Below, one piece after another: positions 1 to 64,000 of a DNA stretch of 64,000 nucleotides. The stretch is from contig NC_015581.1 in NCBI RefSeq assembly GCF_000214825.1, positions 1,240,001 to 1,304,000 on the forward strand, in the 5' to 3' direction. The position numbers were made by a program, and so were the translations under genes. Within the stretch, counting starts at the first letter, position 1. Every line of letters starts with the position of its first letter. This DNA is from Thiomicrospira cyclica ALM1 (GTDB lineage Bacteria; Pseudomonadota; Gammaproteobacteria; Thiomicrospirales; Thiomicrospiraceae). The notes beneath the pieces are model-generated. The model searched no databases. It had not been told where the DNA came from and saw nothing but the letters and a program-made list of their open reading frames with translations.

Positions 1-799
1 AAATAAGCGCTGATAAGAAAATAATGATGATGGATAAGATACGCCCGAACTCAGCCGTCTGACGCAACAGCGGCGTGGTAATCATCTCCACTTTTGACAG
101 CATAGCACTGATGCGACCAATTTCTGTCTGCGCACCCGTTGCAACCACCACTCCTCGCCCTCGACCGAAACTGACCAGCGTACCGGAATAAGCCATCGAT
201 AAGCGATCACCTAACGACGCGGAGGTCGCTACCGGATCGATACGTTTTTCAACAGGCACAGATTCACCGGTCAATACCGCTTCTTCAATCCGCAAACTGC
301 GCGTATCTAATAGTCGTAGATCCGCCGGCACCTTATCACCGGCTTGTAACAACACAATATCGCCTGGCACCAGCTGTTCAGCCGGAATGGTTTGACGCTG
401 ACCATTACGTAATACAACCGCTTGGGGCGACAGCATATTACGAATGGCATCAAGTGCCTGCTCAGCCTTACCTTCTTGCACAAAACCAATGCTTGCATTG
501 ATCAGCACCACAGCCAAAATAACAAAGGTATCCACCCAGTGTTCTAAAAACGCGGTACCAATAGCCGCCGCAATCAAGATATAGATGAGGATGTTATTAA
601 ATTGACGGGCCAAACGAACGAGTGGCCCACTGCGCTGACTGGTTTCAATATGATTTTGCCCAATCTCAGCTAAACGTTTTTCAGCTTCAATAACACTCAA
701 CCCTTCTGCTCGGCTTTCAAAATGCGCTAAAGCTTTATCAGACTTGTAGGCGTGCCATTTCAATGGGTTATCACTGACTGTATTGGATTTGTTAGACAT
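1..799 (-). CDS. P-type cation-transporting ATPase, N-terminal part (cut by window edge)
   Basis: The first 266 codons are visible and the gene continues beyond base 1. Translation from the ATG at 799 gives a cation-ATPase N-terminal domain (about residues 10-75), two membrane helices (about 68-105) and an actuator domain with the phosphatase motif LTGES at 176-180. The motifs fit the P2-like group of bacterial ATPases (Ca2+, Na+ or related cations); the ion-binding helices and the DKTG phosphorylation site lie outside the window, so the ion cannot be named. GAGGTAAG precedes the start as ribosome site. It follows the DUF1538 gene by 22 bases and looks like the last visible gene of the operon that starts with the PII-like gene at 3082. 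Confidence 0.9.
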   Translation of the reverse strand, partial: MSNKSNTVSDNPLKWHAYKSDKALAHFESRAEGLSVIEAEKRLAEIGQNHIETSQRSGPLVRLARQFNNILIYILIAAAIGTAFLEHWVDTFVILAVVLINASIGFVQEGKAEQALDAIRNMLSPQAVVLRNGQRQTIPAEQLVPGDIVLLQAGDKVPADLRLLDTRSLRIEEAVLTGESVPVEKRIDPVATSASLGDRLSMAYSGTLVSFGRGRGVVVATGAQTEIGRISAMLSKVEMITTPLLRQTAEFGRILSIIIIFLSALI

Positions 800-821
800 A
801 GCCTTACCTCTATCAATCAGT

Positions 822-2321
822 TTAGATGTTGCGTGATTTTCGTTTACTCATCTTTTGGGCGATGATGCTATAACCCAATACGGTAATCATTGGGAATACC
901 GAAGCAAACGCAATCAAACCGAAGCCATCCATGAGGATATTTCGCCCTTCAATATTGGTTGCCAGATATATCCCAAATGCGGTAATTAAGGGTACGGTAA
1001 TCTCGGAGGTGGTGACCCCGCCCAGGTCAAATGCAAAGCCATGCATTTCTTTTGGGGCAAAAAACACCAGCACCACTACAAACGTATAGAGCAAGGTAAT
1101 CAAGAGCCAAATATCCATACCATTGACGATTTTATAAGTACCCAACAAAATACCAAAACCAACGCCCACCGCGACCAAGATACGAATCAAGGTTACGTTT
1201 AAGCTGAGTTCCGAGTATTTATCCGCCTGTTTAATCACCGCCACCAACGCCGGTTCAGCCATGGTGGTGCCAAAGCCGACCAAAAAGGCAAACAAGAAAA
1301 TAAAGAACAGACTGTTCATATCCACCAAGCTGCCGGCAATGGATTCACCGATTGGGAACAAGCCCAGCTTGATACCTAAAATAAAGCCATACAGACCGAT
1401 AACCAAGAATACAAAGCCAATAACGACCCGCGAAAAATTTGGTAAACGTTTCCGCAAGACCAAAAATTGGAAGATAAAAATCGTTGCCAATATCGGTAGG
1501 ATATTTAAGAAGGTATCAAAAATGCCCGCTAGAATTGCCATAGGTGCAAAGTCTGCCAGCGTATAAGCCGCTTCAACTGACTTTTCATAACCGACTCCGA
1601 GCATACTTAAATCGTCACCCAAAACAAAAATGCCATACAGCTGAATACTGATCATCGGCGTAATTGCAGCCAGCGCAACAAAGCCAAAACCATCACGCAA
1701 CACACTGCGGCCACGAATGGATGAGGCAATACCTATACCTATAGCGACGATCAGCGGTACCGTGGCGACATTGGTTGCGACCCCACCGGAATCATAGGCT
1801 AGGCCAATGATTTCTTTGGGGGTAAAGGCGGTAATGACCAGAACAATAATGTAGCCGCTAATAATGATCTTGGACACCGACCAGCCAAACAACGCACGCA
1901 AAATACCAAAAGCGGTAATCGCACCGACGGACGACGCAATAATTAGCCGTAGCGTAAAGGCATCAATTGCACCTTGAGTAATTTCTTCCGCTTGCAGGGC
2001 GACCGCAATAATGGCGGGTTCGGCTATCGAGGCGGAAAACCCGATTGCAAAGCCAAATAACACAAACAGCACCACGGAGCGCTTTTGCAAAAACTCGTTA
2101 GACAGCGAGTTGCCTAACGGAAACACCCCCACCTCCAAGCCGACCAGGAAAAACGCCACCCCAATCACCACGATGGCAAAACCGATGGCAATCGAAATAA
2201 AGTTATCTGGAACCGTTTGAAAAACCAGTAATTGGAAGCCAATAATAATGATTAAAATTGGCAAAATATTGCGTGCCGACTCGATCAGTGCGTGTTGCAA
2301 CTGTTTTAAAATTTCATTCAT
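822..2321 (-). CDS. DUF1538 family integral membrane protein with two homologous halves
   Basis: This 499-residue, very hydrophobic protein is an internal duplication. Each half carries GxFPxG, an AEPA motif (residues 100-103 in the first half), a PKE motif, a D(S/L)GGV.T...TVPLI signature and DGFG. That pattern is typical of DUF1538, a membrane family of unknown transport function. The two-repeat arrangement suggests a transporter or channel with inverted or tandem repeats; this is inference. It is 6 bases downstream of a CBS-domain gene that itself overlaps a PII-like gene, so nucleotide-sensing proteins are encoded directly with it, and a P-type ATPase follows 22 bases later. Substrate unknown. 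Confidence 0.88.
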   Translation of the reverse strand: MNEILKQLQHALIESARNILPILIIIIGFQLLVFQTVPDNFISIAIGFAIVVIGVAFFLVGLEVGVFPLGNSLSNEFLQKRSVVLFVLFGFAIGFSASIAEPAIIAVALQAEEITQGAIDAFTLRLIIASSVGAITAFGILRALFGWSVSKIIISGYIIVLVITAFTPKEIIGLAYDSGGVATNVATVPLIVAIGIGIASSIRGRSVLRDGFGFVALAAITPMISIQLYGIFVLGDDLSMLGVGYEKSVEAAYTLADFAPMAILAGIFDTFLNILPILATIFIFQFLVLRKRLPNFSRVVIGFVFLVIGLYGFILGIKLGLFPIGESIAGSLVDMNSLFFIFLFAFLVGFGTTMAEPALVAVIKQADKYSELSLNVTLIRILVAVGVGFGILLGTYKIVNGMDIWLLITLLYTFVVVLVFFAPKEMHGFAFDLGGVTTSEITVPLITAFGIYLATNIEGRNILMDGFGLIAFASVFPMITVLGYSIIAQKMSKRKSRNI

Positions 2322-2327
2322 AACAAA

Positions 2328-2732
2328 TTAGGCTTCAACCATCGCTAATAAATGATCACTTAAATCAGTCACACTCAACACCCCTTTTAACTCATTATTA
2401 TCCGTGACAATCACGCGTTTGATATTGAGCTCGAGCATCATTTTTGCCGCATATTTGACATCAATTTCCGCCGACACTGAAAATGCCGGTTTACTGTAGA
2501 CATCAAAGACATTTAGTAACTCTATATCACCATCTTCAACAAGAATCGGCTGTAAAACTTGCGAGTTGGTAACAATACCGTAGGCATCACTGGGCGAGCA
2601 TTTTTCAACCACCAACGATTTCAGGTGATGCTTTTTCATCAGCTGCATCGCCTCTTTGAGACTCGCATGAGGTTTAATCGTCACCACATGGGTTTTCATC
2701 ACATCCTTAACCAGTACTTTTGACATACTCAT
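2328..2732 (-). CDS. CBS-domain pair protein
   Basis: The protein has 134 residues and consists of little more than two CBS motifs (about residues 8-65 and 72-130), recognisable by the opening VKDVMKTHVVTI and the closing VTDNNELKGVLSVTDL. Stand-alone CBS pairs usually bind adenine nucleotides and regulate a partner protein. Its start overlaps the stop of the PII-like gene (TAATG) and it is followed 6 bases later by the DUF1538 gene, so it is probably a regulator of that membrane protein. The function is inferred from context. Confidence 0.88.
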   Translation of the reverse strand: MSMSKVLVKDVMKTHVVTIKPHASLKEAMQLMKKHHLKSLVVEKCSPSDAYGIVTNSQVLQPILVEDGDIELLNVFDVYSKPAFSVSAEIDVKYAAKMMLELNIKRVIVTDNNELKGVLSVTDLSDHLLAMVEA

Positions 2733-3082
2733 TACAAACGCTCCTCTTGTTCGATATTGGTTTCAAACTTACTCAACAATGCCTTGTCCAAGCCAACTAT
2801 GTGGTCAATCGGGGCGGTAAACGCAAGGCCGTCATTATCCGGGTTTTCAAAATAGGGTTTTAAGGTACGCAAAACCTTGCGAGATAAGCCGTTTTCTAAT
2901 ACAAATAACAGCACCGAACGATTGCCTTCAAAGGTTAACGAAAAGAAGGATTTTTTCTCTTCAACACCACTGCCTTTTGCTTCAATAATCGTTGCGCCCT
3001 CAGCACCAGCCTCTTTTGCCATCTCTTTGACGACTGATTCATTTTCAGCGGACGTAATCACCACCAGCGCCACAAACTTCAT
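2732..3082 (-). CDS. PII-like signal transduction protein
   Basis: The 116-residue protein shows the PII signature GAEGATIIEAKGSG followed by a short, charged T-loop region and the FEGNRSVLLFVLE strand. Canonical GlnB/GlnK are 112 residues, but the remainder diverges from them and there is no recognisable uridylylation tyrosine context, so it belongs with the PII-like proteins encoded beside transporters. AAGGGGTGAT precedes the ATG at 3082. It is the first gene of an operon with CBS, DUF1538 and P-type ATPase genes, which suggests it senses a nucleotide or small molecule and gates one of the membrane partners (inference). Confidence 0.85.
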   Translation of the reverse strand: MKFVALVVITSAENESVVKEMAKEAGAEGATIIEAKGSGVEEKKSFFSLTFEGNRSVLLFVLENGLSRKVLRTLKPYFENPDNDGLAFTAPIDHIVGLDKALLSKFETNIEQEERL

Positions 3083-3123
3083 AGATCACCCCTTCATAGT
3101 TTTTAATCTAGGTCATTGCTTTA

Positions 3124-3147
3124 ATTTATTGATTTTATTTATTGATT
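3124..3147. repeat. Two 11-bp direct repeats upstream of the PII-like operon
   Basis: ATTTATTGATT occurs at 3124-3134 and again at 3137-3147, a period of 13 bases, in the gap between the end of comEC and the PII-like gene. A small hairpin GCGTT-TTT-AACGC (3151-3163) lies next to it. The repeats could be binding sites controlling the PII operon, or simply AT-rich sequence. Confidence 0.35.
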
Positions 3148-3187
3148 CTAGCGTTTTTAACGCAAACCTTCAGAACAAAATTTACGT

Positions 3188-5647
3188 TCATGGATCACAG
3201 GGCACATGATACCAGCGTGCCTGCTGCTGACGCCATAAAACCGGCACCAGGCCTGGTTGCTGATTCAAAATAAATTCGATGGCTCCCGTACAAGCGGTAT
3301 TCAGCGGTTTGGCCTCAGTATACTGCGCCACACGCGCCAGCACATCGGGATGCGGCATACCGAAACGATTGCGAAATCCGGCCGAAAAAATCAGCCAACC
3401 CGGATTAACCGCGGCTAAAAATTGCGGATCAGACGAATGATGCGAACCGTGATGCCCGGCTATTAAAATATCGGCTCGCACCTTTTCATCACCATGATAC
3501 CTCACTAGTGCCCGTTCATGGGTCCGACCTAAATCGCCAGTGACCAATAGTACCTGGTCACCTGCTTGAACACGCAACACACACGAGGCATCATTATGAT
3601 CCAATATTGGGAAATAACCTGGGGCTAAAATGTCAAACACCACCCCATCCCAATGCCAACTTTGCCCCACCTGACATAATTCAAAGTCCTGCTGATGATA
3701 TTGTTGTGCTAAGCGTTCAGGCTCACCGGTCAAGCGCAGATCAAACGCATGTTTGCGGCGTAATGATTCAACACCACCGGCATGATCTAAATCGGCATGA
3801 CTGATAATAATTCCCTGATAGGGTTTCACCGGCCTTTGCTGTAAAAACGGGACTATAACCCGCTCACCCGCATCTGTATTAATCCCAAAGCGAGGTCCGG
3901 CATCATAAATCATCCTATGATGCCGCGTATCAATAACCACCGCCTGTCCCTGGCCGACATCTAACACCGTTACCCGGGCCTGCCCTAGCGCTAGGGTTTC
4001 GAGTTTACTACCGTTATGATAATGCCATAGACTCGTGGCCAATACGCTGGTCAAAACCGCGCCAGCCAGTAACCAGCGTCCACGCCACCACCTGGCCTGC
4101 TGGTGACCACTCACCCATAAAAACATCACCGTATATAGGGCGACCACTTGCCATAAACCAGGTGCTGGTAAGGTCAACTCACTATGCGGCCAACGAGCCA
4201 CCCCATGTAAACCCCACCAGAGTGCCAACCATAAATAATCAGCGAGTTGAATCAACCAACGAATGACATGATTGAATTGTGAATCACAACAGCCTAACCA
4301 AAAACTCAACTCGGCTAAAAAACCGGTGATCAGCACCAGTGGCAAGCCAATCAAACTGACAAAAGGCACCGCCACTAAATTGGCAATCACACTATAGGTT
4401 GGAAAGGCTTGATAAAACCACCACAAGCCCGGAATCAAGCCTAACGAAATAAACCATTGAATCGACCAGGCCTGGTACAAGCTATTTTTCAGACCAGTAT
4501 AATAATGTGATCGTGTGCGCTGATAACCTAACCATAAAAAAATCATCGCCACCGCTAAAAACGACAACCAAAAACCGGGCGCTAACACACTGGCGGGTTG
4601 CCAAAGCACCATCAACCAAGCCGCCAGCAATAACAGCGGCCAGGGCTGGCGCTGACGGCGCATCAGCATAAACACCATCACCACCAGCACCATCAACCAA
4701 GCGCGTTGAGTGGGTAAGGTAAAGCCCGCCAAAATCGCATAGACGGTGGCAAAAATAACCCCCACCGGCACGGCTATCCAAACTCTGGGCCACAGCGACC
4801 ACACGCCAAACAGCCTGACACCCAACCACCACAGCATCGCACCCACCCCATAACCCATCGCTGCCACCAACGCAAGGTGTAAACCAGAAATCGCCATCAA
4901 ATGAATGGTGCCGGTCGCTCGCATTACCCGCCACTGATCTTCAGTAATCGCAGCGCGATCGGCCAAGAGCAAGCCTGAGTAAATCCCAGCAAACTCCGAA
5001 TCACCCCAATGCGCCCTAACCCGCTGGGCTAATTCATGACGGTATCGATGCCACCCCCAGCTTACCCCCAAATCCCATTGAGCCGTTTGCCAAGCCGACT
5101 TGTCCATGCGAACTCGTGCCCGCCCGGCAAGATGTTGCTGTTTGACCCAAGACTCATAATCAAAACCACCCGGATTACTTAAACCTCTAAGGGGTTGTAG
5201 TTGCACCAGTAAACGATAGCGATGATTGGGTGATAAAGCGGGACAATCCCAACAACTTAATTGCACATAACGAGGTCGTAATCGATACTGCCAATACTCA
5301 CCACCCCCTGACACCGACTCTATTTTTCGAACAGCAAACACCGCTTGCTGTTGACTGCGCCCAAAGCGTCGCTGTTCCGTTACTAGGCTAACAATTTGAC
5401 CGGTGACATAAGCTTGATCACCCACGCCAGTTAAAGGCAAAGGTGCTGTCCATCGCTCAACTAACACCAAGACCAAACCACCCAGCGCTATGCCGATTAA
5501 TGCTTGTCCAATACCTAGCCGCTCAAAACTCTGTGCTAAAATACCCAGCACTAAAATAACGGCAAAAAGCACCGGCGATGGTAGCTGTGGCAATTGAAAC
5601 AACCATAGGGTAACGGCTATCCAGCCGAGGGCAAACCAAACAAACAT
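3188..5647 (-). CDS. comEC: ComEC/Rec2 family DNA uptake channel
   Basis: The 819-residue membrane protein matches ComEC, which passes single-stranded DNA through the inner membrane in natural transformation. An N-terminal helix pair precedes an OB-like segment, then the competence domain with many membrane helices (MAISGLHLALVAA), then a C-terminal metallo-beta-lactamase-like domain of about 250 residues with DVGQGQAVVID, ISHADLDHAGG, TGDLGR and HHGSHHSSDP. An open frame continues upstream to 5911, but that part is antisense to the DUF2062 gene and has no signal or domain, so I take the ATG at 5647, preceded by AAAGAG. That ATG shares two bases with the start of the divergent DUF2062 gene. 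Two CAGGCCTG palindromes lie within it (3248 and 4467). Confidence 0.92.
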   Translation of the reverse strand: MFVWFALGWIAVTLWLFQLPQLPSPVLFAVILVLGILAQSFERLGIGQALIGIALGGLVLVLVERWTAPLPLTGVGDQAYVTGQIVSLVTEQRRFGRSQQQAVFAVRKIESVSGGGEYWQYRLRPRYVQLSCWDCPALSPNHRYRLLVQLQPLRGLSNPGGFDYESWVKQQHLAGRARVRMDKSAWQTAQWDLGVSWGWHRYRHELAQRVRAHWGDSEFAGIYSGLLLADRAAITEDQWRVMRATGTIHLMAISGLHLALVAAMGYGVGAMLWWLGVRLFGVWSLWPRVWIAVPVGVIFATVYAILAGFTLPTQRAWLMVLVVMVFMLMRRQRQPWPLLLLAAWLMVLWQPASVLAPGFWLSFLAVAMIFLWLGYQRTRSHYYTGLKNSLYQAWSIQWFISLGLIPGLWWFYQAFPTYSVIANLVAVPFVSLIGLPLVLITGFLAELSFWLGCCDSQFNHVIRWLIQLADYLWLALWWGLHGVARWPHSELTLPAPGLWQVVALYTVMFLWVSGHQQARWWRGRWLLAGAVLTSVLATSLWHYHNGSKLETLALGQARVTVLDVGQGQAVVIDTRHHRMIYDAGPRFGINTDAGERVIVPFLQQRPVKPYQGIIISHADLDHAGGVESLRRKHAFDLRLTGEPERLAQQYHQQDFELCQVGQSWHWDGVVFDILAPGYFPILDHNDASCVLRVQAGDQVLLVTGDLGRTHERALVRYHGDEKVRADILIAGHHGSHHSSDPQFLAAVNPGWLIFSAGFRNRFGMPHPDVLARVAQYTEAKPLNTACTGAIEFILNQQPGLVPVLWRQQQARWYHVPCDP

Positions 5648-6194
5648 GGCAAAAAAACTCTTTAAAAAATGGACACCCCATCCAGCTAAACTCCTAGAAA
5701 AGCCCGGTTTAGCCCGAATTGCGCATTGGTTACAAGAACCGAACTTGTGGCACTTAAATCGCAGCTCTGTCGCCAAAGCCTTTTTTATCGGGCCATTTTG
5801 GGCGGCCATGCCAATACCTTGGCAAATGGTGGTCGCCGCCATCAGTGCCATTAGTCTTAAGGCCAACTTAATGCTAAGTATTTTACTGGTATGGATAAGT
5901 AATCCTATCACGATGGGACCGATTTGGTATTTTAATTATTGGCTGGGATCGACTTTATTAGGTGAAGCGGCCAAAGAAAATCTAGCCTTTGAAATGAGCT
6001 GGAGCTGGATTAGCCATACCTTTGTGGCGATTTGGCAACCGCTGATGCTAGGTAGTTTGGTAGTGGGAGTGAGTGCAGGGATCTTCGGTTACTTACTAGT
6101 ACAGCTGGTGTGGCAAATTCAGGTGCGATTGAGTTGGCGCTCTCGACAACGCCAACGGGTAGAACAAACCGAATACAAAAAGCCGCGCAATTAA
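5646..6194 (+). CDS. DUF2062 domain membrane protein
   Basis: The 182-residue protein has the DUF2062 pattern: a basic amphipathic N-terminus, FIGPFWAAMPIPWQM (about residues 48-62), hydrophobic segments near residues 60-105 and 130-160, and a strongly basic tail. The family is widespread in proteobacteria and of unknown function. Its ATG lies inside the palindrome CATG together with the ComEC start on the other strand, so the two genes are divergent with overlapping start codons. Possible ribosome site: the weak GAGG about 16 bases upstream. It converges with the Lon-like gene ending at 6211. Confidence 0.85.
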   Translation: MAKKLFKKWTPHPAKLLEKPGLARIAHWLQEPNLWHLNRSSVAKAFFIGPFWAAMPIPWQMVVAAISAISLKANLMLSILLVWISNPITMGPIWYFNYWLGSTLLGEAAKENLAFEMSWSWISHTFVAIWQPLMLGSLVVGVSAGIFGYLLVQLVWQIQVRLSWRSRQRQRVEQTEYKKPRN

Positions 6195-6210
6195 GCGCAA
6201 TTAAGCTGAC

Positions 6211-8634
6211 TTAATCGCCGCTATCGCTCGACTTCTCATTCATGCGTTCCAGTGCCTGCATCAAACGGCCATTAAATGAGTCCGCCGGATATTGACCTTC
6301 CTGATCCAATTCACCGACCGCAAGGTTACTTAACACAGCCAGTCCCTCATCAACGTGCTCAATCGCGTAGATATGGAAAACGCCCTGATCAACCGCATCA
6401 CGAACTTCCGCATTTAACATTAAATGGCGCACATTCGATTGCGGAATCACCACGCCCTGCTGACCCGTTAAGCCGCGCGCTTTACAAACCTTGAAGAAAC
6501 CTTCAATTTTCTCGTTAATGCCGCCGACAGGTTGAATTTCACCAAACTGATTCACCGAGCCGGTTACCGCTAAATCTTGGCGCATCGGCACTTGCGCTAT
6601 CGCCGATAGCAAGGCGTAAAGTTCAGGCGATGACGCACTATCGCCCTCAATACCGTCATAGGTTTGCTCAATAACAATCGAGGCACTAAAGCCAAGCGCG
6701 CGGTAACGCATATAACGCCCACGCACATAACCCGATAAGATCAGCATCCCTTTTGAGTGAATCGGCCCGGCCATTTCAATCTCACGCTCAATATCGACCA
6801 CGCCTTCATCGCCCGCAGAGGCTTGCGCAGTAATCCGTACCGGCTGACCAAAAGACTGCCGACCGACGGTCATTACGGTTAAGCCGTTGACTTGACCAAC
6901 GTGCGCATCCGTTAAAGAAATTAACACCTGCTGTTCAATAATCGCGCGATGATAGTAATCTTCCATCAACCCAGTATGAAATTCACGCTGAGCAATGGTG
7001 GCTTCAATGGTATCTCGGGTTACCAGCGATTCCCCTTTCGCCCGCGCAAAGGCATTCGCCTCGGCCAACACATCACGCAAGATCGCTTTGTTGGTATAGA
7101 GGCGGTTTTTGTCTTCGGCCAAACGCGACGCATATTCGGTTAAACGCTCGTACGCCGACACATCAACCGGTAAATCATCCCAGTTGGCGACTTCGCTGGC
7201 GAGTTGTTGCACTAAAGCCAATTCATGCTCCGGGGTGCGATCCAACTCAACCTCAAATTCAACCTGCACTTTAAACAAGCGACTAAATTGGGCATCAATT
7301 TCTTGTAAGGCATAAAAGTGTGCCGCCTGCCCCAACAGTACCAAGGTCACATTTAACGGAAAATCGGGAAGATGATAAGGCACCACACTATTGCTGGATG
7401 GCACATCAAAACTCAGCTGACGCGACATCAAAGCGGCTTTCAAACTCGACCAAATTTCAGGATCTTTTAAGATCGATTGCATACTCAACATTAAAAAACC
7501 GCCATTGGCTTTTTGCAGCAGGCCTGCTTGATGATTCATCGCCAAGCCCAGGGTGTCACCGCCCAATCCCTGATGTCCCGACTGAATGGCATAACCAAAC
7601 AGTTTCGGTAAGCTGGCGTTTTGCTCATAAATCACCGGAGCGTGTTCCAGTCCACGATGATCAACCAACAAATTCACCCCAAATTGACTTAAGCCCTGCT
7701 GATCCAGCATCAACTCTTCTAAGGGCGAGGCACTGCCACCAGAACCACCATTATTTGCCGTGGTTACTTGATCGGCACTTTGGTCCCAAAATAAATGCAA
7801 CTTGGCTAATACGGCCTGCGCCAAGTCATCCAAATAGTGACCCACCGTCTCATCGTCAAAACGGGATTTCAATTTGTCGATCAAGGGCATCACTTGCTCT
7901 TCAGCAACTTGGGTGTTAAGTTTTTTGCCCTCTTCCATAAATTCATGTTGAATCGTTGGAAAGCGAGTTAAACCTTCATTGAGTTGCGCTTCAACTAAAT
8001 CTAATGCCTCGGTATAACGGGCTTGATCATCGGCAGACAGCGTTTTTAACTCCGCTAAACGCATTTTTTTGCCATCAACAATCGCGTGCAAAACAAAGTT
8101 ATTTTCCGTTTGCAGAATATCAATACTCAGTTGCTCGGCCAGTTCGAACGCCGGACGCAAGACTTCCTCTTGCTGCGCGGCCATTTTTCGCTCCAATTGT
8201 TGCGAGCGCAGTTGATAACCATGACCATCAAACACCAACGGCAGTTGATGTTTCAGTTGCGCAATAAATTGCTCTATTGCTAGTTTAAATTCATGGCCTT
8301 TGCCAGCAGGAAAATACAGATAACGAGTTTTTGGCGGTTCTTTTAAATCCGCAACCAGAACCACATCATCCGGCATAGGTTTCGCGGCGGCAGCTTTATT
8401 TAGTAACGCCTTGGTCATACCGATTCGGCCAACCCCGGGTTCTCCCATAATAAAAATATGGTTATGATTGCGCTTCAAGTGCAAACCAAAGTTTAAGGAT
8501 TGATAGGCACGTGGATGAAAACGCTGCATAAAAGCCTCGGCACCGGTTTCATTTTGTGCAAATGCCTGCGCATCAATCTGGGTTTGACGATATAGTTGGT
8601 CTACACGAAGTTTTTGCATGCGAAGAATGTCCAC
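6211..8634 (-). CDS. Lon-like ATP-dependent protease (LonB/YcbZ type)
   Basis: The product of about 800 residues has an N-terminal AAA_32-type ATPase region with a P-loop-like GEPGVGRIGMT (64-74), in which arginine stands where the usual lysine is, and a long helical insert. The C-terminal Lon proteolytic domain has the catalytic serine in EGDSASSPELYALL and the lysine in GGINEKIEGF. It resembles the Lon-like proteins of gammaproteobacteria (YcbZ) rather than classical Lon: there is no Lon N-terminal substrate domain. The start is uncertain: GTG at 8634, or ATG at 8619 (MQKLRVDQLY). It is divergent from and close to the desulfhydrase gene. A CAGGCCTG copy is at 7519. Confidence 0.9.
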   Translation of the reverse strand: MDILRMQKLRVDQLYRQTQIDAQAFAQNETGAEAFMQRFHPRAYQSLNFGLHLKRNHNHIFIMGEPGVGRIGMTKALLNKAAAAKPMPDDVVLVADLKEPPKTRYLYFPAGKGHEFKLAIEQFIAQLKHQLPLVFDGHGYQLRSQQLERKMAAQQEEVLRPAFELAEQLSIDILQTENNFVLHAIVDGKKMRLAELKTLSADDQARYTEALDLVEAQLNEGLTRFPTIQHEFMEEGKKLNTQVAEEQVMPLIDKLKSRFDDETVGHYLDDLAQAVLAKLHLFWDQSADQVTTANNGGSGGSASPLEELMLDQQGLSQFGVNLLVDHRGLEHAPVIYEQNASLPKLFGYAIQSGHQGLGGDTLGLAMNHQAGLLQKANGGFLMLSMQSILKDPEIWSSLKAALMSRQLSFDVPSSNSVVPYHLPDFPLNVTLVLLGQAAHFYALQEIDAQFSRLFKVQVEFEVELDRTPEHELALVQQLASEVANWDDLPVDVSAYERLTEYASRLAEDKNRLYTNKAILRDVLAEANAFARAKGESLVTRDTIEATIAQREFHTGLMEDYYHRAIIEQQVLISLTDAHVGQVNGLTVMTVGRQSFGQPVRITAQASAGDEGVVDIEREIEMAGPIHSKGMLILSGYVRGRYMRYRALGFSASIVIEQTYDGIEGDSASSPELYALLSAIAQVPMRQDLAVTGSVNQFGEIQPVGGINEKIEGFFKVCKARGLTGQQGVVIPQSNVRHLMLNAEVRDAVDQGVFHIYAIEHVDEGLAVLSNLAVGELDQEGQYPADSFNGRLMQALERMNEKSSDSGD

Positions 8635-8652
8635 TCATTAAATAGGTGCGTA

Positions 8653-9591
8653 TTGTATCAAACCCCTTTAGGTCTCAAACAAGTTTTGACCACACCATTA
8701 CAACCGATCCAGTGGCCAAGGCTAACCGGCAATCAGCAGGCCTGGATCAAACGCGATGACCTTAATCACCCACGGATTCAAGGGAACAAGTGGCACAAGC
8801 TACGCCTTAATATGCTGGCGGCGCAACAAGCCGGTTGTGCCGGCTTGCTGACTTTTGGCGGCGCTCACTCGAATCACATTGCGGCCACGGCGGCAGCGGC
8901 TTACGACTATGGCATGGCGGCGACGGGCATCATTCGTGGTGATGAACTGAGCGACAATCAGCAGGCCTGGTCAGCCACCCTCAAAAATGCAGTGGCACTT
9001 GGCATGACCTTTGAGTTTGTCAGTCGTAGTCATTATCGACAACGCAATCAGGCCGACTGGATGGCGAAATGGCACGCGGTCTACCCAAACTATTACGTCA
9101 TACCGGAAGGCGGCAGTAATGATCTGGCCATCACCGCTATGGCCGATGTTATGGCACAGATTAATGACCAATGCCCAGACTGGACACATTTACTCTGTGC
9201 CGTAGGTACCGGCGCCACCCTAGCAGGCCTGGCGAAAGCCGCGCCCAATAAAACCACAATTAACAAAGCTGTATGGGGCATCGCTAGCCTAAAACAAGCC
9301 GAGCATTTAATCCCCCAAATTGAAACCTGGGTTGGACAACCACAAAGCAACTGGCGCTTATTAAGCGGCTTGGGTAACACGCCCTTTCATGGTGGTGGCT
9401 ATGGCAAAACCACCCCCGAAATAACCGCCATGCAACAACAATTCGAACAACACAACGACCTGTTACTAGACCCCATCTATAACGCTAAAGTCGTCTATGC
9501 CTTTGATCATTTGTTAGCCCACAATGCCTTCCCCGAAGATAGTCGAATCATTATTTACCACAGTGGCGGACTGCAAGGTCGCAGTGATTAA
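8653..9591 (+). CDS. PLP-dependent D-cysteine desulfhydrase / ACC deaminase family enzyme
   Basis: This fold-type II PLP enzyme of about 312 residues has WIKRDDLNHPRIQGNKWHKL, where the lysine of GNK is the expected PLP Schiff base, then LLTFGGAHSNHIAATAAAA and the phosphate loop AVGTGATLAGL. Family members release sulfide or ammonia from D-cysteine or ACC; which one acts here cannot be decided from sequence. No in-frame ATG exists near the N-terminus. TTG at 8653 with AGGTG just upstream is my choice; another TTG at 8596 would overlap the Lon-like gene. It holds three CAGGCCTG copies within 490 bases (8737, 8962, 9224), the densest group in the window. Confidence 0.85.
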   Translation: MYQTPLGLKQVLTTPLQPIQWPRLTGNQQAWIKRDDLNHPRIQGNKWHKLRLNMLAAQQAGCAGLLTFGGAHSNHIAATAAAAYDYGMAATGIIRGDELSDNQQAWSATLKNAVALGMTFEFVSRSHYRQRNQADWMAKWHAVYPNYYVIPEGGSNDLAITAMADVMAQINDQCPDWTHLLCAVGTGATLAGLAKAAPNKTTINKAVWGIASLKQAEHLIPQIETWVGQPQSNWRLLSGLGNTPFHGGGYGKTTPEITAMQQQFEQHNDLLLDPIYNAKVVYAFDHLLAHNAFPEDSRIIIYHSGGLQGRSD

Positions 9592-9624
9592 CAGGCGTTG
9601 CACAATTTTTAATCACAAAATATC

Positions 9625-9653
9625 TTGACCCGATATAAGCAAATGCTTATACT
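9625..9653 (+). promoter_or_regulatory. Sigma-70 promoter with embedded dyad for the rhodanese gene
   Basis: TTGACC (9625-9630) and TATACT (9648-9653) are separated by exactly 17 bases. The spacer and -10 contain the inverted repeat ATAAGCA-AA-TGCTTAT (9635-9650), placed so that a bound repressor would block RNA polymerase. The dyad suggests a dimeric regulator; the regulator itself is not identified. Confidence 0.7.
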
Positions 9654-9725
9654 CAACACAACAAAAAACATCGCAAGCATTTGTTTTTTAATTAACTTTA
9701 GATTATTTCAGAGAGGAACAAATCC

Positions 9726-10361
9726 ATGAAATTGAACAAAACCCTAGCAGGCCTGCTGCTTTCCGCTGGCATGATGACTTCTGCATCGGTTATGGCTAAT
9801 GCATTACCACACTCACCGTCGCTAGCGCCAGAGCGTGAATCTCACCAGATTCCGCAAGGCTTGTATATCTCCCCAGAACAAGCCTATGAAATGGTTAAGT
9901 CGGATGACAATGCTATTTTGGTCGACGTGCGTACGCCAGAAGAATGGATGTTTGTAGGTTATTCACCTCTTGCTAAAATCATGCTGCCATCAGTGATGTT
10001 TGATTACTCGCAAATGGACACGGTACAAAATATGCCTCGCTATATGCCAGCACCCAATCCAAACTGGATCGCTGACTTTGAAGATCGTCTTGCCGATTTA
10101 GACGGTAATGAAGAAACAAAGCTGATTATTATGTGTCGTTCCGCTTCCGAACGTGCCGCACCCATGGCGCGCATCTTAGATCAGTATGGCTATAAAAATG
10201 TGTACCTTCTATTAGGTGGCTTTGAAGGCGGCACTGTAAGAGAGGGTGAAAAGAAAGGCTTCCGTTTAGTTAACGGCTGGAAAAACTCTGGCATGCCATG
10301 GACCTATGACATTGATCCCGATGTGGTTTATTTCAAAAAATACGGTGTAACTTACGAATAA
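9726..10361 (+). CDS. Secreted rhodanese-domain sulfurtransferase
   Basis: The 211-residue protein begins with a signal peptide (MKLNKTLAGLLLSAG, cleavage probably after MANA near residue 26), followed by one rhodanese domain: ISPEQAYEMV, AILVDVRTPEEW, then the active-site loop CRSASERAAPMA with cysteine as the expected persulfide carrier, and VYLLLGGFEGG. The fold transfers sulfane sulfur; location in the periplasm follows from the signal peptide. GAGAGGA is the ribosome site. It is a single gene with a strong promoter (9625) and a shared terminator at its end. A sulfur-responsive role is plausible but not shown. Confidence 0.9.
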   Translation: MKLNKTLAGLLLSAGMMTSASVMANALPHSPSLAPERESHQIPQGLYISPEQAYEMVKSDDNAILVDVRTPEEWMFVGYSPLAKIMLPSVMFDYSQMDTVQNMPRYMPAPNPNWIADFEDRLADLDGNEETKLIIMCRSASERAAPMARILDQYGYKNVYLLLGGFEGGTVREGEKKGFRLVNGWKNSGMPWTYDIDPDVVYFKKYGVTYE

Positions 10362-10385
10362 GCGCTCGCTTTTTTCGTCTCCAAT

Positions 10386-10413
10386 AAAAAACCCAGCTTA
10401 CGCTGAGTTTTTT
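10386..10413. terminator. Bidirectional rho-independent terminator
   Basis: AAAAAACCCAGC-TTAC-GCTGAGTTTTTT forms a stem with A and T tracts on opposite sides, between the convergent rhodanese and tpsA genes, so it can serve both strands. Confidence 0.85.
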
Positions 10414-10433
10414 ATTAGGTAACAAACAAAACA

Positions 10434-13400
10434 CTAAATCTCATCATCATCAATTGGCTCTTGATTGGCTGTATCGACACCACTGTCCAGAATGACATCA
10501 TACTCAGGCATACTTAACTCACGCCCTGGAATGGGTGCCACAATAAGACTCGCTTCAACCGAACGACCCGCCGATTGCGCCGCTGATTGCGCCATAGCAC
10601 TGGTGGTTGTATCTGCCATATCCAGATTGGTTGTGTTGAGCGTTACAGCGTCAACTACTGCTGGACCAATAACGGTAAGAATCCCGTCTATAAACGTAAG
10701 AGAGTAGTTTGGATTGCCAGCACTAGCCAACCCAATAGCATAATTCCCAGCAGGACTATTCAAACCCGCCAGCGTGCTAAGATTTAATAATAAATTATCA
10801 TTACTGACCAAACCACGGCTGGTTCCAACACCATCTTCATCAACACTAAACGTTAAAGGTGGATTAGCTTGACCAAACAACCGAGACTGATTATCGGCTC
10901 GCACCGTAATCGGGCGGGCAGCTACGGTCAGATCAGATTCTTCAAAACTGATCTGATAGTTTGGATTTGCAGCGGTCGTTACGCCACCCTGGGTGATACG
11001 ATAAGCACCCACATGACTGAGTACCGTAGCCATCGTTGCTAACTCTCCTGTCAGCGTTTCACCATTCACGATGCCGCGACTACTGCCCTCACCATCCGCT
11101 AATACTGCAAAGGTTAATGCCGGATTCTCATCCCCATAAACTCGGCTGATCGCATCCGCTCTCACCGTAATCGGGCGGGCAGCTACGGTCAGGGTTCCGT
11201 CTTGATTAGTGACGTTGTAACCCAGTTCTTCTGCGATGGCATCCGTCCCTGATGACGCCACCACAATGCTGTGCGAGCCAGCATTCAATCGACCGTTAGT
11301 ACTACCGACGCTACCTTCTTGAAGGCTAGCTGTTCGAACGTTTAAACCGCTGGAAATATCGTCCCCATTGACAACTCCATTAATCGAGCCAATCGTCGCA
11401 AACGATAATGGCGGCAGACTATCACCGTAAATCATAGTCTGTTCAAACGTTGAAACTATAATCGTTGGTTGTTCGCGGTAGAGAACATTGACCTCATCGG
11501 CCGCCAGTGGACGGCTGTAATCCGATATCTCATTGCCATTGGTATCAAGCCCGGTGTTATAGCGGAAATTTCCCGAACCTATGCCGGCTAACTGACCCAA
11601 TCCAAGGCTACCAACGCTACCCGTGTAAATTTTAATAAACCCACCATCGCCAACGGTTATGCTGGGTAAATCTTCAAGCGATAAAAACTGATCAACAATC
11701 ACATTACCCGCTTCTGGCGTTCCGTCGCCACCACGCTCCGCACCAATACCGGCTGCAATAAATACTGCGTTCGATTCGGTGCTGTCTGTAGAAATATCAC
11801 CTGAGAGGATAATGTCGCCCAAACGCGTTGTAATCTCAATTGACCCAAAGGCATTAACTTCATTTAATGAAACCTTTCCGCCCTCCAGCCCTAATCCAGC
11901 ATTAATTTCAACCTTTGGAATGCCTCTTCCCCTATTTACTAAGTTTGACAGAGTATCCGAAAAAACAATATCTCCGTTAGCTTCAAAAAGAATGGAAAAT
12001 GCGCTGACATCCACACGGGTTGCAAACTCAATATTTCCATTTCGGCTTATAACATTGTCATTCAGACTTGATAAACCAGTACCGTTTTGAATAAAAGATC
12101 CAACATCTAAAGACTCAACACCCAAAGTTTTAAATAATCCAGCGTTTGTAATTTGCATCTCACCTAATACTAGAACTGATTCAAAGAAAGTTAATTCATT
12201 TCCATTGAATATAAAATCTTCGGATAAATCGACATTACTATCAAAAGTAGTTATTCCGCTCGCGTCCAGTTGCCTGTAGCTAGTTGCTTTAAGGCTGTCA
12301 TTAAAAGTTACGTCCGCTGAACTTATAACAATGAGGCTGCCAAATCGATCACCTTTTCCAATACTATCGCCAAAAATAATTTCACCTGTACCAGCCGAAA
12401 GTTCAAGATCATACAAAGGGGTATTTGATGTATTGTTACCCTCAATTTTTGTATTAAAAAATTGTATTGTGCCCTCGGCATTGCCAGTATCTAGCTTCAC
12501 ATTCCCACTTAACCTAAGCGTTCCAAAACTTGCAGACGTTTCCAGGTCGGCTAAATCTAGTCCACTTACATCAAATGGTTGAAAATTAATATTGCCTCCT
12601 ACCGTCGTAATATCGGCAGCTAAATTAATCCTTTTCGAACTTAAAATAACGCGTCCAGCAGACGTTATTTCAATTTCTGAAATGATCAAATCATCAATAG
12701 CAGCCAACTCTGTATCAGCTATTGACGTTTCAATACTCTCATTAACCTCTATTATGCGACCAAGCGCATCAAGTTGACCTATATTAACTAAACCCTCTAA
12801 GGTAACTTCACCAGCAGACAGAAGGGTCAATTTATGTGGACCATCAATAGTATTGAAAAACGTTATATTGCCCAAATTCTCGGAAGTTTCCGCGTCAACA
12901 ATAAAATCACCCTCCAATGTAACCGTACCTTCAAAGTCAATATTACGGCTATTGCTTTGGATCCCTGCTGTTGCCTCTGAGACAACAAGGCTATCTCTAA
13001 ACAAAATATTACCGTTTTCAGTAACCAATAAACCAGTCAACAACAAATCATTGAAATAAATCGACGGCGAACTACTACTGTTTGGCGGTAAGGTTAACGA
13101 AGCGTTATCAAGATGCATATTACTAAGGCCTGCCATTATATTAGCGCCAAAAATACCGTTAGTGATTTCTCCTTCGGTATCTACCCATAAGTTTCGCAAC
13201 GCAAACCCCTGGCCATCAAAGCTACCGGTAAAGGAGTTAGTACTGTTCCCAACCGGCACAAAACTGCCTTGGAAACTTTCGAGATCGCCCATGCCCCGCC
13301 AGTGTAGGCTTGGATTGGTCAGGGCTGGTGCTAAATCGATGTCGTTGGCCAGTGTGTAGTTGGCGTCTAAATCCATCGACATCAACTGCAGTTGATTGGC

Positions 13401-16400
13401 GTTGGTGATGGTGGTGCTGTGCTCCATGCGCAGGAAGGGGCGGGTTTCGCCGTCGATCATGAACCACACGTTATCGAAGTCGAAGCCGGTGTAGGTGTCT
13501 TGGGTGTAGGCGTCTACAGTACCCGTTAAACTACGAATAGCCGTTACACCAGTCTGACTTCCATCTCCTACACCGCTCGACTGGCCGGTTGTGTCTTGGT
13601 CGAAGAATGCGTTTGTAATCGAAAAGGATTGATTTGATTGAAACTCGTTACCCAATATGCCACCAACAGCACCAGAACCAGTTCGTGTCACCTTACCTGT
13701 CGCATAGACATTTTCGATACTTGAATCATTACGTGCAACACCGATTAGCCCCCCAACATTATTACTTCCTGTTACAGACCCTATTGCGTAGGCGTTTACT
13801 AAATTACCCTTAAACATATCACCAACAAGCCCACCGACGTTATCTTTACCTGTAACCTCTACAGTTGAAATAACATTTTCAATGCTTGCTCCCACGGCAC
13901 TTGAATCTATTGCGCCAACCAATCCACCAACAAAATCTGAAGTACCCACAACACTGCCAGAAACCTCAATACCTGTAATATTAACCGCACCATCAATATA
14001 GCCAATCAAACCACCAATGTAGGAACTACCACTAATTTCACCTAAAACCGTTATATTGGAAAAGTCGCTTGTCCCTTTTGCGGTACCTGCAATGCTGCCT
14101 ACAAAGAATGCTCCGGAAATGTCTACGCCAATAAGACCAAGATTGCTGATATTGACATTCTCAGCAACGCCAAACAAGCCAACGTCGCTTAGTGTTGGTC
14201 GGTGAATGGTAAGGTTGCTGATACTATGGTCTAAACCGTCTAGTCTTCCGGTAAAGGGATTATCAATGTCACCCACCGGCACAAAACTGCCTTGGAAACT
14301 TTCGAGATCGCCCATGCCGCGCCAGTGTAGGCTTGGATTGGTCAGGGCTGGTGCTAAATCGATGTCGTTGGCCAGTGTGTAATTGGCATCTAAATCCATC
14401 GCCATCAACTGCAGTTGATTGGCGTTGGTGATGGTGGTGCTGTGCTCCATGCGCAGGAAGGGGCGGGTTTCGCCGTCGATCATGAACCAGACTTTATCGA
14501 AGTCGAAGCCGGTGTAGGTGTCTTGGGTGTAGGCGTCTACAGTACCCGTTAAACTACGAATAGCCGTTACACCAGCACCACTTCCAGTACCTACACCACT
14601 CGACCGGCCGGTGGTGTCTTGATCCCAAAACGTATTGGTAAACGTAGAACTATTTCTCGGATTATTGCCAGCAAAACCACCGTTGAAAGAACCAGTATCA
14701 ACAACGACCTTCCCAGTCGAAAAGGTGTTGTTAAAAGTACTGTCTATTGCGGTACCCACAAAGCCACCGATGAAAGAACCAGTAGCAACAACGATCTTCC
14801 CAGTTGAAAAGGTGTTGTTAAAAGTACTGTCTATTGCGCTACCCACAAAGCCACCGATGAAACTTGTATCACCAACGACCTTCCCAGTCGAAAACGTGTT
14901 GGTAAAACTACTATCCATTGCGCGACCCACAAAGCCACCAACCGATTGACCAAGTTGACTTCCATTTATATTTCCTGACACGCTAAGGTTAGTAAACTCG
15001 CTGTTATTTAAGCTCCTACCAACAAGCCCACCTACAAAGCTTGTTCCGGAAATGTCTACGCCAATAAGACCAAGATTGCTGATATTGACATTCTCAGCAA
15101 CGCCAAACAAGCCAACGTCGCTTAGTGTTGGCCTATTAATGGTTAAATTAGAAATCGTACTACCTTGCCCATCAAAACTACCGGTAAAGGCATTAGTACT
15201 GTTCCCAACCGGCACAAAACTGCCTTGGAATGCATCATCGTCCAGAGTGCCGCGCCAGTGTAGGCTGGGATTGGTCAGGGCTGGTGCTAAATCGATGTCG
15301 TTGGCCAGTGTGTAATTGGCGTCTAAATCCATCGCCATCAACTGCAGTTGGTTGGCGTTGGTGATGGTGGTGCTGTGCTCCATGCGCAAGAAGGGGCGGG
15401 TTTCGCCGTCGATCATGAACCAGACATTGTCAAAATCGAAGCCGGTGTAGGTGGCTTGGGTGTAGGCGTCTACCGTATTCGTTAAACTGCGAATACCGGT
15501 TACACCAGTCTGATTTCCATCTCCTACACCGCTCGACTGGGCGGTGGTGTCTTGGTCGAAGAATGCGTTTGTAATCGAAAAGGATGGATTTGATTGAAAC
15601 TTGTTACCCAATATGCCACCAACAGCACCAGAACCAGTTCGTGTCACCTTACCTGTCGCATAGACATTTTCGATACTTGAATCATTACGTGCAACACCGA
15701 TTAGCCCCCCAACATTATTACTTCCTGTTACAGACCCTATTGCGTAGGCGTTTACTAAATTACCCCTAAACATATCACCAACAAGCCCACCGACGTTATC
15801 TTTACCTGTAACCTCTACAGTTGAAATAACATTTTCAATGCTTGCTCCCACGGCATTTGAATCTATTCGACCAACCAATCCACCAATAAAATTAAAGCTG
15901 GCTTCAACATTGCCCGTAATATTAACATTATAAATTTGACCATCAACTCCAGACAAAAACCCAACAAGACCACCTACATAGTCACCTCCGGTAATGTTAA
16001 TTTCAGAGAGAGTGAAGTTCCGAAAACTTGAACCATCAACCCTTCCAAAAAAACCGACATCATCAGTTGTTGGCCTATTAACGGTTAAATTGGAAATCGT
16101 ATGGCCTAGGCCTTCAAAATTACCGGTAAATCTAGAACCAGCACTACTCCCAATTGGCTGCCAGCCATCGCCGTCATTCCAATCTTTGGTTGCACTGGCA
16201 TCGATAGAAGCTCCCAGTGCGTAATTGCGGTTTAAATTGCCCTGCATGCCTTGAAGGCTCACGCCGTTTTTACTGCCCTCAGCGCCCAATGCGGTAATGA
16301 CTTGGTAAACAATCTCGCTGCCACTACTGCCGAGTTTTGTAGTGAAATTTAAACCACCTGGTAAACTGACCGGCGCATTAATGCGATAAAAGGCTTCTTG

Positions 16401-17804
16401 CCCCCCAATGACACCATTAGCCGCACCCTGGCCATATTGCAAGACGAGCTTGCCAGTAGCACCTTCACTGGTGATGGACGCATTAATTTCAATGTTGCGA
16501 TCCGCATTAAGGATCAGGGTATTATTAGTTGACCAAGCCAATGGCGCATTAACAAAGATATCGCCATTGCCATCACCGGATGATGCCGTGGTGATGGTGA
16601 CGTTACTCGAGGTCAGTGCGGTATTAATCGTTTCATTGTGAATATTACTGCTTGTTGGGTTATCCGCGTTGCTATTGGTTGCTGGATCCCCGGTAAGACC
16701 ACCCTGGTCAGAGCCATCAACAATATAAATATCGGTGGGATCAATCAACCATTCCCCCGTTTGTCCTTGGGGTGCTTGGGTTGTTACCACCAGGTCTGGT
16801 GCTATCTGCACATTCGCCGCACTGGTTTCGATAAAACCACCATCACCGCCATTGGGTGCGCTGGCATCCAGCGTGCCTGCCACATCGATGCGCCCATTTT
16901 GCATATCGCCCATCAGATAAATTTCACCCGACTCACCAGTTGCCAGGGTTTGCGCTTCAATAATGCCCGTTTGGTTAATCACGCGCGTCATTAATTCGTT
17001 GGTTGCACTGGCGGTTAAATAAACGTAACCACCGTCTGCTTTAATGGCGCCGCCCTGCTCAATCAGGGCATCTAACGCCCCTTCGTTAACACGAATCTTA
17101 ACCGGCCCACCAAAATCGAGTGTTACGTTGCTACCCGCAGCCATTAAAACCTGACCTGCCGGCGCCTTAATTTCGCCCGTGTTAACAATCTTTGCCGCAA
17201 TCATCGCTACATAGCCATTTTGATGCGTATTGATATTGCCTTGATTGATAATTGCTTGTGCACTATTCCCAGAAAACTGGTAATTGCCGGCCATAAAATC
17301 ATCCACCCGAATATCCAATGTGGACGCCACAATCCCCCCTACGTTCACCTGTGCCGAGGAGGTAAAGGTAATGCCGTTAGGGTTGACCAAAAACACCTGG
17401 CCATTGGCATTGAGTGCACCCTGGATAATCGAGGGATCGGCACCCATCACGCGATTAAGTGCAACGGCATCGGCGCCGGGCTGGTTAAACGTGACCGTGT
17501 GACCCGGGGCGATATTGAATGTTTGCCAGTCAATTGCGGCTTTGTTTGAGGTTTGATTGATCACCACCTGCTTTGATTGCGTTTGGATCTGTGCGCTACC
17601 GGCTACAACCTGACCGTCGGTCGGCAAACTGGTGGAGCTCGCGAGTAGATTCTGATGAAAAACGAGCAAGCTGCTGGCTGCTAAGGCACTGATTCGAGCC
17701 GCCCGACGCTGTGTTTTTGTTTTCTTTTTGGCCTTACCTACTTCAGATACAGCTTGCCATACGCCTTTTATGTGATTAAACACGACACGATAGATATGGT
17801 TCAT
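10434..17804 (-). CDS. TpsA two-partner-secretion exoprotein (filamentous haemagglutinin-like, GLUG and MBG/YDG repeats)
   Basis: The 2456-residue product is a TPS exoprotein. The ATG at 17804 has a perfect AAGGAG and starts an extended signal peptide (MNHIYRVVFNHIKGVWQAVSE, then a KAKKKTKTQRR stretch and a hydrophobic core). The haemagglutination activity domain follows, with NPNGITFTSSAQVNVGG near residue 150. Residues about 560-1560 are GLUG-like repeats (VGGLVG, IGGFVG) broken by recurring FQGSFVPVG and YTQDTYTGFDFD blocks. A long beta-helix-like region follows, and the last 400 residues hold MBG/YDG-type repeats (ITVRAD....YGDENPALTF). The C-terminus is acidic (IDDDEI). No toxin domain or anchor is visible, so an adhesin or shed surface fibre is likeliest. 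It is co-transcribed with tpsB. No CAGGCCTG occurs in it. Confidence 0.92.
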   Translation of the reverse strand: MNHIYRVVFNHIKGVWQAVSEVGKAKKKTKTQRRAARISALAASSLLVFHQNLLASSTSLPTDGQVVAGSAQIQTQSKQVVINQTSNKAAIDWQTFNIAPGHTVTFNQPGADAVALNRVMGADPSIIQGALNANGQVFLVNPNGITFTSSAQVNVGGIVASTLDIRVDDFMAGNYQFSGNSAQAIINQGNINTHQNGYVAMIAAKIVNTGEIKAPAGQVLMAAGSNVTLDFGGPVKIRVNEGALDALIEQGGAIKADGGYVYLTASATNELMTRVINQTGIIEAQTLATGESGEIYLMGDMQNGRIDVAGTLDASAPNGGDGGFIETSAANVQIAPDLVVTTQAPQGQTGEWLIDPTDIYIVDGSDQGGLTGDPATNSNADNPTSSNIHNETINTALTSSNVTITTASSGDGNGDIFVNAPLAWSTNNTLILNADRNIEINASITSEGATGKLVLQYGQGAANGVIGGQEAFYRINAPVSLPGGLNFTTKLGSSGSEIVYQVITALGAEGSKNGVSLQGMQGNLNRNYALGASIDASATKDWNDGDGWQPIGSSAGSRFTGNFEGLGHTISNLTVNRPTTDDVGFFGRVDGSSFRNFTLSEINITGGDYVGGLVGFLSGVDGQIYNVNITGNVEASFNFIGGLVGRIDSNAVGASIENVISTVEVTGKDNVGGLVGDMFRGNLVNAYAIGSVTGSNNVGGLIGVARNDSSIENVYATGKVTRTGSGAVGGILGNKFQSNPSFSITNAFFDQDTTAQSSGVGDGNQTGVTGIRSLTNTVDAYTQATYTGFDFDNVWFMIDGETRPFLRMEHSTTITNANQLQLMAMDLDANYTLANDIDLAPALTNPSLHWRGTLDDDAFQGSFVPVGNSTNAFTGSFDGQGSTISNLTINRPTLSDVGLFGVAENVNISNLGLIGVDISGTSFVGGLVGRSLNNSEFTNLSVSGNINGSQLGQSVGGFVGRAMDSSFTNTFSTGKVVGDTSFIGGFVGSAIDSTFNNTFSTGKIVVATGSFIGGFVGTAIDSTFNNTFSTGKVVVDTGSFNGGFAGNNPRNSSTFTNTFWDQDTTGRSSGVGTGSGAGVTAIRSLTGTVDAYTQDTYTGFDFDKVWFMIDGETRPFLRMEHSTTITNANQLQLMAMDLDANYTLANDIDLAPALTNPSLHWRGMGDLESFQGSFVPVGDIDNPFTGRLDGLDHSISNLTIHRPTLSDVGLFGVAENVNISNLGLIGVDISGAFFVGSIAGTAKGTSDFSNITVLGEISGSSYIGGLIGYIDGAVNITGIEVSGSVVGTSDFVGGLVGAIDSSAVGASIENVISTVEVTGKDNVGGLVGDMFKGNLVNAYAIGSVTGSNNVGGLIGVARNDSSIENVYATGKVTRTGSGAVGGILGNEFQSNQSFSITNAFFDQDTTGQSSGVGDGSQTGVTAIRSLTGTVDAYTQDTYTGFDFDNVWFMIDGETRPFLRMEHSTTITNANQLQLMSMDLDANYTLANDIDLAPALTNPSLHWRGMGDLESFQGSFVPVGNSTNSFTGSFDGQGFALRNLWVDTEGEITNGIFGANIMAGLSNMHLDNASLTLPPNSSSSPSIYFNDLLLTGLLVTENGNILFRDSLVVSEATAGIQSNSRNIDFEGTVTLEGDFIVDAETSENLGNITFFNTIDGPHKLTLLSAGEVTLEGLVNIGQLDALGRIIEVNESIETSIADTELAAIDDLIISEIEITSAGRVILSSKRINLAADITTVGGNINFQPFDVSGLDLADLETSASFGTLRLSGNVKLDTGNAEGTIQFFNTKIEGNNTSNTPLYDLELSAGTGEIIFGDSIGKGDRFGSLIVISSADVTFNDSLKATSYRQLDASGITTFDSNVDLSEDFIFNGNELTFFESVLVLGEMQITNAGLFKTLGVESLDVGSFIQNGTGLSSLNDNVISRNGNIEFATRVDVSAFSILFEANGDIVFSDTLSNLVNRGRGIPKVEINAGLGLEGGKVSLNEVNAFGSIEITTRLGDIILSGDISTDSTESNAVFIAAGIGAERGGDGTPEAGNVIVDQFLSLEDLPSITVGDGGFIKIYTGSVGSLGLGQLAGIGSGNFRYNTGLDTNGNEISDYSRPLAADEVNVLYREQPTIIVSTFEQTMIYGDSLPPLSFATIGSINGVVNGDDISSGLNVRTASLQEGSVGSTNGRLNAGSHSIVVASSGTDAIAEELGYNVTNQDGTLTVAARPITVRADAISRVYGDENPALTFAVLADGEGSSRGIVNGETLTGELATMATVLSHVGAYRITQGGVTTAANPNYQISFEESDLTVAARPITVRADNQSRLFGQANPPLTFSVDEDGVGTSRGLVSNDNLLLNLSTLAGLNSPAGNYAIGLASAGNPNYSLTFIDGILTVIGPAVVDAVTLNTTNLDMADTTTSAMAQSAAQSAGRSVEASLIVAPIPGRELSMPEYDVILDSGVDTANQEPIDDDEI
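13252..13620. repeat. Intragenic repeat block of tpsA, copy 1
   Basis: About 365 bp encoding FQGSFVPVG... through the DQDTT segment. It is nearly identical to 14275-14640 and 15208-15575. The sequence beyond it, to about 13915, is also nearly identical to the stretch ending near 15873. Confidence 0.85.
14275..14640. repeat. Intragenic repeat block of tpsA, copy 2
   Basis: Second near-identical copy of the 365-bp block, 1.02 kb from copy 1. A further shared stretch (14128-14200 matching 15060-15131) precedes the neighbouring copy, showing that larger segments were duplicated. Confidence 0.85.
14674..14931. repeat. Short tandem repeats in tpsA (87, 87, 84 bp)
   Basis: Three head-to-tail units of 29, 29 and 28 codons encode FNNTFSTGK..V.TGSFIGGFVG-type GLUG repeats. 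The third unit in + strand order has lost one codon, so slippage keeps the frame. Confidence 0.85.
15208..15575. repeat. Intragenic repeat block of tpsA, copy 3
   Basis: Third near-identical copy of the 365-bp block, 0.93 kb from copy 2. With its downstream neighbour it matches copy 1 and its neighbour over roughly 650 bp. Confidence 0.85.
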
Positions 17805-17814
17805 GACTCGCTCC

Positions 17815-19467
17815 TTAAAATTGGTAACTGATATTGGCCCAAACACGCGGTACATCATCTCGCGTATCGGCTTGAGGTAAACCACCGCCCCAACGCCAAG
17901 CCGCGATTAATTCGCCACGCCAGGGTTGGTGGTTGTATCGAATCCCTAGTCCACCGCCGCTGTACTCGCGACTATTAGACGGCTGGTTTTGATCAAATGG
18001 GTTGGCATTAATTTGAGTTTTAGCGGCGTCAATAAATCCGTAGGGCGTCCATGCTGGATCAAGTTGGTAGCGGATTTCTAATTGCAGTAATGCCGCTCGG
18101 TCGGCACTGCCTTCGCCAATGGGGTAAGCACGAACGGCACGAGCGCCACCGATACTCATTTTTTCAGCACTATCGAGGTTGTCTTTTGCCCACTGACTAT
18201 TAAGTCGCAAAAACCCAGACCAGGCCTGGTTGAATGCTTGAATACGTGCAACATCAAGATTTACTTTTTGAAATTGCCCATGAGTTTGCGCTGTCAGGCG
18301 GTCATTAAAACGATCTTCGCTATCACGAATATTGAGATTACCCCAGGTGAATATAGCACTGCCATAGGTGATGCCTCCCAGCCCTATTTGGTCGCGCTTA
18401 TCAAAATTTAATGCGATGGGTAGAACCGTAGCGGTTTTAATTTTATCGGAATCTATCACTCCGACCTTATCGTTAAAGCGTTTGAACTGTAGGCTAGTGA
18501 CCAGTGATAAGTTGGCATTTTGTGAACGTAAAATAGGATAGCTGGCACTGATTGTTGTAATTTCGGCCTGACCCGTTGCATCGAGTGCACTAAAGTCTTT
18601 GGCCAGCTGGTAATCGGTTCGAACATAGCTCAACTCACCTCTTAACCCCTCATAGCGAATGGGAAACTGGTAGTTAACACTCCCAAAGAACATTTGTTCG
18701 TCGGTTGTCATGCCACTGACACTGAGCTGGTCACCTAATAGTAAGAGTCGGCTCCAGTTTAGGTTGCCAATCAAACGGGTGTCGCCGGTAAAGCGGTTAC
18801 CATGATTGTCAATATTAACTAATCCGCTGTATTGTTTGGCGGGGGTTGCTTGCAAAATAAAGTCTGCTGCTCCCGTTTCGGCACCCGGTTGAATAATCGG
18901 TATGATACTGATGCCCGGTAAATCGGCAATGAGCAGCGCTACCCGTTCTAAAGTGGGCGAGTAGATGATGTCACCAGGTTTAAGGGCATTTAGGAAGGGT
19001 TGAACTTGCTCCGCGAGCTCACCCGTGGCCGTCACCTGTCCATAACGCCCCTCTAATAGAGCAATGACAAGCTGACCATCCGCTAACCGCTGTGCCGGTA
19101 GGTATGCGCGGGCAAAAGGATAACCATGTTCGCGGTAATATCGGGTAATGTCGTTTGCAAGCGCCCGCATGGCCGCCAAGTCGTATAGATTGTCGGTTAG
19201 GTCACCCAGCAGGCCTGCTAAAACCGCATCACTAAAGACCGTGTTACCTTCAAAAACAACTTTAGACAAAGGTACGCTGGTGCCGCCATGTGTGGATTCT
19301 ATTAAGGGTTCGGTGAGGATTTCTAAGTTAAGGTCACGCTCGAATGGCGCAGGGGGTTGTTGTAGCGTATCGCGAAGCAACTGACCCGCATCGGGCTGAG
19401 TTGCGGCATAACTTTTATGGGCCAATAAAGAAACGATGAGTGCTAGAACAAAAAAAGAATAGGGCAT
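17815..19467 (-). CDS. TpsB outer-membrane transporter (ShlB/FhaC family)
   Basis: The 550-residue protein has a signal peptide (MPYSFFVLALIVSLLAHKSYA), a periplasmic POTRA part (about 60-210, VVFEGNTVFSDAVLAGLLGD ... ARAYLPAQRLADG) and a C-terminal beta-barrel ending in aromatic WANISYQF, the usual outer-membrane signature. The VRAYPIGEGSAD motif is the conserved FhaC barrel-loop motif. It exports the TpsA protein encoded 10 bases downstream; the tpsB stop lies next to the tpsA ribosome site. Two CAGGCCTG copies are within it (18221, 19210). Confidence 0.93.
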   Translation of the reverse strand: MPYSFFVLALIVSLLAHKSYAATQPDAGQLLRDTLQQPPAPFERDLNLEILTEPLIESTHGGTSVPLSKVVFEGNTVFSDAVLAGLLGDLTDNLYDLAAMRALANDITRYYREHGYPFARAYLPAQRLADGQLVIALLEGRYGQVTATGELAEQVQPFLNALKPGDIIYSPTLERVALLIADLPGISIIPIIQPGAETGAADFILQATPAKQYSGLVNIDNHGNRFTGDTRLIGNLNWSRLLLLGDQLSVSGMTTDEQMFFGSVNYQFPIRYEGLRGELSYVRTDYQLAKDFSALDATGQAEITTISASYPILRSQNANLSLVTSLQFKRFNDKVGVIDSDKIKTATVLPIALNFDKRDQIGLGGITYGSAIFTWGNLNIRDSEDRFNDRLTAQTHGQFQKVNLDVARIQAFNQAWSGFLRLNSQWAKDNLDSAEKMSIGGARAVRAYPIGEGSADRAALLQLEIRYQLDPAWTPYGFIDAAKTQINANPFDQNQPSNSREYSGGGLGIRYNHQPWRGELIAAWRWGGGLPQADTRDDVPRVWANISYQF

Positions 19468-19517
19468 GGTAGAGTTCCGTATATTTAGTTACAGAAAACT
19501 CTACCAAAGCGTGTCAA
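19468..19517 (-). promoter_or_regulatory. tpsBA promoter bracketed by a 9-bp inverted repeat
   Basis: On the minus strand TTGACA (19517-19512) and TGTAAC (19493-19488) are 18 bases apart, predicting a start near 19481 and a leader of about 14 nt. GGTAGAGTT (19468-19476 on the plus strand) and AACTCTACC (19497-19505) form a perfect 9-bp inverted repeat with a 20-base gap. One arm lies in the promoter spacer and the other just before the ATG, which fits an operator. Confidence 0.6.
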
Positions 19518-19600
19518 GATTTACAATAAAAACATTAAATTCAATTTAGCGAAAGCGATTCGTTATCAAAATACAACGGCATGAATTAACATTATTAAAC

Positions 19601-19620
19601 ATATAAGCTAGTTCTTATAT
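19601..19620. promoter_or_regulatory. ATATAAG dyad between clpA and tpsB
   Basis: ATATAAG-N6-CTTATAT lies just past the clpA stop. It could be a weak hairpin ending clpA transcripts, but its arms and spacing match the dyad in the rhodanese promoter (ATATAAG-N6-CTTATAC, 9633-9652), so a shared operator is also possible. Confidence 0.4.
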
Positions 19621-19630
19621 TTTAAACAGA

Positions 19631-21901
19631 TTACGCATCAGCCAATTGCTTGGCCGACTCCGCTTCTAGTTTCAGGCTATCGCTGGCTTTATCCAACTTA
19701 ATTCTGACCGCCCCGCCCTGCTGTAACTCACCAAACAGCAATAACTCCGCTAAAGGCTGTTTGACCTGCTGCTGAATTAAACGCGCCATCGGACGCGCAC
19801 CCATTAAAGGATCAAAGCCTTTTTTCGCCAGCCAATCTCTGGCATCGTTATCTAATACTAACGACACTTTCTTTTCAGATAAGGTTTGCTCAAGGGCAAA
19901 AATAAACTTATTAACCACCGAGCCCATCGACGCTTCACTAAGGCGATTAAATTGAATCACCGCATCTAAGCGATTGCGGAACTCGGGTTTAAACATTTTT
20001 TTCAGCTCCGATTCAAAATCATGGGTATGATCCTGCTCGGTAAAACCAATACTGGAACGCGACATCATTTCAGCACCGACGTTCGAGGTCATGATTAACA
20101 CCACATTGCGAAAATCGACCTTACGACCGTTATTGTCCGTTAAGGTGCCATGATCCATTACCTGCAACAACAGGTTAAACACATCAGGATGGGCTTTTTC
20201 GATTTCGTCTAGTAACACCACCGAATGGGGTTGACGATTAACCGCCTCGGTCAATAAACCGCCTTGATCAAAGCCTACATAACCGGGTGGCGCACCAATT
20301 AAGCGCGATACGGTATGCCGCTCCATATACTCCGACATATCAAACCGAACTAATTCGACACCCAAATGTTTAGCCAGTTGCTGAGTCAATTCGGTTTTGC
20401 CGACACCGGTTGGACCGGCAAATAAAAACGAGCCACTCGGTTTATCCGGATGCGCTAAACCAGAACGTGCTAATTTAATCGCCGCAACCACCTGCTTAAC
20501 CGCATGATCTTGACCAAATACCACCCGTTTTAAATGCGACTCTAAATCAAACAGAGTATCACGCTCTTTTTGAGTAATACTGGCAATTGGAATCCGTGCA
20601 ATATTAGCCACCACTTGCTGAATTTCAGGGACACCAATTTGTTTGCGACGACGACTCGGTGGCATTAAGCGTTGTTTGGCACCGGCTTCGTCAATCACAT
20701 CAATCGCTTTGTCAGGCAGATGGCGGTCAGTAATATAGCGCTCGGCTAATTCAGCGGCGGCTTTTAGAGCCGGCTGGGTATATTTGACCTCATGATGGGC
20801 TTCAAATTGCTCTTTTAAGCCCTTCAAAATTTGAATCGTTTCCGGGACGCTCGGTTCACGCACTTCAACCTTTTGGAAACGTCGTGCTAAAGCACGATCT
20901 TTTTCAAAAATACCGCGATATTCTTCATAAGTTGTAGCACCAATACAGCGCAACTGACCATTGGCAAGCGCCGGTTTCATCAGGTTCGACGCATCCATCG
21001 CGCCACCTTGTACCGCACCCGCACCAATAATGGTGTGAATTTCATCAATAAACAAAATGGCATGATCTTGCCGGGCCAACTCATTCAACAACGACTTAAA
21101 ACGCTTCTCAAAGTCACCACGGTAACGAGTACCGGCTAACAAGGCGCCCATATCGAGGCTAAACACCACCGCATCACTTAAAGATTCCGGCACTTCGCCA
21201 TGGACAATCTTGTAGGCCAAACCTTCGGCAATCGAAGTTTTACCGACCCCCGGCTCACCGACTAATAGCGGATTATTTTTACGCCGACGGCTTAAAATTT
21301 CTAGGGTACGATCGAGTTCCCACTGCCTACCAATCATCGGGTCCATGTGGCCTTCAAGTGCGTGTTTGTTCAAATTCAACGCAAAGTTAGTAATGGCCGA
21401 CTCGTTAGATTCATCATCATCTTCATCGGCTTGATGTTGTAAATCTTGATTTAAGTCTTGTTGCGATTCATCGGTAATCACACCATGTGCTAAATAGCTT
21501 TTAACATCAACACGTTCAACGCCATTCGACTCCAAAATATACACCGCGTGCGAATCCGGCTCAGCAAACATCGACGCAATCAGGTGAACCCCTAGCACCT
21601 CACTATGACCATTGGACTGCACCATATAAATGGCACGTTCTATGACACGTTGAAAGGACATGGTTGGATGGATTTCTAAGGCTTGACTGGTCTGCGGTTG
21701 TTTAGGCTCTGTTTCTAGGTAGCGTTCGATATCCAGTTCAATTTTATCGATGTGCGCACCACAGGCATTCAGTAATTCTTGAACGTCAGGAAGATTGAGT
21801 AACTCAAGCAACAAATGCTCAAGCGTCACAAACTCATGCTCGTACTCTTGTGCCACGCTAAACGCGTTGCTTAGTGACATTTGAACGGGTTTGCTTAACA
21901 T
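19631..21901 (-). CDS. clpA: ATP-dependent Clp protease ATP-binding subunit ClpA
   Basis: The 756-residue AAA+ unfoldase has the ClpA layout: N-terminal Clp repeat domain (residues 1-145), first ATPase with GEPGVGKTS, second ATPase with FAGPTGVGKTEL, and the C-terminal small domain with GARPMARLIQQQ. Its length matches E. coli ClpA, and it lacks the long coiled-coil insert of ClpB. It unfolds substrates for ClpP. The ClpP-binding loop IGF is visible in RSSIGFTEQ. It follows clpS by 27 bases, the standard operon. Confidence 0.97.
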   Translation of the reverse strand: MLSKPVQMSLSNAFSVAQEYEHEFVTLEHLLLELLNLPDVQELLNACGAHIDKIELDIERYLETEPKQPQTSQALEIHPTMSFQRVIERAIYMVQSNGHSEVLGVHLIASMFAEPDSHAVYILESNGVERVDVKSYLAHGVITDESQQDLNQDLQHQADEDDDESNESAITNFALNLNKHALEGHMDPMIGRQWELDRTLEILSRRRKNNPLLVGEPGVGKTSIAEGLAYKIVHGEVPESLSDAVVFSLDMGALLAGTRYRGDFEKRFKSLLNELARQDHAILFIDEIHTIIGAGAVQGGAMDASNLMKPALANGQLRCIGATTYEEYRGIFEKDRALARRFQKVEVREPSVPETIQILKGLKEQFEAHHEVKYTQPALKAAAELAERYITDRHLPDKAIDVIDEAGAKQRLMPPSRRRKQIGVPEIQQVVANIARIPIASITQKERDTLFDLESHLKRVVFGQDHAVKQVVAAIKLARSGLAHPDKPSGSFLFAGPTGVGKTELTQQLAKHLGVELVRFDMSEYMERHTVSRLIGAPPGYVGFDQGGLLTEAVNRQPHSVVLLDEIEKAHPDVFNLLLQVMDHGTLTDNNGRKVDFRNVVLIMTSNVGAEMMSRSSIGFTEQDHTHDFESELKKMFKPEFRNRLDAVIQFNRLSEASMGSVVNKFIFALEQTLSEKKVSLVLDNDARDWLAKKGFDPLMGARPMARLIQQQVKQPLAELLLFGELQQGGAVRIKLDKASDSLKLEAESAKQLADA

Positions 21902-21928
21902 AGTGTCATCTTCCCTATAGGTTTGAGG

Positions 21929-22225
21929 TTATTCTGCCTCAATTTGGCAGAGCAAAGGATGTTGATGATCACGGGCGTAACGATTCACTTGATAGCATTT
22001 GGTTTCGGCAATTTCACGAGTGTAGATTCCGCAAATGCCTTTGCCCTGTTTATGAATCGCTAACATTACCTGCATAGCTTTATCATAATCCATTCGGAAG
22101 AACTTCATTAATAAATCCACCACGAAATCCATCGGGGTGAAATCATCATTCAACAACACTACTTTATAGCGCTTAGGAGGTTTTACAGCCTGCCTTGCAG
22201 GACTTAGTACTACAGCATCAGTCAT
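21929..22225 (-). CDS. clpS: ClpS adaptor protein
   Basis: The 98-residue adaptor shows the conserved core [20 protein letters not shown] and [19 protein letters not shown]. ClpS delivers N-degron substrates to ClpA by binding their N-terminal residue in the pocket formed around NDD...TPM. It is located directly upstream of clpA in the same direction. Confidence 0.97.
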
Positions 22226-22543
22226 AATGAATGGTTCAGTGTGTTTTAGAAAATATCAGCGTTAATTGAGCCCCACTAGGCCGGATATAAGCCTAGACGA
22301 CAATCCACTTCGCATACCAATGACCCGACAACTCGCGCTCATCACCCATCAAAAACTCTACTTTGAAGATAAATCGGCTTATCTTGTTGATAATTTTGTG
22401 GAACCACTCGTAACACTAGCATTTAAATGCTAATCGATAGCGTTTGATTTTAACCCTTAACCCAAGTAAATAAAAGCGCCTGCCTTAATTCGCTTTAAGG
22501 ATACGTTATAATTTTGTTATCTGAATCAACTTAGGCAACATAA
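22226..22543. other. 318-base clpS-rluE intergenic region with dyads and a weak small frame
   Basis: This gap between divergent genes holds three inverted repeats: CTAGGC...GCCTAG (22276-22296), the perfect 16-bp palindrome TAGCATTTAAATGCTA (22417-22432) and CCTTAA-N6-TTAAGG (22483-22500). A perfect -10 TATAAT (22507-22512) points at rluE, with only a weak -35. A 37-codon frame on the plus strand (22320-22433, MTRQLALITHQ...) ends in the palindrome; it has no clear ribosome site and I do not call it a gene. Confidence 0.5.
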
Positions 22544-23113
22544 ATGCCAACACCTAAATCTCCAATCCTACTCTTTAACAAACCGTTTGACGTTCTGTGC
22601 CAGTTTACTGATGATCTTGGACGACTGACCCTGGCCAATTTTATTGATCAGCCTGGCTTTTATGCCGCCGGACGCCTAGACCGAGATAGTGAAGGACTGA
22701 TGCTGTTAACCCATGATGGGCGTCTGCAAAATCAAATTAGCCACCCCAAATTTAAACTCCAAAAATCCTATTGGGTTCAAGTAGAGGGTATCCCTGATGC
22801 CGCCGATCTCAGGGCATTGTGCCAAGGTGTGACGCTAAAAGACGGCAAAACCTTACCTGCGCTTGTAGAAGCGATTGCTGAGCCGACCGGCTTATGGCCT
22901 CGCAACCCACCGATTCGCGAACGTAAAACCATTCCAACCAGCTGGCTAAGCATCACAATTAGTGAGGGACGCAACCGCCAGGTAAGACGCATGACAGCCG
23001 CCGTTGGTCTACCGACTCTGCGTCTGATTCGTTATCAAATTGGCCCCTATCACCTTGCCGATTTAGCACCGGGTGAATGGCAGTTTGCAGACCCGGTGAA
23101 TCTGTTAAAATAA
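22544..23113 (+). CDS. rluE: 23S rRNA pseudouridine synthase RluE-type
   Basis: The 189-residue enzyme of the RsuA/RluE group has [11 protein letters not shown] near the N-terminus, the catalytic motif [18 protein letters not shown] with the nucleophilic aspartate, and [10 protein letters not shown]. It lacks an S4 domain and is short, as RluE is; RluE modifies a uridine in 23S rRNA (U2457 in E. coli). It lies 32 bases before mnmA in the same direction, so two RNA-modification genes are probably co-transcribed. Confidence 0.88.
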
Positions 23114-23145
23114 GTGTCCGAGTTTATTAATCCGATCAGGTATCC

Positions 23146-24315
23146 ATGTTTAACCCTGCAAATCAAGCAACTAAAGTTATTGTCGGTCTATCCGGGGGCG
23201 TTGATTCGTCTGTAACGGCCTGGCTGCTTAAACAGCAGGGCTATCAGGTTGAAGGGCTATTTATGAAAAACTGGGAGGGTGATGATACCGATGATTATTG
23301 CCCTGCCGCTGTTGACCTACAAGATGTATTCGCCGTCTGTGAACAACTTGATATTCCGTTGCATGTTGAAAACTTTGCCAAAGAATACTGGCAAAATGTG
23401 TTTGAGCATTTTTTAACCGAATACCAAGCCGGTCGCACACCTAACCCGGATATCTTATGTAACAAAGAAATAAAATTTAAAGCGTTTTTAGACCACGCAT
23501 TGGCTCTTGGCGCCGATAAAATCGCCACAGGTCACTATGCGCGAGTGGCACAGTCTGCGCAAGGTGATTACCAGTTATTAAAAGGTCTTGACCCTAATAA
23601 AGACCAAAGCTATTTTTTATACACCTTGCAACAATTTGCGCTGTCACATACCTTATTTCCCATTGGCCACCTACCCAAACCAGAGGTTAGACGCCTTGCC
23701 GAAGCCGCAGGCCTGGTGGTGCATAATAAAAAAGACAGTACCGGAATTTGTTTTATTGGCGAACGCAAGTTTAAAGATTTTCTGCAACGCTACTTACCCG
23801 CACAGCCGGGGGATATGGTTAATGAACAGGGCGAAACGGTCGGTCGTCATGAAGGCTTAATGTATTACACCCTTGGCCAACGCAAAGGCTTAGGCATTGG
23901 CGGCGGGCACGGTGATTCGGGTGAACCTTGGTTTGTTGTCGATAAAAACCTAACGACTAATCAACTGATTGTGGCGCAAGGCGATCAACAGCCCAGTTTG
24001 TATCACAACGCCCTTTCAGCGCAAGATTTAGACTGGGTTATCGGTCACGCGCCGCCATTAAACCAAGCACTGACCGCAAAAATTCGTTACCGCCAACAGG
24101 AGCAGGCCTGCTGGATTCGTGCTTTTCAGGCCGACTCTAACGGTAAAAACCAAATTGTTGTTGAGTTTGAGCAACCCCAAAAAGCCATTACACCCGGCCA
24201 GTCGATTGTGTTTTACAACAACGAGGTGTGCCTAGGCGGTGGTGTTATTAATGACCGCAGTGACAACTGGCGTGCCCTTGCGGCATCGAGCGAAATGAGC
24301 AATCAAGAAGAGTAA
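23146..24315 (+). CDS. mnmA: tRNA-specific 2-thiouridylase MnmA
   Basis: The 389-residue protein matches MnmA, which puts sulfur on U34 of Lys, Glu and Gln tRNAs. It has the PP-loop [15 protein letters not shown], the first catalytic cysteine in [12 protein letters not shown], the tRNA-binding region ATGHYARV, and the second cysteine in [13 protein letters not shown]. The C-terminal beta-barrel ends in [15 protein letters not shown]. hflD follows after 6 bases, as in enterobacteria. CAGGCCTG copies lie at 23708 and 24103. Confidence 0.97.
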
Positions 24316-24321
24316 GCAACT

Positions 24322-25002
24322 ATGGCAGATTACTATACTGAGCAAGATCGAACCCAAGCCCTGTTAGGCATCTACCAGGTCGCTAAATGCGTTTATGATA
24401 TTGCGACCACCGGCAAACATGATGAACTCGCCTTTAAAACCGCGATTAACTCGCTATTTATCATGAATCCCGATGATACGCTGGATGTTTATGGCGGTGA
24501 TATTGAAAATTTACAGATTGGGATTTCGACTCTGCTTGCTCAAATGGGTAGCAACTCCACGGAAGAACTGCGTAATTTAGAAATTACCCGTTATGCCATT
24601 AATCTGATTACCCTTGAGCGCAGTGTGCAACAAACCGATGGCATACTTGCTTCTATCGCACAGGGGTTGTCACAGGCCGAAAAACAACGCTTGCTGTTTG
24701 ATGATTTTCACGAAAATGTGATTGCCTCTCTCGCTAATGTTTACACCAAAAATGTCAGCGAACTGTCACCGCGAATTATGGTTAAGGGCCAGCACGGTCA
24801 TTTACAAAACCCACAGAATGCCAACAAAATTCGTGCCTTACTGCTGGCGGGAATTCGCTCTGCCATTTTATGGCGTCAGTGTGGAGGGAGCCGTTGGAAA
24901 TTACTGTGGAGCCGCAAAAAGATTTTGCGCTTAACCCAGTCTATGCATCGCCCGAAAAACGACGGTAATAACGACGGCGAAAGCCTGTTCCGCCGCCACT
25001 AA
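24322..25002 (+). CDS. hflD: HflD, high-frequency lysogenisation protein homologue
   Basis: The 226-residue, mostly helical protein has YTEQDRTQALLGIYQVAKCVYDIA at its start and INLITLERSV, YTKNVSELSPRIMVKGQHGHLQNP and RALLLAGIRSAILWRQCGGSRW near the middle and end, all typical of HflD. In E. coli it binds phage lambda CII; its cellular role is unclear. The mnmA-hflD order is conserved in gammaproteobacteria, although purB does not follow here. Confidence 0.93.
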   Translation: MADYYTEQDRTQALLGIYQVAKCVYDIATTGKHDELAFKTAINSLFIMNPDDTLDVYGGDIENLQIGISTLLAQMGSNSTEELRNLEITRYAINLITLERSVQQTDGILASIAQGLSQAEKQRLLFDDFHENVIASLANVYTKNVSELSPRIMVKGQHGHLQNPQNANKIRALLLAGIRSAILWRQCGGSRWKLLWSRKKILRLTQSMHRPKNDGNNDGESLFRRH

Positions 25003-25012
25003 CAACCACAAC

Positions 25013-25020
25013 CAGGCCTG
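25013..25020. repeat. CAGGCCTG palindrome, intergenic
   Basis: This copy lies in the 19-base gap between the convergent hflD and GST stop codons. Two more copies follow at 25140 and 25332. Confidence 0.9.
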
Positions 25021-25021
25021 C

Positions 25022-25726
25022 TTAGCGCAGGCGCTTGGCCATAACACCATCGTAATGACTGATCATGCCACGATAAAGTTGCGGCAATTCAGGCACTACA
25101 GAATTTTGAACCGCTTCAAGCGTCATAAGTTCGCGTTGCCAGGCCTGCAATTTCGGTAAACCTTCCAACACATCTAATTGGCAATGGGATTTTAATAGTT
25201 CAAAGCGCATTAACATCGGAGCATAGGCCGCATCAATCAAATTGAATTGCTCGCCATTAAAAAAGCGCTGTCCCGAATGCACCTGCTCCAAACGCTCTAA
25301 TAAACTCCGGATGGAGCTGACAATAGTGTCGCAGGCCTGCTGATCTTTTTCGTGCACTATGCCATGCAAACCATTCATACCCATCAACTCGCCTCCAAAC
25401 GCAATCCAGGCGCGGTTTTGGGCTTTCAACAACAAGTCGTCAGGATGCAAACTCGGGGGCGTAATCTCGTCAACATATTCTTGAATTACGGACGATTCAA
25501 ACAACACTTGATCATCATTTACCTGCATCACTGGCACTTTGCCAAGCGGCGATAAGACTTTAAACCAAGCGGGTGGATTATTAAGGTCAATATACTCAAT
25601 TTCGTAAGGCACGCCCTTTGCCAGCAGGGTAATCACGGTACGCTGTACATAAGGGCACAATTTAAAACTAATGAGTTTGAGTTTGGGTAGCGTATTTGTA
25701 GATGTATTTATAGACATAGTAGACAC
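25022..25726 (-). CDS. Glutathione S-transferase family protein
   Basis: The 234-residue protein has an N-terminal thioredoxin-fold GST domain (LISFKLCPYVQRTVITLLAKG, GKVPVMQVNDDQVLFESSVIQEYVDE) and an all-helical C-terminal domain (about 95-230). The CPY motif suggests a cysteine-type GST as in the omega-like or SspA-like groups; the exact substrate is unknown. A second methionine three codons in may be the true start. It is on its own between convergent hflD and the ferredoxin gene. Confidence 0.85.
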   Translation of the reverse strand: MSTMSINTSTNTLPKLKLISFKLCPYVQRTVITLLAKGVPYEIEYIDLNNPPAWFKVLSPLGKVPVMQVNDDQVLFESSVIQEYVDEITPPSLHPDDLLLKAQNRAWIAFGGELMGMNGLHGIVHEKDQQACDTIVSSIRSLLERLEQVHSGQRFFNGEQFNLIDAAYAPMLMRFELLKSHCQLDVLEGLPKLQAWQRELMTLEAVQNSVVPELPQLYRGMISHYDGVMAKRLR

Positions 25727-25759
25727 CTCGTAACCGGTTAAGGCCAGTATATTGTGAGA

Positions 25760-26017
25760 TTAAATACGGTCGCTTTTGACCAGATGTTGAAATTTTTCTA
25801 ATAGGGTTTGTTGCGATTCAATATGGGCAGGATCGGTAATAATTACGTCAATCGGGCAAACGCTAATGCAAGTCGGCTTATCGTAAAAACCCACGCATTC
25901 TGTGCATAAATCAGGGTTGATTTCATAAACCTTCTCACCCATCGAAATCGCTTGGTTAGGGCATTCTGGCTCGCACATATCACAGTTAATACAACCGGAT
26001 AAAATTTTCAGTGCCAT
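25760..26017 (-). CDS. yfhL: YfhL-type 2[4Fe-4S] ferredoxin
   Basis: The 85-residue ferredoxin has two cluster motifs: CINCDMCEPECPN (11-23) and CTECVGFYDKPTCISVCPID. The insertion inside the second motif is the signature of the YfhL/Alvin group of low-potential ferredoxins. It is encoded 28 bases after trhP. YfhL-type ferredoxins are linked with U32 peptidase-like tRNA hydroxylation enzymes, so it may supply electrons or maintain the cluster of TrhP (inference from family and context). Confidence 0.9.
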   Translation of the reverse strand: MALKILSGCINCDMCEPECPNQAISMGEKVYEINPDLCTECVGFYDKPTCISVCPIDVIITDPAHIESQQTLLEKFQHLVKSDRI

Positions 26018-26045
26018 AACTTTATGCCCTCAACCCTCTCACCGC

Positions 26046-27497
26046 TTATACCGGCGCCGCTACCACGGCTTGATCCTGTGATTTGTCAGCCTTGTCACGA
26101 ACTGGATCACCGCCCCAACTTTCGTTACGCATTAACAAACCAAACACCAGCACATCCGGTGACAAGCTTTTGAATGGATTAGGAATTTTGGCAATCCACC
26201 CCGAACCCAGCGCGGCTTCAATGGCATGATTATGCTTATCCAGCATCTGATCAAGCACCATAGTCATGTTACCAGCCGGGGTCATAATTTCAATCGAATC
26301 GCCAACACAGAATTTATTTTTCACATCAATCGTCAACCAGTCATCGTTAGAGTCAATGACCTCACCAACAAAGCGCTGGTACTCTGACTTAGAAACACCG
26401 TAGTCATAGTTTTGATATTCTGAGTGCACGTGACGGCGAAGGAAGCCTTCGGTGTAACCACGGCTGGCTAAACCATCCAGTTGTAATAACAAATCCGGAT
26501 CAAAGGGTTTACCAACAGCGGCATCATCAATCGCCTTGCGATACACCTGGGCGGTACGCGCAACATAGTAATGGGACTTGGTTCGTCCTTCGATTTTTAA
26601 CGAATGAACGCCCATTTTGACTAGGTCAGGAATCAACTCCACAGCACGCAAGTCTTTTGAATTCATGATGTAAGTGCCATGCTCATCCTCAAACGCCGGC
26701 ATCAATTCACCCGGACGTCCCTGTTCTTCAAGCAACCAAACCCGATCCGTCGTTTCACCCTCACCCAAAGTAGGCTCGGGTTTTTCTAAGGTATTAACGG
26801 TTGGCGCTGGGCGCTCGGTAGTGCCGGTCAAATCAGTAATACGCTCCACACCGACTACGTCACCGGCGGCATTTTCTTTACCTTCATAGGTATTGTAATT
26901 CCAACGACAGGCGTTGGTGCAAGTCCCCTGATTGGCATCGCGTTTATTAATGTAGCCTGACAATAAACAGCGACCGGAATAGGCAATACATAAGGCGCCA
27001 TGAACAAATACTTCTAATTCCATTTCCGGCACTTGTTCACGAATTTCAGCGATTTCCTGCACTGATAACTCGCGTGATAGCACCACTCGGGTAATGCCCA
27101 TTTGATGCCAAAACTTCACAGTTGCCCAGTTCACCGCATTGGATTGCACCGACAAATGAATTTCTTGCTGAGGGAAATGCTCACGCACCATCATAATCAT
27201 GCCCGGATCAGACATAATTAAGGCATCTGGCTGCATGTTAATCACCGGCTCAATATCCTTTAAAAAGGTTTTAAGCTTGGAATTATGAGCGGCGATATTG
27301 GTTACCACATAAAACTTTTTGCCCAGCTCATGCGCACGGGCAATTCCTTTTGCCAGATTATCATGATCAAATTCATTGTTACGCACACGCAAACTATAAC
27401 GTGGCTGACCGGCATAAACAGCGTCAGCACCATAAGCAAAGGCATACTCCATGTTTTTCATGGTGCCTGCGGGTGATAAAAGCTCAGATTTAAACAT
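26046..27497 (-). CDS. trhP: U32 family tRNA hydroxylation protein TrhP (YegQ)
   Basis: The 483-residue protein has the U32 core: ELLSPAGTMKNMEYAFAYGADAVYAG, LKIEGRTKSHYYVARTAQVYR and the cysteine-rich region VHGALCIAYSGRCLLSGY ... CTNACRW. E. coli YegQ (TrhP) forms 5-hydroxyuridine at the tRNA wobble base using prephenate; the old label collagenase-like protease is not supported for this subgroup. An insert around residues 210-255 (acidic, Pro/Thr/Glu-rich, TGTTERPAPTVNTLEKPEP) is longer than I expect. The ferredoxin gene follows directly. Confidence 0.92.
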   Translation of the reverse strand: MFKSELLSPAGTMKNMEYAFAYGADAVYAGQPRYSLRVRNNEFDHDNLAKGIARAHELGKKFYVVTNIAAHNSKLKTFLKDIEPVINMQPDALIMSDPGMIMMVREHFPQQEIHLSVQSNAVNWATVKFWHQMGITRVVLSRELSVQEIAEIREQVPEMELEVFVHGALCIAYSGRCLLSGYINKRDANQGTCTNACRWNYNTYEGKENAAGDVVGVERITDLTGTTERPAPTVNTLEKPEPTLGEGETTDRVWLLEEQGRPGELMPAFEDEHGTYIMNSKDLRAVELIPDLVKMGVHSLKIEGRTKSHYYVARTAQVYRKAIDDAAVGKPFDPDLLLQLDGLASRGYTEGFLRRHVHSEYQNYDYGVSKSEYQRFVGEVIDSNDDWLTIDVKNKFCVGDSIEIMTPAGNMTMVLDQMLDKHNHAIEAALGSGWIAKIPNPFKSLSPDVLVFGLLMRNESWGGDPVRDKADKSQDQAVVAAPV

Positions 27498-27558
27498 GCG
27501 TGGTGTCCCCCAAAAAATACCCGACCTATTTTATCGGAAATTCTGTAATTTGTCTTGC

Positions 27559-27566
27559 CAGGCCTG
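27559..27566. repeat. CAGGCCTG palindrome, intergenic
   Basis: This copy lies upstream of trhP, in the 218-base gap that also holds TGCCGC (27588-27593) and GCGGCA (27618-27623) as an imperfectly spaced inverted repeat. Confidence 0.9.
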
Positions 27567-27636
27567 GTATTTGTTAGCAATACTTAGTGCCGCATAAGCG
27601 GGACTGGGAGATACTACGCGGCATGGAGCCTAAAAT

Positions 27637-27660
27637 AAAAACCCGCATAGCTGCGGGTTT
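27637..27660 (-). terminator. Rho-independent terminator after the gene at 27716
   Basis: On the minus strand ACCCGCA-GCTA-TGCGGGT is followed by a T-rich tract (TTTTATTTTA). It follows the periplasmic protein gene and insulates trhP from it. Confidence 0.85.
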
Positions 27661-27715
27661 GGGTAACACGGAAGCAAGACTATGACACGGTATAGCCACA
27701 GCTTAGCCCACTGAA

Positions 27716-28198
27716 TTATCGATTTGCGTTGATAAACGCTAGGATAGCATCCACAGAATCAACATAGTTCTGCTCAACAATCGTCAAATTATCAAGTTTA
27801 ACCAGGGTGACTCGCGCTTCTTCGCGTGGCAAGCTTTGAGTTAAATCGCCGTCACGGTCTAGTGCCATATTAAACTCATATTTTCGCATGGCAGGCATCG
27901 CAAATAAACGCGTGACCAGGGCGGGCATACGCGAAATATCCGCCACATACAGACCGTTGTATTGTGAAAAATCGGTGATACCAGCTTGATCAATTGCTGC
28001 TTTTACTAGCTTGGCACCATCATTATGATGACTGAAAATCATCCAGGTCACAGTATCCGTTAATGCCATATCGGCACCATGTTGATCTTGAAACTGAATA
28101 GGGTTTAATGTTTGGGCTTTGGCATAGGGTGCCAGCATCAGTAACAGACTTAAACCAACAACCTTGAATAGTGTCGCTTTCACGAACGTCTCCTTCAC
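27716..28198 (-). CDS. Exported protein of an uncharacterised thioredoxin-fold-like family
   Basis: The 160-residue protein has a signal peptide (KATLFKVVGLSLLLMLAPYAKA), so it is periplasmic. The mature part reads like the short exported proteins of gammaproteobacteria sometimes mislabelled FAD/FMN-containing dehydrogenase: QFQDQHGADMALTDTVTW, YNGLYVADISRMPALVTRLFAMPAMR, LDRDGDLTQSLP, VTLVKLD. The DQHG....D..T.W opening resembles a thioredoxin-like fold, but there is no CxxC pair. No function is known to me. It is followed by its own terminator. Confidence 0.72.
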   Translation of the reverse strand: MKETFVKATLFKVVGLSLLLMLAPYAKAQTLNPIQFQDQHGADMALTDTVTWMIFSHHNDGAKLVKAAIDQAGITDFSQYNGLYVADISRMPALVTRLFAMPAMRKYEFNMALDRDGDLTQSLPREEARVTLVKLDNLTIVEQNYVDSVDAILAFINANR

Positions 28199-28252
28199 TT
28201 GAAATAAATATAACCTATGAGTGCATAAAATTTAACCTAGGTAAGCCTAAGG

Positions 28253-29599
28253 TTATTTCGTGTCCAGGTCAACCTGCTCACCCCAAAGATCATACTCATC
28301 TGCTGCAAATATCCTTACTTTTAACCGATCACCCGGTGAGAGCTCATGCCCTTCAGGAATAAATACCATGCCATCAATATCCGGTGCATCGGCTTGTGAA
28401 CGAGCAATCGCCCCTTCTTCATCTACTTCGTCAACCAACACCTCAAAAACACGACCTATTTTAGCCTGCATCTTTTGCGCACTAATCGCCTGCTGGGTTT
28501 GCATAAAGCGGTCGTAGCGTTCTTGTTTGATATCATCCGGAATCTGTTCCGCAATATCGTTTGCAGCCGCACCTTCAACCGGCGAATATTGAAAACAACC
28601 GACCCGATCTAACTGTGCGGCCTCTAAAAAGTCTAATAACCGCTGGAACTCTGCCTCGGTTTCGCCCGGAAAACCGACAATAAAGGTCGAACGCAAGGTT
28701 AAATCCGGCACCTGCGCACGCCATTGCTGAATTCTTTCGAGCTGACGGTCAATGTTACCAGGACGGCGCATGGCTTTTAAGATACGCGGATCAGCGTGTT
28801 GCAGTGGCATATCGAGATAAGGCAAGACCTTCCCGTCCGCCATTAGCGGAATCACTTCTTCCACATTCGGATAGGGATAGACATAATGCAAACGCACCCA
28901 AACCCCCATGTCGCCAAGTGCTTTGACCAGACCGGTCATGGACGTTTTTACCGGCTGACCATTCCAAAAAGCCAGTTTGTGTTTCACATCAACACCATAG
29001 GCGGAGGTGTCTTGCGAAATGACCAACAGTTCTTGCACGCCGGCTTCGACTAAGCGCTTTGCTTCATCCAACACCTCTTCCACTGGGCGGCTAACCAACT
29101 TACCACGCATCGATGGAATAATACAAAACGAACAACTGTGATTACAGCCTTCGGATATTTTTAGATAGGCATAATGACGTGGCGTAAGTTTGATACCCTG
29201 CGGCGGCACTAGATCCACGAAAGGATTATGCTCGGGTGGCGCAACAACATCATGCACCGCACTCAACACTGTTTCATAGGCCTGTGGACCAGACACAGAT
29301 AACACCTGTGGATAGTGTTTTAAGATTTCCTCGTCACGCGCACCCAAGCAACCGGTCACAATCACCTTACCGTTTTCACGCAGTGCCTCACCTATCGCAT
29401 CCAAAGACTCTTGTACCGCTGAATCAATAAAACCACAGGTATTAACAATGACAGTGTCCGCCCCTTCATAAGAGCTGGTTAACTCATAACCCTCACTGCG
29501 TAATTGCGTCAGGATGCGTTCGGAGTCAACGGTGGCTTTTGGACATCCTAAACTGACAACACCGACTTTTGGCTGGCGGAGGGATACTGCGGTACTCAT
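28253..29599 (-). CDS. rimO: Ribosomal protein S12 methylthiotransferase RimO
   Basis: The 448-residue radical-SAM enzyme has [24 protein letters not shown] and GCLGA for the auxiliary cluster, CNHSCSFC for the radical-SAM cluster, [10 protein letters not shown], and a C-terminal TRAM domain ([20 protein letters not shown]). It methylthiolates Asp of ribosomal protein S12. An in-frame GTG at 29632 overlaps the stop of the gene upstream (TAGTG); I chose ATG 29599 because the homologous N-terminus starts there and GAGA lies upstream. Confidence 0.97.
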
Positions 29600-29631
29600 A
29601 ATTCGATTCTCGATAGGGCTAAAAATAGCCA

Positions 29632-30147
29632 CTATTGTAACCCAACTCGTGTTTTTATGGCGGCAGCATCTCTAGTTTCTGCAGTGTGATTACATGCACT
29701 AGATATAGAAGGCGCTATCATTTGCATCGCTCGCTCCAGTGTTGGAATAAAGTCCACCGAGTTTGTAGCATAGTTGATATCACCCAACCATTTTGATTGT
29801 GTAAAAACCAACTCACCATTGATTGGGCCGGTGGTTGATAAATGATACACGCCTAATCCCATGCTTTTGTTAGCTTGGGTTTGCTCAAAATTCAATGAAC
29901 GCTCACAGACTTCCTGCGCTATCAAACCGCCCAAATCTGCAATTAATATCCAATTTGCACACTTAGTAAATGAAGCTAAAACTGGAAAAGGTTGTTGTTG
30001 AAAAAAACTAGCCCGTGTGGACGCCATGTCCGTCGATAACTGCACTACTGAACCCACTCGCTGTGATTTTGATGCCGTAATAAGCTGACCTAAAGCTTGA
30101 CCCACCAACAATTCAGGATGGGCAATAATGATATTGTTTGCTGTCAT
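29632..30147 (-). CDS. Hypothetical protein, 171 residues
   Basis: I do not recognise this soluble protein. The first 120 residues look like a folded alpha/beta domain ([58 protein letters not shown]). The size and the W.LIAD strand recall SulA-like cell-division inhibitors, but I saw no LexA box upstream and the similarity is too weak to name it. It has a good ribosome site (AAGGAG) and lies immediately before rimO, probably in the same transcript. Confidence 0.6.
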
Positions 30148-30230
30148 GAACTACTCCTTAAGTACGTATAATAACTGATAAAAGTCAAGATCTACGCGTT
30201 TAAGTTAAGTAAAAAATGAATTCTACGCAC

Positions 30231-30596
30231 TTACACCTCAGTTAATTCAATCACATTTAAATCCGGATCATAAAAAAACAGCGCTGAACGCCCAGACTGA
30301 CTGACTTTGTAGGCGATCTTGTGCTCAGCCAAACGTGTCATGGTCGACTCTAAATTAGCAACACTGAGTGCTAAATGGCGATCACGGCCAAGATGAAGCG
30401 GTCTCGGTACGTCATGATATGGATCATCTACGGCTAGTAAATGCAGGGTTTGACCGCCACCTAAATCCAGCCAGTAACCCGGAAAATCCAAGTTGGGTCG
30501 CTTGACTAAGGTCAGGCCTAGTACGGATTGATAAAATTCTCGTGCCGCTTCAACATCACTAACAATAAAACTGACATGATTGATACCTTTGACCAT
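30231..30596 (-). CDS. VOC/glyoxalase-family metalloprotein
   Basis: The 121-residue single VOC domain begins INHVSFIVSDVEAAREFYQSVLGLTLVK and ends with DLNVIELTEV. The metal ligands expected in this fold are visible as the first His (INHVSF), His in GQTLHLLAV, His in RHLALSV and the terminal Glu of VIELTE. It may be a small lyase or dioxygenase-like enzyme; the substrate is unknown. It is a single gene between two others facing away. Confidence 0.85.
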   Translation of the reverse strand: MVKGINHVSFIVSDVEAAREFYQSVLGLTLVKRPNLDFPGYWLDLGGGQTLHLLAVDDPYHDVPRPLHLGRDRHLALSVANLESTMTRLAEHKIAYKVSQSGRSALFFYDPDLNVIELTEV

Positions 30597-30692
30597 GATT
30601 GTCTCCTGCGATTAAGCTTTTCGGTTATTTATGATCAATGTTACAATAGGGAATCACATTTAATTTTAAATTCTAGTTAACTAGGGATTGTT

Positions 30693-31520
30693 ATGTCTAA
30701 CCAATTACAACTAATCATTGAAGCGGCGTTTGAGCGTCGTGCTGAAATCACGCCAAAAAATGTCGATGCTGAAACCAAACAGGCTATCCAAGAAACCCTA
30801 CATTTACTAGACTCAGGCAAAATGCGTGTTGCCGAACGTCAAGGCGTGGGTCAATGGACTGTTAACGAATGGTTGAAAAAAGCTGTTCTGCTCTCATTCC
30901 GCACCGAAGATAATGTTGTAATGAACTCATCTGAAACCCGTTATTTTGATAAAGTGCCTTCTAAGTTTGCTGACTACTCACAAGCTGATTTTGAAGCCGC
31001 TGGTGTACGCGTGGTACCACCAGCGATGGCGCGTCGTGGTTCGTATATCGCACCGAGCACCGTCTTAATGCCTTCATACGTTAACATTGGTGCCTATGTT
31101 GATAGTGGCACAATGGTCGACACCTGGGTAACCGTTGGCTCTTGTGCGCAAATCGGTAAAAACGTGCATTTATCCGGTGGTGTGGGCATCGGCGGCGTAT
31201 TAGAACCCTTGCAAGCGGCCCCAACCATTATCGAAGACAACTGCTTTATCGGTGCCCGTTCTGAAGTAGTAGAAGGCGTGATTGTTGAAGAAGGCTCGGT
31301 GATTTCAATGGGTGTTTACATTGGTCAATCGACTCGCATTTATGACCGCGAAACAGGCGAAATCCACTATGGCCGCGTACCCGCTGGCTCGGTCGTCGTA
31401 TCCGGTAACTTGCCCTCTAAAGATGGCAAGTACAGTCTCTACTGTGCGGTCATCGTTAAAAAAGTCGATGCCAAAACGCTTGGCAAAGTCGGCATTAACG
31501 AACTACTTCGCGATATTTAA
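30693..31520 (+). CDS. dapD: Tetrahydrodipicolinate N-succinyltransferase DapD
   Basis: The 275-residue enzyme has a left-handed beta-helix of hexapeptide repeats ([59 protein letters not shown]) after a helical N-terminus. It succinylates tetrahydrodipicolinate in lysine and diaminopimelate synthesis. The palindrome CTAGTTAACTAG (30673-30684) lies just before the start. dapE, three genes on in the same direction, does the desuccinylation step of the pathway. Confidence 0.97.
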
Positions 31521-31530
31521 TTTCTATAAC

Positions 31531-31560
31531 CGCTTAGGTGTAGCATTTAACACCTAAGCG
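31531..31560 (+). terminator. 11-bp hairpin after dapD
   Basis: CGCTTAGGTGT-AGCATTTA-ACACCTAAGCG forms a perfect 11-bp stem right after dapD. There is no T tract, so it may be an RNA stabiliser, an attenuator or a partial terminator rather than a classical terminator. Confidence 0.55.
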
Positions 31561-31576
31561 ACACTCGAGGCCGCCT

Positions 31577-31909
31577 ATGACTCTCTACGGCATTGCCAAT
31601 TGCGACACAGTACGCAAAGCTAAAAAACTGCTCGAACAGCACGGGCACTCTTTGACCTTTCATGATCTTCGTAAAGAGGGTTTAACCCCGCCAATGATCC
31701 AGACCTGGTTAAAGGACGTCAATTACGCGGATTTAATAAACAAACGCAGTACCAGCTGGAAAGGCTTATCACCCGAACAGCAAAAGGCCGTCGACGCACA
31801 AGACTTGGATTTGGTCTGCCAATTTCCTACCCTGATTAAACGCCCAATCCTAGCGACCGGTTCAAAGCTATTAGTCGGTTTTAATGCCAGCGAGTACCAA
31901 CAACTATGA
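31577..31909 (+). CDS. ArsC/Spx-family protein (YffB-like)
   Basis: The 110-residue protein has the ArsC-like thioredoxin fold: [44 protein letters not shown] and [14 protein letters not shown]. Only the first cysteine of the CxxC motif is present (CDTV), as in E. coli YffB, so arsenate reduction is not implied. Its stop overlaps the dapE start by 4 bases. The yffB-dapE pair is also conserved in E. coli. Confidence 0.9.
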
Positions 31910-33057
31910 ATTCATCTCAAACACCGACCATCCAGTTAGCGCAACAACTGCTACGCATTGATTCTGTGACCCCTGATGATAAGGGTTGTCAAACAATCAT
32001 CGCTGATTATTTAGCCAAACTCGACTTTAATAACGAGTCGATGCCGTTTGGCGAAGTGACCAACCTTTGGTCTCGTCGTGGCCAAACAGGACCTTTAGTT
32101 GTGTTTGCTGGTCATACCGATGTCGTTCCCACAGGTCCAGTCGAAAAATGGCAATACCCGCCCTTTAGTGCCGAGATTGATGGCGATATGTTGTGCGCTC
32201 GCGGTGCCGCTGATATGAAAAGTGCCATTGCTTGCTTTATGGTGGCAACCGAACGTTTTGTCAAGGACTACCCAAACCATCCTGGCTCTATCGGTTTTTT
32301 AATTACCAGTGATGAAGAAGGCCCCGCTGTTAATGGCACCGTTAAAGTGATCGAAACCTTGGCAGCACGCCAAGAAAAAATTGACTACTGCTTAGTGGGC
32401 GAACCCTCAAGTGACAAAAAATTGGGTGATTCCATTAAAAATGGTCGCCGTGGTTCGCTTAATGCCACCTTAACCATTAAAGGTGTCCAGGGGCATATTG
32501 CCTATCCACAACTGGCTGACAACCCGGTACATAAAGCGCTGCCTGCATTAGCCGCTTTAACCGCCATTGAATGGGATCAAGGCAATGCCTATTTTCCGCC
32601 GACATCACTGCAAATTTCCAATGTCCGGGCCGGTACCGGTGCTACTAATGTCATCCCGGGTGACTTGCAGGTTATGTTTAACTTTCGCTTCTCAACCGAA
32701 CACACTCCAGAGAGTTTAAAAGCTGGAGTTGAGGCTTGCCTAGCGCCCTTCAATTTGGATTATGAAATTAGCTGGAATTTATCAGGTTTACCTTTTGTAA
32801 CACCAGCTGAGGGCGAGCTGATTCAAGCAACCAGTGATGCGATTGCTCATTGCTTAGGTTACCGACCCACCCTATCAACAGCAGGCGGCACATCTGATGG
32901 GCGATTTATTGCACCAACTGGCGCCGAGGTTATTGAATTTGGACCACTTAATGATACGATTCATAAGCTCAATGAACGGGTGAGCTTGTCAGATCTTAAT
33001 AAACTAACCGAGGTTTATTATCACATTCTTATTAATTTATTAATGAAGGCGGCGTAA
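31906..33057 (+). CDS. dapE: Succinyl-diaminopimelate desuccinylase DapE
   Basis: The 383-residue M20-family zinc peptidase has [12 protein letters not shown] with a metal-binding histidine, [16 protein letters not shown], the catalytic glutamates in [11 protein letters not shown], and [31 protein letters not shown] at the C-terminus. It removes succinate from N-succinyl-LL-diaminopimelate in lysine and peptidoglycan precursor synthesis. It overlaps the ArsC-like gene (ATGA) and continues without a gap into a small membrane protein gene. Confidence 0.97.
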
Positions 33058-33288
33058 ATGGAAACTCCAGGCTGGGTTACGGCTTTATTAATTTTTGTGC
33101 AGATTGCGGCCGTTGTCGGCTTTGCTTGGCTGGTTTGGCCAATGATTCGGGATGAAAAATGGAAAGAAAAATTCATCAAAAACAAACAAGCGCTGTCGCT
33201 AATTATTGTTTTTGTATTAATTTTTCTATTTATTTTTGGCATGACCGCGGCGTTTAATATTTTATTTCCGCCGCAAACACTTTACTAA
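33058..33288 (+). CDS. Small membrane protein
   Basis: The 76-residue protein has two hydrophobic segments (about 6-27 and 45-70) joined by a short basic loop (MIRDEKWKEKFIKNKQ). I cannot name it. It starts directly at the dapE stop, so translation is probably coupled, and the cyclic-nucleotide-binding protein gene follows. Confidence 0.75.
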   Translation: METPGWVTALLIFVQIAAVVGFAWLVWPMIRDEKWKEKFIKNKQALSLIIVFVLIFLFIFGMTAAFNILFPPQTLY

Positions 33289-33322
33289 CCTGTTTATTTA
33301 ACAATAAATTTTGCGAGGATAT

Positions 33323-33814
33323 ATGAGCGCTGATTTAATCACTCCCCCTATGGATGTTATAGCTCAAACGACATGGGGCAAAGAACTATCAAATGCCGAA
33401 CTTGATCTGCTGGTTCAATTATCAGAACCCGCTGATTACGGTCAAAATGAGATTGTATTTCAGGCTGATAGTAAAGATGACACACTATATATTTTGCTAG
33501 CAGGCAAATTAGAAGTTGTTAAGAATGCTGGCTTAAAAAGTGAAATGGTTTTATCAACCCTAAAACCGGGTGCGCTTGCCGGTGAATTGAGCTTTATCGA
33601 TGGCGATGCCCACACTTTAACCTTGCGTGCTCAAAGACAGGCTCAGGTGTTAAAGCTAAAACGCAGCGACTTCGAACCCCTAATCGATAGCCAGCCTAGA
33701 CTAGTATTTAACCTGATGCGTGGTATTTTGCGCGCATCCCACCAGCTTCAACGTGATATGAATGCACAGTTTATGGAAATGAGTCGTTTTGTAACGAATC
33801 AATACATGGGTTAA
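33323..33814 (+). CDS. Cyclic nucleotide-binding domain protein
   Basis: The approximately 163-residue protein is one cNMP-binding beta-roll: LYILLAGKLEVVKN, LKPGALAGELSFIDGDAHTLTLRAQ and ALVLKL-type strands, followed by a C-terminal helix. The phosphate-binding cassette GELSFIDGDAHTLTL lacks the usual arginine, so cyclic nucleotide binding is uncertain. No helix-turn-helix is present, so it is not a CRP-type transcription factor. The start is ATG 33323, with GAGG upstream; an earlier in-frame start has no ribosome site. Confidence 0.8.
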   Translation: MSADLITPPMDVIAQTTWGKELSNAELDLLVQLSEPADYGQNEIVFQADSKDDTLYILLAGKLEVVKNAGLKSEMVLSTLKPGALAGELSFIDGDAHTLTLRAQRQAQVLKLKRSDFEPLIDSQPRLVFNLMRGILRASHQLQRDMNAQFMEMSRFVTNQYMG

Positions 33815-33827
33815 TTTAAAAGTTGAT

Positions 33828-33867
33828 CACAAGCAGGCCTGCTAATCGCTCGGTTAGCCGGCTTGTG
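33828..33867. terminator. Convergent hairpin containing a CAGGCCTG copy
   Basis: CACAAGC (33828-33834) and GCTTGTG (33861-33867) form an outer stem around GCTAA...TTAGC (33841-33858), between the convergent cNMP-binding and transporter genes. The CAGGCCTG palindrome at 33834-33841 sits in the left arm. Confidence 0.5.
33834..33841. repeat. CAGGCCTG palindrome, intergenic
   Basis: Full 10-mer GCAGGCCTGC in the convergent gap after the cNMP-binding protein gene. Confidence 0.9.
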
Positions 33868-35299
33868 CTTGATGACAGCGCCAAGCATAGCCAAGATAGG
33901 CAACGATCCCGACAATTAAAATCACTGACGTCCACAACCATCCTAAAGCCAAATTAAACGCAAAAACCACTAGCACCGCAAAGGGTGTAAAGTAGCGTAA
34001 ACTCGTGTCAAAGAATTGTTGAAACAGCTGATTAGAAAAGTACAACACCTCTGCCCGCTTTGATTTTTGCCAGGTCCAAGCTGCAAACACCGCAATCAAC
34101 AACCCACCCAACGGCAACATCAAACTCGATGTTAAAAAGTCCAGCGTAGCAAACACATTGCGCTCGCCAAAGATATAAACACTTTCCCAATAATTAAACG
34201 ATAACACGGTGCCTAAGCCAATAAACCAAGTAAACGCACCCAATAAAGCGGTCGCTTGCGCACGACTATAACGCCCTCGCTGCTCTAACCAACTAACCGC
34301 CGGCTCCAGTAATGATATGGCTGATGATAACGCCGCCATCACCACCAGTAGAAAGAATAAACTGCCAAAAACCCAACCACCGGCCATTTGACCAAAGGCT
34401 ATGGGTAGGGTTTGAAACAGCAGACCTGGTCCTGCTCCAGGTTCCAAGGCATTAGCAAAGACGATTGAAAAAATAATTAAGCCCGCCATAATCGCGATCA
34501 AGGTATCCATCACCACAATCCAAACACTGGCCTGGACGATCGACATCTTACGACCCACATAAGCCCCGTAAGCCATCATCGTACCTAAACCGATACTCAA
34601 GGTGAAAAAGGCGTGCCCCATGGCGACCAATACCGCATTCCAAGTCAATTGACTAAAATCGGCACGAAACATAAAGCTGACACTTTGACCAAAACTGCCG
34701 GTCATAGTGGCATAGCCCAGCAACACTAATAGAATCATCAGCAGACCTGGCATCATAAAATTAATCGCTTTTTCCAGACCAGCCCGCACACCACGCGCTA
34801 CAATTAATAGAGTGAACAGCATAAATAGCGTATGCCAAAAACCGAGCACCCACGGACTGGCGACTTCGCTATTAAACAATGTTTGAGCTTCATTCGCATC
34901 CATGGCCAAAAAACCACCTTGCAAACTTTTAAAAAAATAAGCCAAAGCCAAACCCGCAATGACGGTATAAAAAGACAAAATCAGCAGGCCTGCAATCACA
35001 CCGTTAATCCCCAAACCTGTCCAGGCTTTCGAGGCATTATTATTTAGCGCATTATTGCGCATCGCTTGCACAGGATTAGCTTTACCTGCCCGCCCCAAAC
35101 TAATCTCCGCAATCAATATAGGCAAACCAATTAAAAAAATACACGCCAAATAAACGATTACAAAGGCGCCACCGCCATTATCGCCAGCAATGTAAGGAAA
35201 TTTCCAAATATTGCCCAAGCCAACCGCTGAACCCACAGCTGCCATAATAAATACCCATTGTGACGACCAAGCGGGAATGGAAACTTTCGTTCGAGCCAT
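33854..35299 (-). CDS. Sodium-dependent neurotransmitter-symporter family transporter
   Basis: The 481-residue, roughly 12-helix protein has the NSS/SNF signature near the N-terminus: VGSAVGLGNIWKFPYIAGDNGGGAFVIVY, which forms Na+ and substrate sites in LeuT. The typical GLGTMMAYGAY segment follows near residue 245. Bacterial NSS members take up amino acids with sodium. It is an isolated gene divergent from murB, so the substrate cannot be inferred. Confidence 0.93.
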   Translation of the reverse strand: MARTKVSIPAWSSQWVFIMAAVGSAVGLGNIWKFPYIAGDNGGGAFVIVYLACIFLIGLPILIAEISLGRAGKANPVQAMRNNALNNNASKAWTGLGINGVIAGLLILSFYTVIAGLALAYFFKSLQGGFLAMDANEAQTLFNSEVASPWVLGFWHTLFMLFTLLIVARGVRAGLEKAINFMMPGLLMILLVLLGYATMTGSFGQSVSFMFRADFSQLTWNAVLVAMGHAFFTLSIGLGTMMAYGAYVGRKMSIVQASVWIVVMDTLIAIMAGLIIFSIVFANALEPGAGPGLLFQTLPIAFGQMAGGWVFGSLFFLLVVMAALSSAISLLEPAVSWLEQRGRYSRAQATALLGAFTWFIGLGTVLSFNYWESVYIFGERNVFATLDFLTSSLMLPLGGLLIAVFAAWTWQKSKRAEVLYFSNQLFQQFFDTSLRYFTPFAVLVVFAFNLALGWLWTSVILIVGIVAYLGYAWRCHQAQAG

Positions 35300-35358
35300 G
35301 GCTTTTCCTTTATAATAAATTTACTTTTAACAGCATTTTATAACAAGTTTATGCGGAC

Positions 35359-36384
35359 ATGCACATTCAAGCTAACTTCCCCCTAACACAACTGAATACG
35401 TTTAGTATTAAAGCCAAAACCCGCTATCTGGTTGAAGTGGATAAACAGAGCGATATTCGTACCCTTCGATCCGACCCAAAATTGGCCTCACTGCCTTGGA
35501 CAATTATGGGTGATGGTAGCAATATTTTGCTGACCCATGATATCGAAGGAGTCGTAGTCCGTTGTCGTTTCAGTAAAGTTAAAATTGTTAAAGAAGATGA
35601 TGATGGCGTATGGTTATCTGTAGGGGCCGGCATGAACTGGCATGACTTAGTCGAATATACCGTTGACCAGGGCTGGTGGGGCTTAGAAAATTTGGCTTAT
35701 ATCCCTGGAACCGTAGGGGCGGCACCGGTACAAAATATTGGTGCCTATGGTGCCGAAGCCCGCGATACCATTACCCGAGTGCAGGCATTGAATATTTTTG
35801 ATGGCGAACGGATGGAGTTTCGTAATAATGACTGTGAATTTGGCTATCGCAGTAGTGTCTTTAAGAAAGATTTTCAAAACCGCTTGCTGTTACATCGGGT
35901 CACTTTTCGGTTACGCAAACGTCATGCCGGGCAAGCCAATCTCGTTTACGACCCGCTAAAGTTAGCCATACAAGCTCTTGATAAGACCGACCTAGCACCG
36001 CGAGATGTATTTGAAGCGGTCATTGCGATTCGCAAAAAACGCCTTCCAGATCCTCGTTACATGGGCAATGCCGGTAGTTTCTTCAAGAATCCAATCATTA
36101 GCAGCGACTATTTTGATACCCTTCAAAGCGAGTTCACGACTAGCATTCCTCATCACCGCACGCTTGACGGGCAGATCAAGGTGCCTGCCGCTTGGTTAAT
36201 TGAACGTAGCGGTGCTAATCAGCTAACCGAAGGGCGTGCCGCCGTATCAGACAAGCACGCACTGGTTCTGGTTAATTTAGGCGGGGCTTCCGGTTCTGAT
36301 GTGCTTAAACTCGCCCATAAGGTTCAAGATCAAGTGATGTACCAATTTGGGATTCATTTGGAGCCGGAAGTCAATATTTTATAA
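35359..36384 (+). CDS. murB: UDP-N-acetylenolpyruvoylglucosamine reductase MurB
   Basis: The 341-residue E. coli-type MurB has the FAD-binding region MGDGSNILLT, GLENLAYIPGTVGAAPVQNIGAYGAE, the serine region GSFFKNP and the ending LEPEVNIL. It makes UDP-N-acetylmuramic acid. Its stop overlaps the nagZ stop by 6 bases in a convergent arrangement (36379-36384), so a peptidoglycan synthesis gene and a recycling gene meet tail to tail. Confidence 0.96.
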   Translation: MHIQANFPLTQLNTFSIKAKTRYLVEVDKQSDIRTLRSDPKLASLPWTIMGDGSNILLTHDIEGVVVRCRFSKVKIVKEDDDGVWLSVGAGMNWHDLVEYTVDQGWWGLENLAYIPGTVGAAPVQNIGAYGAEARDTITRVQALNIFDGERMEFRNNDCEFGYRSSVFKKDFQNRLLLHRVTFRLRKRHAGQANLVYDPLKLAIQALDKTDLAPRDVFEAVIAIRKKRLPDPRYMGNAGSFFKNPIISSDYFDTLQSEFTTSIPHHRTLDGQIKVPAAWLIERSGANQLTEGRAAVSDKHALVLVNLGGASGSDVLKLAHKVQDQVMYQFGIHLEPEVNIL

Positions 36385-37428
36385 ACCCAATACTGGGTGC
36401 TGTAGCCTGTCTAAATCACGCTGAATCGCTTGCCGACGCGGATTAAAGTGAAGCTTGTCAAAACGTCCGGATAGCTTACGTCCATGTAGTCGAATCAAGC
36501 GTAATTGACGCAATGGTGCTGTTTCTGGTTCGGCCAACTGCTTCAATAAATCCGGTATGGCCGCTAACTCATTACACACCAACACTAAATCACAACCGGC
36601 ATCCTGTGCCATTAACACCCGCTCAACTAAACTGCCTTGCGCAACAGCCGCCTGCATACCCAAGTCATCACTAATAATCGCGCCCTCAAAGCCCAGGCGT
36701 TCACGTAGCACGCGTTGTAGCCAAAAATGCGAAAAGCCAGCCGGCTGAGCATCACAATCACTATAAATCACATGCGCAGGCATAATTGCCGGCAAACCCG
36801 CTTCAATTAACGCTTTAAATGGCATCATATCTTGCGCATCGAGCGTTAAATAGGGACGATCATCCTTAGCAACACCTAGGTGGGTATCAACACTCACATA
36901 ACCATGGCCTGGAAAATGTTTCCCGACGGCCGCCATACCCGCCGCCTGCATTCCTTTGTTAAAGGCCAATGCGAGCTCTGTAACGCCATAGGCTGTGCCA
37001 CCAAATGCTCGATTACCAATAACTTGGTTGTGGCCATAATCCAAATCCAACACAGGTGCAAAACTCAAATCAATACCACAAGTTAATAATTCGGTGGCAG
37101 CCAACCAGCCCAGCTCTTCACTGAGTCTAAGCGCTTGCTGGTTATCAGTTTGATACTGATCACCTAAAAGACTCATCGGTGGCAGGCGAGTAAATCCGTC
37201 AGCAAATCGCTGGACACGCCCCCCTTCATGATCGACACCAATTAGTAGTCGTGGATGGCGAATAGCATGAATATCCGCGCATAAGGCTTGCAACTGCGCA
37301 ACCGATGCAAAATTGCGTTGAAACAAAATCACCCCAGCCACCGCAGGGTGATTTAAATAGTTACGCTCTTGTTGTGTAAGCTGATGACCGGCTATACCTA
37401 CCATCACAAAACCCAGCGTTGTAGTCAC
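36379..37428 (-). CDS. nagZ: Beta-N-acetylhexosaminidase NagZ
   Basis: The 349-residue glycoside hydrolase family 3 protein has VDHEGGRVQRFADGFTRLPPM, KHFPGHGYVSVDTHLG with the catalytic histidine, and AIISDDLGMQAA with the nucleophilic aspartate. No signal peptide is visible, as expected for the cytoplasmic muropeptide-recycling enzyme. It releases GlcNAc from 1,6-anhydro-MurNAc peptides. Confidence 0.96.
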   Translation of the reverse strand: MTTTLGFVMVGIAGHQLTQQERNYLNHPAVAGVILFQRNFASVAQLQALCADIHAIRHPRLLIGVDHEGGRVQRFADGFTRLPPMSLLGDQYQTDNQQALRLSEELGWLAATELLTCGIDLSFAPVLDLDYGHNQVIGNRAFGGTAYGVTELALAFNKGMQAAGMAAVGKHFPGHGYVSVDTHLGVAKDDRPYLTLDAQDMMPFKALIEAGLPAIMPAHVIYSDCDAQPAGFSHFWLQRVLRERLGFEGAIISDDLGMQAAVAQGSLVERVLMAQDAGCDLVLVCNELAAIPDLLKQLAEPETAPLRQLRLIRLHGRKLSGRFDKLHFNPRRQAIQRDLDRLQHPVLGL

Positions 37429-37446
37429 CCTTGCGCTCCTATGCTA

Positions 37447-38250
37447 TTACAACTTGCGTCGTGAGGTTTCACGGACATCAAAACGATCTCGCAATCGATC
37501 ACCTAAAATATTAATAGCCAAGACCATTAACAGCAAAGCCAACCCCGGAATCAATACGAGGTGCGGCGCCACCAAAAGATAGCGAGTGCCCTCTCGAATC
37601 ATATTGCCCAGCGATGCCGCTGGCGGCTGTACCCCCAAGCCTAAAAAAGATAGCCCCGCTTCGGCAATGACCGCGCCAGCAAATCCAAAGGTGGCTTCTA
37701 CCAATAAAGGCGCGCTGACTAAAGGCAAAATATGCCGTCGCATAATGGTGGGCGAGCCCACACCCAATGCTCGAGCGGCGGTCACATGCTCACGATTTTT
37801 TACGCTCAGTGTTTGTGCTCGCGTGAGTCGTGCAAAACCGACCCAGCCGACTGCGGCGAGAGCCATAATGACATTTTCAATACCCGGTCCTAAAACAGCG
37901 GCGAGCGCAATGGCTAATAGCAGGCCAGGGAAGGCTAAAAACACATCAATTACTTTAACCATAACACGATCAAACCAACCGCCTAAATAACCACTTAATA
38001 GCCCCAAACTAATTCCGATTAATGCCGAAAGGCTAACGACCCCTATAGCGACGAATAAAGACGTTTGCGCACCTAACATTAATCTTTGCCAAACCGATCT
38101 GCCTAACTCATCGTGCCCCAACCACTGTCCCGCATGGGGTGGCGTAAGCAACTGATCAAGATTGACGGCATTGGCCCCGTCACCCAAGCCGAACGCTAGC
38201 AACGCCATCAATACCCATAACGAAACTATGGCGAGCGCTAACTTGATCAT
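37447..38250 (-). CDS. DppC-type ABC transporter permease
   Basis: The 267-residue inner-membrane permease has the binding-protein-dependent transport signature EAGLSFLGLGVQPPAASLGNM and about six helices. It has an N-terminal signature of the DppC/OppC group (WLGHDELGRSVWQRLMLGAQTSL). Although a longer frame exists, ATG 38250 overlaps the stop of the upstream permease (ATGA), so I use it. No ATP-binding or solute-binding subunit is encoded nearby, so the rest of the transporter must lie elsewhere. Confidence 0.9.
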   Translation of the reverse strand: MIKLALAIVSLWVLMALLAFGLGDGANAVNLDQLLTPPHAGQWLGHDELGRSVWQRLMLGAQTSLFVAIGVVSLSALIGISLGLLSGYLGGWFDRVMVKVIDVFLAFPGLLLAIALAAVLGPGIENVIMALAAVGWVGFARLTRAQTLSVKNREHVTAARALGVGSPTIMRRHILPLVSAPLLVEATFGFAGAVIAEAGLSFLGLGVQPPAASLGNMIREGTRYLLVAPHLVLIPGLALLLMVLAINILGDRLRDRFDVRETSRRKL

Positions 38251-39167
38251 GCTAAACGAATCCTTGGGTCTAGCCAGGCATAGACCAGCTCTGTTAGCGC
38301 ATTGACCACAATATAGGCCAAACTGATAATTAAGATGCAGGCCTGCACCAGCGGATAATCGCGACGCTGAATCGATTCGACCAGCAATTGCCCCAAACCT
38401 GGCCAATCAAACACCACCTCGGTAATCACCGCGCCGCCCAATAACGTTCCCAACTGTAACCCTAAAATCGTTACCACTGGCAGCAAGGCATTGCGCAGGG
38501 CATGCACCCCGTAAACACGTACACCAGATAAACCCTTCGCCCGTGCGGTACGAATATAATCCTCATGCCAGACCTCCAATAAAGACGAACGCAGCATCCG
38601 CGCCAGAATGGCGGCTAAGGCCGTGCCAAGCGTTAGCGCAGGCAACACCCAAGCCAAGGGATGTGCGGCACCACTCACCGGTAGCCAACCCAACACAATC
38701 GCAAATAGCAGAATAAATAATGGACCCAACCAAAAGTTGGGAATGGACACGCCCAAAAGCGAAATAGACATCGCGGCATAATCTGGCCAACGACCGGCAT
38801 AAAAAGCCGCAATCATGCCCAAGGGAAAGGCAATAAACACAGCGATTAGCAACGCCATTACCGCTAAATAAGCGGTTAAGGGAATACGCTCCGCCAAAAT
38901 TTGACTTACGGGCTGTTCAAAATACAGCGATTGGCCTAAATCCAGCTGTAACAAACCGCCAAAATATTGAACATATTGCACCCATAAAGGTTGATCCAAG
39001 CCCAGTTGTGCCCGTAAAGCCGCTTCATCAGCAGGACTTGCCCACTCGCCCAACATCACCGCAACAGGATCGCCAGGCACCAGATGGATTAACAAGAACA
39101 CCAGGCTACTGACAACCCAAGTAACAAGCAGCGTTGATAATAATAGACGGCTTAAGTATCCGGTCAT
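38247..39167 (-). CDS. DppB-type ABC transporter permease
   Basis: The 306-residue permease has DppB-type features: VSSLVFLLIHLVPGDPVAVMLG at the N-terminus, and the EAA-type loop IRTARAKGLSGVRVYGVHALRNALLPVV. It partners the overlapping DppC-type gene. An L,D-transpeptidase gene lies 10 bases upstream, and nagZ and murB downstream, so murein peptides are a possible cargo (inference from neighbours only). A CAGGCCTG copy is at 38338. Confidence 0.9.
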   Translation of the reverse strand: MTGYLSRLLLSTLLVTWVVSSLVFLLIHLVPGDPVAVMLGEWASPADEAALRAQLGLDQPLWVQYVQYFGGLLQLDLGQSLYFEQPVSQILAERIPLTAYLAVMALLIAVFIAFPLGMIAAFYAGRWPDYAAMSISLLGVSIPNFWLGPLFILLFAIVLGWLPVSGAAHPLAWVLPALTLGTALAAILARMLRSSLLEVWHEDYIRTARAKGLSGVRVYGVHALRNALLPVVTILGLQLGTLLGGAVITEVVFDWPGLGQLLVESIQRRDYPLVQACILIISLAYIVVNALTELVYAWLDPRIRLA

Positions 39168-39177
39168 GGACTATTGC

Positions 39178-39660
39178 TCACAAGGTAATCCTCACCAAAG
39201 TACCGCAATCCACGCGGTCAAATAACTCGACCAGGTCGCTATTACGCATTCGGATACATCCATGGGAGGCAGGGATACCCATCGGCTCGGTATCAGGCGT
39301 GCCATGAATATAGATATAGCGATGAAAAGTATCAACCGAGCCCAAGCGATTAATTCCGGGCTCACAACCACATAGCCATAAAATACGGCTTAAAATCCAA
39401 TCACGATCGGGATAAGCTTGGGCTAAGGTTGGCGAATAGATTTCGCCCGTCGGTCGACGTGCCACAAAAACGCTATTTATTGGGGCGTTATGACCAATTT
39501 TGGCACGAATATAATGTTGTCCTAGCGGGGTTTGCAAACTGCCTTGTTGCTGCCCTACCCCGCGTTGTGCGGTACTAACAGGGAATTGAGCCACGATTGT
39601 TTCGTTGACCAAAAGTTGCAACTGCTGAGTGGCAATCTGGATTAGGATCGTTGATGGCAC
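39178..39660 (-). CDS. L,D-transpeptidase catalytic (YkuD) domain protein
   Basis: The 160-residue protein is essentially a YkuD domain with the catalytic motif HGTPDTEPMGIPASHGCIRM, in which cysteine is the nucleophile. There is no signal peptide, LysM or membrane helix, which is odd for an enzyme that acts on peptidoglycan; the start at 39660 may be wrong, or the protein may act in the cytoplasm or leave by another route. The gene sits 10 bases after nadE and 10 before the permease pair, in the same direction. Confidence 0.87.
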   Translation of the reverse strand: MPSTILIQIATQQLQLLVNETIVAQFPVSTAQRGVGQQQGSLQTPLGQHYIRAKIGHNAPINSVFVARRPTGEIYSPTLAQAYPDRDWILSRILWLCGCEPGINRLGSVDTFHRYIYIHGTPDTEPMGIPASHGCIRMRNSDLVELFDRVDCGTLVRITL

Positions 39661-39670
39661 CGGACTGCTC

Positions 39671-41320
39671 TCACGCTATGTTCTCTTGATAGCCACTGGT
39701 GATGGGATAGCGACGGTCACGACCAAAAGCACGCATTGATACCTTAATGCCGGGTGCCGCCTGACGCCGTTTGTATTCATTACGCTGAATCATCGACACA
39801 ATACGTTCAATGGTAGCGGCATCGGCTAAACCAGCTGCCAGCATCTCGCTCGGTGACAAATCTTGTTCAACATAGGCGGCAATAATTTGATCCAACACCG
39901 CATAATCGGGTAACGAATCTTGATCACATTGGTCGGGACGTAACTCTGCTGATGGCGGACGAGTAATAACTCGCTCAGGAATAACTTCTGCAAGCCGATT
40001 ACGATAGCGCGCTAAACGATAAACCAGAGTCTTAGGCACATCTTTAAGCGGCGAAAATCCACCGACCATATCGCCATAAAGTGTGCTGTAACCTACGGCC
40101 GACTCGCTTTTATTGCTGGTCGCCAACACCAAAGCACCAGAACGATTAGACAGCGCCATCAACAAGGTACCACGGATGCGGGCTTGCAAATTCTCAGCAG
40201 TAATATCAGTTGGCGGCGCACCTAACACCGGGGTTAATAATTGATCATAGGCATCATATATCGGTGCAATGGGTAACTGCTCAAACGCCACCCCTAACAA
40301 CTCAGCTTGAGCTTGAGCATCTTCAATACTGATTTGAGCTGTATAGTGAAATGGCATCATGACCGCGGTCACTTTATCGGCACCCAGAGCATCAACGGCT
40401 AAGGCCAAGGTCAGTGCCGAGTCTATACCGCCTGACAAACCTAACAACACTCCTTTAAAGCCATTTTTCAGCACATAATCGCGAATACCTAGCTGTAAGG
40501 CTTGATAAACGCGCGCCTCATCTTTTGGTATCTGCGAAAAACAGCGCATACCTCCACGCAATTCCAGCTCAGCTTGGCCGGCATCAACACAAACAGTAAG
40601 CGGGTATAACCCCGAAACAAATGCTTCGCCTTGACACACCAGCTTTCCCGCGCTCGACATAGCAAATGAGCCCCCATCAAACACCAGTTCATCTTGACCA
40701 CCCACCTGGTTAACATAAATAATCGGCAGGCCGGCTTCTACGATGCGAGTTCGCACCACCGCCAGTCGATCTTCATGCTTATCACTATTAAAGGGCGACG
40801 CATTAAGCGCCAAGACCATTTGAGCACCTGCGGCTTTGGCCGCCGCAATCGGTTGAGGATGCCAAACATCTTCACAGACGACTAACCCAACGTTTAAACC
40901 TTGCCAATGAACAACAACCGCCTCGGCACCTGGGGTGAAATAACGCTCTTCATCAAACACGCTATAATTTGGCAACACCTGCTTGGCATAACGCGCCACT
41001 AATTGTCCGCCCTCTAACCAAACTGCGCCATTGAAACGCTCACCCGCTTCGTCACACCAGGGCGCACCCAAAACAACCACACAGTCAGCTGTTTGTTGCG
41101 CAATCTGCACTAAAGCGGCATCAACTTGCCGATATAAATCATCTCGTAATAACAAGTCTTCCGGCGGATAGCCGGTCAAAGCGAGCTCTGAAAACACCAC
41201 CATTTCCGCTTGATGCAAATCCTTAGCTTGTGCCACGCTGGTTAGAATCAACTGCGTATTGCCGGCAATATCACCTACCAACGGATTAATTTGCGCCATG
41301 ACAATGACTGGATTTGGCAT
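39671..41320 (-). CDS. nadE: Glutamine-dependent NAD+ synthetase NadE
   Basis: The 549-residue two-domain enzyme has an N-terminal nitrilase amidase domain (FSELALTGYPPEDLLLRD with Glu, the Lys region KQVLPNYSVFDE, and VCEDVW with Cys), and a C-terminal synthetase with GLSGGIDSALTLALAVDALG as its PP-loop. The C-terminus RRYPITSGY is standard. It makes NAD+ from deamido-NAD using glutamine. It starts directly at the end of sucD (one base gap). Confidence 0.97.
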   Translation of the reverse strand: MPNPVIVMAQINPLVGDIAGNTQLILTSVAQAKDLHQAEMVVFSELALTGYPPEDLLLRDDLYRQVDAALVQIAQQTADCVVVLGAPWCDEAGERFNGAVWLEGGQLVARYAKQVLPNYSVFDEERYFTPGAEAVVVHWQGLNVGLVVCEDVWHPQPIAAAKAAGAQMVLALNASPFNSDKHEDRLAVVRTRIVEAGLPIIYVNQVGGQDELVFDGGSFAMSSAGKLVCQGEAFVSGLYPLTVCVDAGQAELELRGGMRCFSQIPKDEARVYQALQLGIRDYVLKNGFKGVLLGLSGGIDSALTLALAVDALGADKVTAVMMPFHYTAQISIEDAQAQAELLGVAFEQLPIAPIYDAYDQLLTPVLGAPPTDITAENLQARIRGTLLMALSNRSGALVLATSNKSESAVGYSTLYGDMVGGFSPLKDVPKTLVYRLARYRNRLAEVIPERVITRPPSAELRPDQCDQDSLPDYAVLDQIIAAYVEQDLSPSEMLAAGLADAATIERIVSMIQRNEYKRRQAAPGIKVSMRAFGRDRRYPITSGYQENIA

Positions 41321-41321
41321 T

Positions 41322-42206
41322 TTAATCTGTACCTAATGAAGTTAAACGCGCCATCATCGCCGAGCCCAAATCTGTTGGACGACGCACAATGGTGACTCCG
41401 GCCGCTTCTAGCGCCGCAAACTTGGCTTCCGCGGTACCCTGACCACCCGATACAATGGCTCCGGCGTGTCCCATCCGTTTTCCAGCTGGTGCCGTCACCC
41501 CTGCAATATAGGCCACCACGGGCTTAGTGACATGGGCTTGAATAAACTCAGCGGCTTGTTCCTCTGCTTGGCCACCAATCTCACCCACCATAATAATGCC
41601 TGCGGTATCAGGGTCTTGCTCAAACAGGCTTAAACAATCAATAAAGTTCATGCCATGAATCGGGTCGCCACCGATACCGACACAGGTCGATTGGCCTAAG
41701 CCATTTTGCGTGGTTTGATGAACCGCTTCATAAGTCAGCGTACCTGAGCGTGACACAATACCAATTTTACCCGGCAGATGGATATGACCCGGCATAATGC
41801 CAATCTTACAAGCCCCAGGAGTAATTAAGCCGGGACAATTCGGGCCAATTAAATAGCTCCTTGACTGCTCCAATACCGCACGAACTTTTAACATATCCTG
41901 CACCGGAATGCCTTCGGTAATACAGGCAATGACTTCGATACCCGCGTCAATCGCCTCAATAATCGAATCTGCCGCAAAAGCCGGCGGCACATAAATCATC
42001 GAAGCTTGTGCGCCAGTAGCCGCAACCGCATCTTTTACCGTATTAAATACCGGCAAATCTAAATGGGTTTGACCGCCTTTGCCGGGAGTAACGCCACCAA
42101 CCATTTTAGTGCCATAGGCAATCGCTTGTTCTGAATGAAAGGTTCCTTGCTTGCCGGTAAAACCCTGACAAATGACTTTGGTATTTTGATTAATTAGAAT
42201 ACTCAT
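41322..42206 (-). CDS. sucD: Succinyl-CoA synthetase alpha subunit
   Basis: The 294-residue subunit has [39 protein letters not shown], and the phosphohistidine segment [17 protein letters not shown]. With SucC it interconverts succinyl-CoA and succinate with nucleotide phosphorylation. Its start overlaps the sucC stop by 4 bases; nadE follows without a gap, an unusual partner for this operon. Confidence 0.97.
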
Positions 42207-43378
42207 TGCGCGCCTCCCTGCGATGCTAATTCAACCACGCGCGCCGCGGCTTGCGCTAAATCATTCGCAGCTTCGATAGACAAGCCACTTTCAGCCAACA
42301 TCTTACGACCCAATTCCGCATTAGTACCCTCTAGCCTCACCACCACAGGCAAGGTTAAACCCACCTCTTTTACGGCGCTAATAATGCCTTCGGCAATCAG
42401 GTCACAACGCACAATGCCGCCAAAAATATTGACTAAGATGGCTTTCACGTCCGGATCAGACAAAATTAATTTAAATGCCGCTGCAACACGTGCCGGGGTG
42501 GTACCACCGCCGACATCTAGGAAGTTAGCGGGTTGCCCACCTTGCAACTGAATCAAATCCATCGTGGCCATAGCTAAACCGGCACCGTTGACCATACAAC
42601 CAATATTACCCTCGAGCGCAATATAGTTGAGCTGGTGGGTAGAGGCTTCGGCTTCACGCGCGTCTTCTTGGCGCATATCACGTTGCGCCAGCAGGCCTGC
42701 TTGTCGGTATAAGGCGTTACTATCAATGTTGACTTTGGCGTCCAGCGCAACCAGTTCACCCGATTCGATACGAACCAAAGGGTTAATTTCAACCTGCATC
42801 AGATCTCGCTCAATCGCCATTCGATACAATTGATTAAACCAATGACCGAGTGCCTTAAAACTCACCCCAGTCAACCCCAACGCAAATCCCATTTCACGAG
42901 CCTGGTAAGGCATGACACCCAGAACTGGGTCAACACTAAAACGATGAATTTGATCTGGTTGCGTTGCCGCCACCTCTTCAATGTCCATACCACCCGCCGG
43001 ACTTACCACAAAGCAATAGCGTTTGGTGACACGATCCAGCAACAAACTGAGGTAATATTCATGCTCAATTTTCAGCGTTTGTTCTATCAACAGGGCATCA
43101 ACCGGCAAGGCTTTACCTGCTGTTTGATGGGTGGCTAAATGACTACCTAGTAGACCTGTAGCCGCCGCTTCCGCTTCGGCAAGATTGCTGGCTAAAACAA
43201 CGCCACCAGCTTTACCACGAGCACCCGCATGAATTTGCGCTTTAACCACACAAGCATCTGTGGGTAATTGTTCATAAGCACCGGCTAATTCCGTTAGCGA
43301 CCTAATCAGATGACCTACCGGAACCGGTAAATCATAGTCAGCAAATAATGCTTTTGCTTGGTATTCATGCAAATTCAT
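42203..43378 (-). CDS. sucC: Succinyl-CoA synthetase beta subunit
   Basis: The 391-residue ATP-grasp subunit has [57 protein letters not shown] and [14 protein letters not shown]. It binds nucleotide and the succinate carboxylate and pairs with SucD. A CAGGCCTG copy is at 42692. Confidence 0.97.
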
Positions 43379-43498
43379 GAAACGATGCTCTCCTCAAACG
43401 CAAAAAATTAAATAGATTGAACCTGACCATTAGTGATTGCAAAAAACCGTCAAGTTCATCAAAATAAAAAAACAACCATTAACGGACTCACATTGACC

Positions 43499-43777
43499 AT
43501 GCAAGCCTTACTATTCATCAGCCTCGCCATTCTGGTTTTTTTTGTTGTACGAATGCTACTTAACATCATTGTTGACGCACGCGCCAAGAATAACCCAGGC
43601 GACGAAAACGCACAATTAGAATCTCAAAATATGGTTCGTTGCGCACATTGTGGCATTCATTTACCGCAATCTGAAGCCTATTTTGACGGACGACACACCT
43701 ATTGTTCTGAAGGCCATATGCGCAAAGGTCCTAAGGAGGCACCCCATTCATCTTATAACGATGTTGATGATGATTAA
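43499..43777 (+). CDS. PP0621 family small zinc-ribbon protein
   Basis: The 92-residue protein has one N-terminal membrane segment (MQALLFISLAILVFFVVRML) and a zinc-ribbon-like tail MVRCAHCGIHLPQSEAYFDG...YCSEGH, typical of the PP0621 family of unknown function. ATG 43499 is chosen over an earlier in-frame start because the hydrophobic segment then opens the protein. Its end overlaps the convergent FKBP-type gene by 4 bases. Confidence 0.75.
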   Translation: MQALLFISLAILVFFVVRMLLNIIVDARAKNNPGDENAQLESQNMVRCAHCGIHLPQSEAYFDGRHTYCSEGHMRKGPKEAPHSSYNDVDDD

Positions 43778-44226
43778 TGGCCTTTAATCGCTAAAATACT
43801 GACCTCAAAGACGAAGTTTTCGCCTGCCAAAGGGTGATTAAAATCAACTTTCACTTGATCTTGTTCCTCATCAACAGCGACGACGGTGCCGGGAATTTCA
43901 TCACCCGTTGGGGTCGTAAAACCAATCACCAGGCCTGGTGCGAGATCCATATCATCGGCGAACTCGACTCGGGGAATATCATAGACATTGGTTGGATCTG
44001 GGTAACCAAACCCATCTTCTGGCGGTACGCTAAACTTGGCTTGCGTTCCCACTTCTAGTCCTATCAATAGCGCTTCTAGGTTGGGATGTAACTGACTGTC
44101 ACCTAATTCAAGCGTGACGGGATCGGTTTCATCAGCCTGATCTAGGACTTGGCCCGATGGCAGAGCAATGCTGAAGGCTAGCACGATTTGTAGGCCTGGA
44201 CCGACTCGTAGATTTTGATCTGTCAT
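43774..44226 (-). CDS. FKBP-type peptidyl-prolyl isomerase (FkpB/SlyD-like)
   Basis: The 150-residue protein has FKBP features typical of SlyD/FkpB: VLDQADETDPVTLELGDSQ, LIGLEVGTQAKFSVPPEDGFGY and VDFNHPLAGENFVFEVSI. It lacks a long His/Cys metal-binding tail, so it is nearer FkpB. ATG 44226 is preceded by GAGGGAG. The lipoprotein gene ends 14 bases upstream. A CAGGCCTG copy at 43930 encodes PGL in the insert-in-flap domain region. Confidence 0.88.
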   Translation of the reverse strand: MTDQNLRVGPGLQIVLAFSIALPSGQVLDQADETDPVTLELGDSQLHPNLEALLIGLEVGTQAKFSVPPEDGFGYPDPTNVYDIPRVEFADDMDLAPGLVIGFTTPTGDEIPGTVVAVDEEQDQVKVDFNHPLAGENFVFEVSILAIKGH

Positions 44227-44239
44227 TTGACTCTCCCTC

Positions 44240-44635
44240 TTATTCCGTGCGACCAAAGAACCGGAAAGGCTCACGTGGAATATTGCCACAACGGATCTGC
44301 CATTCTAGTTGGTGCGCACAGGAGCCACTAGGACATTCCGCCTGGTGACTCGCTAGCATCTCAGTTGCAAAGGCTTGTCGGGATAGGATTTTGTAACCAT
44401 TGGGGCATAAAGATTCCGCTTGCTTGCGTAAAGCTCGGCTTTCAAAACTACTCGGCGCGGCATCTCGAAATTGCGTTAAACGATAAGTTTCTTGTAACCC
44501 TTCGGCATCCGAGCCGTTTGCTGCGCTTGGCGTTAATTCCTGTACCTGGACTTGCGCACAGCCCGCCAAGCTAACCACGGCGGAGAGTGCAAGAATGCCC
44601 CACAAACGCCCCAATACACGATTCTGCCTTATCAT
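44240..44635 (-). CDS. Putative lipoprotein, 131 residues
   Basis: A signal sequence ends in LAGC (cysteine at residue 26), a lipobox, followed by a short exported domain with four further cysteines (ESLCPNGY, ECPSGSC, IRCGN), possibly forming disulfides. I do not recognise the family, and nothing in the neighbourhood gives a function. Confidence 0.75.
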   Translation of the reverse strand: MIRQNRVLGRLWGILALSAVVSLAGCAQVQVQELTPSAANGSDAEGLQETYRLTQFRDAAPSSFESRALRKQAESLCPNGYKILSRQAFATEMLASHQAECPSGSCAHQLEWQIRCGNIPREPFRFFGRTE

Positions 44636-44752
44636 TGTCTTCTGCCTAACTTCAAACTATAAAACCGAAATTCTACCATAGCCCAGAAATCCGCACCAAC
44701 TGCATTAGATAAGCAAGTTATAATATCTAAACTCAGTAACAGGACATCCATC

Positions 44753-45202
44753 ATGATCTTCGATCACCAACACTATGCTTCTCGCTATTTAGGCCTTCAC
44801 CCTGCCATTGATGAAGCCTTAACATTTATCCAAGATCCGAGTGCTATTGCGCAACTCAGCTTAGGTCGCCAAACCATTTCACCCCAGCTAGATGCCATAA
44901 TTGACCAATACCCCACCGGCCAATCACAGGATCGCTACTTAGAGGCACATCGTCAGTTTGTTGATCTACAGCTCATGCTTGACGGGAGTGAAATAATGCA
45001 AGTAGCAACACTTGCTAATGAAGTACCCATTCAAGTTTATGATGAACAAAAAGATTTTGCGCTATATAACCTACAGGGGCAAATGCTACATGTACCCCAA
45101 AACCATTTTGTAATTTTTATGCCACAGGATGCACATCTTCCCTGTTTAGGCCAACCCAGCCAGATGGTTAAAAAACTAATTCTTAAAGCTCGCATCAGCT
45201 AA
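44753..45202 (+). CDS. YhcH/YjgK/YiaL family (TabA-like) protein
   Basis: The 149-residue cupin-like protein has SQDRYLEAHRQFVDLQLMLDGSEIMQV and PQNHFVIFMPQDAHLPCLG, the pattern of the DUF386 family (YhcH, YiaL, TabA). Members include a sialic acid catabolism protein and TabA of the biofilm system; specific function here is unknown. The SQR-like gene follows after 27 bases in the same direction. Confidence 0.85.
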   Translation: MIFDHQHYASRYLGLHPAIDEALTFIQDPSAIAQLSLGRQTISPQLDAIIDQYPTGQSQDRYLEAHRQFVDLQLMLDGSEIMQVATLANEVPIQVYDEQKDFALYNLQGQMLHVPQNHFVIFMPQDAHLPCLGQPSQMVKKLILKARIS

Positions 45203-45229
45203 AGGCACAACGCACTTTCAAGGTATCTT

Positions 45230-46390
45230 ATGACATCTCCCTCACCCCTCACATCTTTTACGGCCCCAACTCTTCAGGTTATTGGTAGCGGGTTTGCGGC
45301 CCTTACGGCCGCTAAACATCTGCGCAGACTCCAGCCACAAACGCGGGTTCAAGTCATCTCACCACGAAACGAACTGGTTTACTACCCGAGTTTAATTTGG
45401 CTCCCAGCTGGATTGCGCCAACCGGCCGACGTGGTGATTCCTCTGGCTAACTTTTTTGCCCGCCAGCAAATCGAGTGGATTGAAGCCAATGTAATAGGAG
45501 TAAGCGCAGGTGGACGCACCGTTGAAACCAGCGCAGGCACATTGCACAATGATGGTTTAATCATTGCCTCAGGCGGGCGTTTCATCAAAAAACTACCGGG
45601 TATTGAACAGGCATTTACCCCCTGCGAAGGCGTTCATTCAGTAGTGACCTTTAGTGAAAAGTTAGCGCAACTTAAGGGTGGTACTTTAGCGATTGGGTTT
45701 GGCGGCAATCCTAATGAACCAAGTGCGATGCGTGGTGGGCCCATATTTGAATTTTTATTTGGCATTGATACGCTATTACGCCGCCAAGGGCGCCGTGATC
45801 AATTTAAACTGGTGTTTTTTAATCCTGCCGCCGAGCCAGGCAAACGCTTGGGTGACAAGGTACCGCAAAAAATGCTCAGCATGATGGCTGAGCGCGACAT
45901 TGCAACCAAGCTGGGGCAAAAAATTATGGGCTTTGGCTCTAATCAGGTCCAGCTGGCGAATGAAAGTTTTAGCGCCGATTTAATCCTGTTTATGCCAGGA
46001 ATGACCGGCCCTAGTTGGCTTAGTAATAGTGATCTACCCTTATCGGCTGGCGGTATGATTACAGCTGATGAGTTTACTCAAGTAGTTGACTGCCCAGGCA
46101 CTTATGTTGCCGGCGATTCCGGTAGTTTCCCAGGACCTGAATGGCAACCGAAACAAGCTCACGCTGCTGATATTCAAGCGAAAACCGCGGCTATCAATCT
46201 CGCCAGCTACCTTAAAGGGCAAACTGCGCAAGCGAAAATTAAGCATGAACTCATTTGTATCGTTGACACCCTGGATAAAGGGATGTTGATTAAGCGTAGC
46301 GATAAAGGCACGCTGATGCTGCCGCCATTACGCATCATGCACTATGCGAAGCGTCTGTTTGAAAAACTCTATTTACGTCAATACCGTTAG
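45230..46390 (+). CDS. SQR-like FAD-dependent oxidoreductase
   Basis: The 386-residue flavoprotein has an N-terminal FAD motif (VIGSGFAALTAAKHL, variant of GxGxxG), YYPSLIWLPAGLR, LIIASGGRFIKKLPG and the second FAD segment YVAGDSGSF. The order and the C-terminal amphipathic segment (AKRLFEKLYLRQYR) resemble sulfide:quinone oxidoreductase. Cysteines are at 132, 288 and 343. My alignment places Cys132 and Cys343 at two of the SQR redox cysteines, but the middle one (in a GxCxGxxYE context) appears replaced by Asn160 (GFGGNPNEPSAM). Sulfide oxidation is therefore uncertain. Confidence 0.82.
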   Translation: MTSPSPLTSFTAPTLQVIGSGFAALTAAKHLRRLQPQTRVQVISPRNELVYYPSLIWLPAGLRQPADVVIPLANFFARQQIEWIEANVIGVSAGGRTVETSAGTLHNDGLIIASGGRFIKKLPGIEQAFTPCEGVHSVVTFSEKLAQLKGGTLAIGFGGNPNEPSAMRGGPIFEFLFGIDTLLRRQGRRDQFKLVFFNPAAEPGKRLGDKVPQKMLSMMAERDIATKLGQKIMGFGSNQVQLANESFSADLILFMPGMTGPSWLSNSDLPLSAGGMITADEFTQVVDCPGTYVAGDSGSFPGPEWQPKQAHAADIQAKTAAINLASYLKGQTAQAKIKHELICIVDTLDKGMLIKRSDKGTLMLPPLRIMHYAKRLFEKLYLRQYR

Positions 46391-46408
46391 TTGCCTTTAA
46401 TAACTGTT

Positions 46409-46431
46409 CAGTGACTTATTGCAAGTCACTG
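46409..46431. terminator. Convergent hairpin after the SQR-like gene
   Basis: CAGTGACTT-N5-AAGTCACTG is a perfect 9-bp stem in the gap between convergent genes and overlaps the stop of the Spy-like gene. No T tract follows it. Confidence 0.5.
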
Positions 46432-46868
46432 GCTAGGTCAACCAACAGCTCCCATTGATCCGCCGTTAATGTCGCCCGTAAGCGCGTCGCACATTCCACA
46501 CTCATGGCTACGCGGGCTTGCTCGGCTTCACTAATCAATTTGACCAGATTTTCTAGTTCTTTAGCATCAGGCTGTTGCGCTCCAGACAGCAACTCCCACA
46601 TTTCACGTCGTAGGGAGCGGGTAAGAATTTCATTATCTTCACGCTCATGATTCATCTGATTGGCAATTAAACGCGCTTCCTGACGTTGCTCAGGTGTCAA
46701 CTCCAATAAGTCAGCATTTGGCATGACATGCGGCATCAAAACGACGACCGGCGTAGCGAGAGCAAAGTTTCGCTCTGCCAAAGACTGTGGCGATAAAGCT
46801 ACCCCACTCAAGCCCAAACTCAAAGCGGTGATGACCGGTAGATTTTTCACTTTCTGCCACTGCAACAT
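46416..46868 (-). CDS. Spy/CpxP-like periplasmic protein
   Basis: The 150-residue protein has a signal peptide (VITALSLGLSGVALSPQSLA), then a helical domain with LTPEQRQEARLIANQMNHERED and a second LTADQWELLVDL. These LT.xQ motifs are typical of the Spy/CpxP/heavy-metal resistance group, which are chaperone-like or metal sensing. Exact role not decidable from sequence. Confidence 0.75.
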   Translation of the reverse strand: MLQWQKVKNLPVITALSLGLSGVALSPQSLAERNFALATPVVVLMPHVMPNADLLELTPEQRQEARLIANQMNHEREDNEILTRSLRREMWELLSGAQQPDAKELENLVKLISEAEQARVAMSVECATRLRATLTADQWELLVDLASDLQ

Positions 46869-46930
46869 AACCCTCTCCTTGATTGACTGACTGATCGCTG
46901 GTTAATATTTGGTGAATGCTTGGTTAAGAA

Positions 46931-48784
46931 TTAACGATAAAGCTTATGATACGTGCCTTGTTGCTGCAATAGGGATTCGTGATCACCACTTTCAATAATT
47001 TTACCATCTTCAAACACCAAAATACGATCTGCTTGCTTGATTGAGCTTAAGCGATGGGCAACAATTAATGTCGTCCTCTGGGCAAAGAACGGCGCCAGAT
47101 CTTCGTAGAGCTCGCGCTCGGTAGCCATATCTAATGCTGAGGTCGCTTCGTCCATAATTACCACTTTCGGATCTTGTAAAATCATTCGTGCAATCGCTAA
47201 ACGCTGGCGCTGACCGCCTGATAGTTTAATACCATTGCGCCCTAGCTCGGTATCCAATTGCTCAGGCAACTCACGGATCGCATCATCCAGTTGCGCCATC
47301 CGCAACGCTTCCCAGCAGGCCTGGTCATCCAAATCTCGCCCCAGGGTTAAGTTAAATCGTACCGATTGGTTAAATAACATCGGGCTTTGTAATACGGTAG
47401 CGACCTGCTCACGCAGAGGCTCATAGCCAATATCGCGAATATTATGACCGTTATAAAGAATCTGTCCTGACTCGGGCTGGTAAAAGCCCAACAACATATT
47501 CACCAATGTGGTTTTACCGCCACCACTGGCCCCAACCAGCGCCAGCTTTTCGCCCGGATTAAGAGTAAAACTTAAGCCATCCAATACCTTATGCTGCTTA
47601 CCAGGATAATGGAACACCAAATCATTCACTTCGACTTTGGTTTTACCAGGATGCTCAAAGGCCTTCACTTTTGGCTTATATTGCCCTTCCTGTTGCAAAT
47701 TCAACACACTATTAATCCGTGACAAACCGCCGTCTGCGGCGTTATAACTGTATTGAATCGCGAGCAATTCTTGCACCGGCCCCATCATAAACCAGAGATA
47801 CCCAAATACGGCCATCATCTGTCCAATGCTCAAGTCAGAAAAGACCACCATCAGCATACTGACACCGCGGAAAATATCAAAGCCGACTAAAAAAATTAAA
47901 AAGGATAGTCGTGATGCCGCATCACTTTTCCAAGTAAAAGCCTCCGAGTGCTGTTTGACATTTTTTGCCCTGCCGCGGACGCGGTCAAAAAAGGCACGAT
48001 CGCGATTCGCCGCCCGCACTTGCTGTAAAGCTTCCAAGGTTTCTGATAGGGATTGTTGAAACGCATCGAGTGCCGAATTTTCTTTTTTCTTTAAGCTTTT
48101 AACATGACGACCCATCCGCATAGTGAAATACACCACAATCGGATTCATCAACAAAATAAATACCGCTAACTGCCAATGCAACCAAAGTAAAATCAGCGTC
48201 ATGCCGACTAAACTCAGCACAGCGACAATCAATTTACCCACCGTGGTACCAATAAAGGTATCAATAGTATTGACATCATTAACTAAGGTCGCACTGACCG
48301 AGCCGGTTCCTAGCGTTTCATATTGCGCCATCGACACCCCTTGGACTCGTGCCAATAAGTCGCGTCGTATGCGATAGGTCACATCTTTTGCAATGACAGT
48401 AAACTGCTGCATTTGCCACACACCGAGCCCCACGCCTATAGCCCTTAGCACTATGGTAATAATGGTAATCGCGACAATGTAATAAATAGCACCATACCAG
48501 CTTTCTGGTGCTAAGTCTTGCAGGCCGGCTACGATCCAACCCGGATCATTTAGTAACACTTCGTCTACCAGTAAAGGTAATAACAATGGCAAAGGTACGG
48601 TAGCCAAGGTTGCTAGGATCGCAATAATGTGAGCCTTTATAAGCAAACCCTTGTGTTGCAGTACTAAATCAAAAATGCGTTGCCAAGAATAAGGCGGGAT
48701 GCCTTGGGTGCCGGTGCCAATGGTATCGGCAGGTAGGGTTACCTGTTCGTCTTTAATCGTTACTGCGGTTTGTTGACTAGTCAT
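46931..48784 (-). CDS. ABC transporter, fused membrane and ATP-binding domains (exporter)
   Basis: The 617-residue half-transporter has six helices (about residues 50-340) and an ATPase with Walker A GASGGGKTT, signature LSGGQRQRLAIAR, Walker B VVIMDEATSALD and the H-loop AHRLSS. The domain order is that of MsbA/LmrA exporters working as homodimers. The substrate is unknown: lipid, peptide or drug. Its start overlaps the tatD stop by 4 bases, so it is joined to the tatD-holB-tmk transcript. A CAGGCCTG copy is at 47316. Confidence 0.93.
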   Translation of the reverse strand: MTSQQTAVTIKDEQVTLPADTIGTGTQGIPPYSWQRIFDLVLQHKGLLIKAHIIAILATLATVPLPLLLPLLVDEVLLNDPGWIVAGLQDLAPESWYGAIYYIVAITIITIVLRAIGVGLGVWQMQQFTVIAKDVTYRIRRDLLARVQGVSMAQYETLGTGSVSATLVNDVNTIDTFIGTTVGKLIVAVLSLVGMTLILLWLHWQLAVFILLMNPIVVYFTMRMGRHVKSLKKKENSALDAFQQSLSETLEALQQVRAANRDRAFFDRVRGRAKNVKQHSEAFTWKSDAASRLSFLIFLVGFDIFRGVSMLMVVFSDLSIGQMMAVFGYLWFMMGPVQELLAIQYSYNAADGGLSRINSVLNLQQEGQYKPKVKAFEHPGKTKVEVNDLVFHYPGKQHKVLDGLSFTLNPGEKLALVGASGGGKTTLVNMLLGFYQPESGQILYNGHNIRDIGYEPLREQVATVLQSPMLFNQSVRFNLTLGRDLDDQACWEALRMAQLDDAIRELPEQLDTELGRNGIKLSGGQRQRLAIARMILQDPKVVIMDEATSALDMATERELYEDLAPFFAQRTTLIVAHRLSSIKQADRILVFEDGKIIESGDHESLLQQQGTYHKLYR

Positions 48785-49569
48785 GCGTTAGGCTCCAAGC
48801 GAAATAAGCGCAAAAAGTTGGCGCTGGTCGCCTCAGCAATGGTTTCAAACGACTCACCTCGCAATTGCGAGAGCTGTTCAACCACATAGCGGGTATAGCC
48901 TGGTTGATTGGTTTTGCCACGATAAGGTACGGGGGCTAGATAAGGCGCGTCGGTTTCAACCAAAATGCGGTCTAGAGGTAATGCCTTAGCAACCTCGTGG
49001 AGGGTCTTGGCATTTTTAAAGGTCACAATGCCGGAAAAAGAAATGTAAAAGCCCAGCTCTATTGCCGCTTCTGCCGTCGCTAGGTCTTCAACAAAACAGT
49101 GCATAATCCCGCCGACTTGGTCGGCACCTTCTTCTTGCAAAATTTGTAGCACATCCGATGTGGAGGAGCGAGTGTGAATCACCAACGGTTTATTAACCTC
49201 TTTTGCGATGCGGATATGTTGGCGAAAACGGTGATGCTGATAGGATAAATCTAATTCATCAGGTTTTTGATGAAAATAGTCTAAGCCAACCTCACCCACC
49301 GCCAAAACTTTCGGGTGCGCCAGTGCGGCTCTTAACTGTTCATCGGATACCACCACTTCTGGACCACTACAGGGATGCACACCAACACTCGCATAAACCG
49401 GATCGTATTGATCGCATAAGCCTAAGACCTCATGCCAAGCATCCGGACCAATCGCCACACACATCATTTTACTCACCCCCAAGTCGGCGGCCTGCGCAAT
49501 CACCTGCTCGGTCGTTCCAACCACATCAGGATCAAGAATATTTAAATGACAGTGTGAATCAATAATCAT
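48781..49569 (-). CDS. TatD family metal-dependent deoxyribonuclease
   Basis: The 262-residue TIM-barrel hydrolase has IDSHCHLN for the first metal pair, VGVHPC, EVGLDYF with a metal-binding glutamate, HTRSS, HCFVE and ETDAPYLAP. It corresponds to the ycfH gene of the E. coli holB neighbourhood. Family members are 3'-5' DNases or related hydrolases; this family member's substrate is unproven. It lies 8 bases downstream of holB. Confidence 0.93.
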   Translation of the reverse strand: MIIDSHCHLNILDPDVVGTTEQVIAQAADLGVSKMMCVAIGPDAWHEVLGLCDQYDPVYASVGVHPCSGPEVVVSDEQLRAALAHPKVLAVGEVGLDYFHQKPDELDLSYQHHRFRQHIRIAKEVNKPLVIHTRSSTSDVLQILQEEGADQVGGIMHCFVEDLATAEAAIELGFYISFSGIVTFKNAKTLHEVAKALPLDRILVETDAPYLAPVPYRGKTNQPGYTRYVVEQLSQLRGESFETIAEATSANFLRLFRLEPNA

Positions 49570-49577
49570 AACGTCCT

Positions 49578-51220
<1,643 letters not shown>

Positions 51221-51259
51221 TTAATTAAATTACCAAGATGTCAATCACGAGCGACATCA

Positions 51260-52396
51260 CTAATTACGATTCAATATATAGCGACGAACCGCTCGATTGT
51301 GCTCTTCAAGCGTCACTGAAAAATGATGAGCGCCACCGCCTTTGGCTACAAAAAACAAATAATCGCGCTGATCAGGATTAACCGTGGCCATCACAGCCGC
51401 CGCTGACGGCATCGCAATCGGCGTGGGCGGTAGGCCACGTATAATATAGGTATTGTAGGGTGTTGGAGTATCCAGGCCTGCCCGCCCAATACGACCCTGG
51501 TAGGCATCGCCCATACCGTAGATGACAGTAGGGTCTGTCTGTAAGCGCATATTGCGTTCTAAGCGACGAATAAACACACCACTGATCATTTCTCGCTCAT
51601 GGGCAACGCCGGTTTCTTTTTCAATAATTGACGCCAAAATCAGTGCCTCATAAGGCGATTTTAACGGCAAGCCCTGACCTTCATTCGATGCTAACCAGGC
51701 CTGGTTAAGTGTTGCTACCATGGCTAACACCGCTCGCTCAACCAGCTGCCAATCAGATTCTCCCGCTTGATAAAAATAGGTTTCGGGTAATAACCAGCCC
51801 TCTAAAAATGGCGTCACACCCAACTCAGCCCAGCGATCACCAAGGGTCAACCAGGCCTCATCACTTAGGGTTTGTCGCACATTATCCAGCTCCCGAATTT
51901 TTTGACGCACCTGTGTCAAGGTTTCACCTGGCACAATCGTAAACGGGTGACGAACATTAGCGCCGGCCAGCAAGGCATCGCGCAGTTGTAACGGTGTCCA
52001 TTGCGGGTTGATGTCATACTCCCCCGCTCGAATCAAATGGGCTTGATCCTGCCAACGTAGCCACCACACAAACCAATCTGGGCGCTGTAAAACATGCAGA
52101 TTAGCCAATTCACGCGCGGTTCGTTGTGCCGACTGTCCTGGCAGTATTTCAATTCGGACCCGTTGTTCGTTAGGATTCTCAACATGATTCTCAACACCGG
52201 CCGCTGATCCAGCTATCGGCGCTTGCGACCAATGCCAGATTGAAATCGATGTACCCAGGCCTGCTAATAGCATCAGCAAGCCACTTATCACTAACATCCA
52301 CTGAATCAGCTTTACCCACCCCAACACTCGCTTGGATGGTACCGCAGGAGTATTGTTGTTGGAATCTTGAGTGTCATTAGCGTCTGCTTCTGCCAT
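51260..52396 (-). CDS. mltG: Endolytic transglycosylase MltG
   Basis: The 378-residue protein has an N-terminal membrane helix (about 28-48), then a YceG-like domain with ILASIIEKETG containing the catalytic glutamate, and RLQTDPTVIYGMGDAYQG. MltG cuts nascent glycan strands in the periplasm and limits their length. It is the conserved neighbour of pabC and tmk. Three CAGGCCTG copies (51473, 51696, 52256) lie in it. Confidence 0.94.
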   Translation of the reverse strand: MAEADANDTQDSNNNTPAVPSKRVLGWVKLIQWMLVISGLLMLLAGLGTSISIWHWSQAPIAGSAAGVENHVENPNEQRVRIEILPGQSAQRTARELANLHVLQRPDWFVWWLRWQDQAHLIRAGEYDINPQWTPLQLRDALLAGANVRHPFTIVPGETLTQVRQKIRELDNVRQTLSDEAWLTLGDRWAELGVTPFLEGWLLPETYFYQAGESDWQLVERAVLAMVATLNQAWLASNEGQGLPLKSPYEALILASIIEKETGVAHEREMISGVFIRRLERNMRLQTDPTVIYGMGDAYQGRIGRAGLDTPTPYNTYIIRGLPPTPIAMPSAAAVMATVNPDQRDYLFFVAKGGGAHHFSVTLEEHNRAVRRYILNRN

Positions 52397-52408
52397 AGCT
52401 TTTCTGTC

Positions 52409-53338
52409 TTACTGCCTTACTGTTAATGCAGGGGCGCCCATGAAGGCCTTAAGCCATTGATTGTGCCAATCTTCTGCCAACTTACGCGCCGAATCTGGCC
52501 ATTGTTTGTTATTAAATTTGGTAATTACTTTGCCTTTTCCCAGCGGGGAAGTTTGAGACAATTCTATGGAGTCAACCCACTGAATACCTCGCACACCATT
52601 ACACACACAGACACACTCGGCATCCATCATCGCCTCAACAGTCGTGGATACTTCATGCCATGGTTGCGTTGTTGCAGCACTCTGCCAGGTTTGCAGCCCT
52701 AGCCCGGCCACACCAGACCGAAGCAATAAAGGGCTAAAAAATTGGCTTTGTACATACCAAACCAAATTGCCTTGCGTAGCACAAACAAGCTGTTGGTGTT
52801 GGTCAAGCATAACTCCCTCATCCCAACCCGCCTCGGCCACTTCCGCACGCGCCAACACACAATCTAACCGGTTCAAATGTTTAATACCGGCCAAAGCCGC
52901 ATTTTCAGTCGCTGGGGTTTGACATACCCCCAGCGCTATGGATTTCATCTTACGTTGGACTATATCACTCTCATAACCTGCTGGCATCGGCGAGATACTC
53001 ACCATAATATTCGCCGCACTGTTAGGACTCGGTTGATAGCCCAGTGAACCTTGTCGTATCGCCCAAAGTTTTATCACGAGGGGCTGCTGATATGCCTTGC
53101 TCGCAGCTAATGCCGGTTCAATCGCATCCATCCAACTGTCATAACCAACAGGCGCAAATTTGAGACGTGCCATTTGCCAATCCATTCTGGCGAGATGTGC
53201 TTGGCCATTCAACCAAGCGCCTTGGCGAACGACCCCAGTTGTAAAACAACCATCACCATAATGGGCCGCGCGACTTTGCGCCCAATCGATACCTGCATCG
53301 AGGACAAGCTTTCCTTGGCACCAAATCTGACTATTCAC
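52409..53338 (-). CDS. pabC: Aminodeoxychorismate lyase PabC
   Basis: The 309-residue fold-type IV PLP enzyme has HYGDGCFTTGVVRQGAWL at the N-terminus, KHLNRLDCVLARAEV with the PLP-lysine expected (IKHLN), and EGVMLDQHQQLVCATQGNLVWY. It converts aminodeoxychorismate to p-aminobenzoate. Its start overlaps pabB by 4 bases, so both steps of PABA synthesis are made together. Confidence 0.92.
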   Translation of the reverse strand: MNSQIWCQGKLVLDAGIDWAQSRAAHYGDGCFTTGVVRQGAWLNGQAHLARMDWQMARLKFAPVGYDSWMDAIEPALAASKAYQQPLVIKLWAIRQGSLGYQPSPNSAANIMVSISPMPAGYESDIVQRKMKSIALGVCQTPATENAALAGIKHLNRLDCVLARAEVAEAGWDEGVMLDQHQQLVCATQGNLVWYVQSQFFSPLLLRSGVAGLGLQTWQSAATTQPWHEVSTTVEAMMDAECVCVCNGVRGIQWVDSIELSQTSPLGKGKVITKFNNKQWPDSARKLAEDWHNQWLKAFMGAPALTVRQ

Positions 53339-54750
53339 GATTGTAATGCCCGCAACAGACCCTTAGCTTTATGGCGCGTTTCCGCCAATTCCGCTGCGGG
53401 GTCTGATTCAATAACGATACCCGCGCCCGCCCGAAAGCGAAGCGCCTGACCTTGTTGGATAAAAGTGCGAATGAGAATATTAAAATCCAAGCTACCATCA
53501 TAGTTGATATAACCGACTGCCCCTGTATAGGCCTCACGAGGTGACGATTCTAGCTCGGCAATAATTTCCATACAGCGCACTTTCGGACAGCCGGTAATGG
53601 TACCACCAGGAAACATCGCTTCAATCACTTGCAAGGGGGTTAGCTCGGGTTGTGACTTGCCACGCACATTTGACACGATATGATGAACATGCTGATAACT
53701 CTCAATCACCATCAACTCATTAACTTCCACAGTGCCTGGCTGACTAATTCGCCCTAAATCATTACGCTCTAAATCAATTAGCATAATATGCTCAGCACGT
53801 TCTTTCGGATGGGCAATTAATTCGGCCATCAAGGCTTGGTCAGCGGCGAGGGAGTCACTGCGCTTGCGAGTTCCAGCTATCGGCCGAGTATCTACCCAAC
53901 CATCACGCACACGCACCAAACGTTCTGGCGACGAAGAGATAATCGACCAGGCTTGGTTATTCCCGTCGTCGAGATTAACCAAGCAGGCAAAAGGTGCCGG
54001 ATTATGAACACGCAATTGCGCATACAAATCGACAGGATTAAACGTCACCTCAGTCTGCTGCCATAACCGAGAAATATTGACCTGAAACACATCACCGGCG
54101 AGAATATAATCTCGAATTTTTTCAACACTAGCGCAATAGTTTTCGGGCGGATCTTCTTGCCAATCTTGCCAATTTCCTGCCAGTAACGACTCTGAAGCAA
54201 TATCTGCCTGACTATCACCAAGCGCCACATAATCGGCTTGCAATTGCGCGAGTATCTCCGGTTGATCCAAAGGCGCCACAAAACACACTTCTTGCGTGGC
54301 ATGATCAAGCATAATCGCTGCCGGCGCTTTTGCTAACCAGGCTAATGGTAAATGGCTGGTTGTTAATGCCAGTGTGGGCTCGATAACCCCGGCATATTCA
54401 TAAGCAAAGTAGCAAAACCAACCGCCCCAAAAAGGCCAATCCCCAAGAAGTTCGCGATCCGCTGACGAGAGTTGACGTTGTTCCACCAACCAGGCCTGCT
54501 CGAAATTGTCACGAAAGGCTTGTGCATCAACAAACCTATCCAGACGAAGTGGCGTGTCACAGTAGGCAAATAAAATGTCAAACCGCCCTAGGGCGGTTGC
54601 TTCGTCTGAGGTGGAGACTGTTTTAGCGACACTTTCAAGCAGCTGCCTATAACGGGTTGGTGCTTGATGATGGAGCGGCAATAAATCACGCGCACCCCAA
54701 GGTTGTCTCACCAGAGTGACCCCAACACTGACTAGATCTATCGCTATCAA
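53335..54750 (-). CDS. pabB: Aminodeoxychorismate synthase component I PabB
   Basis: The 471-residue chorismate-utilising enzyme has the typical DVFQVNISRLWQ, SSSPERLVRVRDGWVDTRPIAGTRKR, HIMLIDLERNDLGR and MFPGGTITGCPKVRCMEII motifs. It transfers ammonia from the PabA amidotransferase to chorismate. The start seems to be TTG at 54750, immediately after the fabF stop, and pabC overlaps its end. PabB is not part of the E. coli fab cluster. Confidence 0.93.
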   Translation of the reverse strand: MIAIDLVSVGVTLVRQPWGARDLLPLHHQAPTRYRQLLESVAKTVSTSDEATALGRFDILFAYCDTPLRLDRFVDAQAFRDNFEQAWLVEQRQLSSADRELLGDWPFWGGWFCYFAYEYAGVIEPTLALTTSHLPLAWLAKAPAAIMLDHATQEVCFVAPLDQPEILAQLQADYVALGDSQADIASESLLAGNWQDWQEDPPENYCASVEKIRDYILAGDVFQVNISRLWQQTEVTFNPVDLYAQLRVHNPAPFACLVNLDDGNNQAWSIISSSPERLVRVRDGWVDTRPIAGTRKRSDSLAADQALMAELIAHPKERAEHIMLIDLERNDLGRISQPGTVEVNELMVIESYQHVHHIVSNVRGKSQPELTPLQVIEAMFPGGTITGCPKVRCMEIIAELESSPREAYTGAVGYINYDGSLDFNILIRTFIQQGQALRFRAGAGIVIESDPAAELAETRHKAKGLLRALQS

Positions 54751-55992
54751 TTACTTCACTCGTCCAAGCACTAAAGTGGCATTGGTGCCACCAAAACCAA
54801 ATGAGTTAGATAGTGCATAGTCAAAAGTTGCCGCACGCGCTTGGTTAGGGACATAATCTAAATCACAACCGTCTTCTGGATTGTAGTGATTGATCGTGGG
54901 CGGTAACATTTGGTGCTGCAGTGCCAAGGTGGTCAAAATGGCTTCAATCGCACCTGCTGCACCTAAAGCATGACCAATCATCGATTTGGTCGAACTCATA
55001 GCTAACTGGTAAGCATGATCACCAAATACCGATTTAACTGCGGCATTTTCACAGACATCACCGGCCGGTGTGGAGGTACCATGGGCATTAATATAGCCAA
55101 TCTGCGCGGGTTGCAACTGAGCATTTTTTAATGCCATTGCCATACAACGTGCGGCACCCGCACCGCCCTCAGCTGGCAAGGTCATGTGATAAGCATCGCC
55201 ACTCAGGCCAAAGCCAAGAACTTCACCATAAATTTTGGCGCCACGCGCTTTGGCATGCTCATATTCTTCAAGTACCACCGCGCCGGCACCATCACCCAAT
55301 ACAAACCCATCACGGTCTTTGTCCCAAGGACGACTAGCCGCTTGTGGGTCATCATTACGGGTTGATAGTGCACGCGCTGCGGCAAATCCTGCTAAACCGA
55401 GCTCTGTGGTCGCATATTCGGCACCACCGGCGATCATCACATCCGCATCACCGTATTCAATCAAGCGTGCCGCATCACCGATGCTGTGAGTGCCAGTTGC
55501 ACAGGCAGTTACAATCGATAAATTAGGGCCCTTTAAGCCATATTTAATAGAAACATGCCCAGAAATCATATTGATAATCGCACTTGGGACAAAAAACGGC
55601 GACACACGACGAGGACCCGAAGCGGCATAAATTCCATGCTGCGCTTCAATGGTACCAATACCGCCGATACCCGAACCAATCGAAACACCGATACGTTCGG
55701 CATTGTCTTCTGTTACCACTAAACCACTATCTTCTAAAGCTTGACTGCCGACTGCAATACCATAATGGATAAACGGGTCCATTTTCTTCGCTTCTTTGGC
55801 CGAGATATACTCCGTCACATCAAAATCTTTAATCATGCCAGCAAAACTGACGGAAAACGGGCTGGTATCAAATTTTTCAATTTTGCTAATGCCACTTTTT
55901 CCGGCCAGTATATTCTGCCATGTTTGCTCAACGTTTAACCCCAGTGGTGTTACCAACCCCATACCTGTAATAACTACACGACGCTTTGACAA
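54751..55992 (-). CDS. fabF: 3-oxoacyl-ACP synthase II
   Basis: The 413-residue condensing enzyme has the catalytic cysteine in [13 protein letters not shown], the histidines in [11 protein letters not shown] and [12 protein letters not shown], and [13 protein letters not shown] near the end. It elongates acyl-ACP with malonyl-ACP in fatty acid synthesis. It follows acpP after a terminator-bearing gap and precedes pabB without a gap. Confidence 0.97.
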
Positions 55993-56047
55993 GGCACCTC
56001 TCCTTTTTTCTGAACAGAAGGCAATACTTTGTTGATTTTAGACAAAA

Positions 56048-56070
56048 AAAAAGCCGTTTTCACGGCTTTT
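56048..56070 (-). terminator. Rho-independent terminator between acpP and fabF
   Basis: On the minus strand AAAAGCCGTG-AAAA-CGGCTTTT is followed by a run of T. It would end most transcripts after acpP, matching the very high demand for ACP relative to FabF. Confidence 0.9.
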
Positions 56071-56092
56071 CTTAGCAAGAAGCACTAGAAGC

Positions 56093-56329
56093 TTATTCTA
56101 GGTTCTCATTAATGTAAGCAACAGCTTGTGCCAAAGTAGCAATTTTCTCAGCTTCTTCATCTGGAATTTCACAATCGAACTCTTCTTCTAGGGCCATTAC
56201 CAACTCAACGGTATCAAGTGAGTCTGCACCCAAGTCATCAACAAAAGACGCATCTGGGGTAACTTGTGCCTCTTCAACACCCAATTGTTCAACTACAATT
56301 TTCTTTACGCGATCTTCAATGCTGCTCAT
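56093..56329 (-). CDS. acpP: Acyl carrier protein
   Basis: The 78-residue acidic protein has the phosphopantetheine site [21 protein letters not shown], with Ser in the DSL motif. It carries acyl chains in fatty acid synthesis. GGAGA lies before the ATG. A strong terminator follows it. Confidence 0.98.
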
Positions 56330-56461
56330 GGATTTTTCTCCGAATTAATAATAATGAAAAAATTTCGCTTATTTTGTACTGCTCGACTGTTTTTTTCAAG
56401 CTTTTTATTTTTATGAGGCCTCTAAGTTTACCTTGGCCAACACCCATCACATCGGGTAGGC

Positions 56462-57202
56462 TTAAATCATAACCATGCCACCATTGACATTAATCGTTTG
56501 ACCCGTGATATATGCTGCTCCGGGTGATGCTAAAAATGCAACCGATTTAGCAATATCTTCCGGCTGACCCAGACGCGCCAAAGGAATTTGATTAATCAAC
56601 TGCTGACGATGTTCTTCTGCTAAATCACGCGTCATGTCAGTATCAATAAAGCCAGGTGCTACTGTATTCACCGTGATACCACGCGTGCCAACTTCTCGCG
56701 CCAAGGATTTTGCAAACCCAATAATACCGGCTTTGGCCGCCGCGTAGTTGGTTTGACCAGCATTACCCATAACCCCAACGACCGAAGCTACATTAATAAT
56801 GCGACCGTTTTTCTGCTTCATCATGCCACGCAAACAGGCTTTTGACATACGATAAACCGAATTTAAATTGGTTTGAATAATATCATTCCATTCATCATCT
56901 TTCATACGCATCAGTAAATTATCGCGAGTGATACCTGCATTATTAACCAAAATAGTCGGTGTACCATGCGCCGAAGTTAACCAGTCCATTAACGCGGTTA
57001 TTTGGTCCGGTTCAGTAACATTCAAGGCATGACCTTCACCCTTCAAACCAGCATCGGCAAGATACTGACTAATCTGTGCTGCACCAGCTTCGCTCGTAGC
57101 CGTACCAATAACGGTCGCGCCTTGTTGCGCCAATTCAACAGCGATAGCTTTACCAATACCGCGGCTGGCACCAGTCACTAATGCGATTTGTCCTTCAAGC
57201 AT
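56462..57202 (-). CDS. fabG: 3-oxoacyl-ACP reductase
   Basis: The 246-residue short-chain dehydrogenase has the cofactor site VTGASRGIGKAIAVELAQQG, the catalytic segment INVASVVGVMGNAGQTNYAAAKAG, and the NNAGITRDNLLMRM region. It reduces 3-oxoacyl-ACP with NADPH. It lies directly after fabD and 132 bases before acpP, where promoters for acpP are expected. Confidence 0.97.
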   Translation of the reverse strand: MLEGQIALVTGASRGIGKAIAVELAQQGATVIGTATSEAGAAQISQYLADAGLKGEGHALNVTEPDQITALMDWLTSAHGTPTILVNNAGITRDNLLMRMKDDEWNDIIQTNLNSVYRMSKACLRGMMKQKNGRIINVASVVGVMGNAGQTNYAAAKAGIIGFAKSLAREVGTRGITVNTVAPGFIDTDMTRDLAEEHRQQLINQIPLARLGQPEDIAKSVAFLASPGAAYITGQTINVNGGMVMI

Positions 57203-58144
57203 TTAGTTGTCCTCTAGTAGGTTTACTATGTTGGCTAATGTAGCAGAATCATAGACAGATGCAACCGTCATACTTCGATCAATGCGGCGATTTAATCCGG
57301 CTAATACCTTGCCCGGACCGCATTCGATCAGATGGGTAACCCCATCAGCGGCAAACTTTTCAATAGTTTTAACCCACTGCACCGGTTGATGAAGCTGGGC
57401 TACCAGCGCAGCTTGTAAATCATCAATCTTATCAGATACTTGCGTATTCACATTATGCACAACGGGTAATCGCGGTAATTGCCAATCAATTGAGGCAATG
57501 GCTTCAGCCAACTGTTCGGCAGCCGGCTTCATTAGAGCACAGTGTGATGGCACACTCACCGCCAAAGGTACGACTCGTTTGGCGCCCATCTCAGTTGCCT
57601 GAGCCATAGCACGTGTAACTGCAGCTGCTTCACCAGCAATAACGACTTGACCTGGCGAATTATAATTAACCGCAGACACGATCGCACCTTGTGACGCCGT
57701 TGCACAGGCCTGCTCGACCTGCTCATCTGTTAGACCGAGAACCGCCGCCATGGCACCTTCACCCGGTGCTACAGCCGTTTGCATTAAACTACCCCGTTTA
57801 GCTACAAGCGCAACAGCATCTTCCAAACTGATTGCTTCTGCAGCAACTAATGCAGTGTATTCACCCAAAGAATGACCCGCAAAATACACCGGCTCCCACT
57901 CGGGCAACACCTCTTTGAGCATGGCATAACAAGCATAACCAGCAACCAGCATAGCTGGCTGAGTGACTGCAGTGTCATTTAGACGCTCTTCAGGTCCCGC
58001 CGTCACAACTTGCCATAGGTCATAATCCAGTACAGATGACGCCCGAGCAAAGTAATCCAAAATAGCAGGATGCGTTTCAGCTAACGCATTCAGCATCCCA
58101 ATAGACTGAGCCCCTTGACCGGGAAAAACCACTACAGATGTCAT
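57203..58144 (-). CDS. fabD: Malonyl-CoA-ACP transacylase
   Basis: The 313-residue enzyme has VFPGQGAQSIGML, the active serine motif GHSLGEYTALVAA and SVPSHCALMKPAAEQL. It loads malonate on ACP. It stops one base before fabG begins. A CAGGCCTG copy is at 57705. Confidence 0.97.
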   Translation of the reverse strand: MTSVVVFPGQGAQSIGMLNALAETHPAILDYFARASSVLDYDLWQVVTAGPEERLNDTAVTQPAMLVAGYACYAMLKEVLPEWEPVYFAGHSLGEYTALVAAEAISLEDAVALVAKRGSLMQTAVAPGEGAMAAVLGLTDEQVEQACATASQGAIVSAVNYNSPGQVVIAGEAAAVTRAMAQATEMGAKRVVPLAVSVPSHCALMKPAAEQLAEAIASIDWQLPRLPVVHNVNTQVSDKIDDLQAALVAQLHQPVQWVKTIEKFAADGVTHLIECGPGKVLAGLNRRIDRSMTVASVYDSATLANIVNLLEDN

Positions 58145-58201
58145 AACAACCCTTTTTGATGCTTTACTAATTAACCCGCCATGGCACGCCAGTGCCAGAC
58201 T

Positions 58202-59197
58202 TTAATAACGAATGAGCGCAGAGCCCCAAGTGAAACCACCACCAAATGCTTCAAGCAGCATTAATTGTCCGCGCTGGATTCGGCCATCTGAAATAGCTTG
58301 ATCGAGCGCAAGCGGAATAGAGGCGCTAGACGTATTACCATGACGATCGACAGTAATAACCACCTGATTGTCGGCTAAACCCAACTTTTTTCCTGTGGCT
58401 TTAATAATGCGCAGATTTGCTTGATGGGGTACTAACCAGTCCAATTCACTGGCATTAATATTATTTTTTTCTAAGGTTTCTGTTGCGATACGACTCAGGG
58501 TATTCACCGCAACCTTAAACACCTCGTTGCCCTTCATATTCATGGTTCGCTCTGCCACATCGTCGCTTTGAGCAAGTCGTGACGGCCCAGTTGGAACATG
58601 TAACAACTGCTCATACTGTCCATCGGCATGAATATGTGTGGCAATAATTCCGCCCGCTGAAGGTTCACCCGTCTCAGTCGACTCCAAAATCACCGCACCA
58701 GCGCCATCACCCCATAAAATACAATTACTGCGGTCAGACCAGTTGGTTATCCGCGACAAACTTTCAGCACCTATTACCAGCGCACGTTTCACCATACCCG
58801 TTTTGATAAATTGATCGGCCACACTTAACGCATAAACAAAACCGGTGCATACCGCCTGCAAATCAAATGCTGGACAACTATTGGTAATACCAAGCTCACG
58901 CTGCACAATGGTTGCAGTACTGGGAAATATTTTATCGGGCGTAGTGGTCGCTACCAGAACCAAATCAATGTCATTCGGTGCCAGGCCTGCTCGTTCAATA
59001 GCTTGTTTGGCTGCCGCCACCGCTAGATCGCTAGTGACTTGATCATCAGCAATGATGTGGCGCTGTTTGATTCCGGTACGTTCTTGAATCCATTCGTCGG
59101 TAGTATCGACCATCGTCTCCAAATCGGCATTCAATAACACCCGCGCGGGCAAGTAACTGCCTGTTGATATAATGCGACTCACTCGGGAGATTGTCAT
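58202..59197 (-). CDS. fabH: 3-oxoacyl-ACP synthase III
   Basis: The 331-residue enzyme has the cysteine in AFDLQAVCTGFVYAL, the histidine in WLVPHQANLRI and the asparagine in RHGNTSSASIPLAL. It initiates fatty acid synthesis with acetyl-CoA and malonyl-ACP. It lies 5 bases after plsX. A CAGGCCTG copy is at 58982. Confidence 0.97.
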   Translation of the reverse strand: MTISRVSRIISTGSYLPARVLLNADLETMVDTTDEWIQERTGIKQRHIIADDQVTSDLAVAAAKQAIERAGLAPNDIDLVLVATTTPDKIFPSTATIVQRELGITNSCPAFDLQAVCTGFVYALSVADQFIKTGMVKRALVIGAESLSRITNWSDRSNCILWGDGAGAVILESTETGEPSAGGIIATHIHADGQYEQLLHVPTGPSRLAQSDDVAERTMNMKGNEVFKVAVNTLSRIATETLEKNNINASELDWLVPHQANLRIIKATGKKLGLADNQVVITVDRHGNTSSASIPLALDQAISDGRIQRGQLMLLEAFGGGFTWGSALIRY

Positions 59198-59201
59198 CCA
59201 C

Positions 59202-60239
59202 TTAATCCTCTAGTGTTTGAGATTGCGTTTGCTCATCTAGCAAGCGAGCGACTTCATCCCGAATGCGACTTGGCACATCATGCAACACTTCGATACGAGC
59301 GACCTTAATGGCATTCTCGAAAGCAAAACTATCCGCACCACCATGACTTTTAATGACGCACTTTCGCAAGCCCAAAAAAGAGGCGCCATTGTAATTGCGC
59401 GGATCCACCTTAGCCTTAAAGGCTTTTAGCACTGGCGCGGCCATTAAACCAATTAATTTGGTCACTAGATTGCGCATAAATGCTTGCTTGAGGTAATAAC
59501 TGATCATCTTAGCCACACCCTCACTGGACTTCAACGCAATATTGCCATCAAAACCATCACAAGCAATTACATCAACATTTCCCTTAAAGATGTCATCACC
59601 TTCAACATAGCCAACGTAATAAATGGGAGTTTGTCGCAGTAGTTGTTGCGCCAACTTGATTCGGTCATGGCCCTTCATCTCCTCTTCACCGATGTTAAGC
59701 AAGCCCACTCGCGGCGTGATATCCGGATGCAAAGTTTTAGCCAGCACAGATCCCATAATAGCAAATTGCGCTAAGCTCTCACCATCAGCACCCACATTGG
59801 CACCAAGGTCCAACATATAAACTGGTTTTTTGATGGTGGGCAATGCGGTACAAATCGCTGGACGATGAATACCGGGCAGGGTTTTCAGTACAAACTTTGC
59901 TGTCGCCATTAGCGCACCGGTATTACCTGCACTGACACAAGCTTGAGCTTGGTCTTGCTTGACCAAATCCAAGGCAACTCGCATGGAAGAGTCTTTTTTA
60001 TTACGAAGCGCTTGCGAGGGCAACTCGTCCATATCAACAACTTGTGATGCAGACTGAATCGTCAAACGGTCTCTTGGAATCGCTTGCTGAGATAATAGGG
60101 CTTGTTTGATTTTCGGCTCATCACCGACGAGTATTAAGTGCAGGTCTGCAAAGGTATTTAGCGCATTTAAGCTGGCGGGGATGGTGACTTCAAGTCCCTT
60201 ATCACCGCCCATCGCATCGATAGCAATACGAATAGTCAA
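59202..60239 (-). CDS. plsX: Phosphate acyltransferase PlsX
   Basis: The 345-residue enzyme starts IRIAIDAMGGDKGLEVTIP and includes SQVVDMDELPSQALRNKKDSSM, SAGNTGALMATAKFVL and LDLGANVGADGESLAQFA. It makes acyl-phosphate from acyl-ACP for phospholipid synthesis. It sits between rpmF and fabH as in E. coli. Confidence 0.97.
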   Translation of the reverse strand: MTIRIAIDAMGGDKGLEVTIPASLNALNTFADLHLILVGDEPKIKQALLSQQAIPRDRLTIQSASQVVDMDELPSQALRNKKDSSMRVALDLVKQDQAQACVSAGNTGALMATAKFVLKTLPGIHRPAICTALPTIKKPVYMLDLGANVGADGESLAQFAIMGSVLAKTLHPDITPRVGLLNIGEEEMKGHDRIKLAQQLLRQTPIYYVGYVEGDDIFKGNVDVIACDGFDGNIALKSSEGVAKMISYYLKQAFMRNLVTKLIGLMAAPVLKAFKAKVDPRNYNGASFLGLRKCVIKSHGGADSFAFENAIKVARIEVLHDVPSRIRDEVARLLDEQTQSQTLED

Positions 60240-60245
60240 GGCAGA

Positions 60246-60422
60246 TTAAGCCTTATCTTGAATAACTTTTTTACCCTTGTAATAGCCATCAGCCGTTACA
60301 TGATGACGACGGTGTAGCTCACCCGTAGTTGGGTCAGTGGTAATTGCGGTTGTCGTTAATGCATCATGTGAACGACGCGTGCCACGCTTAGCAGGTGATT
60401 TTTTGTTTTGTTGAACAGCCAT
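60246..60422 (-). CDS. rpmF: Ribosomal protein L32
   Basis: The 58-residue protein begins [20 protein letters not shown], the classical L32 start, with AGGAG before the ATG at 60422. It lacks the four zinc-binding cysteines of some L32 forms. It follows yceD and precedes plsX. Confidence 0.97.
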
Positions 60423-60479
60423 GGTTTTACTCCTAAAAATGCAGAATTCTGCGGTACTAAATTTTAAAACATCTACCAA

Positions 60480-61001
60480 TCAAGTCTTAGTTGACTGGCT
60501 CTTTAACTTTGCTAATGCCAAGAATGGATTAGGCTTATTATTGTCTAACTCAACCTCAGCCGGCGCTGTTGACCATGAAACGGCTTCATCAGCCGCTCTT
60601 GGTGCCATAGGAATGGCGAGCAATACTTCATCTTCAATAATAGGCAGCAGCGAAATTTTATCCTCTGGCAAGTTATACACTTCCCAGTCAGCATCCAATT
60701 CGTCAGCCAGCTGCGCTGATGACAGAAACACGCCACGAATATTTGCATCAACTGGCTGTTCAAACACGTCTAAACTTCGTTGACAGGTTAGCTTTAACAT
60801 CGTGTTAACCTGCAACTCAAACGCGGGCGCACCGGTTTGCTTTTGTTTGAAAAACGCCATTTCTATAAAAATATCGCCCACAGGCTCAGAAACCGCCTGT
60901 ACTAACCGAGGACATTGCGCTTGCGCGACCTTGGCTTTGATCCGTCGTTTTTGCTCGGCATAAAACAACGGATCGACTAAATCGGGAAGTCTAGTAAACA
61001 T
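60480..61001 (-). CDS. yceD: YceD family (DUF177) protein
   Basis: The 173-residue protein has VNTMLKLTCQRSLDVFEQPV, where the Cys of LTCQR is the conserved core, EDKISLLPIIEDEVLLAIPMAP, and the C-terminal tail NKPNPFLALAKLK. The family is linked to 23S rRNA accumulation and L32 balance, and it is almost always beside rpmF. It starts at ATG 61001, only about two bases from the predicted transcription start. Confidence 0.93.
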   Translation of the reverse strand: MFTRLPDLVDPLFYAEQKRRIKAKVAQAQCPRLVQAVSEPVGDIFIEMAFFKQKQTGAPAFELQVNTMLKLTCQRSLDVFEQPVDANIRGVFLSSAQLADELDADWEVYNLPEDKISLLPIIEDEVLLAIPMAPRAADEAVSWSTAPAEVELDNNKPNPFLALAKLKSQSTKT

Positions 61002-61009
61002 GGCGCGAG

Positions 61010-61038
61010 ATAATACCTCTTGTCAGTAATTTTGTCAA
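61010..61038 (-). promoter_or_regulatory. Strong sigma-70 promoter for yceD-rpmF-fab operon
   Basis: TTGACA (61038-61033) and TATTAT (61015-61010) are 17 bases apart on the minus strand. The predicted start lies at about 61003, two bases before the yceD ATG, so the transcript would be nearly leaderless. Confidence 0.7.
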
Positions 61039-61113
61039 AAATAATAATAACTTGAACCTACAACTGAATGGTCTAAAATGCCAAGCTTATTTAGACAACA
61101 GACATTAACACCC

Positions 61114-61713
61114 ATGAAACAGCAATCACACCCTTTTATCTTGGCCTCTCAATCCCCTTATCGTAAGCAGCTTTTAAGCAAACTCATTAGAAGCTTTGCT
61201 TGCTATCCGGCTGAGATTGATGAATCACGCCAAGCCGATGAACCAGTAATTGAAATGGTTGAGCGGCTAAGTATTAAAAAAGCGCAAGCCATAGCCATCC
61301 ATCACCCAAATAGCTGGATCATTGCCTCAGACCAAAGTGCCGCACTGGGCAACGAAGTGCTTGGCAAACCACACACACATACCCAAGCATTGGCGCAATT
61401 ACAAAAACAACAGGGCAAAACACTAACCTACCACACGGGGATTTGCCTATATAACCCGATTACGAAAAGCTACCATTATGCCGAAGAACCCACGCAGGTA
61501 GTATTTCGCCAGCTCACAACCGAACGTCTTAACGACTACCTTCTAGCAGAACAACCCTATGATTGCGCCGGCAGTTTTAAATCAGAAGGCCTGGGTATTA
61601 TGTTATTTAGTGCTATTCACAGCCAAGACCCCAATGCATTGATTGGACTACCCTTAATTAAACTGTGTGAACTTTTTGAACAAGCGGGATTAAGCTTACC
61701 ATTAACTGAGTAA
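61114..61713 (+). CDS. Maf family nucleotide pyrophosphatase (YceF-type)
   Basis: The approximately 199-residue Maf/Ham1-like enzyme has FILASQSPYRKQLLSKL, SDQSAALGNEVLGKP and QGKTLTYHTGICLYNP. This subgroup (E. coli YceF) hydrolyses modified nucleotides such as 7-methyl-GTP. An in-frame ATG at 61078 exists, but the extra 12 residues have no family match and no ribosome site; neither start has a good one. It overlaps the convergent HAD gene by 12 bases. Confidence 0.9.
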   Translation: MKQQSHPFILASQSPYRKQLLSKLIRSFACYPAEIDESRQADEPVIEMVERLSIKKAQAIAIHHPNSWIIASDQSAALGNEVLGKPHTHTQALAQLQKQQGKTLTYHTGICLYNPITKSYHYAEEPTQVVFRQLTTERLNDYLLAEQPYDCAGSFKSEGLGIMLFSAIHSQDPNALIGLPLIKLCELFEQAGLSLPLTE

Positions 61714-62364
61714 ATAGTGTCGCAGCGAACCTAAATCCTCGAGTGCCGCAACTGGGTTAAACGCGGCCAGTTGCGCCGGGTGATGCACACCATGATGAAG
61801 CGCAATCCTATCCATGCCAATATTGGCCGCCATTTCCATATCAAAAGTGGTATCACCGACCATAACAACCTGCTCCGCCGACCAATTCCAATGCGTCATA
61901 ATTTGCTGTAACATCAACGGATTGGGTTTTGATGCAGACTCAATTGGCGTGCGTGTAATATCAAAAAAACGACCAAAACCTGTTAACTTTAGTACTTCAT
62001 CTAAGCCACGGCGACTTTTACCCGTAGCCACCGCTAATTTATACCCTTCATCCAGCAGAGCTTCTAACAACTCATCCGCAAACGGAAAGGGTGTCATCGG
62101 CACCTGAGACTCATGTAAAAAATGTTCCGTGTAGGCTTCCGAAACCGCTTGAATGGTGGTTAAATCTTCAGCGATTGTCGGATAGAGTTGTGCCACCGCA
62201 TTTTGTAGACTCAAACCAATAATCTGTTTTGATTCATGATCACTGAGTACCGGCAAATTATTCTGAGCCGCAGCATACTGAATCGCCGCAACAATTCTTG
62301 CCTCAGAATTCATCAAGGTACCATCCCAATCAAAAATGACGCCCCGGTAATTGTGCTTACTCAC
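61702..62364 (-). CDS. HAD-superfamily phosphatase (Gph/YceG-like group)
   Basis: The 220-residue protein has the HAD nucleophile motif VIFDWDGTLMNSEARI, the cap domain, then TGKSRRGLDEVL and MVGDTTFDMEMAANIG with the conserved Lys/Asp residues. It is probably a phosphoglycolate-phosphatase-like or nucleotide phosphatase; the substrate is unknown. It overlaps rluC by 4 bases, so both are likely one transcript. Confidence 0.9.
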   Translation of the reverse strand: MSKHNYRGVIFDWDGTLMNSEARIVAAIQYAAAQNNLPVLSDHESKQIIGLSLQNAVAQLYPTIAEDLTTIQAVSEAYTEHFLHESQVPMTPFPFADELLEALLDEGYKLAVATGKSRRGLDEVLKLTGFGRFFDITRTPIESASKPNPLMLQQIMTHWNWSAEQVVMVGDTTFDMEMAANIGMDRIALHHGVHHPAQLAAFNPVAALEDLGSLRHYLLS

Positions 62365-63323
62365 GATATCTCCTTTTGGCTTAGCTGATGATGGCGTAAC
62401 AATTTGTCAAAATCAGGGTACAAGGGCGCAAAAATTTTAACTTGCTCGCCCGTTTTAGGATGCTTAAACGCAACCATTCGTGCATGCAAGGCTAAAGAAT
62501 GCATACCCTGACGCGCCTGCCATTGATCAAATTCGGCATCACCATATTTGTCATCACCAGCAATGGGGTGACCATTAGCCGCACAATGAACGCGTATTTG
62601 ATGGGTCCGACCAGTGGCCAGTTTTACTTCGATTAAACTCGCCTGACCTAAGTCAACCAACAAGCGCACAAAGCTCAAACTTGGCTTACCCGCAGGGTGC
62701 ACTTCGACGCGTCGTTCACCTGAAGGTAAGGTGAATTTGCGCAAAGGGTGCTCCACTTTCATTAAGGCTTTTGGCCAACGTCCTTTAACCAGCGTCCAGT
62801 AAAGCTTGGTCACCTGATGCTCACGAATCTGCTGATGTAAATCGCGCAAAACCGACATTTTTTTGGCCAAAATAATTGCCCCAGACGTATCACGGTCTAA
62901 ACGATGCACAAGTTCCACTCGCTTAGCCAGTGGGCGCGCATTTCGTACCAGCTCAATTAAGCCCCAGCTAACACCACTCCCACCATGCACCGCCATGCCT
63001 GAGGGCTTGTTAATGACAATCAGGTCATCGTCTTCAAATAAGATCGCCTGCTCAATCCGTGGCACTTGCGATGCAGGCGGTGTCACCCGCTCAGGAGAAT
63101 CTGGCAGTTTCACCGGCGGAATTCGCACCACATCCCCTGCTTTTAGGCGCTGAGAAACTTGAGCACGCCCTTTATTAACCCGAACCTCACCCTTTCGTAC
63201 TATCCGATAAATCAAGGGTCGCGGTACTTTTCTTAAGTGCTTTAACAAAAAATTATCCAGACGCTGTCCAGCGTCTTCCGCATCCACATGAATAAATCGC
63301 ACCTCGGCCACAGCACCCACCAT
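62361..63323 (-). CDS. rluC: 23S rRNA pseudouridine synthase RluC
   Basis: The 320-residue enzyme has an N-terminal S4 RNA-binding domain (about residues 15-70, DAGQRLDNFLLKHLRKVPR), then the catalytic motif LVHRLDRDTSGAIILAK with the aspartate nucleophile, and TGRTHQIRVH. It modifies 23S rRNA U955, U2504 and U2580 in E. coli. It is divergent from rne, a conserved arrangement. Confidence 0.95.
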   Translation of the reverse strand: MVGAVAEVRFIHVDAEDAGQRLDNFLLKHLRKVPRPLIYRIVRKGEVRVNKGRAQVSQRLKAGDVVRIPPVKLPDSPERVTPPASQVPRIEQAILFEDDDLIVINKPSGMAVHGGSGVSWGLIELVRNARPLAKRVELVHRLDRDTSGAIILAKKMSVLRDLHQQIREHQVTKLYWTLVKGRWPKALMKVEHPLRKFTLPSGERRVEVHPAGKPSLSFVRLLVDLGQASLIEVKLATGRTHQIRVHCAANGHPIAGDDKYGDAEFDQWQARQGMHSLALHARMVAFKHPKTGEQVKIFAPLYPDFDKLLRHHQLSQKEIS

Positions 63324-63865
63324 AAAAAATTTTCGCTTATAGTAACTGATTAAGCTTCATTGAGCGCTATTTTTTTAGATTGCGCAAAACAAGAATGAGT
63401 GCTATATTCGGATAGTTATTGGATTGGCGTGCTTTTTTGTAATGCCGGCAATAGACAAAAACTGACGATAAAGAATTTTGAGATATAACCACTAAATTTT
63501 ATATGTAAACTTGGCTAAGGCCACAGTGTAATTTGGATGACTCGGAGTAGAAAAACTCCAACAACTTATCGACGTGCCGCGCAATTTTATCATTAATTTT
63601 GAATATAAGACGCGGCACTCACTGAGTTTGAATGAACACGCATTGCAATCAACTTAATATAAGACTAAGAGCTGACAACTGCACAAAATTGACCAGCTCG
63701 ACAAAAACGAAACTTACTTAAACACTGCTGATTTTAGACGGCACTCACTGTGCCTGGCTAACAGAAACTAAGTATTTCAAGATGTCAAAACGTTGACCTT
63801 CCTTGCAACATTCTTTTGCATCCAACTCTGCCTGTGCCTGCGCCCCTAACCACAAAGAGAATAGC
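63324..63865 (+). promoter_or_regulatory. rluC-rne intergenic region: promoter and long structured rne leader
   Basis: This 542-base gap has a plausible rne promoter, TTGCGC (63380-63385) and extended TGCTATATT with TATATT at 63403-63408, spacing 17, giving a leader of about 450 nt. The leader holds GGAGT-N6-ACTCC (63544-63559), GTGCCGCG...CGCGGCAC (63574-63618) and GGCAC-TCACT-GTGCC (63740-63754). CGGCACTCACTG occurs twice (63613 and 63739). In E. coli a long rne leader mediates RNase E autoregulation. I see no gene here. Confidence 0.65.
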
Positions 63866-64000
63866 ATGAAAAGAATGCTTATCAACGCAACCCAGCAAGA
63901 AGAGCTGCGTGTTGCACTAGTCGATGGTCAAAATCTATATGACCTAGACATCGAGACCCCACAACAACAAAAGAAAAAAGCCAACATTTACAAAGGCACC
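63866..64000 (+). CDS. rne: Ribonuclease E, first 45 codons (cut by window edge)
   Basis: The translation [20 protein letters not shown] is the hallmark start of RNase E/G, continuing [12 protein letters not shown] and [10 protein letters not shown] into the S1 domain. RNase E cuts mRNA and processes rRNA and tRNA. AAAGAGA precedes the ATG. The rne/rluC divergence and the long leader support RNase E rather than RNase G. Confidence 0.95.

Follow-up and report, generated by a model that had tools for sequence, protein, structure and literature searches.

The palindromic octamer CAGGCCTG is an extreme genome-wide outlier in Thiomicrospira cyclica ALM1, as expected of a HIP1-type word, and it is one of three mutually exclusive dialects found in the bacterial family with Thiomicrospira, Hydrogenovibrio and Thiomicrorhabdus. 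On comparative genomic grounds, we think it possible, with slightly less than even confidence, that the word is an uptake (self-recognition) signal for natural transformation. A search of the literature for the word in bacteria returned nothing relevant and no description, in agreement with the sequence-only reading of this DNA.

Results

Copy number and genomic context

The window (the whole 64-kb stretch analysed here) contains 28 exact copies of CAGGCCTG where about one is expected. The positions in the sequence-only reading were borne out, and dinucleotide shuffles of the window gave a mean of 0.84 copies and a maximum of 3. Genome statistics were obtained from pattern counts across whole genomes and from sampled 20-kb stretches. 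The genome of T. cyclica ALM1 (1,932,455 bp) holds 840 copies, as against 3 of the reversed control word, so the excess is genome-wide and neither local nor compositional, as had been claimed. Of all octamers, CAGGCCTG is the strongest outlier both in the window and in another 400-kb sample of the genome. The order-6/7 Markov count proposed earlier as a check was uninformative: at maximum order the model expects 24 of the 28 window copies, because the sub-words are themselves dominated by CAGGCCTG.

Copies occur at 435/Mb, mostly in genes, and their spacing along the genome is random (CV 1.03). In the window, three are intergenic (25013, 27559 and 33834) and the others lie in ORFs on both strands, as described before. 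A 34-kb stretch (113–147 kb) has no copy at all. A foreign island was rejected as the cause of this gap at its start, which is the tuf-secE-nusG-rplKAJL-rpoB operon; a gap there is what one would see if the word accumulates where coding is less constrained. The left neighbour of the octamer is S at 27 of 28 sites (the exception being at 57705) and the right neighbour at 28 of 28, which upholds the S...S part of the proposed extension SCAGGCCTGS, while the preferred extension in T. cyclica proved to be longer, A(C/G)CAGGCCTG(G/C)T.

The earlier view that it is the exact octamer which is retained holds, since one-base neighbours are at chance both in the window (28 versus ~23 expected) and in 464 kb (184 versus ~170 expected); the window does hold more of them than the roughly six that had been listed as few. 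The A. pleuropneumoniae uptake 10-mer has a roughly 11-fold excess of one-mismatch words (PMC1939737), and the missing excess for CAGGCCTG counts against an uptake signal. It is, however, as expected of a threshold recogniser, and thus fits a Chi-like recombination or chromosome-maintenance site, in which a RecBCD-type or nucleoid protein would read the word and act once per 2 kb, with the dialects following changes in that protein. The density, mostly genic location and random spacing of the copies fit such a site as well, and Chi-type words differ between lineages. Nevertheless, a palindrome is unable to carry orientation, the defining feature of known Chi sites.

Maintenance at orthologous positions

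Conservation of the window sites was scored in two close relatives, G054 and G061 (~78% identity), with G057 as a distant relative. The CAGGCCTG sites are evolutionarily maintained: 19/26 and 21/26 aligned sites (73–81%) are intact in G054 and G061, compared with 11% of control octamers (Fisher 1e-12 and 1e-15). Intact in both are sites 2 (4467–4474, in comEC), 3 (7519–7526), 4 (8737–8744), 6 (9224–9231), 7 (9748–9755), 10 (23708–23715), 11 (24103–24110), 13 (25140–25147), 14 (25332–25339), the intergenic sites 15 (27559–27566) and 16 (33834–33841), and sites 19 (42692–42699, intact also in G057), 20 (43930–43937), 21 (47316–47323), 22 (49753–49760), 24 (51696–51703), 26 (54491–54498) and 27 (57705–57712, with the sole non-S left neighbour). 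Site 17 (34985–34992) is intact in G054 only, and sites 5 (8962–8969), 18 (38338–38345) and 25 (52256–52263) in G061 only. Site 1 (3248–3255, in comEC) is intact in neither relative, sites 12 (25013–25020, intergenic), 23 (51473–51480) and 28 (58982–58989) are lost in both, and the regions of sites 8 (18221–18228) and 9 (19210–19217) are unaligned in the relatives.

Synonymous positions within sites are identical at a rate of 0.89–0.93, versus 0.54. Amino-acid identity at the sites is 98–100% versus 87%, indicating that they occupy conserved codons and that coding constraint contributes to their conservation. This contribution is what an artefact of composition or codon usage would share with the data, the related alternative being a dispersed mobile repeat. 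Against both stand the 25-fold excess over the second-order Markov expectation, the chance-level neighbour words, the protected synonymous positions, the absence of shared flanks beyond ~8 bases, and the occurrence of copies in several codon phases and between genes. The genome count, the family-wide counts and the protected synonymous positions refute this explanation, to which we give practically no credence. Conservation at orthologous positions also fits a Chi-like site.

Distribution and dialects

The family set comprises 63 genomes, of which 35 bear the motif in any dialect and 28 are motif-free. Counts of CAGGCCTG are bimodal, with 236–1173 copies in 32 genomes and 0–74 in the remainder. 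The comparison with related genomes that had been suggested is clear for the genus, all nine Thiomicrospira species having 840–1128 copies; among ~365 other Gammaproteobacteria, the highest count is 338, in 4.1 Mb. A second palindromic dialect, CCGGCCGG, is present in 1217 copies in a single genome, G028, which has 12 copies of CAGGCCTG. The third dialect, AAANTNAACAGGCCGGGT / CAGGCCGGG, is one-sided and non-palindromic, with ~671 copies in G024 and 395 in G038; in G024 the signal consists of an A-tract, T (97%) at -4, and then AACAGGCCGGGT. A GGCC centre is common to all three, which are mutually exclusive. A short exact word that recurs hundreds to more than 1000 times in the genomes of a family, in dialects with a shared core, is the pattern of USS/DUS-type signals. 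No alternative word was found in the motif-free genomes G032, G053, G031, G008, G026, G018, G044 and G014 (80 kb each, repeats masked); before masking, G053 and G008 seemed to have over-represented words of their own, which look like repeat arrays.

Mapped on a ComEC tree, the presence or absence of any dialect requires at least seven changes, and so many gains and losses among closely related genomes would be odd for a core maintenance site. The one-sided dialect of G024 does favour the leading strand, as assigned by GC skew (30:14) and as a Chi-like word might, but this is about what a G-rich word gives from skew alone. The shared GGCC and the patchy presence of the motif bring in a further explanation, that the word is the target of a DNA mark of different chemistry, such as phosphorothioation, or of some unknown self/non-self defence. 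Phosphorothioation is known at GGCC in Streptomyces, and defence systems are similarly patchy. Presence of the word in 9/9 Thiomicrospira is unusual for a patchy defence system, however, and to our knowledge phosphorothioation does not drive over-representation of words; we rate this explanation as decidedly unlikely.

Flanking tracts and terminator-like copies

In several relatives the word is extended to ACCAGGCCTGGT with outer A/T tracts. These tracts lie 6–9 bp outside the core and are present in most genera. Genic sites in other genera have them too, and so does the CCGGCCGG dialect; the genomes with tracts include members of g3, g6 and g7, G028 and, on one side only, G024. In G005, G016 and G062, intergenic copies are over-represented and often form a hairpin followed by a T-run, resembling terminators. 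Neither the tracts nor terminator use was found in T. cyclica itself, which counts against an uptake signal. Uptake signals in Neisseria and Pasteurellaceae are likewise enriched between genes and occur as hairpins or terminators (PMC1852404). Symmetric A/T tracts at a fixed distance suggest that the shape of double-stranded DNA is read, which argues against a Chi-like site, an explanation that we consider unlikely overall.

Methyltransferases

The sequence-only reading had offered HIP1 as the analogue and methylation as a possible role. In cyanobacteria, HIP1 and its replacements are always accompanied by a matching methyltransferase (PMC4390886), and a palindrome such as CAGGCCTG is what this model has, the word being made and kept by methylation-coupled mismatch repair with a methyltransferase for GGCC, AGGCCT or CAGGCCTG. 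Near 1,000,000, T. cyclica has one m4C-like methyltransferase, with an XRE regulator and an HNH nuclease as its neighbours. On the three main type II methyltransferase families, however, the model fails its main test. No match to PF00145, PF01555 or PF02086 was found in 11 of the 35 motif-bearing genomes, several of them complete and one of them the CCGGCCGG genome, and no C5 methyltransferase in any of the nine Thiomicrospira. None of the three families is associated with motif presence (Fisher p 0.20, 0.80 and 0.16), and the association was rejected. The core of CCGGCCGG has no adenine, and the one-sided dialect CAGGCCGGG is non-palindromic, though the replacement word CCGGCCGG is a palindrome. 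Single-base deviations from CAGGCCTG are not concentrated at the ends, those in T. cyclica being largest at position 4 (34 versus 11) and not at the first or last positions. A HIP1-type origin is thus improbable.

Competence machinery

The gene comEC, correctly recognized in the sequence-only reading, lies at 3188–5911 on the minus strand and encodes DUF4131, Competence and metallo-beta-lactamase domains (Pfam PF03772, E=6e-54). PF03772 is matched in 33 of 35 motif-bearing genomes, the two misses being draft MAGs, and this speaks for an uptake signal. Yet 24 of the 28 motif-free genomes have ComEC too, which counts against such a signal, and ComEC was rejected as a sufficient explanation of motif presence or absence. 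FimT/GspH, searched as a candidate receptor in the 63 genomes, was found in three, all without the motif, and PilO, of canonical type IVa pili, in one; both were rejected as correlates of the motif, and the FimT/GspH search yielded no receptor. T. cyclica has just two pilus-like systems, one resembling type II secretion and the other a reduced MSHA-like one, and no PilT-type ATPase was found in this genome. G050, with 655 copies and 86% completeness, gives one very weak PilT-type match (E=2e-5), and G024 keeps its dialect despite a truncated ComEC. The pilus results, the weak G050 match and the truncated ComEC of G024 weigh against uptake.

Discussion

The uptake-signal reading is supported by the bimodal counts, the exclusive GGCC dialects, the conservation at orthologous sites, the random spacing, the copy-free gap at the tuf–rpoB operon, the ComEC found in nearly all motif-bearing genomes and the repeated changes on the ComEC tree, and it is suggested by the resemblance of the dialects, the outlying A/T tracts and the terminator-like copies to the signals of Pasteurellaceae and Neisseriaceae. 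Palindromy had been held against an uptake mark; this argument loses force because two relatives have a one-sided version and each half of the palindrome resembles it. We hypothesize that, in its extended form A-S-CAGGCCTG-S-T, the word serves this family as a self-recognition signal throughout the genome, which would be read on double-stranded DNA by a protein. Cells would bind and import DNA with the word more readily than DNA that lacks it, and through this import the word would accumulate and be kept wherever protein coding allows. The palindrome could represent a one-sided signal (A-tract, ~4 bases, A, C/A, CAGGCC...) that is present twice, in inverted orientation and with overlap. ComEC, the inner-membrane DNA channel of transformation, may be a partner, perhaps together with an MSHA-type pilus.

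Discrimination between self and foreign DNA at uptake through a short iterated word is known from two bacterial families only (PMC12616744). The present family may, a little more tentatively than the uptake role itself, represent a third, independently evolved system outside Pasteurellaceae and Neisseriaceae, mostly palindromic, core-switching or one-sided, repeatedly lost, and operating without a canonical type IVa pilus. The family has 63 sequenced species, three exclusive dialects, a history of many losses, and hosts that live freely and can be cultured. This allows one to study how such words originate, change and disappear, and the reader protein should be findable through co-variation. 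Should the reader prove to be something other than an uptake receptor, the word still contradicts the rule that a highly iterated palindrome is accompanied by a methyltransferase.

Chi of E. coli (GCTGGTGG) is likewise an exact over-represented octamer that lies in genes and is lineage-specific; it is directional, whereas the present word is palindromic in most genomes. HIP1 (GCGATCGC) and the alternate HIPs of cyanobacteria share with CAGGCCTG the exact palindromic octamer, the hundreds of mostly genic copies and the fact that some relatives have a different GC-rich palindrome instead (PMC4390886). Unlike HIP1, CAGGCCTG has no matching methyltransferase family among the three, has a non-palindromic dialect, belongs to a gammaproteobacterial family, and has relatives in which A/T tracts lie beyond the core and copies can resemble terminators. 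The USS of Pasteurellaceae (AAGTGCGGT / ACAAGCGGT) shares the hundreds of copies and an inner core that is conserved between dialects; its A/T-rich segments at a fixed distance and its reuse in terminators have counterparts in relatives of T. cyclica (PMC12616744, PMC1852404). Its one-sided build is like that of the G024 dialect; the inner core is GCGG rather than GGCC, and the mostly palindromic form and missing PilO set the present word apart as a candidate uptake signal only. The DUS of Neisseriaceae, with eight dialects, shares family-wide variation around a conserved core, and its hairpin copies that serve as terminators recall the terminator-like ones of G005, G016 and G062. It is read in Neisseria by the minor pilin ComP and, unlike CAGGCCTG, is non-palindromic and betaproteobacterial.

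Genome-wide iteration of the palindrome

The window comprises positions 1,240,001-1,304,000 of the single-contig, 1,932,455-bp genome of Thiomicrospira cyclica ALM1 (previously named Thioalkalimicrobium cyclicum; G+C content 47%, PMC4891895). For a protein encoded in the window, the closest named relatives come from Thiomicrorhabdus and Hydrogenovibrio. The sequence-only reading had claimed 28 exact copies of the palindromic octamer CAGGCCTG in the window, far over chance, and this was borne out: shuffled sequence gave 0.84, and CAGGCCTG ranks first among all octamers. Its flank counts (S on the left of 27 and on the right of all 28 copies) were exact on recount. The word also ranks first in another 20 stretches totalling 400 kb (179 versus 6.9 expected), and the proposed iteration across the genome was confirmed, with 840 copies compared to 3 of the reversed word used as a control. 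One-base neighbours had been described as few, which did not hold (28 versus ~23 expected in the window; 184 versus ~170 in 464 kb); since they occur at about the expected number, the excess is confined to exact CAGGCCTG, and the companion claim that the exact octamer is what is kept stands. The iteration is real, exceeds the original claim, and has apparently not been described before.

Across 63 genomes of the family, CAGGCCTG occurs 840-1128 times in all nine Thiomicrospira species and 236-1173 times in 32 genomes overall, versus 0-74 times in the remainder. Among ~365 Gammaproteobacteria outside the family, the maximum was 338 copies in 4.1 Mb (82 per Mb, versus 435 per Mb in T. cyclica). 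When the motif, in any dialect, is mapped onto a ComEC tree covering 51 genomes, at least seven gains or losses are required. Four motif-free genomes (G032, G031, G008 and G053) contain no CAGGCCTG in 320 kb, where 4.9 are expected, and the word may be avoided there.

Conservation and spacing of sites

The window was aligned to two congeners (~78% identity), using other octamers with matching base composition as controls. Sites were intact in 19 and 21 of 26 cases, versus 11% of controls (Fisher 1e-12 and 1e-15). Coding constraint contributes to this conservation, since amino-acid identity is higher within sites (98-100%) than outside (87%). In codons that agree in amino acid and in their first two bases, however, the third base is identical in 89-93% of cases within sites versus 54% outside, showing that CAGGCCTG is upheld as a DNA word, via selection or a biased restoring process.

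Site spacing is near random (CV 1.03). The largest gap among the listed sites is 34 kb without any site (genome 113,251-147,208, starting in sampled stretch L132). Its first 6 kb are the tuf-secE-nusG-rplKAJL-rpoB operon, the type of region with the strongest coding constraint, and a foreign island was rejected as the cause at the gap start on account of this operon.

A site-free 8.5 kb (window 9756-18220) coincides with a gene for a 2483-aa two-partner-secretion exoprotein with TPS, MBG and GLUG domains (mainly 10434-17885, minus strand), beside a ShlB/FhaC-type transporter (17815-19467, minus strand). A giant open frame on the minus strand (L148:5120-19999, genome ~1,705,120-1,719,999) spans at least 4959 aa, contains DUF5649, YDG and MBG repeats and probably encodes a very large surface protein.

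Methyltransferase families

In cyanobacteria, a matching methyltransferase was found in every genome with an over-represented palindrome (PMC4390886), and methylation had been raised as one possible role of CAGGCCTG. This reading is not supported by a search of three methyltransferase families. PF00145 is absent from all nine Thiomicrospira, PF01555 and PF02086 are scattered in the family, no association with the motif was seen for any of the three, and 11 of the 35 genomes bearing any dialect match none of them. PF00145 and PF01555 are the families expected for cytosine methylation; G028, whose core consists solely of C and G, matches neither.

The sole PF01555 match in T. cyclica lies in L141:1-3131 (genome ~999,400-1,003,100), where a zinc-ribbon protein carrying a TSPPY methyltransferase motif may form a restriction-modification cluster with an XRE-type regulator and an HNH nuclease.

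Site architecture and dialects

Sites in T. cyclica follow A(C/G)CAGGCCTG(G/C)T, beyond which conservation is slight; 11 of 207 are intergenic, matching gene density. Other genera differ: across five of their genomes, 36 of 127 sites lie between genes, versus ~11 expected. All these fractions are approximate because genes were called with a simple ORF and codon-score script. In the five genomes, A/T tracts reach their maximum 6 bp beyond the core, genic sites included (84% A/T versus ~57% background), rising to 99% at intergenic sites, many of which read as a hairpin followed by a T-run.

Some motif-poor genomes carry other words. In G028, CCGGCCGG is the top word (40 versus 0.4 expected in 80 kb), with 1217 copies genome-wide and no other genome conspicuous. 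In G024, which lies within a motif-rich clade, the top word is CAGGCCGGG (671 copies genome-wide; 395 in G038, at most 93 in all others). No replacement word was found in eight other motif-poor genomes (80 kb each). The G024 signal is one-sided: an A-tract at -8 to -6, T at -4 (97%), then AACAGGCCGGGT, with no conservation past it. Each half of the palindromic sites in other genera is built the same way (A-tract, T at -4, A at -2, then CCAGGCC), and the palindrome therefore looks like a one-sided signal present twice, in overlapping inverted orientation.

Competence genes and possible function

The window carries comEC (3188-5911). ComEC is found in 33 of 35 motif-bearing and 24 of 28 non-bearing genomes, a distribution compatible with DNA uptake, though not diagnostic. 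On this evidence the classical type IVa pathway is lacking: PilO occurs in only one of the 63 genomes and FimT/GspH in three, all non-bearers. An MshE/PilB-like ATPase is nearly universal; G033 has an MSHA-type locus (MshL-like secretin, MshE-like ATPase, GspF/MshG-like protein and prepilins), which T. cyclica has in reduced form plus a separate type II secretion-like cluster.

By gene order alone, some family genomes have a Tad-like locus (L300, L309). In G024, the genome with the one-sided dialect, comEC is shortened to 592 aa (L238:895-3554), lacks most of the beta-lactamase domain and adjoins a D12 methyltransferase gene.

An uptake signal or another self signal read by a protein is a better account of CAGGCCTG than methylation, and is testable. 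We tentatively regard an uptake signal as a plausible though far from secure reading; a Chi-like or structural site ranks lower, and we consider it unlikely. Unlike reported uptake words (PMC1939737), CAGGCCTG shows no excess of one-mismatch words; it resembles the published USS and DUS (PMC12616744, PMC1852404) in its dialects with a fixed inner core and, in relatives but not in T. cyclica itself, in outer A/T tracts and terminator-like copies.
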